NCBI RefSeq assembly: GCF_022758885.1
Contig: NZ_JALEBH010000002.1
Span: forward strand, 558,001-622,000
DNA: 64,000 bases
Direction: 5' to 3'
Origin: Sphingobium sp. BYY-5
Lineage (GTDB): Bacteria; Pseudomonadota; Alphaproteobacteria; Sphingomonadales; Sphingomonadaceae
Part shown: in pieces, positions 1 through 64,000 of the stretch
Numbering within the stretch: position 1 is the stretch's first letter
How the letters are laid out: every line of letters begins with the position of its first letter
The notes under the pieces: generated by a model
Told to the model about the DNA's origin: nothing
Database searches by the model: none
The model's input: only the letters and a program-made list of their open reading frames with translations
Translations under genes and position numbers: made by a program

Positions 1-1063
1 TAGCCGTAACCGAACAGTCGGCAAGCGGCAGGGCGCGGTTCGACATCTCCTGCTTCTTGAGGTTGACAGAGAGGTTGGCGAAGCCGCCCTCGCCCAGCTT
101 CATGCCGAAATTCAGGTCCGCCTGATACAGCTCGCCATCCGACCGGTCGAAATTCTGCCCGGCGGTGAAATTGGCCGATCCGCCCTTCGCATCGTCCTTC
201 AGGATGATGTTGATGACGCCAGCGATCGCATCCGAACCATATTGCGCCGCGGCGCCATCGCGCAGCACTTCGATATGATCGACCGCTGCGGTCGGGATCA
301 TGTCGAGGTCGGCGGGAACCGACCCATTGTAGAGCGTCGACACTGCGTTGATGAGCGAGGTCTTATGGCGACGCTTGCCATTGACCAGGATCAGCACCTG
401 GTCGGGATTGAGGCCACGCAGGCCGCCCGTCGCGATGACGGTGGAGGTCGCGCCGCCCGCCCGCACCGGCAGGTTGAAGGACGGCACCAGGGTATTGAGC
501 GCCTGGAACACGCCCGCTTTGCCGGTTCGTGTAAGATCTGCGCCGGAAATGACGTCGATCGGCGTCGGGCTGTCCGTGACGGTGCGCGCCTGACCGCGCG
601 ATCCAGTCACGACGATCGCGGGACCGACCGACTCCTCGGCACTGGTCGCGCTTGCCTGGGGAACGATGGCTGCGCCGCTGGACTGGGCGGCAAAGGCCAG
701 CCCGGTCACGCCCAGGCTGGCGACTTCGACCGCGCGCGCCTTCGGGGCGCGAGCGCTGAGCGACAGGGCGATGACATTATTGTTCGAAAGGGTGATCTTC
801 AGGCCCGATCCGGCGATCAACCTTTGCAGCGCGACGTCCGGCGCCATCTTGCCATTGACCGACTGGGCGTGAAGCCCGGCGACCCCATCATAGGGAAAGA
901 GGAGCTGGATGCCCGATTGCCTGGCGAACAGGGTCAGCGCCGTCTGCATCGACTGGGCCGGGATCTTGAACTTTGCCGGTTCCGCCGCGGCGGACGATTG
1001 CGCGCTCAGCGCAACAATCGCGCCAACAGCGCACAATGATAGGTTCCGAAAATTCTGCGTCAT
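1..1063 (-). CDS. TonB-dependent receptor with N-terminal STN domain (3' end cut off by the window)
   Basis: This is the N-terminal ~354 residues of an outer-membrane TonB-dependent receptor; the rest lies beyond base 1. The ATG at 1063-1061 is followed by a signal peptide (MTQNFRNLSLCAVGAIVALS...). A secretin/TonB short N-terminal (STN) domain follows (FKIPAQSMQTALTLFARQSG to about residue 85), the hallmark of receptors that signal to a FecR/FecI pair. A plug domain follows, with the TonB-box-like segment AIVVTGSRGQ and AAQYGSDAIAGVINIIL. The gene is divergent from the sigma factor/anti-sigma pair starting 190 bp away, which fits FecA-type trans-envelope signalling. The ligand cannot be read from the sequence; the nearby permease and glycosidase make a non-iron carbon substrate possible. 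Confidence 0.92.
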   Translation of the reverse strand, partial: MTQNFRNLSLCAVGAIVALSAQSSAAAEPAKFKIPAQSMQTALTLFARQSGIQLLFPYDGVAGLHAQSVNGKMAPDVALQRLIAGSGLKITLSNNNVIALSLSARAPKARAVEVASLGVTGLAFAAQSSGAAIVPQASATSAEESVGPAIVVTGSRGQARTVTDSPTPIDVISGADLTRTGKAGVFQALNTLVPSFNLPVRAGGATSTVIATGGLRGLNPDQVLILVNGKRRHKTSLINAVSTLYNGSVPADLDMIPTAAVDHIEVLRDGAAAQYGSDAIAGVINIILKDDAKGGSANFTAGQNFDRSDGELYQADLNFGMKLGEGGFANLSVNLKKQEMSNRALPLADCSVTA

Positions 1064-1253
1064 CGTGCCCCCTGTGAAATATTTGGATTGTCAGTAGTGG
1101 ATACGGAGACCGATCGCGTTTCTGCTAACGACGCTTGAAAATATCTCATTTTTGTGAAGCCGGCGCTGCGGCTATCGGATGACGGCCTGCCTCGGCACCT
1201 TACAGGGATGCATGCGTGGGAGGCGGGAAACGACAGGAAGCGGGGGGAACAGC

Positions 1254-1847
1254 GTGGACGTGGAATCGATCAGGGCAAGGCTGGATTGGTTCAAGCAGGC
1301 CATCCTGCCACATGAGGGTGCGTTAAGGTCGCGGTTGCGCCGTGTCGTATCCCGCAGTCAGGATGTCGACGATCTCGTCGCCGAATGCATGACCCGCGCC
1401 TATGCCAGCGGGGATATCCATCGCGCGCATAGCGGCAAGGCCTTTCTGTTCCAGATCGCGCGCAACCTCCTGATCGACGAGGCGAGGCGGGAGAAGATCG
1501 TCTCCCTGGAACTGGTGGCCGAACTCGACGTCCTCCAGGTCGATAATTCTACCGAGGAAGCGCTGCAGGCGCGCGATGAGCTGCGCCATCTCCAGGCCAT
1601 CCTCGATACGCTGCCCACGCAGTGCCGTCGCGCGTTCATCCTGCGGCGGGTCCACGGGAAATCTGTCAAGGATATAGCAGAGGAGATGGAGCTGTCCGTC
1701 TTTACCGTAGACAAGCATTTGACGCGGGCAGCCGTGAAGATAATGCAGGCCATCGGGCAGTTTGAGGGTTCTGGATTTGGTTGGTCGCTACAAAAGCGCG
1801 GAGGACATTCAGGCGATCGAAGCCGAAGCGGCTCGTCTGTACCTTAA
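1254..1847 (+). CDS. ECF-family RNA polymerase sigma factor, FecI-like
   Basis: Extracytoplasmic-function sigma-70 factor, probably about 197 residues. Region 2 is visible in VDDLVAECMTRAYA...KAFLFQIARNLLIDEARREK, and region 4 in LDTLPTQCRRAFILRRVHGKSVKDIAEEMELSVFTVDKHLTRA (helix-turn-helix for the -35 element). The frame is open from an upstream codon at 1179, but I chose GTG 1254 because a purine-rich AGGAAGCGGGGGG stretch precedes it and sigma homology begins just after it. The 3' end overlaps the FecR-like gene by 86 bp. Together with the divergent STN-type receptor this is a standard FecI/FecR/FecA arrangement; the sigma factor presumably drives the receptor promoter. Confidence 0.9.
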   Translation: MDVESIRARLDWFKQAILPHEGALRSRLRRVVSRSQDVDDLVAECMTRAYASGDIHRAHSGKAFLFQIARNLLIDEARREKIVSLELVAELDVLQVDNSTEEALQARDELRHLQAILDTLPTQCRRAFILRRVHGKSVKDIAEEMELSVFTVDKHLTRAAVKIMQAIGQFEGSGFGWSLQKRGGHSGDRSRSGSSVP

Positions 1848-2805
1848 GGCGCGGACGAGCGACGCCGCAGACCAGTGGAACGAAGCCTATGCCTGGGTGG
1901 CGCAGGATCCCGCCCATGGCTTTGCCTTCGCCAAGGCGGAGGCAAGCTGGGAACTGACTGAGCGGCTTCGTGAGCTGCCCGCAGGGCGGGAAGACGAGCC
2001 GACCCCACCTGTTGTTCCTCATGATGAGGCAGATCGGGATATTGCTGCGGAAGATATCCCCGCCCCCCTGTTCGGGCGGCGGGGCTTGTTCGTGGGCCTG
2101 GCGGCTGCGGCCGCATCGATCGGCGTTGCGGCCACAGTAGCGCTGCGATTGCTGGGCACGGTCGACCATTATCGGACGGCGCTGGGGGAGACGCGCGCGG
2201 TGCGGTTGGCGGACGGTTCGCTGGTTCACCTGAATACCAACAGTTCCATCGAAGTCGCCCTGCGCGATGATATCCGCTCGATCAAATTGCTGAAGGGAGA
2301 GGCGCGTTTTGACGTGGCCCACGACACCAAGCGCCCCTTCATCGTCGATGCGGACGGAACGCTGGTTCGCGCGGTCGGCACCATGTTCAACGTGCGTCTG
2401 CGGCCCGATGTCACCGAATTGACGGTCATCGAGGGCATCGTTGCGGTCCGCAACGGCGATTCCGCTGTTCGACGGATCGAGAGCGGACGCAGCGCGGCCG
2501 TGCGCAGCGGCAGCATTGCCGTCACGCATCTGGAACCCGCCAAGATCAAGCAGCGCATCGCCTGGCAGGAGGGCATGGTCGAGTTTGAGGGCGACACGCT
2601 GGCGCAGGCGGTCGAGGAGTTCAACCGCTACCGCACCACCCCGATGGTGATCGGCGATCCGGCGATTGCCAGCCTGCGCGTCGGTGGCGCCTTCCGGCTC
2701 GATCGATCGCAGGATTTCGTCGAAGCGCTGGAAAGCGGCTTCGGCGTGCGCGCCGTACCGGGCAGCGACAATTCGATAATCCTGGTTTCCGCTGACGGCG
2801 ATTAG
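1762..2805 (+). CDS. FecR-family anti-sigma factor / transmembrane signal transducer
   Basis: Inner-membrane regulator that holds or activates the adjacent ECF sigma factor. The cytoplasmic N-terminus carries a DUF4880-like segment (AARLYLKARTSDAADQWNEAYAWVAQDPAHGFAF). One membrane helix lies near residues 108-128 (GLFVGLAAAAASIGVAATVA). The periplasmic FecR domain follows (GETRAVRLADGSLVHLNTNSSIEV...GEARFDVAHDTKRPFIVDA, then GTMFNVRL), with an STN-like C-terminal part. The start is a TTG inside the sigma gene, and no better in-frame start lies before the conserved N-terminal motif, so the 86-bp overlap is probably real and implies coupled translation. Confidence 0.88.
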   Translation: MRVLDLVGRYKSAEDIQAIEAEAARLYLKARTSDAADQWNEAYAWVAQDPAHGFAFAKAEASWELTERLRELPAGREDEPTPPVVPHDEADRDIAAEDIPAPLFGRRGLFVGLAAAAASIGVAATVALRLLGTVDHYRTALGETRAVRLADGSLVHLNTNSSIEVALRDDIRSIKLLKGEARFDVAHDTKRPFIVDADGTLVRAVGTMFNVRLRPDVTELTVIEGIVAVRNGDSAVRRIESGRSAAVRSGSIAVTHLEPAKIKQRIAWQEGMVEFEGDTLAQAVEEFNRYRTTPMVIGDPAIASLRVGGAFRLDRSQDFVEALESGFGVRAVPGSDNSIILVSADGD

Positions 2806-2837
2806 CAGAATGTGACGAGCCGTCCGTATCAACGGGG

Positions 2838-4139
2838 ATGGAACATGTTTCGTCACTCGCCCCGGTCAGCATATCCCGACAGGATCGCCTGCGATCGATC
2901 CTGGGCGGATCGATCGGCAATCTGATCGAATGGTATGACTGGTATGTCTATTCAGCCTTCACCCTCTATTTCGCCCCGGTCTTCTTCCCGTCGGATGACA
3001 GCACCGCCCAGTTGCTGAACGCGGCCGCGATCTTCGCCGTCGGTTTCCTGATGCGTCCGATCGGCGCCTGGGTGATGGGCATCTATGCCGACCGCAAGGG
3101 GCGCAAGGCGGGGCTTACCCTGTCGGTGATGATGATGGCGGGCGGATCGCTGATGATCGCGGCGATCCCCGACTATGGGACGATCGGCGTCGCCGCGCCG
3201 GCGCTGCTACTGCTCGCGCGGCTGATACAGGGGCTATCGATCGGCGGCGAATATGGCGCGAGTGCGACCTATTTATCGGAAATGGCGCAGCGGGACCAAC
3301 GCGGCTTTTTCTCCAGCTTCCAATATGTAACGCTGATCGCGGGACAGCTGCTGGCGCTATGCGTTCTGCTGCTGCTCCAGCTTTTCCTGACCGAGCATCA
3401 ACTGGAAAGCTGGGGATGGCGCGTGCCTTTCGTGATCGGCGGATTGATGGCGATCGGCGTCTATCGCCTGCGCCGACGCCTCAAGGAAACCGAAGCATTC
3501 GAAGAGAGCGCGGCGGTGAAGGAGCATCCCCGATCGAGCGGATGGAACCTCATCCGCCAGCATCCGCGCGAAGTGCTGCTGGTGATGGCGCTGACCGCAG
3601 GCGGCACGCTCGCCTTCTATGCCTACAGTACTTATATGCAGAAATTCCTGGTGAACAGCGCGGGCTTTGGTCGCCAGACGGCTACCGCGATCATGGCCTC
3701 CGCCCTGTTCATCTACATGTTGCTACAGCCGCTGGCGGGATGGCTGTCCGACCGGATCGGGCGCAAGCCGCTGCTGATCGGCTTCGGCGTGAGCGGCGTG
3801 CTGTTCACCACCGCGATCTTCACCGCGCTGGAAAGCGTCACCTCTTCCTTCAGCGCCTTCCTGCTGGTGCTGGCGGGGTTGGTGATCGTCACCGGCTACA
3901 CGTCGATCAACGCCATCGTGAAGGCGGAACTGTTCCCGGCCAATATCCGCGCCCTGGGCGTTGCACTGCCCTATGCGCTCGCCAACACGCTGTTTGGCGG
4001 CACCGCCGAATATGCCGCACTCTGGATGAAACATGCGGGGATGGAAGGCGGCTTCTACTGGTATGTCACCGCCATGATCGCCGTGTCGCTGATCGTCTAT
4101 CTGCGTATGCCCGACACGCGCTCCACCAGCCAAATCTGA
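2838..4139 (+). CDS. MFS transporter, metabolite:H+ symporter (MHS / KgtP-like) family
   Basis: Twelve-helix inner-membrane permease of the MHS branch (alpha-ketoglutarate/proline/shikimate permease type), 433 residues, the usual length. The family start signature GGSIGNLIEWYDWYVYS lies near residues 23-40. The loop 2-3 motif is ADRKGRKAG, RLIQGLSIGGEYGAS marks helix 4, and SDRIGRKPLL is the second MFS loop. It starts 32 bp after the FecR gene and is co-directional, so it may be part of the same signalling operon and carry the compound imported by the upstream receptor. Such permeases usually take up organic acids; the substrate is not determinable here. Confidence 0.88.
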   Translation: MEHVSSLAPVSISRQDRLRSILGGSIGNLIEWYDWYVYSAFTLYFAPVFFPSDDSTAQLLNAAAIFAVGFLMRPIGAWVMGIYADRKGRKAGLTLSVMMMAGGSLMIAAIPDYGTIGVAAPALLLLARLIQGLSIGGEYGASATYLSEMAQRDQRGFFSSFQYVTLIAGQLLALCVLLLLQLFLTEHQLESWGWRVPFVIGGLMAIGVYRLRRRLKETEAFEESAAVKEHPRSSGWNLIRQHPREVLLVMALTAGGTLAFYAYSTYMQKFLVNSAGFGRQTATAIMASALFIYMLLQPLAGWLSDRIGRKPLLIGFGVSGVLFTTAIFTALESVTSSFSAFLLVLAGLVIVTGYTSINAIVKAELFPANIRALGVALPYALANTLFGGTAEYAALWMKHAGMEGGFYWYVTAMIAVSLIVYLRMPDTRSTSQI

Positions 4140-4158
4140 CAAGAAGGGGAAGAAGCCC

Positions 4159-5667
4159 ATGCCATCATTGAACCGGACGCTTTGCCATATCCTGCCGCTG
4201 ATGCTGCTGTGCCAGCCGGCCGTGGCGCAGGACGCCGCGCCACCCGTCGAACCGGCCTTCACCTCCGTCCAGCCTGGCGATTTCGCCATTGCGGGGTCAT
4301 TGTCCAACAGTTGGGCGGATTTCGACAATGATGGCGACCTCGACCTTGTCGTATCGCTCAAGGGCGGCGACATCCGCCTCTATCGCAACGACAAGGGCAA
4401 GTTCATCAATGTCGGGCCGCAACTGGGCCTCCCGACATCCGGCCCGGAAATGCGGGGTGTCGCCTGGGGCGATTATGATGGCGACGGTTGGGTCGACCTG
4501 CTGGGCGGGGCGACCATGCCAGGCGAGTTGAGCCTCGTCTTCCATAATGAGGGCGGGAAGAAATTCACCAACGTCGCTCCCGAACTGGGCCTGACCATCC
4601 CCAACCGGTCCGCGCGCCAGACAAGCTGGGTCGACTATGATAATGACGGCCACCTCGACGTCTATGCCGCCAACCGCATCGGCCCCAACAGCCTGTTCCA
4701 CAACGAGGGCGGCAAGTTCGTGCAGGTTTCGGCCGGAACAGGCATATCCGATGTCCGGCCCACGGTCGGCGCCTGCTGGTTCGATTATAATCGCGACGGC
4801 TTCCTCGACGTCTTCCTCGCCAATCAGTCGGGCGCAACGGATGCGCTCTGGCGCAATAATGGCGACGGCACCTTCACCGATGTTGCGCCAGAACTGGGCA
4901 TGGACAATCCGGGCCGCTCAAAGGAGGAAGGCGGCGTCGGTTGCGCTGTCGGCGACTATGACAATGACGGCTTCCTCGACCTGTTCGTGCCGAACTATGG
5001 CGTCAATGCGCTCTACCATAATAATGGCGATGGCACCTTCACCAACGCCGCCAAGCAAATGGGCGTGGGGATCGACAATCACGCCGTAGGGGCCGTCTGG
5101 GGCGACTATGACAATGACGGTTTCCTCGACTTTTATGTCACCTCCTATTACGGCCCGCGCGACCAGCAGCACCCCAGGGACAGCCTGTTCCACAATGAAG
5201 GGGGCAAGGGATTCCGCCAGGTTCTGACGGAAACGTCGAAGCTGAATGTCGGCGATCATGGCGTGCAGTGGGTCGATTATGACCGGGACGGTGCGCTCGA
5301 TCTGTCGGTGATGCGCGGCTATACCGACAAGGGCGGGCATTTCCTGTTCCACAATGATCTGGATCGCGCGGCGGCCAAGCGCAGCCTTTCGGTCACGTTG
5401 CTGGATGCGAAAGGACGCTTCACCCGCATGGGGGCGGAGGTGCGCCTCTATGACAAGTCGGGCAAGATCCTGGCCACCCGCCAGCTCTCGACCGGCGACG
5501 GCTATAATTCGGAAAATGCGGCGCCGCTGCATTTCGGGCTGAGGTCGATGGATGCCGTGACGGTCGAGGTCACATGGATGAGCCGGTCCGGCCGCAAGCT
5601 ACAGACCCTGCGCAATGTTCGACCAGGCCAATATGCGGGCAAGTCGCTTGTCATCAAGGAAAATTAA
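4159..5667 (+). CDS. CRTAC1-family secreted FG-GAP/VCBS-repeat protein with ASPIC/UnbV-like C-terminus
   Basis: Exported 502-residue beta-propeller protein. A signal peptide (LPLMLLCQPAVAQ) is followed by at least seven calcium-binding-type repeats: DFDNDGDLDL, DYDGDGWVDL, DYDNDGHLDV, DYNRDGFLDV, two copies of DYDNDGFLD, and DYDRDGALDL. A C-terminal ASPIC/UnbV-like segment follows (GAEVRLYDKSGKILATRQLSTGDGYNSENAAPLHFGL). It lies 19 bp after the permease gene and is probably cotranscribed with it. In sphingomonads such proteins often accompany receptor/permease loci, but no activity is established; it could bind a ligand or a surface polymer. Confidence 0.85.
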   Translation: MPSLNRTLCHILPLMLLCQPAVAQDAAPPVEPAFTSVQPGDFAIAGSLSNSWADFDNDGDLDLVVSLKGGDIRLYRNDKGKFINVGPQLGLPTSGPEMRGVAWGDYDGDGWVDLLGGATMPGELSLVFHNEGGKKFTNVAPELGLTIPNRSARQTSWVDYDNDGHLDVYAANRIGPNSLFHNEGGKFVQVSAGTGISDVRPTVGACWFDYNRDGFLDVFLANQSGATDALWRNNGDGTFTDVAPELGMDNPGRSKEEGGVGCAVGDYDNDGFLDLFVPNYGVNALYHNNGDGTFTNAAKQMGVGIDNHAVGAVWGDYDNDGFLDFYVTSYYGPRDQQHPRDSLFHNEGGKGFRQVLTETSKLNVGDHGVQWVDYDRDGALDLSVMRGYTDKGGHFLFHNDLDRAAAKRSLSVTLLDAKGRFTRMGAEVRLYDKSGKILATRQLSTGDGYNSENAAPLHFGLRSMDAVTVEVTWMSRSGRKLQTLRNVRPGQYAGKSLVIKEN

Positions 5668-5680
5668 GGTCGTTCGTTCG

Positions 5681-5725
5681 AAGCGGGGGAGAAGGACGGT
5701 AGCAGGCATTCCCCTTCTCTCGCTT
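5681..5725. terminator. imperfect hairpin between convergent genes, probable bidirectional terminator
   Basis: GAGAAGG (5689-5695) pairs with CCTTCTC (5713-5719), and flanking AAGCG/CGCTT extends the stem with bulges. It sits in the 109-bp gap between the convergent CRTAC1 and GH2 genes. There is no clear T-run, so the termination role is inferred from position. Confidence 0.45.
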
Positions 5726-5776
5726 CGCATCGGTCCATCGTGACGATCACTAGGCCCAGCTGGATCACGACCACTC

Positions 5777-8248
5777 TTACTGCTTCGCGCGTAGCTGGAC
5801 AGCGCCGGGATTCAGGCCTTCGGCCGTCACTGTGACGGTGAAGGGACCGGTGCCCGCCCCTCTCACAAGGGCGACGGCGATGCCATCCTGCGCGACACGG
5901 TTGGGCGAGGGAAAGGGCGTATGATCGACCGAGGAAGCGTTATCGGTTGCGATGAGTGAGCCTGCACCGCTCATGCCGAAGTGCAGACAATGCGTGGCGG
6001 AGGGTACCGTCACCCCCTTCGCATCGACCACCCGCGCGCGGACATATGTCATGTCGTCGAAGCCTGAACCTACAATTGGCTGGTCCGCCTGCAAATCTAT
6101 GCGAACCGGCTTTCCTGCCGTCCGCAGAGTGTCCGAGACGGCGGCTACGCCCGAATCCCGACATATGGCGCGCACCTCACCCGGAGCATAACGCACGCCC
6201 CAACGTCGCGGAGACGCATCCTGATTGATCGGCAGCTTGCCCAGGGAGCGGCCATTGAGAAAAGCCTCGACCTGCTGGCAGTTGCTGTAAACCTCGATCG
6301 TTTCATCGTGCGGACGGCGATCCTCCGGCGTCCAGTCGTCGAACAGCGCGCCCTTGGGCCTGGGCGTCGCAACGGCAATCATGGTCGGCAAGGCCGGCTG
6401 GTTCGGTCCTCCCGCCCCGTCGGTCGCGGGACCGGCCGCCGCCGGATCGGCATTGCGGACAACATGCACGACCGGCCGGTCCGACCACCAGCTCTCCCGC
6501 TCCATGCCGGTGATCTTCTGACGGCCCGTGCGATCGAGCAACCCGGCCGGGTTCTGGATATTGGGCCAGCCGGAGCGGTTTGCCTCGCCGAGATAATCGA
6601 CGCCCGTCCACAGGAACATTCCAGAGAATGGCGCATAATCGCGCACCGGCACCCAGTTGCTGCGATTATGCGCATTTTCTGTCCCCACTATGCTGCGCTT
6701 CGGGTTCTGCCGACTGGCCGTGATCAGTTCATTTTCGCGATAATTCTGGCCAACCACGTCCAGCATGTCGGCAAGGCCATTGTCATAGTCCTTGGTGACA
6801 TTCGGGCGAAACAGCGCCATCGTCACCGGCCGCGACGGATCGGCAGCATGGACGATATCGAGAATGCTGCGAAGCGCCGCCTTGGCCTGGACCGGATAGG
6901 CGGTGTCGTGGATTTCGTTGCCCGCGCTCCACAGCACGATGCTGGGATGGTTACGATCGCGGCGTACCATGTCGAGCGTGTCGCGCTTGTGCCAGTCACC
7001 GAAGAACAGGTGATAATCCTCCGGCGTCTTGGCGACATTCCACTGGTCGAACAGCTCGTCCATCACGATCAGCCCCAGCTGATCGGTCAGGTCGAGAAAT
7101 TCAGGGCTGGGCACATTGTGCGCGGTCCGGATCGCGTTAACGCCCTGCGCCTTGAGCGCAGTCAGGCGCTGACGCCACACGGCGAGAGGTACGGCAGCGC
7201 CCACGGCGCCGCCGTCATGGTGCAGCGCAACCCCCTTTAGCTTGAAGTTGCGGCCGTTGAGCCAGAAGCCGGTCGCAGGATCGAACCGGGCTTCGCGAAC
7301 ACCAAAGCGTACATCTTCATTGTCGAGTACGGAGCCATCGGCCGCAACTATCCGGATGGCCGCGCTGTATAACGCAGGATCGCGGATGTCCCAGCGCCGC
7401 GGGTTGGCCAGAGCGACTTCAGCCGGCATGACGATCGTGCGGCCCGCAGCCGCGCTGATGACGGGCGTTGTGGTGCGCGCGACTTCCCGTCCATCGGGAC
7501 CGGTCAGCACCACCTCCATCTTCACATCCGCCGGGGCGGTGGCGTCATTGCGTACGTCCGTCGCAATCGCGATCGCCGCGCGATCGGCGGTGAGCGTCGC
7601 CGTCCGCACAAAGGCGCCTCCCTGCGGTATATGGACATCGCCTGTCTCGATGAGGCGCACGTGGCGGTAGATGCCCGACCCGGTGTACCAGCGTGACGAT
7701 GGTGCCGCGGATGTATCGGCTCGCACCGCTATCATATTATGTCCGTCCGCACGAAGGTGGCGCGTGAGATCGTAGCGCTGACTGACATAGCCCATCGGGC
7801 GATAGCCGATATGGTGTCCGTTCACCCAGACGCCACTGCGTTCCATGATCCCATCAAATTCGATGAAATATCTGCGGCCTGGCTGCGGCATCACCTCCAG
7901 TGGCTTGCGATACCAGGCGACGCCGCTCGGAAGAAAGCCGTTTTCACCCGCAGCCCTAGCATCCGGATCGAAGGGGCCAGCAATTGCCCAGTCATGCGGA
8001 ACGGATACTGCCTGCCACCCGGCATCGTCCATTACGGGCATTTCGGCCCCTTCTGGATCACCCTTGAGGAAGCGCCAGCCGTCATCCAATTGTGTCACCA
8101 TGCGCGGTGCGGCAAGAACTGTTTCGATCGGCACCAGGCCAGCGATCAGCGCGCATAGGATAGCCATGGATCCGGCAAAAGCGTGCGGCGCAAGGCCCGA
8201 TCGGATGCGCTTCGCTTCACATTTGGGCTTGCCGTACTGGTGATGCAT
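5777..8248 (-). CDS. glycoside hydrolase family 2 protein (beta-galactosidase-like), exported
   Basis: 823-residue GH2 glycosidase. A hydrophobic segment (AGSMAILCALIAGLVPIETVLAA, about residues 25-47) indicates export. The sugar-binding jelly roll (YFIEFDGIMERSGVWVNGHHIGYRPMGY) is followed by the immunoglobulin-like domain and then the TIM barrel, with acid/base glutamate in HPSIVLWSAGNEIHD and probable nucleophile in SIVGTENAHN. C-terminal DUF4982/beta-sandwich-like domains follow (ETIEVYSNCQQVEAFLNGRSLGKL). The exact linkage (beta-galactosidase, beta-glucuronidase or other) cannot be told from sequence alone. It stands alone, convergent to the CRTAC1 gene. Confidence 0.9.
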   Translation of the reverse strand: MHHQYGKPKCEAKRIRSGLAPHAFAGSMAILCALIAGLVPIETVLAAPRMVTQLDDGWRFLKGDPEGAEMPVMDDAGWQAVSVPHDWAIAGPFDPDARAAGENGFLPSGVAWYRKPLEVMPQPGRRYFIEFDGIMERSGVWVNGHHIGYRPMGYVSQRYDLTRHLRADGHNMIAVRADTSAAPSSRWYTGSGIYRHVRLIETGDVHIPQGGAFVRTATLTADRAAIAIATDVRNDATAPADVKMEVVLTGPDGREVARTTTPVISAAAGRTIVMPAEVALANPRRWDIRDPALYSAAIRIVAADGSVLDNEDVRFGVREARFDPATGFWLNGRNFKLKGVALHHDGGAVGAAVPLAVWRQRLTALKAQGVNAIRTAHNVPSPEFLDLTDQLGLIVMDELFDQWNVAKTPEDYHLFFGDWHKRDTLDMVRRDRNHPSIVLWSAGNEIHDTAYPVQAKAALRSILDIVHAADPSRPVTMALFRPNVTKDYDNGLADMLDVVGQNYRENELITASRQNPKRSIVGTENAHNRSNWVPVRDYAPFSGMFLWTGVDYLGEANRSGWPNIQNPAGLLDRTGRQKITGMERESWWSDRPVVHVVRNADPAAAGPATDGAGGPNQPALPTMIAVATPRPKGALFDDWTPEDRRPHDETIEVYSNCQQVEAFLNGRSLGKLPINQDASPRRWGVRYAPGEVRAICRDSGVAAVSDTLRTAGKPVRIDLQADQPIVGSGFDDMTYVRARVVDAKGVTVPSATHCLHFGMSGAGSLIATDNASSVDHTPFPSPNRVAQDGIAVALVRGAGTGPFTVTVTAEGLNPGAVQLRAKQ

Positions 8249-8414
8249 AGATCCTCTCTGTCAGCCGAATTGCTTCGCGCTCCGGCTTTCAGTCCACACC
8301 CATGCAGTTGGATCCCGACTGAGCCAGGCCCGATGCACTATCATTAATTCCACTATTTACAATATGGTTTCAATATACGGACCTTATCGCTTCTTCCCCG
8401 TCCGGCTATGCATT

Positions 8415-8768
8415 TTATTTACGGCCCCGCCCCGCTGGTCTGGCTGGAATGGATTGACCATGTTCCGCCCACCAGGCGGCGAGCGCATCCATCGTCGGAC
8501 CCAGTCCGCGTGCCTTGGCCGTCATCTCATATTCCACGCGAGGCGGCACTTCCGCAAAGACGGTGCGTGAAATCAGTCCATCGGCCTCCAGTTCGCGCAA
8601 CTGCGCGGTCAGCATGTGCTGCGTGATGCCGGGAATGGCCTTACGCAACTCCCCGAAACGGTGGACCCGCTGGTGCAACAGCCACATGATTTCCAGCTTC
8701 CACTTGCCTGAGAGCATGGCAAACGCACGCCGCATCTCGTCCTGCATCGAAAAATCATTTTCTTCCAT
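8415..8768 (-). CDS. HxlR-family winged-helix transcriptional regulator
   Basis: 117-residue MarR-like regulator of the HxlR type. The family core is clear: AFAMLSGKWKLEIMWLLHQRVHRFGELRKAIPGITQHMLTAQLRELEADGLISRTVFAEVPPRVEYEMTAKARGL. No cysteine suggests redox sensing. It is divergent from the DoxX-like/SDR pair, with a 135-bp AT-rich intergenic region between, so it most likely represses itself and that pair in response to a reactive small molecule; this is inference from layout. Confidence 0.9.
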   Translation of the reverse strand: MEENDFSMQDEMRRAFAMLSGKWKLEIMWLLHQRVHRFGELRKAIPGITQHMLTAQLRELEADGLISRTVFAEVPPRVEYEMTAKARGLGPTMDALAAWWAEHGQSIPARPAGRGRK

Positions 8769-8903
8769 TAGTCATATATTCCATACTTACTGTTCTAAAT
8801 TCATTCTACTTGCGCATAATGATCCAGCATAGCATTTCTCATACACGTTCCTTGTGACGTTGAAAATGACCAGCAGGCACAAGCTGACCCATGAGAAAGA
8901 ACC

Positions 8904-9323
8904 ATGACCGAAATATATATTTACTGGATCAGCACGACTTTATTGTCGTTGCTGTATCTGTCTTCCGCCCTGCTATATGTGACCAAGCGCGACTTTGTCA
9001 GGCAGGCCCAGGCCGATCTCGGCTATCACGCCACTCACCTCGTTCCCTTCATGATCGTGGTCAAGATCCTTGGTCCAATCGCGATATTGTCGCGTGTCAG
9101 CGTGCCGCTGAGCGACCTCGCCTATGCCGGCATCTTCTACCATCTGCTCCTTTCCGGAATGGCGCACCTGGGCGTTCGCAGTCCCAAGGGCGCACTGCCA
9201 GCGGCGATAGGCCTTGCTCTGCTGGCCGCTTCCTTCGCCTCGCAGAACGCCGCTCGCGAAACGCCGTCGCCTTACGCAGCGGCAATGGCGGAACATCCCA
9301 TCACCCTCACCAAAAGGAACTGA
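8904..9323 (+). CDS. DoxX-like small integral membrane protein
   Basis: 139-residue protein with about four hydrophobic helices (IYIYWISTTLLSLLYLSSALLY, HLVPFMIVVKILGPIAILS, LAYAGIFYHLLLSGMAHLG, ALPAAIGLALLAASFA), matching the DoxX-like family in length and in the KILGPIAIL pattern of its second helix. It lies directly 2 bp upstream of an SDR gene and divergent from HxlR. DoxX-like proteins are linked to redox or electrophile stress; no specific reaction can be assigned. A longer overlapping reading frame from 8891 is an N-terminal shadow of the SDR frame. Confidence 0.75.
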   Translation: MTEIYIYWISTTLLSLLYLSSALLYVTKRDFVRQAQADLGYHATHLVPFMIVVKILGPIAILSRVSVPLSDLAYAGIFYHLLLSGMAHLGVRSPKGALPAAIGLALLAASFASQNAARETPSPYAAAMAEHPITLTKRN

Positions 9324-9325
9324 CC

Positions 9326-10066
9326 ATGGGTCGTCTCGACGGAAAAATTGCCATTGTTACAGGAGCGGGCCGTGGCATCGGTCGCGCCACCGCCAAGCTC
9401 TTCGCGGCTGAAGGCGCAAAGGTCGCTGTCCTGTCGCTCACGCCTGTAAATATCGATGCGGTCGTCGCTGATATTGAGATCGCGGGAGGCACCGCACTCG
9501 GCATTCAATGTGATGTCAGCGATGCCGGGCAGATCAAGGCGGCGGTGGACAAAGTGGCCGCCACCTATGGCGGCATCGACATCCTTGTGAACAATGCGTT
9601 CGATCCATCCGCTGTTGCCTCTTCCGTGATAGACCTCTCCATTGAGCAGCTTCAGCGCAACTTTGATATGGGACCGATCGCCTATCTGCGCATGATGCAG
9701 GCCTGCTATCCGCACCTGAAGGCCAGCGGTGCGGGCCGCGTCATCAATTTCGGATCGGCCGCCGGTATCGTCGCGCTGTTGCCCTATGCGCCTTACAGCA
9801 TGGCCAAGGAGGCTGTCCGCGCGTTGACCCGGACGGCCGCCCGCGAGTGGGGACCCGACAATATCACCGTGAACAACATGCTGCCGGTCGCGGACACATG
9901 GGGGGCTGTAGACGTGCCTCCGCCCAATGTGCCCCTGGGACGCTATGGCTCGCCAGAAGACGATATCGCACCTGTCGTTCTGTTCCTGGCGAGCAAGGAT
10001 GCGCAGTTCATCACGGGCTACAGCCTGACGCCGGATGGCGGGATGATAATCGACAGCGCGCGCTGA
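9326..10066 (+). CDS. short-chain dehydrogenase/reductase (SDR)
   Basis: 246-residue classical SDR. Cofactor motif TGAGRGIG lies near residue 13, followed by NNAF (in place of NNAG), the catalytic Ser in INFGSAAG, YSMAK (Tyr and Lys) near residues 155-159, and a C-terminal TGYSLTPDGG. The frame is open upstream to 8891, but homology begins at MGRLDGKIAIVTG, so ATG 9326 is the start, preceded by AAAAGGAAC. It is coupled to the DoxX-like gene (2-bp gap) and probably controlled by the divergent HxlR regulator. Substrate unknown. Confidence 0.88.
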   Translation: MGRLDGKIAIVTGAGRGIGRATAKLFAAEGAKVAVLSLTPVNIDAVVADIEIAGGTALGIQCDVSDAGQIKAAVDKVAATYGGIDILVNNAFDPSAVASSVIDLSIEQLQRNFDMGPIAYLRMMQACYPHLKASGAGRVINFGSAAGIVALLPYAPYSMAKEAVRALTRTAAREWGPDNITVNNMLPVADTWGAVDVPPPNVPLGRYGSPEDDIAPVVLFLASKDAQFITGYSLTPDGGMIIDSAR

Positions 10067-10089
10067 CGCGCCTTCGCATCGGTTTGAGA

Positions 10090-10128
10090 GCGTGTTTCCC
10101 ATGATCGCTCATTTCATGGGAAACACGC
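10090..10128. terminator. perfect 15-bp stem, 9-nt loop hairpin between convergent genes
   Basis: GCGTGTTTCCCATGA (10090-10104) is perfectly complementary to TCATGGGAAACACGC (10114-10128). It lies between the convergent SDR and AraC genes. No T-run follows on either strand, so it may be a bidirectional terminator or a REP-like palindrome. Confidence 0.55.
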
Positions 10129-10167
10129 CGGAGCGCCGAACTTTCCACGCTCCGCTACCTTCTACGA

Positions 10168-11181
10168 TCAACCGCTTCCAATGGATCGCCAAATGCGTTG
10201 CTGGTAGCTTCGTGGCGTCAGTCCGGTCGACCGTCGAAATGCCTGAGCGAGGCTGGAGGTTGAGGAGAAGCCGACCGCGTCGGCCACGGATTTGATGCTC
10301 TCCTGTGTGGCGAGTAGCCGCTTGACGGCATCGATCCTGTTTTGGTGGACATATTGGCCCAACGTGCAGCCCCGGCTCTTCAGGAAACCCCGCGTCAGTT
10401 GCCGAACGGAAATGCTGCACAATTCCGCCAGTTCAACCAGGGTGGGTGGCGTAGTCTCCTTGTTAAGACGCTCGTCGATCAATCTCAGGCGCCAGGCCGC
10501 AAGACCACCATGCGCCATATCGTCGGTCACGCATTCGAGATAGCGGCAGATTTCGACCGTCAATTGTGTCGCGACGGCACCCACGAGCAACCTGGTATCG
10601 CGACGCGGGCTGCGTGCCTCCTCGGCCAGGCGCCGAAGCAGCAATCTGACCGGATGGCTGGATATGTCGAGCGAAGCCAGCAGGCGCGCGTCGGTCCAGT
10701 CCATCTGAGTGCGAAAGCGGTGACGGGCCAGCTTGCCGCGTAATGCACATCGGATGGAATATTGCTCGCCGCCGCCGTCCCATCGCAGATGAAGCGGATG
10801 GCTCGGCGGCACGAATATGATGTCGCCCAGCGTCTCGAAACGATGGCTGCCCCAGCTTTCGGTGAAAGCACCGCGCATATTTGCAGGGCGCGGTGTGACA
10901 CAGAGATCGAGCAGAGGGTGATCGCTGCTGATGATAGCCTGTCCATCTGCGGCCATGTCCGTGTGCAACAGGCTGACATCGGCGGTCGAGAAACTGAAAT
11001 CGGCACCATTCCGTCCATGGACCGCCTGTCCTGCTTCCTGCAATTGCCCATCCTTCCAGCCTGGCGATCCGCCATATGTCGGATCGCTTGCTGCAATTTG
11101 GCTAATATGCCGCCTTCTGTCCAGAATGGAACGTGGGTGGTTCTTGCCGAAGCGCGGCCGAAGGAACAGATTTGGCCGCAT
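10168..11181 (-). CDS. AraC-family transcriptional regulator
   Basis: Up to 337 residues. The C-terminal ~100 residues form the two-helix-turn-helix AraC/XylS domain (LVELAELCSISVRQLTRGFLKSRGCTLGQYVHQNRIDAVKRLLATQESIKSVADAVGFSSTSSLAQAFRRSTGLTPRSYQQ). The N-terminal part resembles a cupin-like effector domain. The start is uncertain: ATG 11181 leaves only 29 bp to the divergent kinase gene, and homology seems to begin later (around FSFSTADVSLLH), so a downstream start may be used. It probably controls the divergent kinase/acyl-CoA dehydrogenase/SDR operon. Confidence 0.85.
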   Translation of the reverse strand: MRPNLFLRPRFGKNHPRSILDRRRHISQIAASDPTYGGSPGWKDGQLQEAGQAVHGRNGADFSFSTADVSLLHTDMAADGQAIISSDHPLLDLCVTPRPANMRGAFTESWGSHRFETLGDIIFVPPSHPLHLRWDGGGEQYSIRCALRGKLARHRFRTQMDWTDARLLASLDISSHPVRLLLRRLAEEARSPRRDTRLLVGAVATQLTVEICRYLECVTDDMAHGGLAAWRLRLIDERLNKETTPPTLVELAELCSISVRQLTRGFLKSRGCTLGQYVHQNRIDAVKRLLATQESIKSVADAVGFSSTSSLAQAFRRSTGLTPRSYQQRIWRSIGSG

Positions 11182-11210
11182 AGCAAAACAGGAAATGGCT
11201 GGAGGATGCG

Positions 11211-12278
11211 GTGCCCAATCATGGGATCAGCGATACGCTGGACGATTTTGGCGGACTGATAAATTGGGAGAATCTGAACGCCTGGCTCGATACTAGCGGA
11301 GCGCCGGGATATGGGCCTGTGACAGCGGCACGCAAGCTGGCTGGCGGGTTGCAGAATAACGTCTTCCTCCTCAGCCGGGGGAACCGGGATTTGATCCTGC
11401 GGCGCCCCGGCAAGCATCTTAAACCCAGGAGCAATGAGACGATGTTGCGCGAGGCGCGAGTGCTCAACGCGCTGGAGGGGAGCGCCGTGCCCCATCCCCG
11501 CATGTTAGCCCTGTGCGATGATGCCGACGTGCTGGGCGCCTGCTTCTACCTGATGGAACCGCTGGAAGGTTTTGCCCGGTCGGGAGACCTGCCCGGTCAA
11601 TATGCCACCGATTCATCCTGGCGGCGCGCCATGGGTGTCGAACTGGTGAAGGCGGCATCCGCCCTTGGCAATGTGGACCCTGTGGCGGCCGGGCTGGAAG
11701 ATCTCGGCAGGCCCGATAACTGGCACGAAAGGCAGGTCGAGCGCTGGCGATCGCAACTGGAAGGCTATGCGGCGACGCCGGGCTACAATCCCGCGGACTT
11801 ACCCCATGTCGATGCCGTTGGTCGTTGGCTGGCGGATAATCTGCCGACCGATCGGCGCATCGGCCTGGTCCATGGCGACCTGCAATTTCCCAATGTCATG
11901 TTCTCCTTGCAGGCGCCCAGAATCTCCGGCGTGCTGGACTGGGAACTTGTGTCGCTGGGCGATCCGCTGCTCGACCTGGGATGGATATTGTCGAGCTGGT
12001 TCGAGGACGGCGATCCGGAGGGCAAGTCGCCGATGGTGAAGCCATGGGACGGCTTTCTATCCCGCGGCGAACTGAGCACGCTCTATGGCAAACAGAGCGG
12101 TCGGGATATGGCGCAGATGCCGTGGTTCTTCGCGCTCGCCTGCTACAAGCTCGCCTGCCTGCTGGAGGCGACCTTTGCAGCCTCAAAAGCCGGAAAAGTA
12201 CCCGAACCGGTGGGGCGGTCGGTGCACGCCTATGCGACCTGGTTGATGACAAAGGCGCTGCAGATCATCGCGGGCTGA
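11211..12278 (+). CDS. APH-fold phosphotransferase, acyl-CoA dehydrogenase-associated (ACAD10/LvaA-like)
   Basis: 355-residue aminoglycoside-phosphotransferase-fold kinase. Catalytic loop motif LVHGDLQFPNVMF and metal-binding GVLDWELVSLGDPLLDLGW are present, and the N-lobe has GGLQNNVFLLSRGNRDLILRRP. The start is GTG 11211 behind a strong GGAGG. In the known 4-hydroxyacid pathway (LvaA with LvaC in Pseudomonas; ACAD10/11 in animals), such kinases phosphorylate a 4-hydroxyacyl-CoA and a partner acyl-CoA dehydrogenase removes the phosphate. Here the acyl-CoA dehydrogenase gene follows 45 bp downstream, so that role is the best inference; the native substrate is unknown. Confidence 0.85.
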   Translation: MPNHGISDTLDDFGGLINWENLNAWLDTSGAPGYGPVTAARKLAGGLQNNVFLLSRGNRDLILRRPGKHLKPRSNETMLREARVLNALEGSAVPHPRMLALCDDADVLGACFYLMEPLEGFARSGDLPGQYATDSSWRRAMGVELVKAASALGNVDPVAAGLEDLGRPDNWHERQVERWRSQLEGYAATPGYNPADLPHVDAVGRWLADNLPTDRRIGLVHGDLQFPNVMFSLQAPRISGVLDWELVSLGDPLLDLGWILSSWFEDGDPEGKSPMVKPWDGFLSRGELSTLYGKQSGRDMAQMPWFFALACYKLACLLEATFAASKAGKVPEPVGRSVHAYATWLMTKALQIIAG

Positions 12279-12323
12279 GGCCCGCCGCCAGGCAACATAT
12301 GACAACATGGATGGGAATTTCAC

Positions 12324-13628
12324 ATGGATTTCTCGGTAGACACGGATTTTCAGCAGAAACTCGACTGGATGAACGCATTCGTTCGTGAGGAAGTCGAGGC
12401 GATGGACCTGCTTTTCCCGCGTGGCAGCGAACAATTCAACATTCGCAACAGGAAAGCCCGCACCATGGCCAGGAAATTGCAGGAAAAGGTCAAGGCGCAG
12501 GGGCTGTGGGCCTGCCATCTTACGCCTGACATGGGCGGGAAAGGCTATGGGCAGGTCAAGCTGGCCTTGATGAATGAAATATTGGGCCGCACATCCTGGG
12601 GACCGGTAGTCTTTGGCTGTGCCGCCCCGGACACAGGCAATGCCGAGATATTGGCGATGTTCGGCACGGCCGAACAGAAGGCGCGCTATCTCCAGCCGTT
12701 GCTGGATGGCGACATTTTTTCCACCTACGCCATGACCGAACCGCAGGCGGGCGCCGATCCCAAGGAGTTCACCTGCCGCGCATGGCGCGAGGGCGACGCA
12801 TGGGTCATCGAAGGCGAGAAATGGTACGCTTCCAACTTCAAGAACGCATCCTTCGTCATCGCGATGGTCGTGACCAACCCGGACAATGCGCCGCATGAGC
12901 GCATGTCGATGTTCCTCATCCCCTCCGACACGCCGGGCATCGTCGATATTCGGGATGTCGCGGGGATGAACGATCCGGTCGACCATGGCCACCATGCCTA
13001 TCTGCGTTTCGACAAGGTCCGCGTGCCGCTCGACGCCATGCTGGGCGATCCGGGACAAGGGTTCAAGCTGGCGCAGGCGCGGCTGGGTGGCGGTCGTATC
13101 CATCACGCCATGCGGGTGGTCGGCCAGTGCCAGCGGGCGCTGGAGATGATGCAGGAGCGCGCCGTTTCCCGCCGCACGCAAGGAAGGCAACTGGGCGACC
13201 ATCAATTCGTCAAGGGCATGATTGCCGACAGTGCGATGGAATTGGAAATGTACCGCCTGCTGGTCCTCAAGGCGGCCTGGACTATCGACACGCAACCGCA
13301 TGGCGCAGCGCGGATGCACATCGCGATGAGCAAGGTGGCCATGGCGCGCGTCTATCATGACATCATCCGCCGGGCGGTGCATCTGCACGGCGCGCTCGGA
13401 ACCACGCATGAAACGCCGCTGGCAAAGATGTGGATGGGCGTTCCCATGCTCTCAGTCGCCGATGGTCCCACCGAAGTCCATCAGGTCCAGATTGCAAACC
13501 TGCTGCTCAAGGATGCGACACCGGCTCCCGGCCTGTTCCCCAGCGAACATATTCCGACGAGAACGGCGGAGATCGAGGCCCGCTATTCAAGAGAATTGGC
13601 CGAGATCGAACGGGAACTGGCCGCCTAG
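12324..13628 (+). CDS. acyl-CoA dehydrogenase family protein (ACAD10/11- or LvaC-like)
   Basis: 434-residue FAD enzyme. The middle beta domain holds YAMTEPQAGADP and GEKWYASNFKNASFVIAMV. The C-terminal helical domain has RLGGGRIHHAMRVVGQCQRALEMM, ending with HLHGALGTTHETPLAKMW and DGPTEVHQVQIA, the pattern of the long-chain and ACAD11-type branch. It follows the APH-type kinase and precedes two SDR genes in one direction. In the kinase-linked scheme it would convert a phosphorylated 4-hydroxyacyl-CoA to an enoyl-CoA; plain alpha,beta-dehydrogenation is the alternative. Confidence 0.9.
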   Translation: MDFSVDTDFQQKLDWMNAFVREEVEAMDLLFPRGSEQFNIRNRKARTMARKLQEKVKAQGLWACHLTPDMGGKGYGQVKLALMNEILGRTSWGPVVFGCAAPDTGNAEILAMFGTAEQKARYLQPLLDGDIFSTYAMTEPQAGADPKEFTCRAWREGDAWVIEGEKWYASNFKNASFVIAMVVTNPDNAPHERMSMFLIPSDTPGIVDIRDVAGMNDPVDHGHHAYLRFDKVRVPLDAMLGDPGQGFKLAQARLGGGRIHHAMRVVGQCQRALEMMQERAVSRRTQGRQLGDHQFVKGMIADSAMELEMYRLLVLKAAWTIDTQPHGAARMHIAMSKVAMARVYHDIIRRAVHLHGALGTTHETPLAKMWMGVPMLSVADGPTEVHQVQIANLLLKDATPAPGLFPSEHIPTRTAEIEARYSRELAEIERELAA

Positions 13629-13667
13629 CCCGTTCAGGCGAACGATACGACAGCCAGGGAGACGGGC

Positions 13668-14453
13668 ATGTCCATTTTCGATCTGACGGGAAAGGTCGTA
13701 GCCGCCACTGGCGGCATGAGCGGCATTGGTCTTGCTTTTCTGCAAGGATGTGCGCGGCAGGGTGCATCCGTTGCCATATTGGACCGCAAAGTCGATCAGG
13801 CCGCAAATGTCAGGGCCAGGCTGAAGGCGCTTGGGGCGCCGATTGTTCATGTCGAGCGATGCGATGTGTCGGATGACGAAGCCGTAGACGCGGCATTCAT
13901 CTCCATCATTGGTGCGATGGACAGGATCGACTGCGTTTTCGCCAATGCGGGCGTCAGCCACCGCGCGCCGTCCTTCATCGATCTGACGAATCAGGATTAT
14001 CATCGCCTGCTCGACATCAACCTGCATGGCGCTTTCTACACGCTTCGAGCCGCCGCGAGGCATATGAAGAGCCGTGCGCTTGGCGGCGACCCAGGAGGAT
14101 CGATCGTAGCCTGCGGCAGTCTGTCGATTTACTACGGTCTGCCGGGCATGGAGCATTATGCCGCCGCGAAGGCCGCGCTTCAGGCTGCGATTAAGGGGCT
14201 TGCCGTGGAGATGGGGCCTTACGGCGTACGCGCCAACATGCTGGTTCCTGGCTTCATCATGACAGGGCTTACTGGCGGAAGCTCAAAGGCTCAGGAAATA
14301 GCCGAGCATTTTGCAAAGATCACACCGCTAGGCCGTCCTGGCGATCTTTCGGACATTGAAGGACCGGCGGCCTATCTGGCGTCGGATGCTTCGAAATTCC
14401 AGACGGGCGACACGATGGTAATCGATGGCGGCAGGCGGGTTCGCAATGCTTGA
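13668..14453 (+). CDS. short-chain dehydrogenase/reductase (SDR)
   Basis: 261-residue classical SDR. TGGMSGIG (residues 15-22) binds the dinucleotide, VFANAG follows, the catalytic Ser lies in VACGSLS, and HYAAAK supplies Tyr and Lys. The C-terminus has TGDTMVIDGG. Its TGA overlaps an ATG that opens the next SDR frame (14450), though the next gene more likely starts at 14504. Third gene of the kinase/ACAD operon; probably oxidises or reduces the hydroxyacyl intermediate of that pathway. Confidence 0.88.
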   Translation: MSIFDLTGKVVAATGGMSGIGLAFLQGCARQGASVAILDRKVDQAANVRARLKALGAPIVHVERCDVSDDEAVDAAFISIIGAMDRIDCVFANAGVSHRAPSFIDLTNQDYHRLLDINLHGAFYTLRAAARHMKSRALGGDPGGSIVACGSLSIYYGLPGMEHYAAAKAALQAAIKGLAVEMGPYGVRANMLVPGFIMTGLTGGSSKAQEIAEHFAKITPLGRPGDLSDIEGPAAYLASDASKFQTGDTMVIDGGRRVRNA

Positions 14454-14503
14454 CCACACAGCCCGGCTCGACCCGCATCTGTTGCAACTATCAGGTGGAT
14501 GGC

Positions 14504-15271
14504 ATGGCCATAACAATTGATCTGAGTGGACGTGTGGCGGTCGTAACCGGCGGGAGCCGGGGGTTGGGACGCGCGATCGTCCTAGGTCTCGCGCAAGCAG
14601 GCGCGCGCGTCGCCATAGCGAGCCGCCAAATTGCAAACTGCGAGGCGCTGGCGCAGGAAATCATCTCGGCCGGTGGCGAAGCATCGGCCCATGGCTTCGA
14701 CGCATCCAGTTGGGAGGATTGCGACCGCCTGTTCGCCGAAGTTAATGCCCGTTGGGGCAGCGCCCAGATTCTCGTCAACAATGCGGGTAAATCGCCCGTC
14801 GAACCATCGTCCGTGGAAACCGGCCAGGCCGCATTCGACACTATCATCGCGATCAATCTGCGTTCTGCCTTTCGCCTGTCGGCGCTATTCGGCGCCTGCA
14901 TGGTGGAAGGGGGCGGCGGCACGATCATCAACATCAGTTCGACCGGTTCACGCAAGCCCGAACCCTATTTCGCACCTTATGCCGCGGCCAAGGCCGGCCT
15001 CAACATAATGACCGAAAGCTTTGCCAAGGAATATGCTCCTACGGTCAGGGTCAATACGATCATGCCCGGACCGTTCCACACCGACGGCACCAAGGCATGG
15101 TCGCGATCTGAAGGGTTTGCCGATCATGCCAAAAGACATCAGCCCTTGGGTCGGGGTGGCGAACCTTCGGAAATCGTCGGCGCGGCGCTATATCTGGCCA
15201 GCGATCTGTCATCCTATGTGACAGGCGCCTGCATCGCCGTCGATGGCGGACACCTCATTTCCAGAGGCTAG
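14504..15271 (+). CDS. short-chain dehydrogenase/reductase (SDR)
   Basis: 255-residue classical SDR: TGGSRGLG near residue 15, LVNNAGKSP, catalytic Ser in INISSTGS, and FAPYAAAK with Tyr and Lys. The C-terminus is VTGACIAVDGGHLISRG. The frame is open from ATG 14450 (overlapping the previous stop), but SDR homology begins at MAITIDLSGRVAVVTGG and AGGTGG precedes ATG 14504, so that start is preferred. Last gene of the operon; a small hairpin follows. Having two non-identical SDRs in a row suggests consecutive steps or different stereoisomers. Confidence 0.87.
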   Translation: MAITIDLSGRVAVVTGGSRGLGRAIVLGLAQAGARVAIASRQIANCEALAQEIISAGGEASAHGFDASSWEDCDRLFAEVNARWGSAQILVNNAGKSPVEPSSVETGQAAFDTIIAINLRSAFRLSALFGACMVEGGGGTIINISSTGSRKPEPYFAPYAAAKAGLNIMTESFAKEYAPTVRVNTIMPGPFHTDGTKAWSRSEGFADHAKRHQPLGRGGEPSEIVGAALYLASDLSSYVTGACIAVDGGHLISRG

Positions 15272-15280
15272 AAATACTCT

Positions 15281-15304
15281 GCCAGCCTGCCGCGCCGGGC
15301 TGGC
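15281..15304. terminator. short GC hairpin between convergent genes
   Basis: GCCAGCC (15281-15287) pairs with GGCTGGC (15298-15304) in the 54-bp gap between the convergent SDR and LytS-type kinase genes. The T-rich side lies on the minus strand. A terminator role is inferred. Confidence 0.4.
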
Positions 15305-15325
15305 CTGGGTCGGAAAATATCGACT

Positions 15326-16435
15326 CTACGCGACCCGCAACGGCATGGTGAGGGTGGCGCGGAAATGGGCCGGGGCAATCTGTCCCGCGGTCAAGGAGCC
15401 GCCTTCCGGAAAGCGCGCCCTTATACGGTGCGCGACATTCGCAAGCCCCACACCCAGGCCGGGTTGGTCGACAATCTGGATCATCTCCGCAGTTTCGGAA
15501 ACATTGTCGACGGACAGTTGCAACCAATTCTCGTCCCGCGACGCGATGATCGTGATCTTGAGATCGCCCGATGCGTATCGCAACCCATGTTTGACGGCAT
15601 TTTCGATCAACGGTTGCAGGATAAGGCCGGGGATGAGCGCGTCTTCAAGCTCTTCGGGAACGTGCAGAACCACTTGAATGCGATCCGAAAACCGTTCCTT
15701 TTCGATCGCCAGATATTCGGATTGCAGCCTCAGTTCCTCGGCAAGCGTCAGATCGCGCAAGGGGTCTCTTTCGAGGGTTCTGCGCAGGAACGACGAAAGG
15801 GATATCACCATTCGGCTCGCCTGGGACGAAGCACCTTCTTCGATCAATCCGATAATTGAATTGAGAGAATTGAAAAGCAAATGTGGATTGAGTTGATAAT
15901 ATAAGGCCTGCATCTTCGCGGATACAACCTCTTCTTTTATTACAATCATGCTCCGGTCTTGAGATGTTATCTTCAAATTATACATATACGCAATAAAGAA
16001 GCAGAACCATCCAAAAAATAGAGATATGCCAAAGAAAAGAGAATAGCAGAAATTCTCAATATTGTACACGATGCCAACAGAAATATTAGCATATTTAAAT
16101 AGAATGAAATCGATCGAATTTACTAAAAATGATGAAATAACAGATAATATAGCTGAACATAATAGCTGAAATGAAATATTCCTTAATCTCATCATCACGA
16201 TGATATGCGACACCATGGCAGTCAAAAGCACGGACGCAAGCGAAACAGTCAGCTTTACGGGGATATATTGAATGGGATTAAATCCGATCAATACCCAAAT
16301 AGAGCATGTTATTACAAACTCAGCAGTCCAGAAACCCAATATTAGCTTTATCACCCTGATGAAAAATCCGGATCCTTCCATGTCAGGATGATCTATTTCT
16401 AACAGATTTTGATAGATATTACTGACAGATATCAT
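15326..16435 (-). CDS. LytS/YehU-type sensor histidine kinase, orphan, with AT-rich membrane domain
   Basis: About 369 residues. The N-terminal half holds four or more membrane helices and is encoded by strikingly AT-rich DNA (about 15,900-16,470). The C-terminal half is a His_kinase domain (QALYYQLNPHLLFNSLNSIIGLIEEG, phospho-accepting His in NPH) plus a HATPase domain (LILQPLIENAVKHGL, PGLGVGLANVAHR). ATG 16435 is preferred over 16468 because GGGGAAG lies 10 bases upstream. The kinase half is closely similar to that of the LytS-type kinase at 22213, but no response-regulator gene adjoins it. It may signal through the LytTR protein at 23298; that is inference. Confidence 0.85.
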   Translation of the reverse strand: MISVSNIYQNLLEIDHPDMEGSGFFIRVIKLILGFWTAEFVITCSIWVLIGFNPIQYIPVKLTVSLASVLLTAMVSHIIVMMRLRNISFQLLCSAILSVISSFLVNSIDFILFKYANISVGIVYNIENFCYSLFFGISLFFGWFCFFIAYMYNLKITSQDRSMIVIKEEVVSAKMQALYYQLNPHLLFNSLNSIIGLIEEGASSQASRMVISLSSFLRRTLERDPLRDLTLAEELRLQSEYLAIEKERFSDRIQVVLHVPEELEDALIPGLILQPLIENAVKHGLRYASGDLKITIIASRDENWLQLSVDNVSETAEMIQIVDQPGLGVGLANVAHRIRARFPEGGSLTAGQIAPAHFRATLTMPLRVA

Positions 16436-16624
16436 ATAGAATATCTTCCCCGTTCTTCCGGATAACATACTTCAATATATTTGCATCATCCAAGGAAAAT
16501 CGAGATGGGCGGCCGGACCGCGACAGGTTGCTGAGCAGGCGCCTCTCAACGCCCCACAGATCATGATGGCGCGGACATGAACAATGGACTGCCTCGCCCC
16601 ATTGCGAAACCGGCCGCGCGCGCC

Positions 16625-18442
16625 TCAGACGGTTTGATAGGACTGGTATGTCGAGCAAAAATCGTTGTCGAACAGGAAGTTTGTGAACGTCACGGTCATG
16701 CTGAAATCCAGCGCGCGGACATGGTGCCACCATCCGACCGGAATGAACAGCAACTCTCCCGGCGCGAGATCGTGGCAAAAGATATCGACGTTCTGCATCC
16801 TTGGGAAACGGTCATAGTCGACCTTCTCAAGATCGACTTCGCTGTAGACATGGAGATGATTATACAGATTGGCGACCTGCAACCCGTCAGCCAGATGCAC
16901 GCGCTTGCGCCCGGTGATCTGCGCCATGAAATTATTGGTCAGGTCATGATGCGTCGGCGTGACCGTGCCGGGCGGCCCGATCCAGAAGAAACCACGATTA
17001 GCCGGATTGCCGCCGTCGAGATATTCGGGGATCTGGACGATCCCGTCCCACAATTCGCTCAGGGCTGATGCATTGGCGCCGCCATTTCTGGCGGTCATGT
17101 AGATGTCGTTGCTTTCTCCCATGGCCATGATGCGCGCCATGAACGCATCAAAAGCCATCGTCGTGCCATGGCTGTCGGCCTGCATTTCATAATGCGGGTT
17201 GGCGCTGCGATTGACCTGAACCTCGACCTGGCGACCGGCAAAGGTGCAGACAAGCTGCTCAGGCGTCCAGCCGAGCGCCGGCCAGTCCTCCATCATCCCG
17301 GTGATGACCACCGGCCGGTTGGCGCTGTAATAGTCGTTGAGGAATGTCGCGCGGTCGAGCTTGTGACGGCGCTCGATCCCGGCGTTGTCGCGCGCGCCCA
17401 TCGCACGCACTCTTTGCTGCACGTCCAGGGTCCAGTCGCGTTTGGCGACACGGCTGGCCAGACGCCGCGCCGCCTGCAGATAGGGGCTGCGATAGGCCTT
17501 GTCGATTTCGCGCCGCGCTTCGCCTGGATGGAAATTATGAGCGACCAGGGCCGGCAGCAGCCCTTCCGGCGAAGCGCCCAGCGCGAGATTCTCGCCGATC
17601 CAGGCCCGCCAGCCATCATTGAAAACGTCATGGACGACTTCCTCCGGCAAGGCGGCATCGCAGGACGGCATGATATTCCTGGGCCTTTCCCTTCCCGGAT
17701 TTGCAACGGGCGACCACCATAGCAGAAGAATATTGTCCATATGGCCCGTGTCGATGAGCCATTTCACCACGGCATGGGGCGCTTCGGGGATTCGTTCGAC
17801 AGTGACCCCCGCTATGCCGCTGAACCGGCGCGCATGAACCTCATCCATGTTGAGGCCACCCTCCGCCTCCGCGCCTGTACCGAACAGGATGTGGACAGGG
17901 GGATGAGGCAGACCGGCAAGCAAGGCGGTCAGGTCGTCATATCGCCTGGCAGGAGGATGACGATCGAGCGTCTCCATGACGCTGAGCCAGCGCAGGTCAC
18001 CGTCGCGCCGCGCCCAGTCGCTGCGAAGATAGGATAGCGGGCCAAAGGCAAGCACCTGGTCCACGCCCAGCAGCGCGCCAAACAGGATCGCCGCATAGCC
18101 ACCCATCGATTGCCCCACGGTGCAGATCGAACTGGGGCGCAGATCGGCAATGATATGGCGCAGCGATGCCGCGACCGCATCGACATCCCGTCCCAGTCCG
18201 TCCACCCCATGCTGATACCAGAAATTGGCGGTATCGCGGATCAGGATCAGGTTGAGCGGCTGGCCGGTCGTCGCCTCCAGCTTGCGGAGGCGGCCGACGA
18301 AATCGAATTTGGGAAGAGCTGCCCAATCGACGAAGCCGAAGGTGATGATGAGCGGCGCCCCTTCATGCGGGGCGTCGATGATATAGCCGATGTCGGGATC
18401 GGCTTGCGCATTCGCGAATTGCCTGTTGTCGGATCGTATCAT
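16625..18442 (-). CDS. fusion: N-terminal alpha/beta-hydrolase-like domain plus C-terminal cupin_8 (JmjC-like) Fe(II)/2-oxoglutarate oxygenase domain
   Basis: 605 residues. Residues ~25-240 look like a serine-hydrolase fold: the nucleophile elbow VGQSMGGYAAILFG (GxSxG), and a possible His in IPEAPHAVVKWL. Residues ~370-600 form a cupin-like oxygenase: FLNDYYSANRPVVITGMMEDWPAL, then the metal-binding set THHDLTNNF (His-x-Asp), KRVHLADG and LLFIPVGWWHHV (distal His). The C-terminal family hydroxylates proteins or small peptides in characterised members. It is encoded between a LytS-type kinase and an autotransporter on the same strand, 67 bp after the latter. The substrate is unknown; the Pro/Thr-rich autotransporter is one speculative target. 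Confidence 0.8.
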   Translation of the reverse strand: MIRSDNRQFANAQADPDIGYIIDAPHEGAPLIITFGFVDWAALPKFDFVGRLRKLEATTGQPLNLILIRDTANFWYQHGVDGLGRDVDAVAASLRHIIADLRPSSICTVGQSMGGYAAILFGALLGVDQVLAFGPLSYLRSDWARRDGDLRWLSVMETLDRHPPARRYDDLTALLAGLPHPPVHILFGTGAEAEGGLNMDEVHARRFSGIAGVTVERIPEAPHAVVKWLIDTGHMDNILLLWWSPVANPGRERPRNIMPSCDAALPEEVVHDVFNDGWRAWIGENLALGASPEGLLPALVAHNFHPGEARREIDKAYRSPYLQAARRLASRVAKRDWTLDVQQRVRAMGARDNAGIERRHKLDRATFLNDYYSANRPVVITGMMEDWPALGWTPEQLVCTFAGRQVEVQVNRSANPHYEMQADSHGTTMAFDAFMARIMAMGESNDIYMTARNGGANASALSELWDGIVQIPEYLDGGNPANRGFFWIGPPGTVTPTHHDLTNNFMAQITGRKRVHLADGLQVANLYNHLHVYSEVDLEKVDYDRFPRMQNVDIFCHDLAPGELLFIPVGWWHHVRALDFSMTVTFTNFLFDNDFCSTYQSYQTV

Positions 18443-18509
18443 CGTTCGGAACTATCAGCCGGAATGTGCCGGGAATGCGCCATGGACGCATTCCCGGCAG
18501 GAACCCCCG

Positions 18510-21500
18510 TCAGAAGCGGATGCTCAGCCGCCCCGTAACGCCATGGGCCGTTATGCCGGACCCGAAATCCCCATTATAGGAGATCGTGGCCGAAACATTG
18601 TCCGATGTCTGGAAACCCAGCCCGGCCCGCACGGTCGCCGCATCCTTGGCAATCGGCGCGCCCGCGATCAGGAACGATCCGGTGGTGTCAGGCAGGGTCA
18701 TCGTCGCAAACGGCGTGGTGTCCTTGAAGGCATGGCGCCATCCCAGGCCGCCAAATGCGATCGCCTGCACATTGGCCAGGCTGAACTCGCTCGACCCGCG
18801 CATACCCAGGGTCGTGAATAGCGTGTTCATGCGCTGCGACTTCACGGCCAACGCGGCGGCCCCGCCATCGGTCACCACACTCTTCTCGGCAAAATCGTCG
18901 AGATCGAGCCGCACATAGGCGATATTGGCATAAGGCTCGATCGTGACGTTGCCTGTGCGATGCCGCCATGCAAGCTCGCCGAACGACTGGAAGCTGTTGC
19001 CCTTGTAATCCGCCTTCAGGCGATCGCTCAAGCCGGGGAAGGCCACGATCCTGTCGGTCGAAACATCATGCCATGTATAGGACAGGCCCGCGCGCAGCGA
19101 CACATTGTCCCATTGCGCACCACCGTAAAGGCCAAGGTGGATATTATCGCTCTTGCCCTTCGATAACTGCCGCCGGACGTTGAAATCGTCACGGCTGTAG
19201 CCCGCAAACGCGCCCAGCCGCGCATTCGATCCAACTGCGCCATCAAGCCCCAGCAGCAGGCCGCCGGTAGAATTGCGCACACGGGTTCCATTTCCATCCT
19301 GGCCCAGGCGGCTCCAATTGCCCAGCCCCTGGCCCCATATGGCGAGTTCGGGCTGCGCTGCCTTGTCGCGCGCATAGTCGTTATAGCCATAGTCGAGCGC
19401 GGCGACTTCCTTCGGCTCGGCCTCTTCCAGCGTGCTGTGCAGCCGGTCGAACGCGGCTTCCCGCAGGGACTGGCTTTGCATCAGCAACGTCGATTGCGCC
19501 GAGGCATGGACACTGCCCGACAAGCTGTCGAACGCGGCACGCGCTTCGGACGCATCGAGCACAAGTAGGGCATTATACAGCGCAAGTGATGGTCCACTCT
19601 GCTTGAGCGTGTTGAGCGCGATGGCCGTGTTGTACTGGTTCGCCGTTTCCGCAACATCCTGGAAAACAAGCGGTGGTGTGGGCGTCGGAGTTGGTGTTGG
19701 CGTTGGCGTCGGAGTGGGCGTCGGTGTGGGCGTAGGGGTTGGCGTCGGAGTGGGCGTCGGAGTAGGCGTCGGAGTGGGCGTCGGAGTGGGCGTCGGAGTG
19801 GGCGTCGGAGTGGGCGTCGGAGTGGGCGTCGGAGTGGGCGTCGGAGTGGGCGTCGGAGTGGGCGTCGGAGTGGGCGTCGGAGTGGGCGTCGGAGTGGGCG
19901 TCGGAGTGGGCGTCGGAGTGGGCGTCGGAGTCACCGCGATTTTCAGGTCGACCTGGTTCGCCTGATGGTCAAGGCTTACGTCGAGAAATGCGGATTTGGA
20001 CACCGCCTGCGCGAAGCTGCCTTCAATACCCCCCCCAGCCGTCAGGATGGTGTAGGTCTGACCGTTCTGATAGCTGACCGTTGGATCGAGCGCGGTCACT
20101 TCGACATTGACGCCGTTGCCGATCCGTACGCCACCCTGCAAGGGGCCAGGCGCGCTGGTGCCGACCGGAAGCACCCGGATGAGGTCGCTGCTGCCGTCGC
20201 CCCGAATATCGGCCTCGTAGATCGAATTGTCGCCGAATTCGAGTTGGCCCAGCACGGTCAGAGTGCCGATCCCATTGTCGCCAGGCGAGATGACAGCATG
20301 CTTGCTGCTGCCGGAGAACCGCCCGTAGAGCCGTACCGACCCCACGGTCCCGGTTCCCGCCAGACGCCCGAAACCGTTCGGATTCGCGTCGGTCTGGCCA
20401 CCGACATAGACATGGCTGGTATAGTTCTGGTTGCCCAGGAAATTGCTGAAGACATGCCCGGTCTCGCCCTTGACGACGAGGGTACCGTCGTCGACGAGGA
20501 TGAGCGAGCTGGGCCCGGTGATGCCATATCTGCCGTCATTGCTGGCGTCAGTTCCGAAATCGCTGTTGAAGACCAACCGGCTGCCGCCCTTCACGACCAC
20601 GCCGCCGGTCACACTGTCGGTGCCCAGGAACTTGGTCATGTCACCCGACAGGATCGTCTCGCCGGCCAGGCTGACGATCGTTCCGTCGCCAGCGATGGCA
20701 TTCTTGAATTCATAGCCGGTGGCCGTGTGGTTGAAGAGAAGCTGGCCATCCCGTCCCGCGAAGGTGATGCGCGCATCCTGGTTGAGCGTGCCCGCCGCCT
20801 CCGCCGCGACCGAGGTCGCCTCGTCGAAGACGTTGAACGTCACCTTGCCGCCAAAGGTGAGCGCGCCGAGGTTGACGCCGCTGAGCGGGCTGCCACCCAG
20901 CACGATCTCCTGCGCCGACAGGCTGGCGCCGTTCGCGATGACAAGATTATGGTTGCTGTCGTCGCCGATCGAAATCTTGCCGCTGGCCGTGAAGGACGAA
21001 CCAGCGCCGGTGACATAGGTCGTCGCCAGCGACGTGGACATGCCGTGCAGTTCGGCATCCGCCGTGGTCAGCTTGCCGCCGTCCTGGATGGTCATGCTGC
21101 GGTAGTTGGTGAAAGTGCCGCTGTTCGCCCACAGCGAGCCTTGTCCGGTGATCAGCGTCTGGTTCGCCGTGCTCGAATCGTCCGCAGGCGCTCCGCCTAT
21201 ATCGACGGTGATCGTAGCGATCTTGCCGCCATTCTCGATCGTGATCGCGCCCGCGTCGTTGACGTCGTTGTCCCACGTGTTGTTGCGCAGCGTGTCGGCT
21301 GTGATCACAGAGCCGGCGCCGCTCACCTTGAGGATGCCGCCACTGTTGTCGACCGTCGCGGCGTTCCCCATGACGATGTCGCGCACCGAAACCTGTCCGC
21401 CGTTCTCCACGACAAGCGTGCCCAAGCCGCCTCCGCCGAGCACGAGCAGGTTGTTGAGGATGCTGGTGGTGCGCGTCACTTCCAGTTTGGAACCGACACC

Positions 21501-21815
21501 GGAGACGGTGATCAGGCCCGACGATCCGCCGCGCTCGCCGATCGTGACCGCCTTGGCCACCACGACGTCCGCGCCATCGTTGATCGTGAGCGAGACGTCG
21601 GGCTTCGTCTGCCCCACGACGAGCGCTTCGGCAACGCTGTGGTCCGTGGACCAGGTCGTGGAACCACTGTCGAGCACGGTGTTCTGCGCGATCGCATGGT
21701 TCGGAACCGCCATCAGAATGACAGGCAGCGGCAGCAGCGCCGCCAACACCAGTTCATTGCCAAGCGCCGTCGAGGCGCCAAGGGCTTGCCTAAAGCCCAC
21801 GATCGTCCTGATCAT
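18510..21815 (-). CDS. autotransporter with passenger beta-helix, (Thr-Pro)43 linker and C-terminal beta-barrel
   Basis: 1101-residue type Va secreted protein. A signal peptide ([23 protein letters not shown], about residues 22-45) precedes the passenger, made of repeated glycine-rich strands such as [30 protein letters not shown]. Residues ~585-620 resemble the autotransporter-associated region before the barrel. An uninterrupted Thr-Pro dipeptide run of 43 units follows (19674-19931). The C-terminal ~280-residue autotransporter barrel ([21 protein letters not shown] onward) ends in phenylalanine (LSIRF), as expected for outer-membrane insertion by Bam. The passenger is presumably an adhesin or surface scaffold; the proline run would act as a stiff spacer. 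Confidence 0.88.
19674..19931. repeat. tandem repeat (6-bp unit, largely 12-bp higher-order) encoding 43 Thr-Pro units
   Basis: 258 bp of direct repeats inside the autotransporter gene. The plus-strand unit GGCGTCGGAGTG recurs almost perfectly from about 19,741 to 19,931; the left end (19,677-19,740) is more diverged (TTGGTGTTGGCG variants). Every unit keeps frame. Such near-identical arrays are prone to slippage, so copy number may vary between cells and may be compressed in assemblies. Confidence 0.95.
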
Positions 21816-22212
21816 TCCGAAATCCCCTTAATAATCGCTGTGAGAAGAAAGCCATCGCCCGACTGCGACGGAAGAAGCGCACTCAAATCACGACGCGCAG
21901 CCGTGGAGTGTCATTTGCCGAGGATGATTGCGCGGGAGGGCATATCCTATGCCGCGAACGCACTTGGATGGGGCGTTAAGCATTCGCTTCAAAACTGTGA
22001 TGAAGGAAACAGGCATTTTCGCTTTTTCATCCCCGGCCATGGCAATCATCATTTGCGGATGATCGCCATCAAATGGCGCCGCTACCGATGAAAGCCTCAT
22101 TCCGGCGAATGGCGACTGCCCCCTGTTGAAATGACATATTATTCTGCGAATGGCTCAAATGGCCTGTTGAACGGCACTCGACACAAATCGACAATTGGGG
22201 GAATGCTGGTTC
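21816..22212. other. 397-bp divergent intergenic region
   Basis: Lies between the divergently transcribed autotransporter and LytS/LytTR genes. I see no gene in it. It must hold both promoters and possibly a LytTR binding site, but I could not identify a direct-repeat operator by eye. Confidence 0.5.
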
Positions 22213-23301
22213 ATGGAAAAAGCAAATGAAAGGGCGCCATTCGGCGGCGACAAGTCCCGCATATGTCGTGCAACGCTTCGCCTCGGCCTCATTTACTGGG
22301 CGATCGTCTTCATTTCTTCGAGCATTCTTTGGGGCATCGTCGGCACTGACCCGATCAAGTCGGCAATGGGCAAGATCGAAGTGTATTCCATTAGTGCCCT
22401 GATAGGATTCGGCCTTGCCGCCTTGTTGTACCGATTGGGCAACTTGTCGGTGGTATGGAAGATGGTGCTATGTTCCGCACTATCGATCCTGATCGCCCCC
22501 GTTTATGCCCTTCTTGATTTTTGCGCATATGTCATTTGCGTTTATCCAACGCCCATATCGTTGGATTGGGAAGATTTCGGCTACACGATGGTCTACGGAG
22601 CTTCCCTGTTCTTCGGTTGGTTCTGCATGTTCCTGTGGCTTCTCTACAGTTTCGAGATCCGCGATCATGAACAATGGCTGGCGGCCGCGCGCGAAGAAAG
22701 CCTGTCCGCACAAATGCGAGCCTTGCGCTACCAGATCAATCCGCACTTCCTGTTCAACACGCTCAATTCCATCGCCGGGCTTGTCGAGGAAGGCGCCGCC
22801 ACCCAGGCCGAACGCATGATATTGGCGCTGTCCGATTTCCTGCGCACCACCTTGACGCTCGATCCGTTTCATGACGTTCGTCTGGAAGAAGAGCTGGCGC
22901 TGCAGGCCGGCTATCTGGAAATCGAGCGCGAACGCTTTTCGGATCGCATGGACGTGAAGATCAACGTTGCCCCCGAACTGCACAACGCCCTGGTGCCAAG
23001 CCTGATTCTGCAACCGTTGATCGAAAATGCGGTGAAGCATGGGGTCGGCGGAGCACCGGGCAAAGTAGAGATCGTCATCCGCGCGACGTCCACGGGACAA
23101 AGCCTCAGCCTGTCCGTGGAAAATGATGCGCCTCCCCCCGAAACATCCCAGGCACGGCGTATCGAAAGCACGGGAATAGGGTTGAAGAATGTCGCCGATC
23201 GCGTCGCGGCGCGTTTTCCGGGGATCGGTTCCTTCACCGCCGCGCATACTTCATCGGGCCGTTTTCGCGCCTCGCTCGTCCTGCCGTTGAGGCTTGCATG
23301 A
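22213..23301 (+). CDS. LytS/YehU-type sensor histidine kinase
   Basis: 362-residue membrane sensor. Four hydrophobic segments cover roughly residues 22-150 (LIYWAIVFISSSILWGIV, ISALIGFGLAALLYRL, MVLCSALSILIAPVYALLDFCAYV, TMVYGASLFFGWFCMFLWLLYSF). The His_kinase domain has MRALRYQINPHFLFNTLNSIAGLVEEG, and the HATPase has LILQPLIENAVKHG and STGIGLKNVADR. ATG 22213 is preferred over the in-frame TTG at 22195 because GGGGGA lies about 10 bases upstream. Its TGA overlaps the ATG of the LytTR regulator. Divergent from the autotransporter, which is a plausible target of the pair. Confidence 0.9.
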   Translation: MEKANERAPFGGDKSRICRATLRLGLIYWAIVFISSSILWGIVGTDPIKSAMGKIEVYSISALIGFGLAALLYRLGNLSVVWKMVLCSALSILIAPVYALLDFCAYVICVYPTPISLDWEDFGYTMVYGASLFFGWFCMFLWLLYSFEIRDHEQWLAAAREESLSAQMRALRYQINPHFLFNTLNSIAGLVEEGAATQAERMILALSDFLRTTLTLDPFHDVRLEEELALQAGYLEIERERFSDRMDVKINVAPELHNALVPSLILQPLIENAVKHGVGGAPGKVEIVIRATSTGQSLSLSVENDAPPPETSQARRIESTGIGLKNVADRVAARFPGIGSFTAAHTSSGRFRASLVLPLRLA

Positions 23302-24086
23302 GCGAGATATCGATCCTGATCGTCGATGATGAGCCATTGGCGCGGCGACGCTTGACGCGGCAGTTGGCCAGGATCGACAATGTGCGGATCATAGGCGAGG
23401 CCGGCAACGCCGCGGAGGCTTACGACCTTGTCATGACACTTGGCCCGGATGTCCTGCTGCTCGATATCCAAATGCCTGGCGAAAGCGGTTTCGATCTGCT
23501 CGATCGGCTGAACGCCGCCATGCCCGTGGTGATTTTCGCTACCGCCTTCGATCATCATGCCATTCGCGCCTTTGACGCCAGCGCCGTGGACTATGTCACC
23601 AAGCCGATCGAGCCGGTCCGCCTGGAAGCTGCCATTGTCCGGGCAAAAACCGCCGTCGCGGCCAAGGCCAGGGACGAAAAGGTAGCGGAGCTGCACGAAA
23701 CCGTCGCGGCTTTGCGCCATGCTCTACGAGCCCATGAAAATCGGACAATCGAATTCTGGGTAAAATCAAAAGAGGATTATCTTCGTATCCTCTCCGACCA
23801 GATCATCCGTTTTCAGGCCGAACGCGACTATGTCCGTATCCATAGCGGTGATGAATCCTATCTGCACCATGAGAGCCTGGCATCGCTGGAACAGCGCCTT
23901 GATCCGATGCAGTTCATTCGGATCCATCGAGGTGCGATTGTCCGCCGCGATTGCATCAAGCGACTGCGACAGGCGCCGTTTGCCTCGTTGATCGCTGTCC
24001 TGGCGGATGAAAGCGAAATCCGGGTCGGCCGAACCTACTCCAGTAAAATCCGTGCATTGATCTCACAAAAGCAAAGCTGGTTTTAG
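23298..24086 (+). CDS. LytTR-family response regulator
   Basis: 262 residues. The receiver domain (residues 1-~120) has the acidic pair in LIVDDEP, phospho-acceptor Asp56 in LLLDIQMPG, and switch residues ATAFDHHA and DYVTKP. The LytTR DNA-binding domain occupies residues ~150-262 (EFWVKSKEDYLRILSDQIIRFQAERDYVRIHSG...FIRIHRGAIVRRDCIKRL...VGRTYSSKIRAL). The ATG overlaps the kinase stop (ATGA), so the pair is co-translated. It may also serve the orphan kinase at 15326-16435, whose catalytic half is nearly the same. Confidence 0.92.
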   Translation: MSEISILIVDDEPLARRRLTRQLARIDNVRIIGEAGNAAEAYDLVMTLGPDVLLLDIQMPGESGFDLLDRLNAAMPVVIFATAFDHHAIRAFDASAVDYVTKPIEPVRLEAAIVRAKTAVAAKARDEKVAELHETVAALRHALRAHENRTIEFWVKSKEDYLRILSDQIIRFQAERDYVRIHSGDESYLHHESLASLEQRLDPMQFIRIHRGAIVRRDCIKRLRQAPFASLIAVLADESEIRVGRTYSSKIRALISQKQSWF

Positions 24087-24132
24087 AAGGAAAGGTAAGC
24101 GCGCTTTTACAACGCGCATAATCTTCTTCCTT
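24087..24132. terminator. hairpin between convergent LytTR and phosphatase genes
   Basis: Inner stem GCGCG (24099-24103) with CGCGC (24113-24117), outer stem AAGGAA (24087-24092) with TTCCTT (24127-24132). T-rich on both outer sides. It sits in the 89-bp convergent gap and probably terminates both operons. Confidence 0.5.
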
Positions 24133-24175
24133 TGAGAACCTTCGATACCCTCGCTCTAGGCTTTTATCGTTCCCT

Positions 24176-25387
24176 CTATTCAACGCCGGAGATACGGGAC
24201 TTCAACAGCCGTTCAAACTTCTCGATAGGGCATAATATTTTGCCGCATCCCGTGACCTTGAGGGGAGTGACGGACACAGCCGGTGAAAGATGGCGCAAGG
24301 CGTCAGGCGATTGGGTTCTGTAAGATACACGCGCGAAGGACCGCCCCGATCGCTGGTCCCTGATCCGTTCGAGGAGGAGCGCACCACCCGGCGGAACGTC
24401 ATTGATGGCATAGCCGGGCGCGTCCAGTTCAACGCCCAAAGCGGCCGCCAGGGCCGTTACGTTGGTATCGTGCCCCATCACTATCTCAAACCGGTGTGGC
24501 GCCCCGGCATCCAGAGCATCCAGAACTTCGCGACCCAGCGCAGCGCTTTGATGCGCCGCCATGTAGGATGGCTTGGTATAAACCGCGAACAGGGCGGCAT
24601 GGAGCGCGCCAAGGCGTCGAAGGCCGTCACTATCAACCCGCCCCCACCCGACATTGGCAAGCGGCATCCCTTCCACATATTCGAGCAGCAGCACCTGCGC
24701 GATCCCCGATGTTGCGCGAATGGCGCCGGACAGGGTGATATCGCGCCCGTCAGCGCTCGCGGTCAGAGCGGGATCGCCCGCCGGGACACACCCGGTCCCA
24801 CGCGGCGTACATCCAAGCACCCGATCCAGTTCTGCAAGCGCTGCCCCGTGACGTTCGACCAGATGCGCCATGCCCCCGGTTTCGCGATTGATGGCGGTTA
24901 CGGCTTCCTTCGCATCGAAATCCGTGGCGCGCGCCCGTAACGGTTCGAAGACGGGATCGGCCTCCCCGATCGGGCGATGCGCGATAGCGATGGTGCAACC
25001 GGGCGCGAAACCGCGGGCATAGGCATGACCGCTCGCGATCGTCCGGATCGAACTGTTCGTATGAATATAGGCGTCCGGACAACCGGTACGGGGCAACAGC
25101 CCCCGCGCTGCGAGCATTTGGCGGTCGGCTGCTGCAACGATCTCAAGCGCGCGTTCGCCATGCGGTGTTATCGCGCTCTGCGCCACCGGCCAGCTTACCC
25201 AGGGCTTGTCCGTGCGTGTATCTCTTGGCACTTCGCCGTCGAGCGGCGCCCTTATGCCATGGCGCATGACGAGCACCGCTCGCTCAACGATCAGATCGGT
25301 GCGCGGCGTCGCCATGGCGGTCGCGCCGGATGACATGGCTGCGATCCATATGAGCAGGCGGATGCCCCGCTGTACCCAATGCTTCAT
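24176..25387 (-). CDS. secreted histidine-type acid phosphatase (phytase/glucose-1-phosphatase-like)
   Basis: 403 residues. A signal peptide (LLIWIAAMSSGATAMA) is followed by the catalytic RHGIRAP motif at residues 42-48, which holds the phosphorylated His. The C-terminal MGHDTNVTALAAALG carries the HD proton donor. Length and layout fit the branch-2 histidine acid phosphatases (AppA/Agp type, periplasmic). ATG 25387 overlaps the stop of the PI-PLC gene (ATGA), so I chose it over a start at 25429. Sharing an operon with a PI-PLC and a TonB receptor suggests the substrate is an inositol phosphate or another phosphate ester released from lipid. Confidence 0.9.
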   Translation of the reverse strand: MKHWVQRGIRLLIWIAAMSSGATAMATPRTDLIVERAVLVMRHGIRAPLDGEVPRDTRTDKPWVSWPVAQSAITPHGERALEIVAAADRQMLAARGLLPRTGCPDAYIHTNSSIRTIASGHAYARGFAPGCTIAIAHRPIGEADPVFEPLRARATDFDAKEAVTAINRETGGMAHLVERHGAALAELDRVLGCTPRGTGCVPAGDPALTASADGRDITLSGAIRATSGIAQVLLLEYVEGMPLANVGWGRVDSDGLRRLGALHAALFAVYTKPSYMAAHQSAALGREVLDALDAGAPHRFEIVMGHDTNVTALAAALGVELDAPGYAINDVPPGGALLLERIRDQRSGRSFARVSYRTQSPDALRHLSPAVSVTPLKVTGCGKILCPIEKFERLLKSRISGVE

Positions 25388-26487
25388 GGACGCAGCGAGC
25401 ATGCGGCTGGCACGCGCACGGGGCTGCATCGCGCCATGGCTCCGTCAGGCAGCGTCACTTTGAAGTCGAGTTTCAGCGGATCGGGCGCGCCGGGATAATA
25501 ATCGGTGCTGACCGCCTGCGCACCACTCGCCATCGCGGCTTCAGCCTTGGCATGGTCATGGGCGCGGGCCTCGACCGTGTTGGCATCGGTACGGGTACGA
25601 ACGATCAAGCCCTGCTTCACCCAGTTTTGTATCTTCGCGCCATCGACCAGCGGGTCCTGGACGATCTGGATGGCGGATTCCGGCTGGTCATCCGGATACC
25701 AGCCGAACATCGCACGTCCGGCGAGCGAGGGATGACCGGCGCGATAAGCGTTCGAGACAGCGTCGCGGACATCAAGCAGGATGTATATCCGGCCGCGTGC
25801 CGCATCGAGGCTGGGCCAGCCATGATCGCGCACTGCATCGCGCAACGTCGCGGCATCACCGCGCACGTCGTCCGGGGTAATCAGCCGCTTGCCCGGCAGG
25901 ACCGAGCGTATCTCTGTATCGAGGGCATCGAGCAGCCCCTTATCGTCGAGCGGCAGCGGATTGCTGATCCCCGGCCGGTTCGAGGGCATGTCCGCCGCGT
26001 TGATCGTAATCATGATCGGCAGATGATCGGGGTGCCCACGCGACCAGCGATCGACTTCGGTCAGACATTTGACCAACGTTGCGCCGCAGATGCTGAGATA
26101 GTCCACGTCGGGAATATGGAAGGTCTTGAAGCCCGGCTTCAGCATCGCCGCGCGATCGAAGCCGGTGACTTCTCCCGCTTCGCGCGCCCATTGCTCGCCC
26201 TTGGGGTCGGCATAGCGCCCGCCCTGCGGATCGGCGAAGATATCGAGCTCGATCTGCCGGACGCCGGCATCGAGTTGCCGGGTCAGGGGCAGATGATAAT
26301 AATCAAGGCCATCGGCCAGCTTGGGTTCCATGGCCCGTATCCTGGCCATCACCGCCACGGGAATGCGGGCCTTGAAGCTGTTATGAGAGCCAACGACCTG
26401 AATGTCGTTCATCGCCACCGGCTCCGCCGCGCCGACCAGGGTCAGCGCGGCGGCGGCAACAGCGGCGGTCAGGGCGATCCTGCGCAT
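25384..26487 (-). CDS. Ca2+-dependent phosphoinositide-specific phospholipase C (PI-PLC X-like), exported
   Basis: 367 residues, signal peptide MRRIALTAAVAAAALTLVGA. The catalytic first His lies in VVGSHNSFKA (His35), followed by RQLDAGVRQIELDIFADPQGGRY with acidic metal ligands and the DHLPIMITINAAD strand of the TIM barrel. This matches the bacterial 'PI-PLC C1-like' family. The enzyme would cleave phosphatidylinositol or a glycerophospho-compound in the periplasm or outside the cell. Start and stop overlap the neighbours by ATGA on both sides (TonB receptor upstream, acid phosphatase downstream), so the three are translated as a unit. Confidence 0.88.
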   Translation of the reverse strand: MRRIALTAAVAAAALTLVGAAEPVAMNDIQVVGSHNSFKARIPVAVMARIRAMEPKLADGLDYYHLPLTRQLDAGVRQIELDIFADPQGGRYADPKGEQWAREAGEVTGFDRAAMLKPGFKTFHIPDVDYLSICGATLVKCLTEVDRWSRGHPDHLPIMITINAADMPSNRPGISNPLPLDDKGLLDALDTEIRSVLPGKRLITPDDVRGDAATLRDAVRDHGWPSLDAARGRIYILLDVRDAVSNAYRAGHPSLAGRAMFGWYPDDQPESAIQIVQDPLVDGAKIQNWVKQGLIVRTRTDANTVEARAHDHAKAEAAMASGAQAVSTDYYPGAPDPLKLDFKVTLPDGAMARCSPVRVPAACSLRP

Positions 26488-29129
26488 CAGAACTCGGTCC
26501 GCACGCCGAACAGGATCGTGCGGCCATAATATTGGATTTCGTTATAGCGCTGCGTGATCCCACTGTAGGAATAGCTCTTGGCGCCCGCGATGTTGATCGC
26601 TTCCAGGCTCAGCATCGTATTGCGCATCACGCGCACCGAGAAGTTGCCGTCGAGCGATCCAAACGGCGCGGTATAAATTTCCGTCTGCGTGGTGCTGCCA
26701 TTGCTCGACAGATATTTACCCCGCCAGACATAGGACAGCCGTGCCGAGATCGGCCCCTTGTCGTAGAAACCGACAAGGTTGTAGCTGTTCTTGGACAGAC
26801 CGATCAACTCGTTGACGATCGGACGCGCGCCTGCGGTATAGCTCGATCGGACCGAGGTGTGCGTATAGGACGCCTGCATACCAAAACCGTCGAACGGCGC
26901 GGGCAGGAAATCGAATACCTGATTATAGGCCGCCTCGACACCATAAACCTTGGCGTCGCCGCCGTTCACCTGCGTGCTCAGGAGGACGGTGCCACGTCCC
27001 GGAATGTCGATATTGACGTTCTGCGCCGTGATATAATCGTCCATCTTCTTATAGAAGACAGCACCAGTCAGCGTGGCGTTCGGCCGGAAATACCATTCCA
27101 GCGATCCGTCGAACTGGGTCGCCAGGAACGGCTTCAGATCGGGGTTGCCGCCGCTTGCGGTGGGCGCGTCGGTCGACACGCTGATTTGCGGCGCGGTCTG
27201 CGTCATGTTCGGGCGGGTCAGCACGCGGCTGGCGGCGAGACGGCCGACCAGGTTGGGCGTCAATTCCGCACGCAGGTTGAAGCTGGGCAACCAGTTGTTG
27301 AACGTCTTGGGGAAGCTGGCAGGCGTAGGCGTCGTGCCCAGCGTCAGCGTGCCGCTCGCCACCTGATCGGTATGGACATAGCGCACGCCGACATTGCCGG
27401 TGATATCGACGCTGCCAAGCTGGAAGCCATAGTCGGCCCGCACATAACCGCCGAAGACCTTCTCCGTCACCACATAGGATGCGCGCATGTCGCCCGCGCT
27501 AAGCGGTGCATTGGCTACCGCATCCGTGAACAACTTGTCGTAGAAGGCGCTAGTAATCGGCACCGCCCAGGTGCGCGGGATGTTGCCGGATACGCCCGAC
27601 AAAAAATCGTCGAACGGCAACGCCTCATAGCCGTTCGGCACGACCTGCGAGATAGGCGGATTGCCGGCGACGTTCACGGTGAAATCGCGACGCCAATAGT
27701 CGCGCTTGCGCCAGTGATATTCGCCGCCCGCCCGAATCTTGGTCAGGAAACCGTCGAGGTCGCGACCGACGTCCAGCCGCGCATAGCTATCCCAGTCCTT
27801 GCTGTTCTTGGGCGCGATGTTGAACGGATAGAAGATGTAGTTGGCGGGATTGTTGACATCCACCGGCGTGCTGATCGTCGGCGCGACCTTGTAGCCGCCC
27901 GAAGCGTCATAGGTCAGCGGCGCGATGATCTGCATCCGGCTGCGCACCGTGCCTTCGGCATAGCTGGGGTGGTAGCTGTGCGCGAACGACCAGTTCACAT
28001 TGGCGGACACATGCCAGTCGCCGGGGTTCCAGACCTGCTTAAGCCCGACATTGACCAGATCGTGGCGGTTGAGGCTATATTCGCGCGACGCCATGAAGCG
28101 GACATTGTTAATGGTCGCCTTGGTCACGGTGTTCCCGTCCAGCGTCACCGATCCCGGCACGATGCTGGTGCCCGGATCATCTGGATAGATGTCGAGGCCG
28201 AATTCGTCATATTTGACGTCGAGGCGCGTCAGCGACACGTCCAGCGTCGTTTCCAGCTCGTTTGTAGGACGCCACTGCGCCGAGATGATGCCCGAGAGGC
28301 GCTTGCGGTCTTCGGTCTCAACGGTCGGACGCGTACGGGTCGGTGTATAATAACCGGCACCCAGCGCGGAGACAAACTTGTCGAGATTCCAGCCGGTATT
28401 GTAGAAGCGATCGTTGCGCACCGACTTTGCCCAATACTGCGCGCCGACCAGGAAACCGAACTGGTCGTCCTTGGTCTTGAAGCTGCTCAGCACCGTGGCG
28501 TTGGGCTTTACCTTGTCGGTCATCGTCGTGTAGGTGCCGCGCAGGTTCAGTGTCGTCTTGTTGCCGACATCCAGCGGGTGGAAGGTCTTAACGTCGATAT
28601 TGCCGCCCAGGGCGCCTTCCGTCATGTCCGCCGTCGGCGTCTTAACGACATCGATCTGTGATACGAATTCCGCGGGCAGCATCTCGAAGCGGAACTGGCG
28701 ACCAGCGGCGCCGCCATTTTCGATCAGGTCGTTGATGGCGACCGTCCGTCCGTTGACCAATGTACTCTGGAACTGCGGGCCGAGACCACGAACGCTGACA
28801 TAGAGGCCTTCGCCGCGCGGACGGGTAATCGCGACGCCAGTGACCAGCTGCAATGCTTCCGCGACGTTTTGCGTCGGAAATTTACCAATGTCGGTGGAAT
28901 TGATCGAATCGACCCCATAGGCAGCGCGACGCTTAGTTTCCGTCGCTGCGGCGAGACTGCGTGCATAGGTGCCGGTGACGACAATCTCGCCATCGCCCCG
29001 CGCGTCGGCAGCGGAGGCTTCATCAGCGACGGTCGGCGCAGCCGTCTGCGCAAAGCCGGGCTGCGAAAGGGCCACTGCAAAAATAGCGAGCGGAAGTGGC
29101 GCGCAAAGCAGGCGCGAATGAAGTCGCAT
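26487..29129 (-). CDS. TonB-dependent receptor (Xanthomonas/Caulobacter-type)
   Basis: 880 residues. A signal peptide (LPLAIFAVALSQPGFAQ) is followed by a TonB box-like GEIVVTGTYARSL and the plug (DSINSTDIGKFPTQNVAEALQLVTGVAITRPRGEGLYVSVRGLGPQFQSTLVNGR). This plug pattern is typical of the large sphingomonad/caulobacter receptor family, often used for carbohydrates and other organics. The barrel ends ...TILFGVRTEF. ATG 29129 follows GGGGAGA and is preferred over TTG 29147. First gene of the PI-PLC/acid phosphatase operon; probably imports a phosphorylated inositol or its glycoside. No siderophore gene is nearby. Confidence 0.92.
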   Translation of the reverse strand: MRLHSRLLCAPLPLAIFAVALSQPGFAQTAAPTVADEASAADARGDGEIVVTGTYARSLAAATETKRRAAYGVDSINSTDIGKFPTQNVAEALQLVTGVAITRPRGEGLYVSVRGLGPQFQSTLVNGRTVAINDLIENGGAAGRQFRFEMLPAEFVSQIDVVKTPTADMTEGALGGNIDVKTFHPLDVGNKTTLNLRGTYTTMTDKVKPNATVLSSFKTKDDQFGFLVGAQYWAKSVRNDRFYNTGWNLDKFVSALGAGYYTPTRTRPTVETEDRKRLSGIISAQWRPTNELETTLDVSLTRLDVKYDEFGLDIYPDDPGTSIVPGSVTLDGNTVTKATINNVRFMASREYSLNRHDLVNVGLKQVWNPGDWHVSANVNWSFAHSYHPSYAEGTVRSRMQIIAPLTYDASGGYKVAPTISTPVDVNNPANYIFYPFNIAPKNSKDWDSYARLDVGRDLDGFLTKIRAGGEYHWRKRDYWRRDFTVNVAGNPPISQVVPNGYEALPFDDFLSGVSGNIPRTWAVPITSAFYDKLFTDAVANAPLSAGDMRASYVVTEKVFGGYVRADYGFQLGSVDITGNVGVRYVHTDQVASGTLTLGTTPTPASFPKTFNNWLPSFNLRAELTPNLVGRLAASRVLTRPNMTQTAPQISVSTDAPTASGGNPDLKPFLATQFDGSLEWYFRPNATLTGAVFYKKMDDYITAQNVNIDIPGRGTVLLSTQVNGGDAKVYGVEAAYNQVFDFLPAPFDGFGMQASYTHTSVRSSYTAGARPIVNELIGLSKNSYNLVGFYDKGPISARLSYVWRGKYLSSNGSTTQTEIYTAPFGSLDGNFSVRVMRNTMLSLEAINIAGAKSYSYSGITQRYNEIQYYGRTILFGVRTEF

Positions 29130-29579
29130 ATTGTGGATTCTCCCCAAGGCTCTAAGGCCAGTATGGGGCGGTTAGAATTTTGTTATTACATTATTGTGGC
29201 GCGCATATTTCAGATGAAATTTCCCGGGTCACAGACATCAGCATGGTCGGTGGCCTCTTCAAGATCGCCCCGAAGCTTACCCAAAAACTGTAAGGGTTTC
29301 GAGTAGTTGCAAGCTGCTCACCTCGCAAGGCAGCGCCATAAGGGCGGTGCCCGACCGTTCTACGACGATCGCAGGAGATAGGATCAAGCTAGTCGCACTC
29401 CCTTTCGAACCGGCTATGAAGAAGAACGCCGCCATCTTCGCGACGACATCGTCTAGGGGATGGACGCGTTCCCTTCCGCGCATTACGAGTGCACCTATAC
29501 TCTGGTGTTTCATGACGCTGCGCGAGGCGGTTTAGGTTTTCGGTCCCGCCATGCCGAAATGTCGATAGGGAGTCTAAAC
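29130..29579. other. 450-bp divergent intergenic region
   Basis: Between the receptor operon and the membrane-protein gene. It must contain both promoters. A short CTTAC/GTAAG inverted repeat lies near 29,276-29,295. The open frame from 29460 to 29579 is probably not translated, because homology-like membrane sequence starts at 29580. Confidence 0.45.
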
Positions 29580-30422
29580 ATGTCCGACAACAAGTCCGCT
29601 GCAGAGACTGACGTCACCAAGGACTGGAAAGCGACGCAGGGCCAGGTGTCCGCCGCCAAGCGCCTTCGCATCTTCGCCGCGCTATCGTGGATCGTCGCCA
29701 TCGGTGGCGAGATCACCGGTATCGTCCTGCTCTACAAGCACAAGTTCGATCACGGAAACCTTGCGCTACTGATCGGCATATTGGTTGGGATCGCAATCTT
29801 CGCGATTGCCGGCAGCCTGATGTGGAAAGCTGCCAACAAGCATGATCCGGCCAGCAGATCCGAACCGTTCAAATTCTTCGTCCAGAACCAGCTCGGTGCG
29901 ATCGTCACGCTGGTCGCATTCCTCCCGCTGATTGCCTTGATCTTCCTGGACAAGGACATGGACCCGAAGAACAAGAAGATTGCGGGCGGCATCGGTGCCG
30001 CCTTGGCCGTGGTCGCCACGTTGTTCGGGGTGAGCTACAAACCGCCATCGGTCGAGCAATATACCCAGGACATGAATACATGCGCGGCCCAGATCAGAGC
30101 CAGTCAGCCCACCACTGCCTGTTCACCTGAGGTCGCCGCCCAGGCGCAAGATATCGCAAAGGACTCTGCAACGGTCGCCGACGCAACGAAGGATGCAGCC
30201 CACCCGGCCGGTCAGGATGTGGTGTATTGGATCGCGCCGGAAAATGGGGCCAAGAAATCTGCGACGCCGCATGTCTTCCATATCTGCGAAGGCGTGAGCC
30301 CGCTGCGCAACAAGGCCGTGAATCGCGGTTCTGTGACAGAAGCCTATGCGCAGAACGCCACGCGCATCACCAAACAGATTACGATGGAACAGAAGCAGTG
30401 CGGGTTCGCTGCTTCGAAATAG
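29580..30422 (+). CDS. unrecognised four-helix membrane protein with exported-looking C-terminal domain
   Basis: 280 residues from ATG 29580, behind TAGGGAG. I do not recognise a named function. Four hydrophobic segments can be seen near residues 25-48, 53-77, 95-115 and 121-142 (IFAALSWIVAIGGEITGIVLLY, LALLIGILVGIAIFAIAGSLMW, GAIVTLVAFLPLIALIFLD, IAGGIGAALAVVATLFGVSY). An Ala/Asp-rich linker of ~60 residues leads to a C-terminal domain, VVYWIAPENGAKKSATPHVFHICEGVSPLRNK...TRITKQITMEQKQCGF. That domain has the look of short 'VYH-C' modules found at the ends of other bacterial membrane proteins. It stands alone next to a mobile-element junction. Confidence 0.7.
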   Translation: MSDNKSAAETDVTKDWKATQGQVSAAKRLRIFAALSWIVAIGGEITGIVLLYKHKFDHGNLALLIGILVGIAIFAIAGSLMWKAANKHDPASRSEPFKFFVQNQLGAIVTLVAFLPLIALIFLDKDMDPKNKKIAGGIGAALAVVATLFGVSYKPPSVEQYTQDMNTCAAQIRASQPTTACSPEVAAQAQDIAKDSATVADATKDAAHPAGQDVVYWIAPENGAKKSATPHVFHICEGVSPLRNKAVNRGSVTEAYAQNATRITKQITMEQKQCGFAASK

Positions 30423-30610
30423 GAACGCCCGCACTCGTTTTTCGATACGGCCTATTGAATATGCAACCGCCGGTCCCGCCAAAGATCGACGGCGGTCCGG
30501 CTGTCGCTGAACAACTGACCGTCTGGCGCCGGTAGATCCCATGAAGAGTAGACAGCGGCTTGCGTGAGAGCAGAATCGGTTCGCTAACAACCCCTCTGAG
30601 GGAACATGCC
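30423..30610. other. short non-coding stretch upstream of the IS110 fragment
   Basis: No gene recognised. Probably includes the untranslated leader of the IS110 fragment that begins at 30611. Confidence 0.35.
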
Positions 30611-30754
30611 ATGTCAGCAGACCCAATCTCATCGCCTGCCGCCATCCGCCTTGATTTCGGCGCGATCTTCCTTTCATTGGAACTGTCAAAATCGACCTGG
30701 TTGGTGACATCATTGTCGCCTGGCAGCGAGAAGATGTCCCGCCACTCGGTGATA
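30611..30754 (+). pseudogene. IS110-family transposase, N-terminal fragment only
   Basis: About 48 residues (DFGAIFLSLELSKSTWLVTSLSPGSEKM) match, from memory, the very start of one IS110-family transposase subgroup (DEDD catalytic domain, first strand). The frame loses similarity at about 30754, where the oppositely oriented IS110 remnant ends, so one rearrangement truncated both. Not functional. Confidence 0.65.
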
Positions 30755-30969
30755 TGCCTGCGATCTCCCGCATACTGGGAGGCACATCGATGTCGTCGTC
30801 GGCCATAGCCGCGGATTTCCTTCAGATGAGGAACGCCTTGGGGAAATACCAGGCCGAACTCGGCCAAGTGCCCTCGTAGGGCGTTGATAGTTTGCGTCCG
30901 CTGACTCACAAAACACTGATGGGTCCGATATGAAGCGTCCCGGGTTTTCTGGAGGCTGTGCAGTTTGAC

Positions 30970-31878
30970 TCAGGCAGCCATATCGAGGGTCTCAATGGCC
31001 GCATAGTAGTTAGCTTCGGCCTCGGCGGGTGGGATGTAGCCGAGCGGGCCGAAAAGGCGATGGTTGTTGTACCAGTCGACCCAGCTCAGCGTCGCCATTT
31101 CCACCGCCGATGCGCTTGGCCAGGACCGCTGGCGCCAGATGACCTCGGCCTTGTAAAGGCCATTGATCGTCTCGGCCAAAGCATTGTCGTAACTGTCGCC
31201 GACGCTGCCGACCGAGGGCACGAGGTTGGCCTCCGCCAGGCGCTGGGTGTAGTTCATGGCGAGGTATTGCACGCCCCTGTCGCTGTGGTGGATCAAGCCG
31301 TCATCCGGGCCGGGTCTGCGCGCATGGATCGCCTGCTCAAGGGCATCCAGAACGAACCCGGCCGTGGCTGAAGTACTGACCTTCCAGCCCACGATGCGCC
31401 GCGCATAGGCATCGATCACGAAGGCCACGTAAACGAACCCTGCCCAGGTGTGGACATAGGTGAAATCGACTACCCACAGGGCGTTCGGCCGGTCCACACG
31501 AAACTCCCGGTTCACCTTGTCGAGCGGGCATGGCGCCTTGGGATTGCTGACGGTCGTGGTCGTCTTCTTCCCTCGACGAATACCGGCCAGCCGCATGCTA
31601 CGCATCAGTCGCTCGACCGTGCACTTGGCGACATCAAGGCCCTCGCGCCGCAACTGATGCCAGACCTTGCGCGAGCCGTAGAGTCCGAAGCTGGCCTCGT
31701 GAACGCGCCGGATCTGCTCGCACATGTCGTCATCCCGGCGCGCACGGGCGGAACGCTTCGCCGGATCGGCAAGACGGGCCGCGTGTTCGTGATAGGAGGA
31801 CGGGGCGATCGCCAGTTCGCGGCAGATCGGCTCGATACCCAGGTCCTCGCGATGGACGTCGATGAACGACATCATCAT
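30970..31878 (-). CDS. IS3-family transposase OrfB (DDE integrase core)
   Basis: 302 residues. HTH_21-like N-terminus ([29 protein letters not shown]...), then the rve core with the DDE set: first Asp in [12 protein letters not shown], second in [11 protein letters not shown], Glu in [21 protein letters not shown]-terminal [23 protein letters not shown] is typical. Its ATG overlaps the OrfA stop (TGA/ATG), so it may be translated by coupling or as an OrfAB frameshift product. Confidence 0.93.
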
Positions 31879-32198
31879 CTCTCGCGGCGGTCGAGCTCCG
31901 CCATCGCAAAATATGCCGACGCCTTGCGAAGGATCTCGTTGGCTCGACGGAGCTCCTTGACCTCGCGCTCCAGCAGCTTGAGCCGGGCCTTATCATCAAC
32001 ACCCTGCGCCGCTGGTGCCGCCCGTCGGCCTGCCTCCGTGCGGCACCAGCGGCGCAGCGTCTCGGCCGTGCAGCCGATCTTCGAGGCAATCGAACTCATC
32101 GCCTCCCATTCCGAGCCGTAATCCGCACGGTGCTCGCCAACCATTCGCACCGCTCGATCACGGACCTCAGGCGAAAATCTGTTTCCCATCTTGCTCAT
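31875..32198 (-). CDS. IS3-family transposase OrfA (HTH_Tnp_1)
   Basis: 107 residues. The helix-turn-helix is in [48 protein letters not shown], followed by a leucine-zipper-like heptad segment [26 protein letters not shown]. It binds the element ends and joins OrfB by frameshift in known relatives. ATG 32198 is taken; a second Met lies three residues in. Confidence 0.92.
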
Positions 32199-32697
32199 AC
32201 CGGATGCTCCTTCTCACAGTTCGGAGCCTCCGGAAAACCCGGGACGCTTCAATACGCCACAGCCCGCGCCTGATGCTCAGCGCTTTTTACCGCGACGAAA
32301 TGCAGGTTCAGGCGCACGGCGGCTTCGGCAATGGCCGCCGCGTCTGCGGCGTCGTTCTTCTGCCTCTTCACGAACGGCTTCACGTAGATCGGCGGGATCA
32401 GCCGAACCGCATGACCTTCAGCGCCGGCAAATCGGCCCCAGAAATGACTCGTCGCGCACGCTTCCATAGCAACGATACAGCGAGGATGCTCCTTGAGCAG
32501 TGCCTCCAGTTTAGATCGGGAGATCGTCCGATTATATAGAACCGACCCTGCTCGATCAGTCGCGCAGACTTGGAAGCTGCGCTTTGCCAGGTCCATCGAC
32601 AGCATGTGTGCATTCGCCATATGCTCCTCCTTCACGCGTCGCCATGGCACCATTGAGCATCATACGATGCCCGATGAAGGGAGGCATCCACCGCATC

Positions 32698-32976
32698 AGT
32701 TCATTACGCCCGAGCCGCACAGACCATGCAGCCCACATTAGCGCCCGACAATATGCTCGTCTGGTTGATGAATGGGTCACAGGAACAGGCCTGCCTATCG
32801 AGGATTACGGAACCCACTCGCTGAGGCGAACGAAGCCATCGATTATCTACAAGGCAACCGGAAATCTTCGTGCCGTCCAGATACTGCTCGGACACACCAA
32901 AATTGAAAGCACGGTCCGATATCTCGGCGTCGATGTGGAGGGTGCTTTAACACTGGCAGAAGGTACGGAAATTTAA
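32698..32976 (+). pseudogene. tyrosine recombinase/integrase, C-terminal fragment
   Basis: About 92 residues of the catalytic end of a phage-type integrase: HISARQYARLVDEWV, then GTHSLRRTKPSIIY (H-x-x-R box), AVQILLGHTKIESTVRYLGVDVE (second His region and the tyrosine nucleophile in VRYLG). The N-terminal two thirds, with the first catalytic Arg, are missing; the frame upstream of ~32698 is IS110-derived sequence. Probably truncated when the IS110 element arrived. Confidence 0.8.
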
Positions 32977-33441
32977 AGTCGGCTGACTCCTCGCGGTTGC
33001 GGCGGGCCACACCAGGTCAAAGGGCAACAGCGCGCCAATTCACGCCGTCCTGCGGCTCATTCCCAGATACCGAATGCGGTCATGTGCTTGGGACGCATCC
33101 CGTGGACGTAGCAAAGTAGCGCACACCGGGCGGTCCTTCCATCGCCACGCGTCTGTGCTGCACCCACACAAGCCTAATCACAATTTGTTTATGCACGACC
33201 TTAAAATGTCATGTCAGGAAAAAATATCTGAAACCTCGAGGCTATAATTTGATTTTGGAAAACTATTAAATATCTATTTTATATGATTAAATTATAAATT
33301 TTAATCTGGCTAATCCTAGTTCAGCATTGGCTTGTCCCCGAGACGTCATCGCACCTCCCATTGCCGGTTGACATTTCCCTAATCAGCGTTAGTCTGAAAA
33401 TCGCAAGATGCCTGTAGGGCACGCCGACATGGGAGAGTGTT
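32977..33441. other. 465-bp intergenic region, AT-rich in the middle
   Basis: No gene seen. The segment 33,180-33,320 is far more AT-rich than the surroundings. The 3' part carries the operator-like repeat at 33379-33392 and must contain the promoter of the TonB receptor at 33442. It marks the boundary between the mobile-element remains and the catabolic cluster. Confidence 0.6.
33379..33392. promoter_or_regulatory. operator-like inverted repeat CTAAT-N4-GTTAG upstream of the TonB receptor
   Basis: CTAATCAGCGTTAG, 9 of 10 arm bases matching CTAAT-N4-ATTAG, 49 bp before the receptor ATG. The same element occurs at five more promoter regions of the cluster. Confidence 0.65.
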
Positions 33442-35793
33442 ATGAGAGTGAAGCAACAATTGGCTTGCGGCATTGCTGCTATTGGGCTTTTGGCTGCCAT
33501 GCCTGCATTTGGCCAGGACGCTCAGGCGCCAATAGATCCGCAAGCCAATGAAAAAATTGCATCGCCGGCCGACATTGTCGTCACCGCCCAGAGGCGGGAA
33601 CAATCCCTTTCCAAAGTCCCGGTGGCTGTCTCGGCCTTCAATGCCGACACGCTTCAGTCGCGCAACGTGGCTAGTGAACAGGATCTGGCGGCGCTGGTCC
33701 CCGGCCTGGTGGTCAAGAGCGGTCAGAACTCCAACCAACTCAACTTCACGCTACGTGGTCAGACACTCGATCCATTTTCCGGCTCTAGCCCCGCAGTTCT
33801 GACCTATATCAACGAAGCGCCGGCTACAGAAGGCAACACATCGACGGCCTTTTTCGACTTCAGTTCAGTGCAGGTTCTGAAAGGACCGCAGGGCACTTTG
33901 TTTGGCCGCAACGCGACCGGTGGCGCCATCCTGTATGAAACGACCAAGCCAGGTGACGACTTCGGCGGATTCCTGACCGTCAAGGGTGGCCAGCGCAACT
34001 ATATCCAGGTTCAGGGCGCTCTGGATATCCCGGTATCCGATATCATCAGGGTCCGTGTGGCGGGCGATTATAACAAGCAGAATGGCTATATACGCAACAT
34101 CAAGACTGGCAGTACGCTCGGCGACACGGACTCGCTTTCCGGTCGTATCACGGTCGTCTTGGAACCAAGGGACGGCTTCAAGATGACGACCGTTGCGCAA
34201 TATAGCGATTTCGGCGGATCAGAAGGCGCGGGCGGCCTTTACTCCTATCATATGGCCGGTGAGGTCAATAACGGCTATGTCCTCAACAGTACCCTCGACA
34301 CCCTCTATGGCATGAACAGCCCCTTTGCCCCGCTGATCGGCGATGGGCCGCGTGGCGACGGCACATGGCCCGGCGCCGTGGCGGGCTATCTGGCCTGGCA
34401 ACAGGCAAATCCCTACAAGGTCTGGCTGAGCTACGACCTTCCGCACAAGGCCCATACCGCGTTCATCACCAACACCGTCGAGGCGGAGATCGGTGACGAC
34501 GTCGTCCTCAAAAACATCTTCAACTATGCCGATGCTTTCGCACGTACCCCAGGGATATTGACCGGTTCGCCCTTCGGCTCGTTGAGCCTCTACAATCGAT
34601 CCGGCTTGGGCAACGGTCCTCCGGGTGGCGAGGAATTCAGCACGGAGCGGCTTTCGAACGAGCTGCAACTGCAAGGGAAAACGGGCGGTCTCGAATACAT
34701 CCTGGGCGTCTTCTATTCCGATACGACGAAGCAGGAATATATTCCTGTCATCGTGGGCGCGGAGCTGCCGACACCACTGGCCGACATCGCTTACAATTAT
34801 GAAGTCGGAAACGAATCGAAGGCAGTTTTCGGCCAGCTAACCTATGCGGTGACTGACAGGCTGAACGTAACCGCTGGCGGACGCTATAGCTGGGAGACGG
34901 TAAGCCTTCGCCAAAAAGCGGGAAGCCTCTTCAATTTGAGCGGCACCACACCACTCAAACAGGAAGCCAAGCTCCATGATCCGAGCTGGACGTTTAATAT
35001 TCAGTATCAGATTAATTCGGGCAACATGGTCTATTTTGCGCAGCGCGGCAGTTTCCGTGCTGGCGGCTTCAACGGCGCTGTCGGGCCATTCAACAACGCC
35101 AATTTCTTCGACAACGAAAACACGTATGACTTTGAACTGGGCTACAAGTTCAACGACTATATCGGCTCCATGCCCACACGGATCAATCTGGCAGTCTATC
35201 GGCAGATCGTGAAGGATGCCCAGCATTCGCTGTTCGTTGATCTGGGGGCCGGCCCGTCGGCGTTCACGGTAAACGTGCCTGAAAAGCGCATCCAGGGTGT
35301 CGAGTTCGATGCCAATGTGAAGCCCAGCGACTGGCTGGAACTGGGCATTTCGGGCGCCTATACCGACGCGAAATTCACCAAGAATATCGTCGATCTTGCC
35401 CCGTTGGGTGGACCGATCATTCCCTTCGACACTTATTCCGATGCGCCCAAATGGGCGGGTTCGGTCTTTGCAGAAATCACCATGCCGCTGTCGGACGATG
35501 TGGGTAAGGTGAAGCTGCGTACCGATGTTTTTGGCCAGACCTCGACCCATTTTTCCAACAATGAGGGGTCGATAACGCCGCGTACCAAATTGCCGGGATA
35601 TGCAACCGTCGACGTTCGACTGAGCTGGAACGACGTCATGGGCAGCAAATTCTCGGTCGCGGCCTACGCCAAGAACCTGCTCGATGAATTCTACTATAAT
35701 TCAGGCTATGTCGAAGGCGGCAGCGGCGGCTTCAACACCGCGATCTGGGGCGAGCCGCAGACCTTTGGCGCTGAAGTCACCTACCGCTTCTGA
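33442..35793 (+). CDS. TonB-dependent receptor of the terpenoid-ketone cluster
   Basis: 783 residues. A signal peptide (LACGIAAIGLLAAMPAFGQ) is followed by the TonB-box/plug region DIVVTAQRREQSLSKVPVAVSAF and QVLKGPQGTLFGRNATGGAILYETTKPG, the pattern common in sphingomonad receptors for hydrophobic and aromatic compounds. The barrel ends EVTYRF with terminal Phe. GGGAGAG precedes the ATG. First gene of the cluster, 137 bp before the OTEMO-like gene and with an operator-like repeat in its promoter, so it probably imports the terpenoid substrate. Confidence 0.9.
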   Translation: MRVKQQLACGIAAIGLLAAMPAFGQDAQAPIDPQANEKIASPADIVVTAQRREQSLSKVPVAVSAFNADTLQSRNVASEQDLAALVPGLVVKSGQNSNQLNFTLRGQTLDPFSGSSPAVLTYINEAPATEGNTSTAFFDFSSVQVLKGPQGTLFGRNATGGAILYETTKPGDDFGGFLTVKGGQRNYIQVQGALDIPVSDIIRVRVAGDYNKQNGYIRNIKTGSTLGDTDSLSGRITVVLEPRDGFKMTTVAQYSDFGGSEGAGGLYSYHMAGEVNNGYVLNSTLDTLYGMNSPFAPLIGDGPRGDGTWPGAVAGYLAWQQANPYKVWLSYDLPHKAHTAFITNTVEAEIGDDVVLKNIFNYADAFARTPGILTGSPFGSLSLYNRSGLGNGPPGGEEFSTERLSNELQLQGKTGGLEYILGVFYSDTTKQEYIPVIVGAELPTPLADIAYNYEVGNESKAVFGQLTYAVTDRLNVTAGGRYSWETVSLRQKAGSLFNLSGTTPLKQEAKLHDPSWTFNIQYQINSGNMVYFAQRGSFRAGGFNGAVGPFNNANFFDNENTYDFELGYKFNDYIGSMPTRINLAVYRQIVKDAQHSLFVDLGAGPSAFTVNVPEKRIQGVEFDANVKPSDWLELGISGAYTDAKFTKNIVDLAPLGGPIIPFDTYSDAPKWAGSVFAEITMPLSDDVGKVKLRTDVFGQTSTHFSNNEGSITPRTKLPGYATVDVRLSWNDVMGSKFSVAAYAKNLLDEFYYNSGYVEGGSGGFNTAIWGEPQTFGAEVTYRF

Positions 35794-35930
35794 CGCGCAA
35801 TTTGAGAGGGGCAGGGACGGCCTTGTTCCTGTCCGCTCAGCCACTCATGCCTCCGATCGCCTCCCAAGCACCCGAAATATAGCCTATTCCCGCTCGGGAT
35901 AGGACCATCGGGTCAAGAAAGACACAAGAC

Positions 35931-37565
35931 ATGCCGTCAATTATCAACCCCGATTATGACGCAGTCGTGATCGGTGCGGGCGTCACCGGCATCTATCAAA
36001 CCTATCTACTCGACCAGAACGGAATGCGCGTGCTGGGCGTCGATGCAGCCGGTGATGTCGGGGGCACATGGTATTGGAACCGCTATCCGGGCTGCCGGCT
36101 GGATACGGAAAGCTATGCCTATGGCTATTTCGCGTTGAAAGGCATCCTCCCCGAATGGCGGTGGAGTGAGAATTTCGCCGGGCAGCCTGAAATGCTGCGT
36201 TACGTCAATGCGGCCGCCGACAAAATGGATATCCGGCGATTTTACAAGTTCAACACGAAGGTCGTATCGGCCCATTATAATGACGAAGGCAATGTCTGGG
36301 ATATCAGGCTGGACGATGGAACCGATCTGACCTGCCGTTATCTGATATCGGCCACTGGTCCTCTTTCGGCATCCAGCATGCCCGATTACATAGGGCTGGA
36401 CCTGTTCCAGGGCGAGGCCTTCCATTCGTCGCGCTGGCCGACGGATGCGGAGGGAAAGCCCAGGAATATCGACTTTACCGGCAAGCGGGTGGGGGTGATC
36501 GGCACCGGCGCCACGGGCGTTCAGATCATTCCCATCGTCGCGGAGACAGCACAAGATCTGCTCGTGTTCCAGCGTACGCCCAACTGGTGCACGCCGCTTG
36601 GCAATTCAGCCTTGAGCGACGAAGAAATGGACCTTATCCGCACCCGCTACCCGACGATATTGGAATATGTGAAAACCACGCCGACTGCCTTTCCCTATCA
36701 TCGCGACAACCGCAAGGCGAGCCAGGTATCGGAACGGGAGCGAACCGAATTTTTCGAGGATCTGTATGATCGGCCTGGCTACGGCATATGGTTAAGCGGG
36801 TTCCGGGATCTGCTGCTCCGCAAGGAATCGAATCAGTTCCTGGCTGACTTCGTGGCCGGCAAGATTAGGCAGCGGGTCCACGATCCTAAGGTCGCCGAGA
36901 AACTCATTCCCGTCGATCATCCGTTCGGCGCCAAGCGCGTTCCAATGGAAACCAACTATTACGAGGCCTATAACAAAGACAATGTCCACCTTGTGGACAT
37001 CAAGGAAACGCCGATCGACGAATTTGTAAAGAATGGCGCGAAGATAGGCGTCCAAGTCCATGCGTTAGACGTCATCATATTTGCCACAGGCTTTGATGGT
37101 GTGACCGGATCGCTCGACAGGATCGACATCAGGGGCCAAGGGGGCCAGCGGCTTATCGATGCGTGGGCCGAAGGCCCTTCGACCTTTCTTGGTCTCCAGG
37201 CTCGCGGATTTCCTAATTTCTTCACGCTTGTAGGGCCGCATAATGGGTCCGCCTTCTGCAATGTTGGCGTTTGCGGGGCGCTTCAAGCCGAATGGGTCTC
37301 AAGGATGCTGGGCTATATGAAAGCGCGCGCGCTGACTTTTGCCCAACCGGAACAGGCCGCCGAGGAGGAATGGACAAATGCCGTCTACGCCGACTTTGCA
37401 CGGACCCTGATGGCAGACACCAATGCTTGGTGGATAAAGGTCACACACCGACCTGACGGGACGGTGGTTCGCCGCACACTCGTCTATGTCGGCGGCGGCC
37501 CGGAGTATCGCAAACGGTGCGAGGAAGTCGCCTATAAAGATTATGCCGGTTTCGAACTTTCATAA
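35931..37565 (+). CDS. camG: FAD-dependent Baeyer-Villiger monooxygenase, OTEMO (CamG)-like
   Basis: 544 residues. FAD-binding GAGVTG (15-20), the BVMO fingerprint FQGEAFHSSRWP (159-170), NADPH-binding GTGATG (191-196), and NYYEAYNKDNVHLVDI with ATGFDGVTGSLDR. From memory, the protein is similar over its whole length to 2-oxo-delta3-4,5,5-trimethylcyclopentenylacetyl-CoA monooxygenase of the camphor pathway (545 residues), including the start AVVIGAGVTGIYQ and the end KDYAGFELS-type tail; no alignment was run. That enzyme turns a cyclopentenone acetyl-CoA into a lactone. The CYP101-type P450, ferredoxin and CoA ligase nearby fit the same route. Confidence 0.85.
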   Translation: MPSIINPDYDAVVIGAGVTGIYQTYLLDQNGMRVLGVDAAGDVGGTWYWNRYPGCRLDTESYAYGYFALKGILPEWRWSENFAGQPEMLRYVNAAADKMDIRRFYKFNTKVVSAHYNDEGNVWDIRLDDGTDLTCRYLISATGPLSASSMPDYIGLDLFQGEAFHSSRWPTDAEGKPRNIDFTGKRVGVIGTGATGVQIIPIVAETAQDLLVFQRTPNWCTPLGNSALSDEEMDLIRTRYPTILEYVKTTPTAFPYHRDNRKASQVSERERTEFFEDLYDRPGYGIWLSGFRDLLLRKESNQFLADFVAGKIRQRVHDPKVAEKLIPVDHPFGAKRVPMETNYYEAYNKDNVHLVDIKETPIDEFVKNGAKIGVQVHALDVIIFATGFDGVTGSLDRIDIRGQGGQRLIDAWAEGPSTFLGLQARGFPNFFTLVGPHNGSAFCNVGVCGALQAEWVSRMLGYMKARALTFAQPEQAAEEEWTNAVYADFARTLMADTNAWWIKVTHRPDGTVVRRTLVYVGGGPEYRKRCEEVAYKDYAGFELS

Positions 37566-37662
37566 TCGGGCGGTCACTGACCCTCATATCGGGCCATCGC
37601 GCATGCGACGGGTTAGCCGGTTTCGAAATCCCGCATCTCGTGCCAAAATCTGAGGACCAGAC

Positions 37663-38844
37663 ATGAACCCCATATATATTCTGGCAGGCGTTCGGACGGC
37701 GATCGGCGATTTTGGCGGCAGTCTGAAAGATTATCGGCCAGCGCAACTGGGCGCAGCCGTCATCGCAGAAGCGATCGCGCGGGCGAGTGTCGCCGCCGAT
37801 CAGATCGGCCATGTCGTCATGGGCAATGTCATTCCCAGTGAACCCAAGGACGCCTATCTGGCTAGGGTGGCGGCGGTCGACGCCGGCATTCCTGTCGAAG
37901 TGCCTGCCCTCACGCTGAACCGGCTATGCGGTTCAGGGGTCCAGGCGATCATCTCGGCCGCGCAGATGCTGGCGCTCGGCGAATGCGATTTCGCCGTCGC
38001 TGGTGGCGCTGAGTCCATGACTCGTTCGCCGCACCATGTCGCCGCGGCCCGGTTCGGACAGAAGATGGGCGACGTCAAAATGGTCGATGCGCTTATTGCG
38101 GTATTGAGCGATCCTTTCGAAGGCATCCACATGGGCGTGACCGCCGAAAATGTGGCCGCCGATCACGACATTTCGCGCGACGATCAGGACCGTCTTGCCG
38201 TCGAAAGTCATAGACGGGCGGCCCATGCCCAACGCGAAGGGCGTTTTGCATCCCAAATCCTGCCGATCGAAGTCAAGGATCGGAAGGGAACACGGATGTT
38301 CGACACTGACGAGCATGTTCGCGCCGAAGCCGGCATAGAGCAGCTTGCCGGGCTTCGGTCAGCCTTCAAGAAAGACGGCACCGTAACCGCGGGGAATGCT
38401 TCGGGCATCAACGACGGCGCAGCTGCGGTGGTCCTTGCATCCCGGACGGCCGTGGATGCCGGCAATCTGAAACCGCTGGCCCGTATCCTCAGTTGGGGTC
38501 ATGCCGGCGTACAGCCCGATCGAATGGGCGTAGGCCCGGTCAAGGCGGTTCCCATCGCCCTTGCGCGCGCGGGCCTTGCGCTTAACCAGATGGATGTCAT
38601 CGAATCGAACGAAGCCTTTGCGGCACAGGCTTGTGCCGTCGCCAAAGTCCTGGGCTTCGATCCGCAGAAGGTTAATCCGAACGGGTCCGGCGTGGCCCTG
38701 GGCCATCCGGTCGGCGCGACCGGCGCGATACTGACCGTCAAGACGATCTACGAATTGGAGCGGACTGGTGGGCGCTATGGATTGATCACCATGTGCATCG
38801 GCGGCGGACAGGGTATCGCCATGATCATCGAGCGGATGCAATAG
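37663..38844 (+). CDS. acetyl-CoA C-acyltransferase (thiolase)
   Basis: 393 residues, full length. Active-site Cys in NRLCGSGVQAI (near residue 90), His in ALGHPVGATGA, and the second Cys in MCIGGGQGIAM. The N-terminal IYILAGVRTAIGDFGGSLKD is typical of degradative thiolases. It follows the OTEMO-like gene by 97 bp in the same direction and probably carries out the thiolytic step of the acyl-CoA chain released after lactone opening. It could also serve general beta-oxidation. Confidence 0.92.
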   Translation: MNPIYILAGVRTAIGDFGGSLKDYRPAQLGAAVIAEAIARASVAADQIGHVVMGNVIPSEPKDAYLARVAAVDAGIPVEVPALTLNRLCGSGVQAIISAAQMLALGECDFAVAGGAESMTRSPHHVAAARFGQKMGDVKMVDALIAVLSDPFEGIHMGVTAENVAADHDISRDDQDRLAVESHRRAAHAQREGRFASQILPIEVKDRKGTRMFDTDEHVRAEAGIEQLAGLRSAFKKDGTVTAGNASGINDGAAAVVLASRTAVDAGNLKPLARILSWGHAGVQPDRMGVGPVKAVPIALARAGLALNQMDVIESNEAFAAQACAVAKVLGFDPQKVNPNGSGVALGHPVGATGAILTVKTIYELERTGGRYGLITMCIGGGQGIAMIIERMQ

Positions 38845-38881
38845 TATATCCGCCGACGATGCCTGCCGATGCCCGTCAAGA

Positions 38882-39652
38882 TCAACGGACGGAGATCAGT
38901 CCACCATCGACGGGGATGAGTTGCCCGGTGATGAAGCGGGAGCCGTCACTGGCCAGGAATAGCAGCACAGGTGCAAGATCGGTGTCGGCATCGCCGAACT
39001 TCCCACCCAGCGAGATCTGTTCCGCAGTTGCCTTGTCATGAGCGGCCAGATCCTCTGGCGACAGGGCCTCGCGAAAGCGCACGTACATCGGCGTTACTAT
39101 ATAGGGCAGCACCGCATTCAAACGGATGTTCCGCTTGCCCCACTCGCGTGCGACGCTGCGTGTCCAGGCGTGAACCGCCGCCTTCGATGCACCATAGACG
39201 GCATTGTTGATCTCGGCGGTCAGCCCGGATTCGGACCCGAAATTGATGATCGAGCCGCCGTCGGCCATGTGGCGATAGGCGGCGCCATTGGTATAGATGG
39301 TGCCGTTCACATTGACGTTGAAAAGCCAGGCCAGCGTCTCATCAGGGACATCGTGGGTAGGGGCGTGGCGATGGACGCCGGCGATATGAGCCAGCACGTC
39401 CAGGCCATTCAAACGTGCCGCAGCCGCATCGAAAGCTGCATCTACTTGTGCGCGATCGCCCACGTCGCATGAGATGAAGAAGGCCGAACCTGGTCCTTTA
39501 ACGGTCGCAGCGGCTGCGATCGCCTCTCCCTGTGCCGCGTCAATATCCATCGCGGCCACATGCGCGCCTGCTGCCACATAGGCGCGCAGGGCGGATGCCC
39601 CAATGCCTTGGGCCGCGCCGGTTACGATGATCTTTTTGCCGTGCAGGTCCAT
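38882..39652 (-). CDS. short-chain dehydrogenase/reductase (SDR)
   Basis: 256-residue classical [11 protein letters not shown] (12-19), a modified NNAG region ([11 protein letters not shown]), catalytic Ser in [13 protein letters not shown] with Tyr and Lys, and C-terminal [10 protein letters not shown]. Minus strand, convergent with the thiolase and 99 bp after the end of the crotonase gene upstream. Likely a hydroxyacyl-CoA or cyclic alcohol dehydrogenase of the same pathway; substrate not determinable. Confidence 0.87.
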
Positions 39653-39751
39653 GACGGTAATATCTTTCTATACGCAGCTAGGCTACACATGATTTTCTGT
39701 CGGGATCATGTCCCGCGTCTAAAGATTTTACGCCGCAAGGGCCCCTGGCTC

Positions 39752-40522
39752 TCACCGGCCTTGCCATTTTGGCACGCGCTTTTCCTTCCATGCCGACGCG
39801 GCTTCGCGGCAGTCTGCCGTCGCCGCGTGGGCATCGATGAGCGGATAGCGGCGACTGAGCGCCGTCTTCAATCCATGGTCCAGGCCCAGCAATGCAGCTT
39901 GCTTGCCAGCCTGGGACACCAAGGGGGCGCAGGCGAGGATCCTCCGGGTCCACCGTTCGGTGGTCGCGGCCAGATCCGCTAGGGGCGCGATTTCATTGAC
40001 CAAACCAAAGTGCAAGGCGCGGGCCGCGTCAAGCGGTTCACTCGCGATGATCATCGCCATCGCCACATGATGCGGCAGTTGACGAATAGCGCGATGCACG
40101 ACGCCGCAATGGTCGATAAGTCCTGCCCGTGCTTCTGGCAGGCGGAATTGCGTGTCGTCGGCTGCGATCAAGATGTCGGCGCACATCGCCATTTCGAATC
40201 CAAGGCCAAGGACATGGCCATGCACCACGGCGATCAGTGGCTTTTGAAGCGGCACAAGGCGACCGCCAATTCCTGTCAGTCCGCCGCCGAACGACAGTCC
40301 GTCCTGCGCGATGGGCGGATCAGAGATATCCGCCCCGGCGCAAAAGGCGCGATCTCCTGCGCCGGTAAGAAGCGCCACACGAATATCGGGATCGCTGTCT
40401 ATTCGCGCCCATGCCTGCGCCAACGCCCGGTCCATCTCAGCATTGATGGCGTTGAGGGTCGCAGGCCGATTGAGCCGGACCTCGGCCAGGTTTCCCCGAA
40501 CCGCAAAATCGATCAATGCCAT
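39752..40522 (-). CDS. enoyl-CoA hydratase/isomerase (crotonase family)
   Basis: 256 residues. Oxyanion-hole segment FCAGADISD, then VVHGHVLGLGFEMAM with the first catalytic Glu and FRLPEARAGL with the second, so a true hydratase is possible. The frame is open up to 40699, overlapping the SDR gene; ATG 40522 with GGAG 8-9 bases before it is the credible start, 23 bp after the SDR stop. Likely the hydration step in beta-oxidation of the ring-opened terpenoid acyl-CoA, with the flanking SDRs as dehydrogenases. Confidence 0.88.
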   Translation of the reverse strand: MALIDFAVRGNLAEVRLNRPATLNAINAEMDRALAQAWARIDSDPDIRVALLTGAGDRAFCAGADISDPPIAQDGLSFGGGLTGIGGRLVPLQKPLIAVVHGHVLGLGFEMAMCADILIAADDTQFRLPEARAGLIDHCGVVHRAIRQLPHHVAMAMIIASEPLDAARALHFGLVNEIAPLADLAATTERWTRRILACAPLVSQAGKQAALLGLDHGLKTALSRRYPLIDAHAATADCREAASAWKEKRVPKWQGR

Positions 40523-40544
40523 GGGCGCTGGCTCCATCCGGCGC

Positions 40545-41291
40545 TTAATGTGCCAGCATGCCGGCATCGACGAGATGTTCGGACCCGGTGATGTAGGAGG
40601 ATTCATCGGATGCCAGGAATAGGACGAGATTTGACACCTCGATCGGTTCAGCGATCCGCCCGAGCGGAATCTGGGCCAGCGCATCGCCGCCCACTTCATC
40701 GGTCGCCTCGACCATCATCGGCGTTTGGATGAAGCCGGGATGGACGGAATTGACCCGGATATTATGCTTGCCATATTCCATCGCCGTCGCCTTCGTCATG
40801 CCGCGGACGGCAAATTTGCTCGCGACATAGGCCAGACTGGGGAAACCGTAATTTGCGGCTATCCCAGCGATCGACGAGATGTTGACGATGGACCCGCGTC
40901 CGGCCTTCACCATGACAGGCAAGACTGCCTTCATGCCGTAAAAGACAGAATGCTGGTTGATCGCGCAAACCTGGTCATAGCCCTCTTCGGTCAGATCAGC
41001 GGTCGTCGCCATTGGACCCAATATGCCCGCATTGTTGACCAGAATGTCGATCGTCCCAAAGGCGTCGACAGCCGCCGCGATGACATTGGCCCAGGATTCC
41101 GGCGAGGTCACGTCATGAGGAATGAAGCTTGCCTGCTCGCCGAGTTCGGCCGCCAGCGCTTGCCCGCCTTCGACGTTGCGATCGGTAAGGATAACGTTGG
41201 CGCCTTCCTGCACGAACAGGCGGGCGTGCGACTCCCCCATGCCTCGCGCCGCGCCTGTGATGATGGCGGTTTTTCCTGTGAGGCGGCCCAT
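40545..41291 (-). CDS. short-chain dehydrogenase/reductase (SDR)
   Basis: 248-residue classical SDR: TGAARGMG (12-19), LVNNAGILGP, Ser in VNISSIAG, YVASK with Tyr and Lys, TGSEHLVDAG at the C-terminus. First gene of the minus-strand SDR/crotonase/SDR group. Its promoter faces that of the alcohol dehydrogenase operon and carries a CTAAT-type repeat 38 bp upstream of the ATG. Possibly oxidises the cyclic alcohol or a 3-hydroxyacyl-CoA. Confidence 0.88.
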   Translation of the reverse strand: MGRLTGKTAIITGAARGMGESHARLFVQEGANVILTDRNVEGGQALAAELGEQASFIPHDVTSPESWANVIAAAVDAFGTIDILVNNAGILGPMATTADLTEEGYDQVCAINQHSVFYGMKAVLPVMVKAGRGSIVNISSIAGIAANYGFPSLAYVASKFAVRGMTKATAMEYGKHNIRVNSVHPGFIQTPMMVEATDEVGGDALAQIPLGRIAEPIEVSNLVLFLASDESSYITGSEHLVDAGMLAH

Positions 41292-41328
41292 AATCTCTCC
41301 TATATCTGCCCGTTCGGCATTCAGTAGC

Positions 41329-41342
41329 CTAATTTCTATTAT
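41329..41342. promoter_or_regulatory. operator-like inverted repeat upstream of the SDR/crotonase operon
   Basis: CTAATTTCTATTAT, 9 of 10 arm bases matching CTAAT-N4-ATTAG, 38 bp before the SDR start at 41291 on the minus strand. Confidence 0.6.
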
Positions 41343-41529
41343 TAAAAGCGTTGCTTGATTGGAATGTCAAGAACAGCTTGGAATCTTGGCTTGCAACCAG
41401 CATTTTGGATTCATTTTTATCGCAAATAATTATTATAATACATTGTATTACAACATAATAGCAGTTTTTCCACGCCGCCATTCCCGATCGCGTGGAAGGC
41501 GTGTAATCATTAGCTGTTGCATATTTTAT

Positions 41530-41543
41530 CTAATTAAGATTAG
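41530..41543. promoter_or_regulatory. operator-like perfect inverted repeat upstream of the P450 operon
   Basis: CTAATTAAGATTAG, perfect arms. The following bases TTTGAT are shared with the copy at 47991. It lies about 90 bp before the alcohol dehydrogenase ATG in an AT-rich promoter region (41,340-41,550). Confidence 0.7.
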
Positions 41544-41634
41544 TTTGATGAGATTGGACGCCGGTTTGAACTGGCGCGAACAATATGATGGCGAAATGGC
41601 AGAGCCAGATCGCGTCCTTATCGAGAGGATGGCC

Positions 41635-42717
41635 ATGTACGGTAAAGCCGCAGTGCTCGTGGAAAAGAACCGCCTGGAAACATGGGATGTCGAGGTCCAT
41701 GCGCCTGAGCCGGGCGGGGCACTCGTCCGCACGATATTGGGTGGCGTGTGCGGCAGCGACGTGCATATCCTGACCGGTGAAGCAGGTGAGGTGCCCTTCC
41801 CGATCATATTGGGGCATGAAGGCGTGGGCGAAATCACCCAGTTGGGCGCTGGCGTTTTCACCGATTATGCCGGAACGCCCGTCAAGGCTGGCGATCTGGT
41901 GATCTGGTCGCCAATCGCACTGTGCCATCGCTGCTATTCCTGCACCGTGCTGGAACAGACGCCATGCGAAAACAGCCAATATTTCGAGGATGCGGCAAAG
42001 CCCAACTGGGGCAGCTATTCCGACTATGCCTGGCTGCCCAACAACATGCCCTTCTATCGCCTGCCCGACGGCGCGCAGCCTGAAGCGATCGCGGCGCTTG
42101 GCTGTGCCCTGCCCACCGTCCTGCGCGGCTTCGACCGTTGTGGCCCTGTTCGTTTCGGCGACTCCGTGGTTGTGCAGGGCGCTGGACCGGTCGGCTTGTC
42201 CGCCATCCTGGTCGCGGCGCAGGCCGGCGCGCGGGAGATCATCGTCATCGACGGCGCGCAAGCGCGTCTGGACGCCGCCATGACATTGGGCGCGACAGCG
42301 ACCGTGTCGCTCAGCCTGCCATCCGAAGAACGCAAGCGCATGATCTACGATCTTGTCGGCAAGCAAGGGCCGGATATCGTCATCGAGGCGGCGGGCGCAC
42401 TGCCCGCCTTTCCCGAGGGCGTGGATATCAGCGGCATCCATAGCCGCTACATCATCCTGGGTCTGTGGGGCGCGATCGGTACCCAGCCGATTTCACCGCG
42501 CGACCTGACGCTCAAGAACCTGACGATCGGTGGCGCGTCCTTCCCGGCGCCCAAAAACTATTATCAAGGGATGCAGTTTGCGGCGCGAGTGCAAAATCAG
42601 GTGCCGCTCGCGGCGCTGGTCAGCCATCGGTTCAGCATCAGCCAAGCGGCCGAGGCGCTGACCGTCACGAAAAATGGCGTCGCCACCAAGGCCGTCATCG
42701 ATCCCACCATCAGCTGA
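41635..42717 (+). CDS. zinc-dependent alcohol dehydrogenase (MDR superfamily)
   Basis: 360 residues. Catalytic zinc ligands lie in GGVCGSDVH (Cys) and LGHEGVGEI (His-Glu), and structural zinc cysteines in [15 protein letters not shown]. The NAD(P) fold is [22 protein letters not shown]. The frame is open from 41359, but MDR homology starts at [11 protein letters not shown] 41635 with GAGAGG 6 bases upstream is preferred over ATG 41629. It leads an operon with P450, flavin reductase and ferredoxin. In camphor catabolism an alcohol dehydrogenase oxidises the P450 product to a diketone; this enzyme is placed for that step. Confidence 0.9.
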
Positions 42718-42730
42718 GAAGGACGCTGGC

Positions 42731-43984
42731 ATGAACGTCGATACGATCGCCCCTCCATCGGCCAAGCACCGCATGCCGATTCCGGATTATGTGCCAAACA
42801 AGCTGGTGCGCGAAGTCGATATCTATGATCTCGATGGCATCGAGGAGGGCGTACATGAGGCGTGGAAAAAGGTGCAGCAGCCTGACACGCCGCCTTTGGT
42901 CTGGACGCCCTATACCGGCGGTCACTGGATCGCCACACGCGGCGCCCTGATCGACGAGATTTATCGCAGCCCCGACCGCTTTTCGAGCCGGGTGATATGG
43001 GTGCCGCGCGAAGCCGGTGAGGCCTATGAAATGGTCCCCACCAAGATGGACCCACCCGAACATACGCCATACCGCAAAGCCATCGACAAGGGCCTCAACC
43101 TCGCTCAGATTCGCAAGGTCGAAAGCGATGTGCGGGCGGTTGCGGTCGAACTGATCGAAGGTTTTGCGGGGCAGGGCCATTGCGACTTCGCCACGGATTT
43201 CGCGAACATCTTCCCGGTCAAAGTCTTTCTGGCGCTTGCCGGCTTGCCGATGGAAGACGCGGCGGGTCTTAATGCGCTGGCCAAGGAAATGACCCGTCCG
43301 TCAGGTCATACGCCTGAGGAACAGGGCCGATCTTTAAGAGAGGCGAATGCAGGCTTCTTCGCCTATGTCGCGCCCATCATCGCGGAGAGGCGCGGGGGCA
43401 GCGGCACGGACCTCATTACGCAGATGGTGAATAGTGAAATCAACGGCGCGCCGATGCCCGAAGACAAGATGCTGGGCCTTGTCTCGCTGCTTCTGCTGGG
43501 CGGGCTCGATACTGTCGTCAACTTCCTCAGCTTCATGATGATCTACCTCGCCCGCCATCCAGAGACGGTCGAGGAGATGGTGGCTGACCCGATGAAGCTG
43601 CAACGAGGGGTCGAGGAGATGTTCCGGCGCTTCGCGGTCGTGTCCGATGCACGTTATGTCGTAGCGGATATGGAATATTACGGCACGCAGCTCAAGGCGG
43701 GCGATCTTATTCTCCTGCCGACCACATTGCACGGTCTTGACGACACCCAACATGCCGACCCGATGAAGGTCGATCTCTCGCGCCGCAACGTGACCCATTC
43801 TACCTTTGCGCAAGGGCCGCATCGGTGCGCGGGCATGCATCTGGCGCGCCTAGAAGTGCTCGTTACCTTGCAGGAATGGCTGGCCCGGATTCCTCGCTTC
43901 GCCCTGAAGGAAGGCGCAGCGCCCATCTATCATGCAGGCATTGTGTCTGCGGTCGAAGATATCCCACTGGTCTGGAAGGTTTGA
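42731..43984 (+). CDS. cyp101: cytochrome P450, CYP101 (P450cam)-family
   Basis: 417 residues from ATG 42731, 13 bp after the dehydrogenase. I-helix [12 protein letters not shown] (257-268, Asp260-Thr261), ExxR in VEEMFRRFA, and heme loop [10 protein letters not shown] (Cys366; the usual first Gly is Ala). From memory it matches P450cam along its length: [21 protein letters not shown] (Tyr99 equals camphor-hydrogen-bonding Tyr96), TRPSG, and the C-terminal [12 protein letters not shown]. Trp90 and Met101 replace Phe87 and Phe98 of the P450cam pocket, so the substrate may differ from camphor. It would hydroxylate a terpenoid ketone using the ferredoxin at 44519. Confidence 0.92.
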
Positions 43985-43991
43985 AGAAAGC

Positions 43992-44483
43992 ATGTCCATA
44001 GTCGCTGATGCCACCTCCTTTCGGCAGATATTGGGTCATTATCCGACCGGTGTTTGCGCCATTACGGGCATGCAGAAGGACGGCATACCTGTAGCCATGA
44101 TCGTGGGGTCGTTCACCTCCGTCTCGCTCGCTCCCCCGCTGGTCGCCTTCTTCCCGGACAAGGCCTCATCCAGCTGGCCCAAGATCGAAGCCTGCGACGG
44201 ATTTTGCGTCAACATACTGGCGGACGATCAGGAAGGCCTGTGCCGCACGCTAGCGTCCAAAAATCCCAACAAGTTTGACGGTGTGCCGCATCATCTGTCG
44301 GCACGCGGCGCACCGATACTGGACGGCGCGCTGGCCTGGATTGACTGCTCCTTCCACGCCATTCATGAGGCAGGCGATCATTATATCGCTATCGGCGAGG
44401 TCCAGGCGCTCGACATCCATCACCCCGGCGCCCCTTTGCTGTTCCATAAGGGAAGCTACGGCAAGGTCGCCCCGCTTCTTTGA
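43992..44483 (+). CDS. flavin reductase (FMN-binding split barrel, RutF/HpaC/Fred-type)
   Basis: 163 residues from ATG 43992. Family pattern: FRQILGHYPTGVCAITGMQKDGIPVAMIVGSFTSVSLAPPLVAFFPDKASSSW, FCVNILADDQ and the end GAPLLFHKGSYGKVAPL. It reduces free FMN or FAD with NAD(P)H and passes it to two-component monooxygenases. It lies 7 bp after the P450, which does not need it; the diketocamphane-monooxygenase-like LLM protein at 51715 and the LLM protein at 48037 do, as does RutA at 56456. An identical partnership (Fred) exists in camphor degradation. Confidence 0.87.
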   Translation: MSIVADATSFRQILGHYPTGVCAITGMQKDGIPVAMIVGSFTSVSLAPPLVAFFPDKASSSWPKIEACDGFCVNILADDQEGLCRTLASKNPNKFDGVPHHLSARGAPILDGALAWIDCSFHAIHEAGDHYIAIGEVQALDIHHPGAPLLFHKGSYGKVAPLL

Positions 44484-44518
44484 AGCAAGATCCATTAGAA
44501 TTTGGAGAAAGCCGTTCC

Positions 44519-44836
44519 ATGGGCAATCTGATCGTCATTGATCGTTCAGGACAGGAACATAGCCTGTCAGCCACCGAAGGCTTGTCGGTGATGGAGGCTA
44601 TTCGCGATAACGGCCTGGACGAGTTGTTGGCGCTTTGCGGTGGCTGCTGTTCGTGCGCGACGTGCCATGTCTATGTCGAACTGGGCTATGAGCATCGATT
44701 TGGCCCCATGACCGACGATGAGAACGATCTGCTGGACAGCTCCGATCATCGCAAGGCGACCAGCCGTCTGTCATGCCAATTGGTTATGGATGGTGAACCA
44801 GGCTCCATCAGACTGGCCATAGCACCGGAAGACTGA
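44519..44836 (+). CDS. [2Fe-2S] ferredoxin, putidaredoxin-like
   Basis: 105 residues from ATG 44519 behind TTGGAGAA. Cluster ligands Cys40, Cys46, Cys49 and Cys86 (CGGCCSCATCHVYV and RLSCQLVM), with an extra Cys43-Cys44 pair. Spacing and length match putidaredoxin (Cys39/45/48/86), but the protein ends in APED, without putidaredoxin's C-terminal Trp that contacts P450cam. It is the probable electron donor to the P450 in the same operon. No ferredoxin reductase gene is present in the window, so the reductase must lie elsewhere. Confidence 0.92.
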   Translation: MGNLIVIDRSGQEHSLSATEGLSVMEAIRDNGLDELLALCGGCCSCATCHVYVELGYEHRFGPMTDDENDLLDSSDHRKATSRLSCQLVMDGEPGSIRLAIAPED

Positions 44837-44856
44837 AGCGGTCTGTGCATGGTTGA

Positions 44857-44885
44857 GGGCGGTGTCGTCACGACGCCGCCCTTTT
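44857..44885. terminator. strong rho-independent terminator, shared by convergent operons
   Basis: GGGCGGTGTCGT (44857-44868) pairs with ACGACGCCGCCC (44870-44881) with one G-T wobble, followed by TTTT. It ends the dehydrogenase-P450-ferredoxin operon; on the other strand it lies just beyond the ribB-like gene. Confidence 0.8.
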
Positions 44886-44891
44886 CTCGTT

Positions 44892-46028
44892 CTACTCTGT
44901 CAGGATCGGCTCTGCATTGGCTACGGCATCGCGCATCGGCAACCGATTGATCACCGTGAGGCCAAATCCTTCGAGCGCAGCCAGCTTCGCCTTGCTTGAT
45001 GTCAGCAGCGTCATCTGCCGCACGCCAAGGTCCAGCAATATCTGGGCGCCTATGCCATAGTCACGGGTCGCGTTTGTATCATGATAGGTTTTGCGCCCAC
45101 CCTCGATCCGCTTGGAGATTGAGTCCGGGCTGGGATCGCGCACGAACACGGCGACGGCCTGCCCCTCATGCGCGGCGATTGCCTTGAGCGCCTGCGGCAC
45201 ATAGTCGGGATGCGCTTGCGACCAGCCGAGCATGTCGGTCGCAATGTCGACCTGATGCACCCGGACCAGCGTGTCGCGATCCGGGCGGATTTCGCCTTTG
45301 ATCAGGGCAACGTGCTCACCGCCGTCGACTAGGTTGCGATAAACATGGATGGTCAGATCGCCGCCATAGAAACTGTGGAAAGGCGCGCTCGCGACCCGCT
45401 CGACCAGCTTTTCGAACCGCCGCCGATAGGCGATGAGGTCGGCAATCGTGCCGACTTTCAACCCATGCTCCTTAGCAAAGACCAGCAGTTCGGGCAGACG
45501 CGCCATGCTGCCATCGTCGTTCATGACTTCGCAGATGACGCCGGCGGGCGTAAGGCCGGCAAGGCGGGAGATATCCACGGCCGCCTCGGTATGCCCGGCC
45601 CGAACCAGAACGCCGCCGTCGCGCGCCGTCAGCGGAAACACATGCCCTGGCGACACGATGTCCGACGATATCTTGGTCGGATCGACCGCCACGGCAATGG
45701 TATGCGCACGATCCTGCGCCGAAATCCCGGTCGTGACGCCTTCGCGCGCTTCGATCGATATGGTGAAGGCGGTGCCATGACCGGACTGGTTGTTGGCCGC
45801 CATGGGCGGCAGCTTGAGCTGTTCGGCGCGCGCCTTGGTCATTGCGAGGCAAATCAATCCGCGCGCATGTTTGGCCATGAAGTTGATCTGACCCGGCGTC
45901 GCGAACTGGGCGGGTATGATGACGTCGCCTTCATTTTCGCGATCGTCGGCATCGACCAGAATATAGGGCAACCCGTTTATCGCGTCGTGAATGATGTCCT
46001 CTATGGACGAAATGCCTTCGCTACTCAT
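44892..46028 (-). CDS. ribB: 3,4-dihydroxy-2-butanone-4-phosphate synthase with degenerate GTP cyclohydrolase II domain (RibB/RibBA-like)
   Basis: 378 residues. The DHBP synthase domain (1-~205) is complete: [84 protein letters not shown]. The C-terminal ~170 residues follow the RibA fold, but the zinc motif with its three cysteines is absent ([20 protein letters not shown] stands there), so GTP cyclohydrolase activity is unlikely. It shares an operon with the CoA ligase and probably boosts riboflavin supply for the many flavin monooxygenases of the cluster. Such split-activity RibBA forms are known in alphaproteobacteria. Confidence 0.87.
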
Positions 46029-46059
46029 CGATCCGTCTTTCCATATATTGGCGTCTCGT

Positions 46060-47745
46060 TCAGGCCGCGCCGCGTTGCGCGGCGAGGTGGGCCAGCGCCA
46101 TCTCTTTCAATATGTTTTTCTGAACCTTGCCCGTGCCGGTCTTCGGCAGGTCCGCTTCCGCGATGAACCAGATGTCGCGCGGCAGCTTGTATCCGGCCAC
46201 TTGCGGCTTCAACCAGGCCAGGATGTCGTCGCCGGACAGGATATGCCCGTCAGCGCGCACGATCCATGCGCAGCCGCATTCGCCCCAGCGATCGTCGGGC
46301 ATCCCGATGAAGAAGGCCTGACCGATTGCCGGATGCGTGGTGACGAGTTGCTCCAACTCTTTTGGCGACACCAGTTCGCCCCGGCTCTTATATAATTCTT
46401 TCGACCGCCCCGTCAGGAACAGGTTTCCGTCAGGCCGGAATTGCCCCAGATCGCCCGTCCGCAGCCATCCATCCGCCAGAAACAGCTTTTCCGTTTCCTT
46501 CGGTCGGCGAAAATAGCCCAGGCTGTTCATCGGCCCGCGTGTGCAGAGTTCGCCGGCAGCGCCTGCCGGAAGATCAGCGCCGGTCACGGGATCGATCGTC
46601 TTGAATTCGCAGATCCGGCCGTCCTGCCCTCCGATGCCGGCCACGCCCGCCTGCACGATGCAGCCCTGCGTCTCCGCGACGATGTCGATCGGATCACCCG
46701 GCTGGGTGCAGATGATCGTCGCGGTCGCTTCGGTCTGGCCGTAGCTGGTAAAAATCTCGCTGCATCCTAGCGTCTCCTGAATGTCGCGCCAGACCCAGCT
46801 GGGCGTGGGCGCCGCAGCGCTATGGACCGCTGTGAGCGAACGCAGGTCATAGGTTTTGACCTTCGCCCGCTCCATCATTGCGATCGTCATTGTGGGCACG
46901 CCCATCAGATAAGTGGCGCGATGTCGTTCGGTCGCGGTGAGCAGCGCATCGGCATCGAACCGGAGCAGGGGGACGATCGACCCGCCCACGATCATGCCCG
47001 ACAGCAAGCCCACGACCAGACCGAAGCCATGATAGAGCGGGAGCGAGAATACCGCGCGTCGCCCTTCATCGAACGCCTGATGGTAAGCCCCCGCATAAGC
47101 GGCCCGCAACAGATTATCATGGGTTAGCACGACCCCTTTTGGCGATCCGGTCGTACCCGACGTGAACATGATGACGGCGGGATCATGCGGCCCTGCGCTC
47201 TGGGCCGGCAAAGCGCCGTCCGGGAGGGAAGCGAGAAAGTCGTCCGGCGCCTCCGCGTCATAGACCAGACCGCCGCGCAGTTCCGGCAGGGCGGCGCAGG
47301 CGCCGGTCCGCCATCCGGGCGCCTGGGCGTCAAGCTCCAGATCATAGCGGCGCGAACCGAAGCGGGCCATGCCGATCAGAAAATTGCAGCCCGCCTCCCG
47401 GATCGCATATTCCAGATCCTTTGGGGCATAGAGGGTGTTGATCGCTACAGCGACGCCGCCGACACGCCAGATAGCAAACATCAACGACACCGTGATCGGG
47501 TAATTGGCCAGCAGCAGCCCGACGCGGTCGCCCCGCGCGATGCCAAGCCCTGAAAGCGCCGCGGCGAAACGCTCCGATTGCGCGTGGACCGCAGCATAAT
47601 CGAGCGTTTCGGCGTCCGTGATGACCAGCGGCTTTGCCGCAAAATGATGCTGCGCGCGCGCCAGATAGGCGTCCAGCGTCATTTCCTCCCAGATAGGGTG
47701 TCGGTCCGATATCGCTTGCCGCCGTTCCTCTATGGCCTCGATCAA
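46060..47745 (-). CDS. AMP-forming acyl-CoA ligase (possible terpenoid acid-CoA ligase, CamF-like role)
   Basis: 561 residues. ATP-binding loop MFTSGTTGSPKGVV, A5 motif TSYGQTEATATI, hinge GWLRTGDLGQF then GRSKELYKSRGELVSPKELE, and catalytic Lys in LPKTGTGKVQK. ANL-family enzyme that activates a carboxylic acid with ATP and CoA. In the camphor route a ligase makes the cyclopentenone acetyl-CoA used by OTEMO; the co-occurrence with an OTEMO-like gene and a CTAAT-type operator in its promoter argue for that role. The substrate cannot be proved from sequence. First gene of a two-gene operon with ribB. Confidence 0.88.
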   Translation of the reverse strand: MIEAIEERRQAISDRHPIWEEMTLDAYLARAQHHFAAKPLVITDAETLDYAAVHAQSERFAAALSGLGIARGDRVGLLLANYPITVSLMFAIWRVGGVAVAINTLYAPKDLEYAIREAGCNFLIGMARFGSRRYDLELDAQAPGWRTGACAALPELRGGLVYDAEAPDDFLASLPDGALPAQSAGPHDPAVIMFTSGTTGSPKGVVLTHDNLLRAAYAGAYHQAFDEGRRAVFSLPLYHGFGLVVGLLSGMIVGGSIVPLLRFDADALLTATERHRATYLMGVPTMTIAMMERAKVKTYDLRSLTAVHSAAAPTPSWVWRDIQETLGCSEIFTSYGQTEATATIICTQPGDPIDIVAETQGCIVQAGVAGIGGQDGRICEFKTIDPVTGADLPAGAAGELCTRGPMNSLGYFRRPKETEKLFLADGWLRTGDLGQFRPDGNLFLTGRSKELYKSRGELVSPKELEQLVTTHPAIGQAFFIGMPDDRWGECGCAWIVRADGHILSGDDILAWLKPQVAGYKLPRDIWFIAEADLPKTGTGKVQKNILKEMALAHLAAQRGAA

Positions 47746-47764
47746 CGCGGCTCTCCTCCTCTAC

Positions 47765-47778
47765 CTAATAGAAATTAA
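47765..47778. promoter_or_regulatory. operator-like inverted repeat upstream of the CoA ligase operon
   Basis: CTAATAGAAATTAA, 9 of 10 arm bases matching CTAAT-N4-ATTAG, 20 bp before the ligase ATG on the minus strand. Confidence 0.6.
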
Positions 47779-47990
47779 TATGCCTCCACTGGCAATTTGC
47801 GTCAAGCGCTGTCCTGCATGGCAAGGTAAGCCGGCCAACCGCCAAACGCTGCGTCAGCGGCCATATACTGACATTTATTGTTGATTATATTCGATTTTAT
47901 GCGGCGCTCTATCCCTTCAAGCCGCCCATTTTCCAACGACGCTGCCATGGGGCGACCGCAAAGATCCGATCTTGAGCTTGCCAAAGAAGC
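47779..47990. other. divergent promoter region between CoA ligase and LLM operons
   Basis: No gene seen. It separates the two operator-like repeats at 47765 and 47991 and should hold both promoters. Confidence 0.5.
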
Positions 47991-48004
47991 CTAATTACGA
48001 TTAG
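47991..48004. promoter_or_regulatory. operator-like perfect inverted repeat upstream of the LLM/crotonase/lactonase operon
   Basis: CTAATTACGATTAG followed by TTTGAT, as in the copy at 41530. It lies 33 bp before the LLM start codon, a position suited to repression. Confidence 0.7.
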
Positions 48005-48036
48005 TTTGATTTAAACGAGGTATTTTGGAGGCACAT

Positions 48037-49149
48037 ATGGATGTAGGTTTGGGGCTGACGTTCCAGAATCTGAAGGAGCAGGTCAGCGACATCGAGGTTT
48101 TTCGGCATGAGCTGGCCCTCGCAGCCGAGGCGGAAGATCGCGGCTTCGACTCCGTATGGACCCCGGAGCATCATTTCACCGGTTACATGATGACGCCCAA
48201 TGTCCCCCAGTTCCTGTCCTGGGTCGCGGCCAAGACAAAGAAGATCAAGCTGGGCACCACGGTTACCGTGCTACCGTGGCAGAACCCGGTCCGCATTGCC
48301 GAGAGCTTTCTGCTGCTCGACCAATTGTCGGAAGGGCGCGCGATTCTGGGGATTGGCCGGGGCCTGGGCAAGGGCGAGTTCGACGGCTTTCAGGTGCCGA
48401 TGGGCGAAGCACGCCACCGGTTCCGCGAATATGCAGAAGCGTTGCTTAGCGCCCTGGAAACGGGCGTCATGGAATATGACGGCAAATACCTTCAGCAACC
48501 GCGCGTCGAACTGCGCCCGCGCCCCTATGCAAGCTATCGCGGTCGGGTGTTTGCATCGGCGGTCTCGCCGGAATCGGTCAAGCTGATGGCCAACCTCGAT
48601 GTCGGCCTGATGATCATCGCCCAGAAGCCTTGGGATCGGGTTGCCGAAGATGTGACCAGCTATCGCGACCGCTTTTTCGCGATGCAGGGACGTCCAGCTC
48701 CCAAGCCCGTGGTCGTCGCCTTCGTCGCGGTGAACGAGGACGCCGCCAAGGCGCAGGAGATGCGCGACAAATATCTGGTCGAATATGCGCGGTCCACATC
48801 CTCCTTCTACCAGTTCGGGAACAAGGAGTTCGAGAAGATCGAGGGCTATGAATATTATGGCGCCCTGGCCAGCAGCGTCGAGAAGCATGGCATCGAAAAA
48901 TTCAACAATTTCCTTGCCGATCTTCAGATTTGGGGCCATCCGGAAGAGGTCGTGGAAAAGCTGAAAGCGATGGTCGATCGCTTCGATGTCGGCAGCTTCA
49001 TCATCTATACCCAGTTTGGCGACATGCCCTTCGAGGTCGGCCGCGACAATTACGAGCTTTTTGCCCGCAAGGTTCTGCCGCATCTCAAGGATATTGACGT
49101 TTCCACCCCGGCCGCGTCAGTTGTCAGCCCGCTGCAATCCATAGCTTGA
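48037..49149 (+). CDS. LLM-class (luciferase-like) flavin-dependent monooxygenase
   Basis: 370 residues from ATG 48037 behind TTGGAGG; an in-frame TTG 12 bp earlier lies inside that ribosome-binding site. The luciferase-like TIM barrel has DVGLGLTFQNL, ESVWTPEHHF-type SVWTPEHHFTGYMM, KIKLGTTVTVLPWQNPVRIAESFLLLDQLSEGRAILGIGRGLGKGEF. These enzymes use reduced FMN from a separate reductase. The subfamily differs from the diketocamphane-monooxygenase-like protein at 51715. First gene of an operon with a crotonase, a lactonase and a TetR regulator; substrate unknown. Confidence 0.88.
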   Translation: MDVGLGLTFQNLKEQVSDIEVFRHELALAAEAEDRGFDSVWTPEHHFTGYMMTPNVPQFLSWVAAKTKKIKLGTTVTVLPWQNPVRIAESFLLLDQLSEGRAILGIGRGLGKGEFDGFQVPMGEARHRFREYAEALLSALETGVMEYDGKYLQQPRVELRPRPYASYRGRVFASAVSPESVKLMANLDVGLMIIAQKPWDRVAEDVTSYRDRFFAMQGRPAPKPVVVAFVAVNEDAAKAQEMRDKYLVEYARSTSSFYQFGNKEFEKIEGYEYYGALASSVEKHGIEKFNNFLADLQIWGHPEEVVEKLKAMVDRFDVGSFIIYTQFGDMPFEVGRDNYELFARKVLPHLKDIDVSTPAASVVSPLQSIA

Positions 49150-49202
49150 ACTGTTATCCTTCACTGCGGCGCGCAAGACGTCGCGGCGGGGGGGGAGAGA
49201 GG

Positions 49203-50060
49203 ATGAACATGACAGATGCTGCGCAACCGGTGCTGTACGAAATCCGCGACGGGACGGCGTGGATAACCCTCAATCGTCCCGAAAAGCGCAATGCGCTAAG
49301 CGAGCCATTGCAGGAGCAGCTAAGCGCGCTGTTATGGGAAGCTGACGAAGATAATCGCATTCACGCGGTCGTCCTCAAGGCGGCCGGGCCGGATTTCTGC
49401 TCTGGCTACGACCTGCAGAAATACGACCAGCCCATCCCGGGGCAGGTCGATCACAAACGCGGTCGCGCAAAGTTCGACGACGACAGTTGGCACCAGGAAA
49501 AGGCGCAGCGGCTGCGCATGGCGCTCTTCGACATGCACAAGCCCGTCATCGCGCGGGTCCATGGCCGTTGCCTCGCAGGCGGAACCGACCTGGCGCTCCT
49601 GTGCGACATGGTGATCTGCGCCGACAATGCGCTGTTCGGATTCCCGCCGGCGCGATCGCAAGGCTCTCTTCCTAGCCATATGTGGCTCTATCTCGTGGGT
49701 CCGCAATGGGCCAAGCGGTTGTTGCTGACCGGCGATTCTATCCGTGGCGACGATGCAGCGCAGATCGGGCTGGCGCTCAAGGCGGTGCCTGCCAACCAAC
49801 TCGATGCGGAAGTCGCGGCGCTCGCCGCGCGCCTTTCCCTTATCGACGCCGACCTGTTGAGCGCCAACAAGCGGATCGTGAACCTCGGCCTGGAACTGAT
49901 GGGCGCGCGCACTTTGCAGCGTATGTCCGCCGAAATGGATGCACGCGGCCATCTGGCCGCCAGTCGCACGCAGTTCAACGAAACTGTACGCATCGAGGGA
50001 TTGAAGGAGGCGGTGCGTCAGCGTGACGAGCCCTTCGGCGACCCGGTGATCAAACTATAA
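49203..50060 (+). CDS. crotonase-family protein lacking both hydratase glutamates
   Basis: 285 residues from ATG 49203, behind GGGGGGAGAGAGG. Crotonase fold: ITLNRPEKRNALS, DFCSGYDLQKYDQ and VHGRCLAGGTDLALLCDMVICADNALFGFPPARSQG. The two glutamates of enoyl-CoA hydratase are replaced (GGTDLAL has Asp; FPPA has Pro where FxxPE is usual), so simple hydration is doubtful. Crotonase-fold enzymes that cleave carbon-carbon bonds of cyclic diketones, such as 6-oxocamphor hydrolase, exist; this is one possibility. Same operon as the LLM protein and lactonase. Confidence 0.85.
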   Translation: MNMTDAAQPVLYEIRDGTAWITLNRPEKRNALSEPLQEQLSALLWEADEDNRIHAVVLKAAGPDFCSGYDLQKYDQPIPGQVDHKRGRAKFDDDSWHQEKAQRLRMALFDMHKPVIARVHGRCLAGGTDLALLCDMVICADNALFGFPPARSQGSLPSHMWLYLVGPQWAKRLLLTGDSIRGDDAAQIGLALKAVPANQLDAEVAALAARLSLIDADLLSANKRIVNLGLELMGARTLQRMSAEMDARGHLAASRTQFNETVRIEGLKEAVRQRDEPFGDPVIKL

Positions 50061-50079
50061 CAGCAGATAGGATGAGGCG

Positions 50080-51015
50080 ATGATGGAAGGCGAAGGCTGG
50101 CGGTGCCTGTGGGATGCCAAGGCCATATTGGGCGAAAGCACTGTCTGGGACGCGCGGGATGGCTGCATCTATTGGGTCGATATCGAAGCACCCAGCATCA
50201 ATTGGTTTCATCTCGATAGCGATCGAACGGGGCGCTGGGACGCGCCAGGGTGGATCAGTGCGATCGCACCGCGCGCCAGCGGCGGCTTCATCGCTTCGTG
50301 CGCCGACGGCTTTGCCCATGTCGATCCCCACCGGCAAATCTACGCGCCGATCATCCACCCGATACCCAATCCCAAAATCGCGCGGCTCAACGACGGCGTG
50401 ACCGATCGCAAAGGGCGCTACTGGTCCGGTTCGTGCGATTCCAGTCAGTGGGACGAAAGCACGACTGCGGACGACAAGGAAAGCACGCTCGGCAATCTGG
50501 ATGTGCGCAATACCGGCGAACTCTATCGCCTGGATGCCGATGGCAGCGTGAGCACGCAGGAACGCAATATCGTGACCGCCAATGGACCCGCCTTCAGCCC
50601 GGACGGTCGGACCGCCTATGTGAACGACTCCATGCCGCTGGTCAGTTGGGCCTATGACGTGTCGGACGATGGCACATTGTCGAACCGCCGCGACTTCCTG
50701 AACTTCAAGCCGGAAGATGGATATCCTGACGGCATGGCGGTCGACGTAGATGGCTGCATCTGGATGGCCTTCTACGAAAGCTGGGTGTTGCGGCGGTTTG
50801 CACCGGACGCAACCTTGCTCGAGGAACGACGCTTGCCGGTGCGGCGGGGGCTTCGCCCCGCTTTTGGAGGAAGCGACCATGATCGCCTCTTCCTCATCAC
50901 CGGATCGCAAGGCTTTTCAGCCGCGACATTTTCCGAACAGCCGCTCGCCGGCGGGCTGTTCGAAATACTCGATCCACCCGCGCCGGGGGTCCCTAATTCC
51001 CTTTATGCCGGGTAG
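50080..51015 (+). CDS. SMP-30/gluconolactonase/LRE-family lactonase
   Basis: 311-residue six-bladed beta-propeller. Metal ligands: Glu in ILGESTVWDARDGCIYWVDI (near residue 17), Asn-Asp in KIARLNDGVTDRKGRYWSGS, NGPAFSPDGR, and Asp in EDGYPDGMAVDVDGCIWMAFY. Family members hydrolyse lactones with a divalent metal. It starts 19 bp after the crotonase gene. Baeyer-Villiger oxidation in this cluster makes lactones, so ring opening of one of them is a plausible job. Confidence 0.9.
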   Translation: MMEGEGWRCLWDAKAILGESTVWDARDGCIYWVDIEAPSINWFHLDSDRTGRWDAPGWISAIAPRASGGFIASCADGFAHVDPHRQIYAPIIHPIPNPKIARLNDGVTDRKGRYWSGSCDSSQWDESTTADDKESTLGNLDVRNTGELYRLDADGSVSTQERNIVTANGPAFSPDGRTAYVNDSMPLVSWAYDVSDDGTLSNRRDFLNFKPEDGYPDGMAVDVDGCIWMAFYESWVLRRFAPDATLLEERRLPVRRGLRPAFGGSDHDRLFLITGSQGFSAATFSEQPLAGGLFEILDPPAPGVPNSLYAG

Positions 51016-51044
51016 TCAGAATCCGCTCCCGATGAGGCTGTCTT

Positions 51045-51067
51045 TCCCTTATAGTTTTGCTAAGGGA
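51045..51067. promoter_or_regulatory. inverted repeat TCCCTTA-N9-TAAGGGA before the TetR gene
   Basis: Perfect 7-bp arms (51045-51051 and 51061-51067), just before the TetR ATG at 51072 and after the lactonase stop. It could be an autoregulatory operator or a weak attenuator; the TAAGGGA arm also overlaps the ribosome-binding site. Confidence 0.45.
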
Positions 51068-51071
51068 CGGC

Positions 51072-51665
51072 ATGGCACACGCAGATAATGGCCGAACGCG
51101 CATTTTAGACTCGGCCGCGACAGCCCTTCGCCAAAAGGGGCTGGCAGGCGCGAAACTCAGTGAGATCGCCAAGGGCGCCGGCATGCTGGCGCCCAGCATC
51201 TATCATCATTTCCCGTCCAAAGATCATCTGGTCGAAAATGTGATGATGGAAGGCATTTACCGCAACAGCCGCCATATCGTGGCACGCGTCGAGGTTTTGG
51301 GGCCAGACGCGACACCTCTGGTGCGCCTGCGCGCCGCGATCGTGGCCCATATCGACTTTCTGTTGTCGGGCGACGATTATTCCTCCGCCGTAGCGCGGGT
51401 GTTCGACGATCTGCCGGATGAAATGCGGCGGCGGGTTCTGGCTGCCTATTCCAGCTTTGACAATTATTGGCGCGACCTCATCGTCGCCGCGCAGGCGGAC
51501 GGCAGTGCCAGTGCCGCGCTGGACCCGACCGTGGTCAGGAAATTTTTGATCGCTATGCTCGATTCCAGTTCATCCTGGTATCGACCGGGAAAGTTGGGAC
51601 CAGCGCAGATCGCGGAGCAGGCAGCGGACTTGTTGCTGCATGGATTTGCCAGCAACCCTGCCTAG
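51072..51665 (+). CDS. TetR/AcrR-family transcriptional regulator
   Basis: 197 residues from ATG 51072 behind TAAGGGACGGC. The N-terminal helix-turn-helix reads RILDSAATALRQKGLAGAKLSEIAKGAGMLAPSIYHHFPSKDHLVENVM. The C-terminal effector domain (from ~60) resembles the KstR2-like group. Last gene of the LLM/crotonase/lactonase operon. It is one of two candidate regulators for the CTAAT-N4-ATTAG repeats; an acyl-CoA thioester effector would be in keeping with the KstR2-like group, but this is inference. Confidence 0.9.
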   Translation: MAHADNGRTRILDSAATALRQKGLAGAKLSEIAKGAGMLAPSIYHHFPSKDHLVENVMMEGIYRNSRHIVARVEVLGPDATPLVRLRAAIVAHIDFLLSGDDYSSAVARVFDDLPDEMRRRVLAAYSSFDNYWRDLIVAAQADGSASAALDPTVVRKFLIAMLDSSSSWYRPGKLGPAQIAEQAADLLLHGFASNPA

Positions 51666-51672
51666 GACAAGC

Positions 51673-51706
51673 ATATAGAAGGGGGGATGAGTACCCCCTT
51701 CTATAT
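51673..51706. terminator. bidirectional terminator between TetR and LLM genes
   Basis: ATATAGAAGGGGG (51673-51685) pairs perfectly with CCCCCTTCTATAT (51694-51706), with an 8-nt loop. An outer CAAGCA/TGCTTG pair extends it with a bulge. It fills the gap between the convergent genes. Confidence 0.75.
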
Positions 51707-51714
51707 TCTGCTTG

Positions 51715-52854
51715 TCAGGCGGCGACCGTTTCTGCGGCGGCTGTTTTGGCACCCGGCAGCTTGACTCGCGGTGCCACTTCCTTGGCGATCAATTCCAGCG
51801 AGTTCCACCAGGGCGTGGGATCATCATAATAGTCATGCGATTCCACCTGCAGCGTGCCCCAACCGCCGGTCGCCTCGAACAGCGTGTTGAGCTTGTCGAC
51901 GACCGTATCGGGCGATCCGACTACAAAGACGTTATCCACCAGGAATTCCAGATCGGCATCCGCCGGATCGATGCCTGCGTCTTTGGCAAAGCCGTCCATC
52001 ATGCCGAAACGATGCCAGATCGGGATCAGATATTTGTTGAAACAATAACCGATCGGCCCTTCCATCACGAGGCACTTGGCTTCCGCGTCGGTATCGGCGC
52101 AGAATACGGTCTGCGATACCGCATGGCGCTGGCGGATGGGGGTGAAGCCCGCCTTGATATTGGCCTCAGCATAAATCTCCCAATGGCGCTTGAGCGCATC
52201 AAGGCCGGAGTAGATGGAGACCGGCTTGAAGTTCTTTTCGCCGGCAAGTTTCATCGATGGGGAGTTGGCGCTGAACCCGGTGACGGCGATTTCAGGGAAC
52301 GCGCCGTCATAAGGCGCGAAATTCGCGAGCATGTGCTGCTCGTCATCCTCAGTCTCCGCCGGCGCCTCTTCGGGATAGCCAGCGTCCCAATATTTGCCTT
52401 CGAAGAAGAAGGGCTCGCGCTTCCAGATCTTCTCCATGATGCTCAGCGACTCGCGAACCATATCGTTCAGCATCTGTGGCTCGGCATCCTTGATGCCATG
52501 GATATAGGATGCTTGTGGATAAGCGCCCGCGCCAATGCCCAAAAAGTAGCGGCCCTCCAGAATCTGCGAGAGCCAGCCGACCATGATGGCCAGCTTTGCG
52601 GGATGCTGGTGCGGTAGAATATGCGCCATTGGTGCGAACTTGATTTGGCTCGTCTGCAACGCTGCGGCGGCCATGATCAGTTCGGGATTGGGAATATTTT
52701 CCCAGATCTGCGACGCATGTTCGGAGATCATCATTGAAGTGAAGCCTGCCTTGTCGCAGGCAACGCTATTCTGGACGCCCCACTCGAAAGTCTGCCGCGC
52801 TGTGCGTCCGGGACGCATATAGGGGTGAAAGATGAGGCCGGTTTCCATCGCCAT
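51715..52854 (-). CDS. LLM-class monooxygenase resembling diketocamphane monooxygenase (type II Baeyer-Villiger)
   Basis: 379 residues. Luciferase-like barrel with GRTARQTFEWG, SEHASQIWENIPNPELI, KFAPMAHILPHQHPAKLAI, GWLSQILEGRYFLGIGAGAYPQASYIHG and MEKIWKREPFFFEGKYWDAGYP. From memory these segments match the diketocamphane monooxygenases (CamE type, about 378 residues) almost motif by motif; no alignment was run. Such enzymes use reduced FMN to insert oxygen next to a bicyclic ketone. The flavin reductase at 43992 is the probable partner. The last ~12 residues (AKTAAAETVAA) are a non-conserved tail. Single gene, with an operator-like repeat in its promoter. Confidence 0.88.
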   Translation of the reverse strand: MAMETGLIFHPYMRPGRTARQTFEWGVQNSVACDKAGFTSMMISEHASQIWENIPNPELIMAAAALQTSQIKFAPMAHILPHQHPAKLAIMVGWLSQILEGRYFLGIGAGAYPQASYIHGIKDAEPQMLNDMVRESLSIMEKIWKREPFFFEGKYWDAGYPEEAPAETEDDEQHMLANFAPYDGAFPEIAVTGFSANSPSMKLAGEKNFKPVSIYSGLDALKRHWEIYAEANIKAGFTPIRQRHAVSQTVFCADTDAEAKCLVMEGPIGYCFNKYLIPIWHRFGMMDGFAKDAGIDPADADLEFLVDNVFVVGSPDTVVDKLNTLFEATGGWGTLQVESHDYYDDPTPWWNSLELIAKEVAPRVKLPGAKTAAAETVAA

Positions 52855-52926
52855 GAAAGTCTCTCCTTAAGCGTCTGCCGCATTGCGCCGTTTTGCCATC
52901 TTGGTGCGGTGTCGGCTCGGCGTTGT

Positions 52927-52940
52927 CTAATGACGATTAG
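52927..52940. promoter_or_regulatory. operator-like perfect inverted repeat upstream of the diketocamphane-monooxygenase-like gene
   Basis: CTAATGACGATTAG, perfect arms, 73 bp before the LLM ATG at 52854 (minus strand) and about 240 bp before the divergent TetR start. Confidence 0.68.
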
Positions 52941-53091
52941 GGAATAATCTTTCCGCGAAGTTTAAGTCAAGTGTAAATTCACAAAATGACCGCTGGCAGC
53001 CCTTCGCGAACGATTCTGTGAAGCGGGTAAAATCGCCTGAAAATACACAGACTCTTGAAATTTTCTGGCAGGCCACGCAAACTGGCTGTAG

Positions 53092-53116
53092 CATCTGCCA
53101 GATGTTGACGCGTCAA
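53092..53116. promoter_or_regulatory. two adjoining palindromes upstream of the second TetR gene
   Basis: CATCTG-C-CAGATG (53092-53104) is followed immediately by TTGACGCGTCAA (53105-53116), a perfect 12-bp palindrome. They lie 60-85 bp before the GTG of the TetR gene at 53177 and are unlike the CTAAT repeat, so autoregulation of this regulator is the likeliest use. Confidence 0.5.
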
Positions 53117-53176
53117 GACGGTGCCTCGATCGCAGATTGCAACGAAAAAATATTACATCTGTTTTAGGATATTGCG

Positions 53177-53857
53177 GTGGCGAACGTTAAAATTGATCTG
53201 GAGGCGCTGCCGGCTGCTGAACCTACCGACGGAAAAACGCGCCTGATTTTGGCGGGGGAGCAGCTCTTTGCAGAAAATGGCATCAACGGTGCATCCATGC
53301 GGGAAATTGCGACGAAGGCCGGCCAGGGAAATCATGCTGCCGTGCAATATCATTTCGGTTCGCGTGAAGGCCTGGTTCGTGCCATTTTCGACTATCGGAT
53401 GGAGCAGATGGAAGCGGAGCGTGGCGCCATGCTGGAGCGCGCCCGAGCGATGGATCGTCTGAAGGATGCACGGACCATCTTGGACATCATCCTGCTGCCT
53501 CAACTCGACCTGCATGATGCAGATGGCAACCATTCCTATGCGAGCTTCCTGAGCCAATATCTTCTGCAAAGCCGTTCGCCGGAGTTCGGCGATTTTAGCG
53601 GATCAGAACCGCCTCATTTGACCGAGGCGCTAAGATTGATGCGAGAACGCGTCGACTATCTTCCCCCTTACGTTGCGCAACGGCGGCTGATCAGTATCAG
53701 TCTTATGTTTCTCAACATCCTGATGCGCCATCATGGAACCGACGAAGTCGCGTTCGGTGAGTCTTTCCCGGATGCGCTGGAGGATACCATGGAGCAGATC
53801 GTCGGCAGCATGTGTATGCCGCTTCGATTGGCGCCGGCCCGAGGGGACTCCAATTGA
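53177..53857 (+). CDS. TetR/AcrR-family transcriptional regulator
   Basis: 226 residues from GTG 53177. Helix-turn-helix: TRLILAGEQLFAENGINGASMREIATKAGQGNHAAVQYHFGSREGLVRAIFDYR. The C-terminal domain is alpha-helical and unassigned. Divergent from the diketocamphane-monooxygenase-like gene, with a CTAAT-type repeat and two further palindromes between them. The camphor repressor CamR of Pseudomonas is also a TetR protein, so this or the regulator at 51072 is the best candidate for the cluster's repressor. The ribosome-binding site (TTAGGAT) is modest. Confidence 0.9.
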   Translation: MANVKIDLEALPAAEPTDGKTRLILAGEQLFAENGINGASMREIATKAGQGNHAAVQYHFGSREGLVRAIFDYRMEQMEAERGAMLERARAMDRLKDARTILDIILLPQLDLHDADGNHSYASFLSQYLLQSRSPEFGDFSGSEPPHLTEALRLMRERVDYLPPYVAQRRLISISLMFLNILMRHHGTDEVAFGESFPDALEDTMEQIVGSMCMPLRLAPARGDSN

Positions 53858-54135
53858 CTCATAGATTTGAGATAGGGTGCGTGCGAGACAGATCCAGAGC
53901 GGGGGCAGCTCCGATTTGCTGCCGTATTACGCGCACCCTCCTCGCCCTTGCTCCGGCAATGACCGAACGTATGGCCCGCGTCGAGCGGCGGGATGCTTTT
54001 CTGGAGGGCGTTCTGGAATGGCTGATCCGGCCGAACTGACACCGCAGCTTTAAGCGACACGTATTGGTTCGTCGGGCTGGGCGTATATTATCATGTCGGG
54101 CTGTGACAGCTGACCTGCCGGTTGCGACGGTGGGT
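53858..54135. other. non-coding stretch after the TetR gene
   Basis: A short frame runs to 54039 (ALAPAMTERMARVERRDAFLEGVLEWLIRPN) but I do not recognise it and see no ribosome-binding site. It may be decayed sequence beside the IS30 remnant. Confidence 0.35.
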
Positions 54136-54325
54136 TCAACGGGTGATGGCAACACATGCCTGAAATCGCTCGGCAGGGGTTTAGTAGTCGAGCGGTTTTC
54201 GTGGTCTTTCGTTGAGTTGCCGCGCGATGGCACTCAGCTTGACCTGGCTATATAAAGATAGATCGGTCCCTTTGGGGAAATATTGACGCAGCAGGCGGTT
54301 GGTATTTTCATTGGTGCCGCGTTTG
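54136..54325 (-). pseudogene. IS30-family transposase, C-terminal remnant with an internal stop
   Basis: RGTNENTNRLLRQYFPKGTDLS...LSAIARQLNERPRKPLDY is the conserved C-terminal end of IS30-family transposases. Directly after LDY the codon is TAA where relatives have Glu, and the frame continues TPAERFQACVAITR before its own stop at 54136-54138. The DDE core and upstream part are missing, so only about 63 codons remain. Confidence 0.8.
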
Positions 54326-54519
54326 TCCCCGCGTAGGGAAAATGGGCTGTCTGGGACTAATCCTCCGATATTTCTCCAAAGCCATATGCTTGGTATTTTG
54401 GTCATTGCTGTGCGAGTATGGCTGCATCTCTTGCATCCCGAATGCTGCAAAGTGCGTTTGCGTCCTGTCTGTCGTTGGTTCGACAGGAACTTGCTGCCGC
54501 CGTCGTTCGGAGAATTTGC

Positions 54520-56268
54520 ATGACCAAGACCACCATTGCAGACCTGTTTGCCGAAACACTCCACCTAGCCGGGGTGGAGCGCATCTATGGTGTGGTGGGT
54601 GACAGTCTCAATAGCCTGACCGACAGTCTGCGAAGACAGGGGAAGATCGAGTGGGTGCATGTCCGCAATGAGGAGGCTGCAGCGTTTGCCGCCGGAGCGG
54701 AAGCGCAACTGACCGGGAAGCTGGCGGTCTGTGCCGGCTCGTGCGGTCCTGGCAACATGCACCTGATCAACGGGCTGTATGACTGCAACCGCACCCGGGC
54801 GCCCGTGCTGGCCATAGCGGCGCAAGTGCCCAGTGGCGAGATCGGCTCCAATTATTTCCAGGAAACGCGACCCGAAGCCTTGTTCCGCGAATGCAGCGTC
54901 TATTGCGAAACCATCTCGCATGGTGACCAGATGCCTCGAACGCTCGACACCGCGATCCGGGCGGCGGTTGGTCATCGCGGCGTCTCCGTCGTTGCGCTAT
55001 CAGGCGATGTCGCGCTCCTCCCAGCCAGCGGACAGCTTGCCCGCTCGGCAGGTGGGCTGTTGCCACAACCGGCTGTGGTCGTCCCATCATCCGACGACCT
55101 GGAACGGTTGGCTGCGCTGCTCAATGGGGCGGGACGAGTCACCATCCTTGCCGGACGCGGTTGTCGTACGGCGCATGAGCCGTTGCTCAAGATTGCCGAA
55201 CGTCTTCAGTCTCCGATCGTCCATGCCCTCGGCGGCAAGGAGTTTGTGGAATATGACAACCCCTATGACGTCGGCATGACAGGCCTGATCGGCTTTTCCA
55301 GCGGCTATGATGCAATGATGGGATGTGACACTTTGCTGATGCTCGGCACGGATTTTCCCTATCGCCAATTTTATCCGGTGAAAGCCAGGGTGGCCCAGAT
55401 TGACCTGCGGCCCGAGAATCTCGGGCGGCGGACGGCCATCGACATGGGGCTGGTGGGAGATGTGGGCGCAACGATAAATGCGTTGCTGCCTTTGCTGACC
55501 ACGGGCCGGGATGGGACATTTCTGGAAAAAGCCCGCGCCAATTATGCCGATGCCCGCAAAGGCCTCGACGATCTCGCCTATGGCAAGCCGGGCAGTGGGA
55601 TAATTCACCCGCAGCATGTGGCGCGCATCGTCAGCGAATTTGCCGATGACGACGCGATCTTTACCTGCGATGTCGGTACGCCGACAATCTGGGCGGCGCG
55701 CTACCTGAAAATGAATGGCCGCCGCCGCTTGATCGGATCGTTCAATCACGGCTCGATGGCCAACGCGCTGCCGCAGGCGATCGGCGCGCAGTCGGCTCAC
55801 CCCGGTCGGCAGGTGGTGACCTTGTCCGGCGACGGCGGGCTCGCGATGCTGATGGGCGAGTTGCTGACCCTCCGCCAGTTGGGACTGCCAGTGAAGATCA
55901 TCGTTTTCAACAATGGCACATTGGGTTTTGTCGAGATGGAGATGAAAGCGGCTGGATTGATTGAAACCGGCGTTTCGCTCGACAATCCCGATTTCGCCGC
56001 GATGGCCCAGGCGATCGGTATGCACGGCGTACGTATTACGGATCCGGGCCAGATCGATGCCGGCGTCCGGGAAATATTGTCCCACCCGGGGCCAGCCTTG
56101 CTCGATGCGGTCACGGCACGGACTGAATTGTCCATGCCGCCCAAGATTACGTTGGAACAGATCAAGGGCTTCACGCTTTATATGGCCAAGGCAATCATCA
56201 GCGGCCGCGGCGATGAGGTGATCGAACTGGGTAAAACCAATTCTGGGCTGCTGCGACGTCTTTTCTAG
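54520..56268 (+). CDS. poxB: thiamine-pyrophosphate enzyme, pyruvate:quinone oxidoreductase (PoxB)-like
   Basis: 582 residues from ATG 54520 (GGAG upstream); the frame is open from 54418 but that extension overlaps IS30 remains. TPP-binding glutamate region [17 protein letters not shown], central FAD/dehydrogenase-fold domain, and TPP/Mg motif [35 protein letters not shown]. The start [27 protein letters not shown] is typical of PoxB. It would oxidise pyruvate to acetate and CO2 and pass electrons to ubiquinone at the membrane. A related acetolactate-synthase-like function is less likely given the PoxB-like N-terminus. Stands alone, convergent with the rut operon. Confidence 0.87.
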
Positions 56269-56455
56269 CCGATGATTGGGGTGGTGAAATGTGATTGAAG
56301 GCCCCCAGCCTATTTTATGCTTGCGGGCAGTAAAGCGTCGGATCGTGCAATCTAATGAACAGGCACGCCAGGGTTCTAATTCGGAGCTGGCCGCTTGAAA
56401 GCGCGCGGAACGAGAAACGCCATTTTGATCACTTCATAAGTGCAGCAAACTGCCC

Positions 56456-57523
56456 TTACGGCCTCCCGACCCGGCTCTTCATCAACGGCTGGATGCGCGT
56501 GCCGAATGCCTCAACGCCTTCGAGAAAGTCGTCGAAGGTCAGCAGCACCCCGCCGGTATTCGGTACTTCGGCCATCTCGTCGAGCATGCGCGCGACGCTT
56601 TGGTAGCTGCCGACCAGCGTGCCCATGTTGATGTTCACCGCCCCTTCCGGCGCGGCGAGCTGGCGCACGTTGGTGTCGGTGTTGACGGTGTCCTTACCCC
56701 CCTGATCGGCCAGCCAGGCGATGGCTTCGAGATCGACGCCGTCATTATAGCTCTGCCATTTGGCCATGGCTTCCTCGTCAGTCTCGGCGGCGATCACCAT
56801 CACCAGCACGAAGACCGAAACCTCCCGGCCCGTCTGCGCCGTGAACTTGGCGAGGCGGTCGTTGTTGAAGGCGAAGGCGGTCGGTGTGTTGACGCCCTTG
56901 CCGAGACAGAAGGCATAGTCCGCCCACTTCGCCGAGAAGGCGAGACCGGCATCGGACGAGCCGGCGCAGATGATCTTCATGTCCGCTTCGGGCTGGGGAC
57001 GGACGAGGCAGTCGTCCATCTCATAATATTTGCCCTTGAAGTCGGACCGGCCGCTCTCCCACAATTCGCGCAGCACCTGCGCATATTCGTCCAGCACCTC
57101 GTAGCGGTTGCGGAAGTGCTCGTCGCCCGGCCAGAGGCCCATTTGGGTATATTCAGGCGGTTGCCAGCCGGTGATCAGGTTGAGCCCGAACCGGCCATGG
57201 CTGATGCTGTCTATGGTATTGCACATGCGCGCGGCGAAAGCGGGTGGAATGATCAACGTCGGACATGTGGCGAAGATTTTGATCTTCTCCGTCACCGCAG
57301 CAAGTCCGGCCATCAGCGTGAAGCTTTCAAGGCCATATTCCCAGAACTGCGTCTTGCCGCCGAAACCGCGCAGCTTGATCATCGATAGCAGGAAATCGAG
57401 TCCATATTGCTCAGCGCGCTGGGCGATTTCCTTGTTGAGATCGAAGCTCGGCAGATATTGCGGGGCGTTCTCGCTGATCAGCCAGCCATTATTGTTGATG
57501 GGAATGAAAATGCCGACCTGCAT
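56456..57523 (-). CDS. rutA: pyrimidine monooxygenase RutA
   Basis: 355 residues from ATG 57523. Luciferase-like flavin monooxygenase with the RutA pattern: [113 protein letters not shown]. It opens the uracil ring using FMNH2 and O2 to give a ureidoacrylate product. It is last in the order rutB-rutC-rutD-rutA, whereas it is first in the Escherichia coli operon. The reductase RutF is not present here; the flavin reductase at 43992 might serve. Confidence 0.93.
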
Positions 57524-57528
57524 GGACT

Positions 57529-58311
57529 TCAACTCCTGAGGAATTCGAGGACGAGGCGATTGAAGGCGTCCGGATCGGTCACGTTGCAGGCGTGGCCGCC
57601 CCAATCGAACGTAGCGATCTGGGCCTTCGCGACCGGCTCGGCGAGATCGAGCGCGGTAGCGAAAGGCACGAGGAAGTCGTCGCGGGTGGCAATGACGAGC
57701 AGGTTTTCGAGCGCCGCCAGCCCCGCCGGATCGGGCGCATAGGCCTGCACGGCGACGATGCGTTTGGCGGTTGTCTCGACGCCGGGGAACGCCGCGCGGT
57801 GATGGTCGAGGTCTGCCGTCAGTTCAGTTTCGTGCGCGGCGATCCAGTCGGGGGGATAGAGAAAAAGCGGCTGCGCTTCGAGAAAGGCCCGCTCGCCTGC
57901 CCCATGCAGCAACGCCAGCCGCGCAGCAAAGCAGCGCCGGGTATGCGGTGAGAGCGTCCGCCAGCCGTTGATGACGACCAGTCGGTCGATCCGGCCAGTG
58001 CGGATGGCGGTTTCCATCCCGATGGCGCCTCCCAGCGCATGGCCGACGAAATGCGCCTGCTTGATGCCCAGCGCATCCATCAGCGCGATCACGTCGCGCG
58101 CCATGTCCTCGACCAACGTGACTTCCGGCAGCGCCCGGTCGCTGCGCCCGGTGCCGCGATGATCGTAAGCGATGATACGGAAATGCTCAGCCAGCGCCGG
58201 GAGATTCGGCACCCAGTAGCCCGCTGAGCCGCCAAGGCCGCTCGATAGGATCAGCGGCGGCGCATCCGCCGCTCCATGGGCTTCGTAGTAGAGTCCGGCT
58301 ACCTCAGCCAA
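57529..58311 (-). CDS. rutD: aminoacrylate hydrolase-type RutD (alpha/beta-hydrolase fold)
   Basis: 260 residues. [28 protein letters not shown], the elbow [11 protein letters not shown] and [37 protein letters not shown] match RutD. The nucleophile position is Ala rather than Ser (GHALGG), as in E. coli RutD, so it is a normal family feature and not decay. It helps aminoacrylate break down to malonic semialdehyde and ammonia. It overlaps rutC by 8 bp and is followed by rutA after 5 bp. Confidence 0.92.
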
Positions 58312-58686
58312 GATGGACGACCGAGGCGATCTCGACGAGGCAGTCCGGCTTCACCAGATCGCCCTTGATGCAGTAGCGCGCCGGTTTGTCGCCCGGAAAA
58401 TACTCGGCGTAGACCGCGTTGAAGGCGGCGTAGTCATTGAGGTCTTTGAGGAAAATATGGTTCATGGCGATGTCTGTCATGGCGCCGCCCGCCGTCTCGA
58501 CCGTGGTCTTGATGACCTCCAGCACATGGCGTGTCTGCGCGGCGGCATCGCCCACATGAAGTACCACGCCGCCCTCGCCCAGCGCCAGCACACCCGAGAC
58601 ATAGACCGTGCTGCCCGCCTTCGCCCCGGCCGAATAGGGCGCAATCGGGGTGGGGAATTGCGGCGGATTGATCGGTTCGAAAGGCA

Positions 58687-58690
<4 letters not shown>
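58304..58690 (-). CDS. rutC: RutC, RidA-family aminoacrylate deaminase
   Basis: 128 residues. YjgF/RidA fold: [87 protein letters not shown] with the conserved Arg and Glu of the substrate pocket. In the Rut pathway it acts on the aminoacrylate intermediate. It overlaps rutB by 4 bp (ATGA) and rutD by 8 bp, so the operon is translationally coupled. Confidence 0.92.
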
Positions 58691-59421
<731 letters not shown>

Positions 59422-59440
59422 TTGCGCAGGATTGTGCAGA

Positions 59441-59456
59441 TGTCACAAATGGTCAA
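59441..59456 (-). promoter_or_regulatory. possible RutR-type operator before rutB
   Basis: Read on the minus strand the site is TTGACCATTTGTGACA. The left half is identical to the half-site of the published E. coli RutR consensus TTGACCA-N2-TGGTCAA; the right half matches only 3 of 7. Position 20 bp before the rutB ATG suits a repressor. No rutR gene is seen nearby. Confidence 0.35.
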
Positions 59457-59464
59457 GCGGAAGG

Positions 59465-59712
59465 CGCCCATTGGCTTAAGCCAGATAAAATGACTGCCGT
59501 TTCCTATCCCTCGCCCAAAGCCGTAGGGCCTCTTCGCGGTCAACCGGGCCGATACCGTCCACGACCTTCTCATAGTGAATGCGCTTGCCTGACGGTTCGT
59601 GGATCTAGCGAAAGGATATGGTCATGCCGCTCTTCGTGGCGGAATAAATTTCCACCGGAATCGACACCAGAGCCAGCCTGATCTGGCCTTGCCAATAAGC
59701 GCGCGCGGGCAT
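59465..59712 (-). pseudogene. ku: decayed Ku (bacterial NHEJ DNA-end-binding) gene, N-terminal fragment
   Basis: From ATG 59712 the frame reads ARAYWQGQIRLALVSIPVEI, YSATKSG and ISFR, then TAG (59607-59605), then IHEPSGKRIHYEKVV and GIGPVDREE. This is the well-known start of bacterial Ku, with the stop in place of Gln. After GPVDREE the frame shifts (a neighbouring frame gives GFGRGIGN...WLKP, reminiscent of the next Ku strand) and the remaining ~200 codons are missing; rutB lies beyond. It is non-functional here. Confidence 0.85.
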
Positions 59713-59961
59713 GTTCAACCTCTCTTTTTGCGGTTCGCTTGGCCCGGCATGATCCGACCGGTCGTCTTCACGGCGGATCATTTTCTCCGACTCATAGCTT
59801 TACTCCTGCGCTCACCAACGCATTACGTGCGATCGAGTTCAGCCACGCCGGGAGCAAGTCCGATCGCCTCAGCTTGGAGCATTGGCGGATCGGTCGCATG
59901 GAGCAGATGGTGAAGGCATTATATTTTGCAGGATTCGCCACGAATCCATGAAATAAGTGCT
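59713..59961. other. short stretch between the Ku remnant and the histidine kinase gene
   Basis: No gene recognised. The minus-strand frame 59792-60022 overlaps the kinase gene's end and has no known motif. Confidence 0.35.
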
Positions 59962-61395
59962 CTACGTACCAAGGCGATCTTTTGCAGCCATGAGGTGGAT
60001 CGACAGACCCTGAGGTTTCCAATCACGAGAAATCTCACCGCCAAGCTGCCCTTGGACCGTGGCACTAACGAGGAGGGTGCCAAAACCATCATCCTGGGTT
60101 TGATGATCGGCGGTAGGCCCACCCCGTTCGCTCCAATCGAGGGTGATGTGGTCGCCCTCGTCGGCACAGGATATTTCTACCCGGCCTTCGGGCACGGAAA
60201 GGGCTCCATATTTGGCCGCATTCGTGGTGAACTCGTGAAGGAGCAGCGCCAAGCTGGTCAACGCGCCGCCCGCAATGGCAATATCCGGCCCGGAGATCGC
60301 AATGCGCGATTGAATGTCGACCTCATCATCATAGGGAGCGGTGATTGTCTTGATCAACGCGTGCAGGGTCGTTTGTTGCTCGCGCCTGTCCGTCGCTTCG
60401 GACTTTCGCGGAACGGTCAGCGAGTGAGCCTGACTGAGTGCGTTCAGACGCGCCGAGACTGTGAATGCGAGGTCGGCGGGCGTGGCCGCCGAGCGGGCAC
60501 TCAAAGTCACCAGGCTTCCGGCGAGCGTAAACAGGTTTTTCACACGATGATCCATTTCGCGGATCAGGAGCTGTTGCCGTTCCTCCGCGCGTCGGCGTTC
60601 CGTAATGTCGCGAGCGATTTTCGATGCGCCGATGATGCGACCATCGCGACTTCTGATTGGTGAAACCGACAGCGAAATCTCGATCAGGCTGCCATCCTTG
60701 CGTCGCCGGATGGTTTCATAGTGATCAATGCGTTCGCCGCGCCGGATGCGAGATAGGATGTTCAGCTCTTCATTATGTCGGTCCATCGGAATGAGCATCG
60801 TGACGGGTTTGCCGATAGCTTCCTCCGCGGAATAGCCGAACAGGCGCTCCGCACCCTGGTTCCAGTTGACGATCCTGCCGTTCAAATCTTTAGCCAGAAT
60901 GGCGTCGTCGGAAGATTCGACGATTGCCCGAAACCGCTGTGCCGCTTCGTCGGTTATGAGTTGCTCGGTCAGATCGACCAGCATGTTGACCGCGCCGATC
61001 AGGTTGCCTTCCGCATCGAAAACGGGTGTCGGGAAGGCGAGGAAGGAAACGCGTGTGCCGTCCGGTCGTTCAGCGACTACATCGAGGCCACGTATGGCTT
61101 TCCGTTCCCTGAGGGCCGTTGCCATCGGGCATTCATCGTGCGGCAGAGGCGTGCCGTCTGGCCAATAGAGTTTCCAGGAGCTGCAAAATTCGCTCATGCC
61201 GATTTGCGGGGCGATGCCCCACATCGCGGAGGCCGCCTTGTTATAGAAGGTGATGCAGCCCTTCGCGTCCGTCGTATAAACAGCCTCGGGCAGCGCCTCG
61301 AGGATATCCTGAGTCGTTAAATCACTTCTGGGTTCATCGAACTGCCGCTCCTCCTCTCCCGGAAAGTCGCCAGGGGTGGTGTCGGTATCTCGCAT
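59962..61395 (-). CDS. PAS-PAS sensor histidine kinase, HWE/HisKA_2 type
   Basis: 477 residues from ATG 61395 (GGAG upstream); the frame is open to 61533. Soluble, no membrane helix. The first PAS covers ~30-140 (DILEALPEAVYTTDAKGCITFYNKAASAMWG), the second ~155-270 (FRAIVESSDDAILAKDLNGRIVNWNQGAERLFGYSAEEAIG), with an ITERRRAEE PAC end. The dimerisation/phosphorylation helix is REMDHRVKNLFTLAGSLVTLSARSA (His in DHRVKN), followed by ATP-binding LLHEFTTNAAKYGAL and DGFGTLL. Such kinases often feed the alphaproteobacterial general stress response; the catalase gene is adjacent upstream but no regulator gene is. The ligand is unknown. Confidence 0.9.
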   Translation of the reverse strand: MRDTDTTPGDFPGEEERQFDEPRSDLTTQDILEALPEAVYTTDAKGCITFYNKAASAMWGIAPQIGMSEFCSSWKLYWPDGTPLPHDECPMATALRERKAIRGLDVVAERPDGTRVSFLAFPTPVFDAEGNLIGAVNMLVDLTEQLITDEAAQRFRAIVESSDDAILAKDLNGRIVNWNQGAERLFGYSAEEAIGKPVTMLIPMDRHNEELNILSRIRRGERIDHYETIRRRKDGSLIEISLSVSPIRSRDGRIIGASKIARDITERRRAEERQQLLIREMDHRVKNLFTLAGSLVTLSARSAATPADLAFTVSARLNALSQAHSLTVPRKSEATDRREQQTTLHALIKTITAPYDDEVDIQSRIAISGPDIAIAGGALTSLALLLHEFTTNAAKYGALSVPEGRVEISCADEGDHITLDWSERGGPTADHQTQDDGFGTLLVSATVQGQLGGEISRDWKPQGLSIHLMAAKDRLGT

Positions 61396-61796
61396 TGATC
61401 GGTGCTCCATGCGACATTCCGTCAGCAGGCAATGTTTCCAACGCCGGTTTTCCTCGCAATTCGGATGCCCGCGCGAGATAGCCGCCCGGACTTGGCCAGG
61501 GTCAAGACCTTCCCATCTTAGCGATGGGGACAATAGCGCAATGCGCCGGTCGATGATAGAGGTATGAGGTCGCAGACGCTCAGGTCCGAGCTACAGTAAC
61601 ACCTGTCTATCGAATGTTTATGCGCGATATCGCTCGCGTCGGCACGATGATGAGCTGTTTCGACGGGCGGATTGAGGATGGGCGCCGCGCATCATCGACC
61701 TGCCTTGGTTTCATACTCAGAGCCTTCCATGCCCTGGCCACTGGTCTCGCCTAAGTTGAACCAATCGCGCATTTTGCGGCCTTGACTAACGCAAAA
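61396..61796. other. about 400-bp intergenic region
   Basis: Includes the probable untranslated leader of the kinase gene (61396-61533). No other gene seen. Confidence 0.4.
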
Positions 61797-63884
61797 TCAG
61801 GCAAGGCTACGAATACCGGGTTCGCGATCGTAAAAGCGTCTCGCCGCCGCCTCGATAAAGCTGGCATCAAGCACCGACACTCCTTGATCGGGCTCGATTC
61901 CTGCCTTGTCGAGCAATGGCTTAACTGCTGCGCTTGCGCCGATCGCTTTCAGGTGCCCGAACGCATCCACGACAAACTGCACCGCGGCGCTTTCCTTGAC
62001 CAACGTCTTGGCGCCTGCGTCCGAGAGGACGAGCGCCACCGCATCAAAAATTTGCGACGGAGAACCCATCAACTGGCCATCGGCCTTCTGCATGCTGCCA
62101 TCCGAGAGTTTGGCGCCGCCGACCTTTGGCGCCACAATTATCGCCTTGCCCTTGGCCTTGGTGATTGCCGCGACCAATGTCTTGAGTTCGTTCGCATCCG
62201 TGCCGTCAGCAATGAGCACGCCAACCGCGCGACCTTCGAGCGTCAGTTTCATGTTCTTGTGGATCGACAGCGCATCAGACGGCGCCATGTCGATGGGCTC
62301 CTTCGCTGCTTTGGCTTTCTTTGGCAAAGGAATGCCGAGCCCGTCGGCAACGCGCTTGGCCAGTTCCTCATCGACGTTGCGCAGATTGGCCACCATACGG
62401 GGCGGTACCTGGTCAAGCAGGCCGACCTTCGACAGTTCGAAAACGAAGGATGAGGCGATATGGGCCTGTTCGCTTGGCGTTTGCGAACGAAAGAACAATC
62501 GCGCCTGGCTGAAATGATCGGCAAATGTGTCGGCACGCACCCGCAGTTTTTCGCCCGTCTCGTCGGGGCCGGTCGGCGACGTGGATGTCGTAAAGCCGCT
62601 TGTCGGACATTCGCGCGGTCCTCCTTCCTCACCGTGCGCGGCAAGGCTATTGGGTTCGTAATTGGCACGGCCTTTGGGCACAATCGTCTGCATCTGCCCG
62701 TCGCGCTGAAAATTCTGGAACGGGCAGCGCGGCGCATTCACCGGAATTTGGTGGAAATTGGCGGTGCCGAGCCGCGATTTCTGCGTGTCGAGATAACTGA
62801 ACAATCGGCCTTGCAGCAGCGGGTCGTTCGAGAAGTCGATGCCGGGCACGATGTTGCCGGGGCAGAATGCGACCTGTTCGGTTTCGGCGAAGAAATTGTC
62901 GACGTTGCGATTGAGCACCATGCGGCCGATGATTCGGACCGGAATATCCTCTTCGGGGATGAGCTTGGTAGGATCGAGCACATCGTAGGGCTGCGCATCG
63001 GCAAACGCCTTGTCGAATAGCTGTATGCCCAATTCCCATTCAGGGAACGCTCCGGTGTCGATTGCCTCGAACAAGTCACGGCGATGATAGTCATTGTCCG
63101 CCGCCTGAAGTTTCAGCGCCTCGTCCCAGATCGTCGACTGCACGCCAAGCTTGGGTTTCCAGTGGAATTTGACGAAGCTGTTTTCTCCCGCCTCATTGAC
63201 CAGCAGGTAGGTGTGAATGCCGAAACCCTCCATCATGCGGAGACTGCGCGGCAGCGCGCGATCGGACATCGCCCACATCAGCATATGGGTCGTTTCGGGC
63301 ATCAACGAGGCCCAGTCCCAGAAGGTATCGTGCGCGCTCCCGGCTTGCGGGTAGGCGCGATCGGCCTCCATCTTCACGGCATGGATCAGATCGGGAAATT
63401 TGATCGCGTCCTGGATGAAGAACACCGGCATATTGTTGCCGACCAGATCCCAATTGCCTTCGGTGGTGTAGAATTTCACGGCGAATCCGCGCACGTCGCG
63501 CGGCGTGTCGACCGAGCCGGCGCCACCGGCGACCGTTGAGAAGCGGGCGAAGACCTCGGTCTTCTCCCCCTTCCGGAACAACGCGGCCTTGGTCAGATGG
63601 GAGATGTCCTCGGTGGCTTCGAAAAAGCCATGCGCCCCGGAACCCCGTGCGTGAACGATGCGCTCGGGAATGCGCTCGTGATCGAAGTGGAAGATTTTCT
63701 CGCGGAGAACGAAGTCCTCCAGCAGCGTCGGGCCGCGTGCGCCGGATCTGAGACTATTCTGATTGTCGGAGACGCGAATGCCCTGGTTGGTGGTCAGGAT
63801 TGTGTCCGGGTTTGAACCCGTCACGGCCTGTTGGTGCGTCTCGCCTCCATTGCCGGTGATCGTCTTGCTGTCGTCGGTCGCCAT
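61797..63884 (-). CDS. katE: large-subunit monofunctional heme catalase (HPII/KatE type)
   Basis: 695 residues from ATG 63884, preceded by TGGAGACGAGCC. Catalytic His in [17 protein letters not shown] (about residue 78), Asn in [17 protein letters not shown], proximal heme Tyr in [15 protein letters not shown]. The C-terminal ~150 residues form the flavodoxin/DJ-1-like domain of large catalases ([40 protein letters not shown]). It degrades hydrogen peroxide in the cytosol. It is next to a PAS histidine kinase and a Ku remnant, a stress-defence neighbourhood; monooxygenase uncoupling elsewhere in the window would also produce peroxide. Confidence 0.95.
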
Positions 63885-64000
63885 GGCTCGTCTCCATTTT
63901 CGATATGGGGGTCGTCTGTTCAATCGACCCATTTTGCAGGCGAACAGTGCGCACATTTCGGCACGGTCGAAGCTTCAACGACTCGTCCCCGTTCAAAGTG

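Follow-up and report, generated by a model that had tools for sequence, protein, structure and literature searches.

A predicted borneol/camphor degradation cluster with a shared operator-like palindrome in Sphingobium sp. BYY-5

Gene content and layout

The window analyzed here is the whole 64,000-nucleotide stretch of Sphingobium sp. BYY-5 DNA, and the cluster occupies positions 33442–53857 within it (Table 1). Open reading frame and Pfam analyses recovered, at or near its expected place, every gene that the first-pass annotation had listed for this interval. Missing from that list were a second LuxA-like LLM protein (llm2), a RibB/RibA-like gene, and a palindrome common to the operons. The translations make later starts than those of the longest ORFs probable for the zinc alcohol dehydrogenase (ADH; about 41629), ech1 (40522), the flavin reductase (43992), and the ferredoxin (44519); the P450 start at 42731 corresponds to M20 of ORF 42674–43984.

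The block occurs in the same gene order in L001, L002, L004, L005, L006, and L010, and in rearranged form on a plasmid of Novosphingobium sp. ES2-1. Its recurrence in other genera shows that the composition of the block is not a product of chance. In the six relatives with conserved order, the TonB receptor copies are 77–98% identical. Using tblastn at 1e-10, we did not find the ferredoxin in L002, L004, L006, and L008, the flavin reductase in L008, or the thiolase in L005 and L006. The enzymes are of known kinds; what is new is the apparent regulon, the FMN gene, and the existence of relatives that lack OTEMO. Among titles and opening abstract lines of the open-licence PMC literature, we recognized no description of a sphingomonad camphor cluster or of its operator.

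Table 1. Features of the locus in window coordinates (palindrome, CTAAT-N4-ATTAG)
Feature	Position	Strand	Basis or placement
Palindrome, 1 mismatch	33174..33187		upstream of tonB-otemo-thiolase
Palindrome, 1 mismatch	33379..33392		50 bp before TonB receptor start
TonB-dependent receptor, candidate uptake channel	33442..35793	+	Pfam Plug + barrel
OTEMO, CamG-type Baeyer-Villiger monooxygenase (predicted)	35931..37565	+	74.5% to 3UOV; fingerprint FQGEAFHSSRWP
BktB-type beta-ketothiolase	37663..38844	+	NCBIfam NF006552, 651 bits, cut-off 565
Borneol dehydrogenase, SDR (predicted)	38882..39652	-	61% to 6m5n, next structure 38%
Crotonase ech1	39752..40522	-	Pfam ECH_1; 4jwv 262 bits; homologues in both cluster types
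SDR sdr2, candidate 3-hydroxyacyl-CoA dehydrogenase (putative substrate)	40545..41291	-	Pfam
Palindrome, 1 mismatch	41329..41342		38 bp before sdr2 start
Palindrome, exact	41530..41543		upstream of adh-p450-fred-fdx
Zinc alcohol dehydrogenase, candidate 5-exo-hydroxycamphor dehydrogenase	41629..42717	+	Pfam ADH_N + ADH_zinc_N
CYP101D P450, camphor 5-exo-hydroxylase type (predicted)	42731..43984	+	77.3% identical to CYP101D1; motifs
Flavin reductase, candidate FMNH2 supplier	43992..44483	+	Pfam Flavin_Reduct
Putidaredoxin/Arx-like 2Fe-2S ferredoxin	44519..44836 (ORF 44480-44836)	+	best match 3lxf; Cys motif
RibB with RibA-like domain minus zinc cysteines, candidate FMN supply	44892..46028	-	profile matches, sequence
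AMP-forming acyl-CoA ligase, candidate OTE-CoA synthetase	46060..47745	-	Pfam AMP-binding family
Palindrome, 1 mismatch	47765..47778		20 bp before CoA ligase start
Palindrome, exact	47991..48004		upstream of llm2-ech2-sgl-tetR1
llm2, LuxA-like FMN-dependent monooxygenase (putative)	48037..49149 (ORF 48025-49149)	+	distinct from DKCMO
Crotonase ech2	49146..50060	+	Pfam; NCBIfam NF006128 above cut-off
SMP-30/gluconolactonase-like protein, lactonase candidate	50080..51015	+	Pfam SGL; 7plb 152 bits
TetR1, favoured palindrome binder (candidate)	51057..51665	+	co-occurrence with palindrome
3,6-diketocamphane 1,6-monooxygenase (DKCMO), oxygenating part (predicted)	51715..52854	-	80.9% identical to 4UWM
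Palindrome, exact	52927..52940		73 bp before DKCMO start
TetR2 regulator, divergent from DKCMO	53177..53857	+	Pfam TetR_N

Enzymes resembling those of the camphor pathway

The P450, OTEMO, and DKCMO are 77%, 75%, and 81% identical, respectively, to experimentally studied camphor enzymes, and the gap to the next family is wide for OTEMO and DKCMO. The best PDB match of the P450 was CYP101D1 (3lxh; 749 bits, with identity at 316 of 409 aligned positions). Members of one CYP subfamily share more than 55% identity, a threshold that the P450 exceeds relative to CYP101D1; it groups with this protein and hence not outside CYP101. On the side of ionone and cineole enzymes, the comparison covered three P450s, all with lower scores: the ionone user CYP101D5 (8gtl, 517 bits), 3oft (265 bits), which we take to be another ionone user, CYP101C1, and P450cin (4fb2, 150 bits). 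The B-C loop REAGEAY, including the Tyr96 equivalent, is identical to that of CYP101D1. The ferredoxin carries Cx5Cx2C...C, the 2Fe-2S motif of the putidaredoxin-type chain. As the first-pass annotation had stated, the putidaredoxin-reductase-type gene lies outside the window: the only PF14759 protein of the genome, our candidate ferredoxin reductase, is encoded on contig 1. The P450 and ferredoxin resemble CYP101D1 and 3lxf of N. aromaticivorans; here, the ferredoxin gene is located inside the P450 operon.

OTEMO matched 3uov at 967 bits (401/538 residues identical), followed by phenylacetone monooxygenase at 454 bits. With the fingerprint FQGEAFHSSRWP and 3UOV as the closest of the solved Baeyer-Villiger monooxygenases, this protein groups with OTEMO and not outside the OTEMO clade. 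A bisphenol-F type role was rejected, as BpfC has 402 aa (PMC12724174) and the protein here 544 aa.

The LLM protein at 51715, described earlier as diketocamphane-monooxygenase-like, matched the 3,6-enzyme 4uwm at 687 bits, and its next PDB match scored 42 bits. Its identity to 4UWM far exceeds the 45% reported between the P. putida isozymes, of which there are two (PMC4631483). When all seven of seven candidates were scored, it was the only full-length DKCMO match in the genome, the other being a 28.6-bit piece of llm2. A sole genomic DKCMO of the 3,6-type predicts, from sequence, a bias to (-)-camphor. Because the cluster has only this type, it could even be specialized for the (-)-camphor series, such that (+)-camphor would stall at 2,5-diketocamphane, a proposal to which we give somewhat less than an even chance. 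The finding that pSH1-like clusters can hold a 3,6-type enzyme plus a second homologue at 44–48% may favor it. Against it, orthology alone does not set enantioselectivity, and the other series could be served by llm2.

The SDR at 38882 has 6m5n as its nearest structure, and its residues S140-E141-S142, Y153xxxK157, and Y184 align at a constant offset with S144/E145/S146, Y157/K161, and Y188 of the CAM-plasmid borneol dehydrogenase (PMC8053192), giving it the S-E-S, YxxxK, and Tyr188 equivalents of that enzyme. This match narrows the earlier assignment from terpenoid ketones to borneol/camphor.

The RibBA-like protein lacks the zinc motif of GTP cyclohydrolase II (CxxGDxF...CxC), with no cysteine in residues 201–378, and another RibB copy, 51% identical, is present on contig 1. 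The recurrence of RibB suggests that FMN supply is a part of pathways using free FMNH2.

The sdr2 copies are 75–98% identical in L001–L012 except L003, where the region is not covered, and only 34% identical on pSH1. An OCH-type role (6-oxocamphor hydrolase of the Rhodococcus route) was rejected for both crotonases, as no such entry was present among the best 60 of 199 and the best 60 of 201 matches, respectively. The SMP-30 lactonase candidate may not be strictly needed, since spontaneous opening has been described for the OTEMO lactone (PMC6027186). The same source regards the path between the OTEMO product and isobutyryl-CoA as poorly characterized, although according to its introduction plasmid proteins have been assigned down to isobutyryl-CoA. 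Candidate genes for these post-OTEMO steps are found here under one operator, making the regulon a short list to test.

A palindrome common to the operons

Pairwise promoter comparison revealed a 14 bp operator-like palindrome, CTAAT-N4-ATTAG, before six operons of the cluster; the promoter scan detected no palindrome with 7–9-base half-sites common to the operons. The window contains seven sites with at most one mismatch, compared to 0.48 expected, a count reached in 0 of 100 shuffles. All seven are upstream of cluster operons and intergenic, with intergenic sequence making up 2034 of the 20858 bases from 33000 to 53857. All three exact palindromes of the 4.7 Mb genome fall inside the cluster. 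Exact sites were present in 11 of 30 further genomes, the same 11 known to carry this cluster type (type A), and among 377 family genomes four, every one a carrier, had at least two exact sites within 25 kb; at least G145, G346, G004 (= G033), and G007 (= G186) are common to both sets of genomes. Two observations count against a regulon: four of the seven window sites have one mismatch, and 4 of the 37 exact palindromes in 12 carriers lie outside the cluster. Because the operons share one operator-like palindrome that is rare elsewhere, they nevertheless look like one regulon. The earlier description of several short operons is correct as regards layout.

The palindrome binder is likely a TetR protein, and probably TetR1. 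The assignment is not clear-cut: of the extra-cluster sites, one in Croceicoccus is beside a TetR1-like gene (34%), and two in Rhizorhabdus histidinilytica flank a TetR2-like gene (48%). Binding by TetR2 instead seems less likely, despite its divergent orientation from DKCMO with a site between the two and despite the R. histidinilytica sites. Some type B clusters hold TetR2-family genes with a similar recognition helix (62% and 52% identical to TetR2 in L012 and L086; 51–67% to the ES2-1 TetR2 homologue in L078, L080, L082, and L087), and yet the palindrome, even with one mismatch allowed, was not found in the 10 type B stretches scanned; TetR1 was not found there either. The palindrome offers a means of locating regulons of this kind and points to a candidate sensor for borneol/camphor.

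Proposed route and its variants

We propose, with a probability of about 0.83, that the cluster forms one regulon, switched as a unit, through which borneol/camphor is used as carbon source by a Pseudomonas-type 5-exo route. In this model, the SDR at 38882 would oxidize borneol to camphor, which CYP101D, served by the local ferredoxin and the contig 1 reductase, would convert to 5-exo-hydroxycamphor. The zinc ADH would then yield the diketone, and the 3,6-type DKCMO with the local flavin reductase would open the first ring to give OTE, the dedicated RibB supporting extra FMN for this step. After conversion of OTE to OTE-CoA by the CoA ligase, OTEMO would lactonize the second ring; the SMP-30 protein may speed lactone opening, and the two crotonases, sdr2, and BktB are candidates for beta-oxidation. 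A TetR repressor, probably TetR1, would hold the six site-bearing operons via CTAAT-N4-ATTAG until released by an inducer, which might be an intermediate of the pathway or the corresponding CoA ester. The uptake-to-beta-oxidation route put forward by the first-pass annotation is supported for the P450, DKCMO, and OTEMO, whereas at the ADH and CoA ligase steps and in all that follows OTEMO we only infer it. The proposal rests on identities, layout, and the palindrome with its distribution, all read from sequence; we infer which compounds the ADH, ligase, crotonases, and lactonase act on, as well as the regulator, inducer, and growth.

Recruitment of camphor enzymes for another bicyclic or monocyclic terpenoid ketone (e.g. 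fenchone, cineole ketone, or ionone) is improbable: CYP101D5 of the same subfamily oxidizes ionones and not camphor (PMC9655578), Sphingobium LLM-type Baeyer-Villiger monooxygenases have been proposed for other ketones such as anthraquinone (PMC9836352), and a Caenibius LLM enzyme shares its role with a type I Baeyer-Villiger monooxygenase in progesterone degradation (PMC12239570), but the P450, DKCMO, OTEMO, and borneol dehydrogenase all point to the same substrate, and the P450 retains the CYP101D1 loop with its Tyr96 equivalent.

The proposed borneol/camphor regulon shares with the P. putida camphor system the P450, OTEMO, and 3,6-DKCMO types (75–81% for the latter two), the borneol dehydrogenase type, and the ADH and CoA ligase families. 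It appears to differ in having only the 3,6-type DKCMO, a ferredoxin reductase encoded elsewhere in the genome, and one palindrome common to its operons, as well as in the presence within the cluster of genes for a flavin reductase, RibB, a LuxA-like LLM, and an SMP-30 protein. Type B clusters (Sphingobium xenophagum pSH1-like, L031) share the P450, ADH, DKCMO family, CoA ligase, crotonases, and RibB. Their ligase is a different one (27–29%) from that conserved in type A, and they own a second DKCMO homologue, another LLM (llmB), and NTF2-like proteins; CTAAT-N4-ATTAG, TetR1, and the SMP-30 gene were not found in the type B stretches read.

Homology does not make llm2 a second diketocamphane monooxygenase, 4uwm being a weak match (34.5 bits; rank 50 by fold). 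Under the same operator and fed by the dedicated RibB, llm2 might serve as an alternative second-ring Baeyer-Villiger monooxygenase, letting the pathway run without an OTEMO orthologue in relatives such as Sphingobium sp. 15-1 and R. histidinilytica, a role that we consider unlikely. Among 13 type A clusters (L003, a 9.3 kb contig, was left out), eight have both genes (the window, L001, L002, L004, L005, L006, L010, and G145). Three have llm2 without OTEMO (L007, L008, and G346, the last 83% complete), their best genome-wide OTEMO matches being partial and 31–36% identical. OTEMO without llm2 was seen in two, G393 and ES2-1 (40 kb stretch L030 only). As about 0.5 clusters with neither gene would be expected under independence and none was found, this count does not show complementarity, and the idea that llm2 strictly replaces OTEMO was dropped. 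The clusters without an OTEMO orthologue raise a clear biochemical question.

The ES2-1 plasmid p2 (L030) has the type A gene set and three exact palindromes, as here, with neither llm2 nor a borneol dehydrogenase orthologue in its 40 kb stretch. Because this plasmid is typed as conjugative, the pathway may move between strains.

Camphor-type enzymes and the predicted route

The first-pass annotation had proposed a camphor-type terpenoid-ketone degradation cluster, and this proved right in substance. The P450 is 77.3% identical to CYP101D1 (316/409), the Baeyer-Villiger monooxygenase 74.5% identical to OTEMO (401/538; bit score 967, phenylacetone monooxygenase 454), and the luciferase-like monooxygenase (LLM) at 51715 80.9% identical to 3,6-diketocamphane monooxygenase (DKCMO; 687 bits, next match 42 bits). 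The nearest match of the ferredoxin is 3lxf, which is Arx of N. aromaticivorans. Conserved in the P450 are the heme-ligand motif, GGLDT and REAGEAY, the last including the Tyr96 equivalent (P450cam numbering). The study describing CYP101D5 sees the Tyr96-bearing B/C loop as the feature that divides camphor users from ionone users (PMC9655578).

The source genome comprises 4.70 Mb in two contigs (contig 2, 1.30 Mb); the window spans 558001-622000 of contig 2, and 18 genes lie between window positions 33442 and 53857. Each enzyme belongs to a known kind, and the cluster as a whole differs from those known. To the earlier proposal our analysis adds a predicted borneol entry point, a single putative operator, a gene predicted to be dedicated to FMN supply, another LLM (LLM2), and clusters lacking OTEMO.

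Cluster genes and neighbouring features (window positions unless a contig is named)
Feature	Position	Strand	Remark
PI-PLC-C1	25384-26487	-	calcium-dependent phosphoinositide phospholipase C family protein; beside TonB receptor
IS3-kind transposase (rve, HTH_21)	30970-31878	-	~1.6 kb off left cluster end
TonB receptor, OTEMO, BktB thiolase		+	leftmost group of cluster
SDR1, crotonase ech1, SDR2	SDR1 38882-39652	-	right of thiolase; transcription order SDR2-ech1-SDR1
ADH, P450, flavin reductase, ferredoxin		+	right of SDR2
RibB-like, CoA ligase		-	right of ferredoxin
LLM2, crotonase ech2, SMP-30 protein, TetR1	TetR1 51057-51665	+	right of CoA ligase
DKCMO		-	right of TetR1
TetR2	53177-53857	+	rightmost cluster gene
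PoxB	54418-56268	+	ubiquinone-dependent pyruvate dehydrogenase; above NCBIfam cut-off
RutA	56456-57604	-	pyrimidine utilisation; adjoins cluster; above NCBIfam cut-off; third LLM protein, role different
Long-form catalase	61797-63956	-	
Second CYP101-like P450 (L015)	contig 2, 199733-200932		31%; one TAG reported within match
PF14759 match	contig 1, 1227773-1228024		only match in genome

An AlphaFold2 model of SDR1 (mean pLDDT 81.6, some active-site loop residues <50) had as its top structural match the Pseudomonas borneol dehydrogenase 6m5n (61% identity), followed by 3ak4 (38%). The residues named for the CAM-plasmid borneol dehydrogenase, S144, E145, S146, Y157, K161 and Y188 (PMC8053192), correspond to S140, E141, S142, Y153, K157 and Y184 in SDR1, and all six positions are unchanged when SDR1 is aligned with 31 of at least 120 relatives. 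Borneol probably enters the pathway at this step. Some clusters lack the enzyme: two llm2-carrying loci (L007, L008) and the Novosphingobium sp. ES2-1 plasmid stretch give only 34–35% SDR matches.

P. putida uses 2,5-DKCMO for (+)-camphor and 3,6-DKCMO for (-)-camphor, the two sharing 45% identity (PMC4631483). The sole DKCMO of the window genome is of the 3,6-type (7/7 candidates scored), the only other match being a 28.6-bit piece of llm2. Such a solitary 3,6-type enzyme predicts a preference for the (-)-camphor series, unless the other series is served by llm2. Because the OTEMO lactone reportedly opens spontaneously in P. putida (PMC6027186), the SMP-30 protein would at most accelerate this step, or be active elsewhere. 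For beta-oxidation, the crotonases, SDR2 and BktB are candidates that fit by family only. The putidaredoxin reductase had been placed outside the window, as borne out by the PF14759 match on contig 1; the ORF holding it (512 aa) reads as an FAD reductase and is a candidate partner of the ferredoxin.

Relatives and cluster types

Searching genome contigs once with the P450 as query gave 13 loci, and the closest in other genomes (93–96% identity) belong mostly to Sphingobium species. A near-complete block in unchanged order is present in six (L001, L002, L004, L005, L006, L010). At the search threshold used, L005 and L006 gave no thiolase match, L002, L004, L006 and L008 no ferredoxin match, and L008 no flavin reductase match. 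When the best 3–4 candidates per genome were scored across 397 family genomes, DKCMO at ≥80% was found in 11 (truncated in one, where the contig ends), llm2 at ≥71% in five, all within these 11, and OTEMO at ≥72% in seven. The IS3-kind transposase might relate to the cluster's arrival.

Two layouts were distinguished: type A, window-like, and type B, resembling pSH1 of Sphingobium xenophagum. Type B features a second DKCMO homologue, NTF2-like proteins and, as a rule, another LLM, llmB, which was not found in the type B genome G082; the SMP-30 gene and TetR1 were not found in type B clusters. The ES2-1 plasmid, typed conjugative, carries a rearranged copy without llm2.

A shared palindrome and its predicted reader

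Pairwise comparison of promoter regions detected the palindrome CTAAT-N4-ATTAG. With at most one mismatch it has seven sites in the window (three exact, four one-mismatch) versus 0.48 expected, and 0/100 shuffles reached seven. All seven fall in the cluster's intergenic bases, which, with revised gene starts, account for 2034 of 20858 bases in the interval 33000-53857: two before tonB and one each before sdr2, adh, the CoA ligase, llm2 and DKCMO. Paired sites are 205 bp apart in the tonB region, 201 bp at sdr2/adh and 226 bp at ligase/llm2, with similar spacing in relatives (e.g., L001, L006, L010). The exact palindrome has three sites in the whole genome, all within the cluster; the backward pattern, used as a control, was found at one place.

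Among 30 further genomes, the exact palindrome was present in 11, exactly the type A carriers. The other 19 are ten cluster-free genomes of the same genus (one, G315, with a 48% DKCMO homologue), eight type B handles (G008 and G189 look like one genome counted twice), and G012, with just a distant P450 (38%). Across 12 carriers, 33/37 exact sites lie inside the cluster, counting two in G346 that may be a single site assembled on two contigs; the remaining four are in Croceicoccus (1), S. boeckii (1) and R. histidinilytica (2, near the cluster, before a TonB gene). In a family sample overlapping with the 30, 44/377 genomes have at least one exact site, and four have at least two within 25 kb (the window genome G000, and G033, G145 and G186), all type A carriers; in G346, the fifth known carrier in this sample, the sites are split over two contigs. 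In 71 sites from 15 loci, chosen by half-sites and so informative in the middle and flanks only, half-sites are conserved and the middle four bases vary, as for a dimer-binding operator.

TetR1 was found in every type A cluster whose stretch covers its place and in no type B stretch (tblastn, E 1e-6), whereas some type B clusters, which lack the palindrome, have TetR2-family genes whose recognition helix is similar. We therefore favor TetR1 over TetR2 as the predicted reader, at about 70:30. Two points count against TetR1: the R. histidinilytica sites outside the cluster adjoin a TetR2-like gene, and TetR1 presence is confounded with all other traits distinguishing type A. The R. histidinilytica sites (L092, 4435 and 4535) are 100 bp apart, with a 781 aa ORF, a putative TonB receptor by length, on the other flank. 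In Croceicoccus (L096, 6127), the exact site outside the cluster has a TetR1-like gene (34%) on one side and an acyl-CoA ligase gene on the other.

The second LLM and predicted FMN supply

The type A clusters of Sphingobium sp. 15-1 and R. histidinilytica carry llm2, and genome-wide searches for an OTEMO orthologue gave only partial best matches (31% and 34%); the best in G346, a genome 83% complete, was likewise partial (36%). Among 13 type A clusters, eight have llm2 and OTEMO, three llm2 only, two OTEMO only and none neither, a split compatible with llm2 as an OTEMO stand-in without demonstrating it. The predicted LLM2 structure (pLDDT 87.4) is nearest to luciferase 8cbb (27% identity); other neighbors are bacterial luciferases and RslO1, with 3,6-DKCMO only at rank 50. 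The CAM region has a luciferase-like orf23, listed with no assigned role in one review (PMC6352141).

A RibB-type gene is present in 22/22 type A and B cluster loci covering that part, window included (the L089 match is cut by the stretch end; L086 was excluded because its contig is that of L009). The RibA-like half of the window protein contains no cysteine, so only the RibB product should be made; a further copy is on contig 1 (51%). The gene follows the CoA ligase at a distance of 31 bp, and a palindrome site precedes the ligase. Since DKCMOs are described as using FMNH2 supplied by a separate flavin reductase (PMC9864536), a dedicated RibB that would supply FMN to the pathway is plausible. 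In the type B stretch L031 (NZ_CP076558.1), riboflavin kinase, dodecin and RibB again place FMN handling next to DKCMO-family genes.
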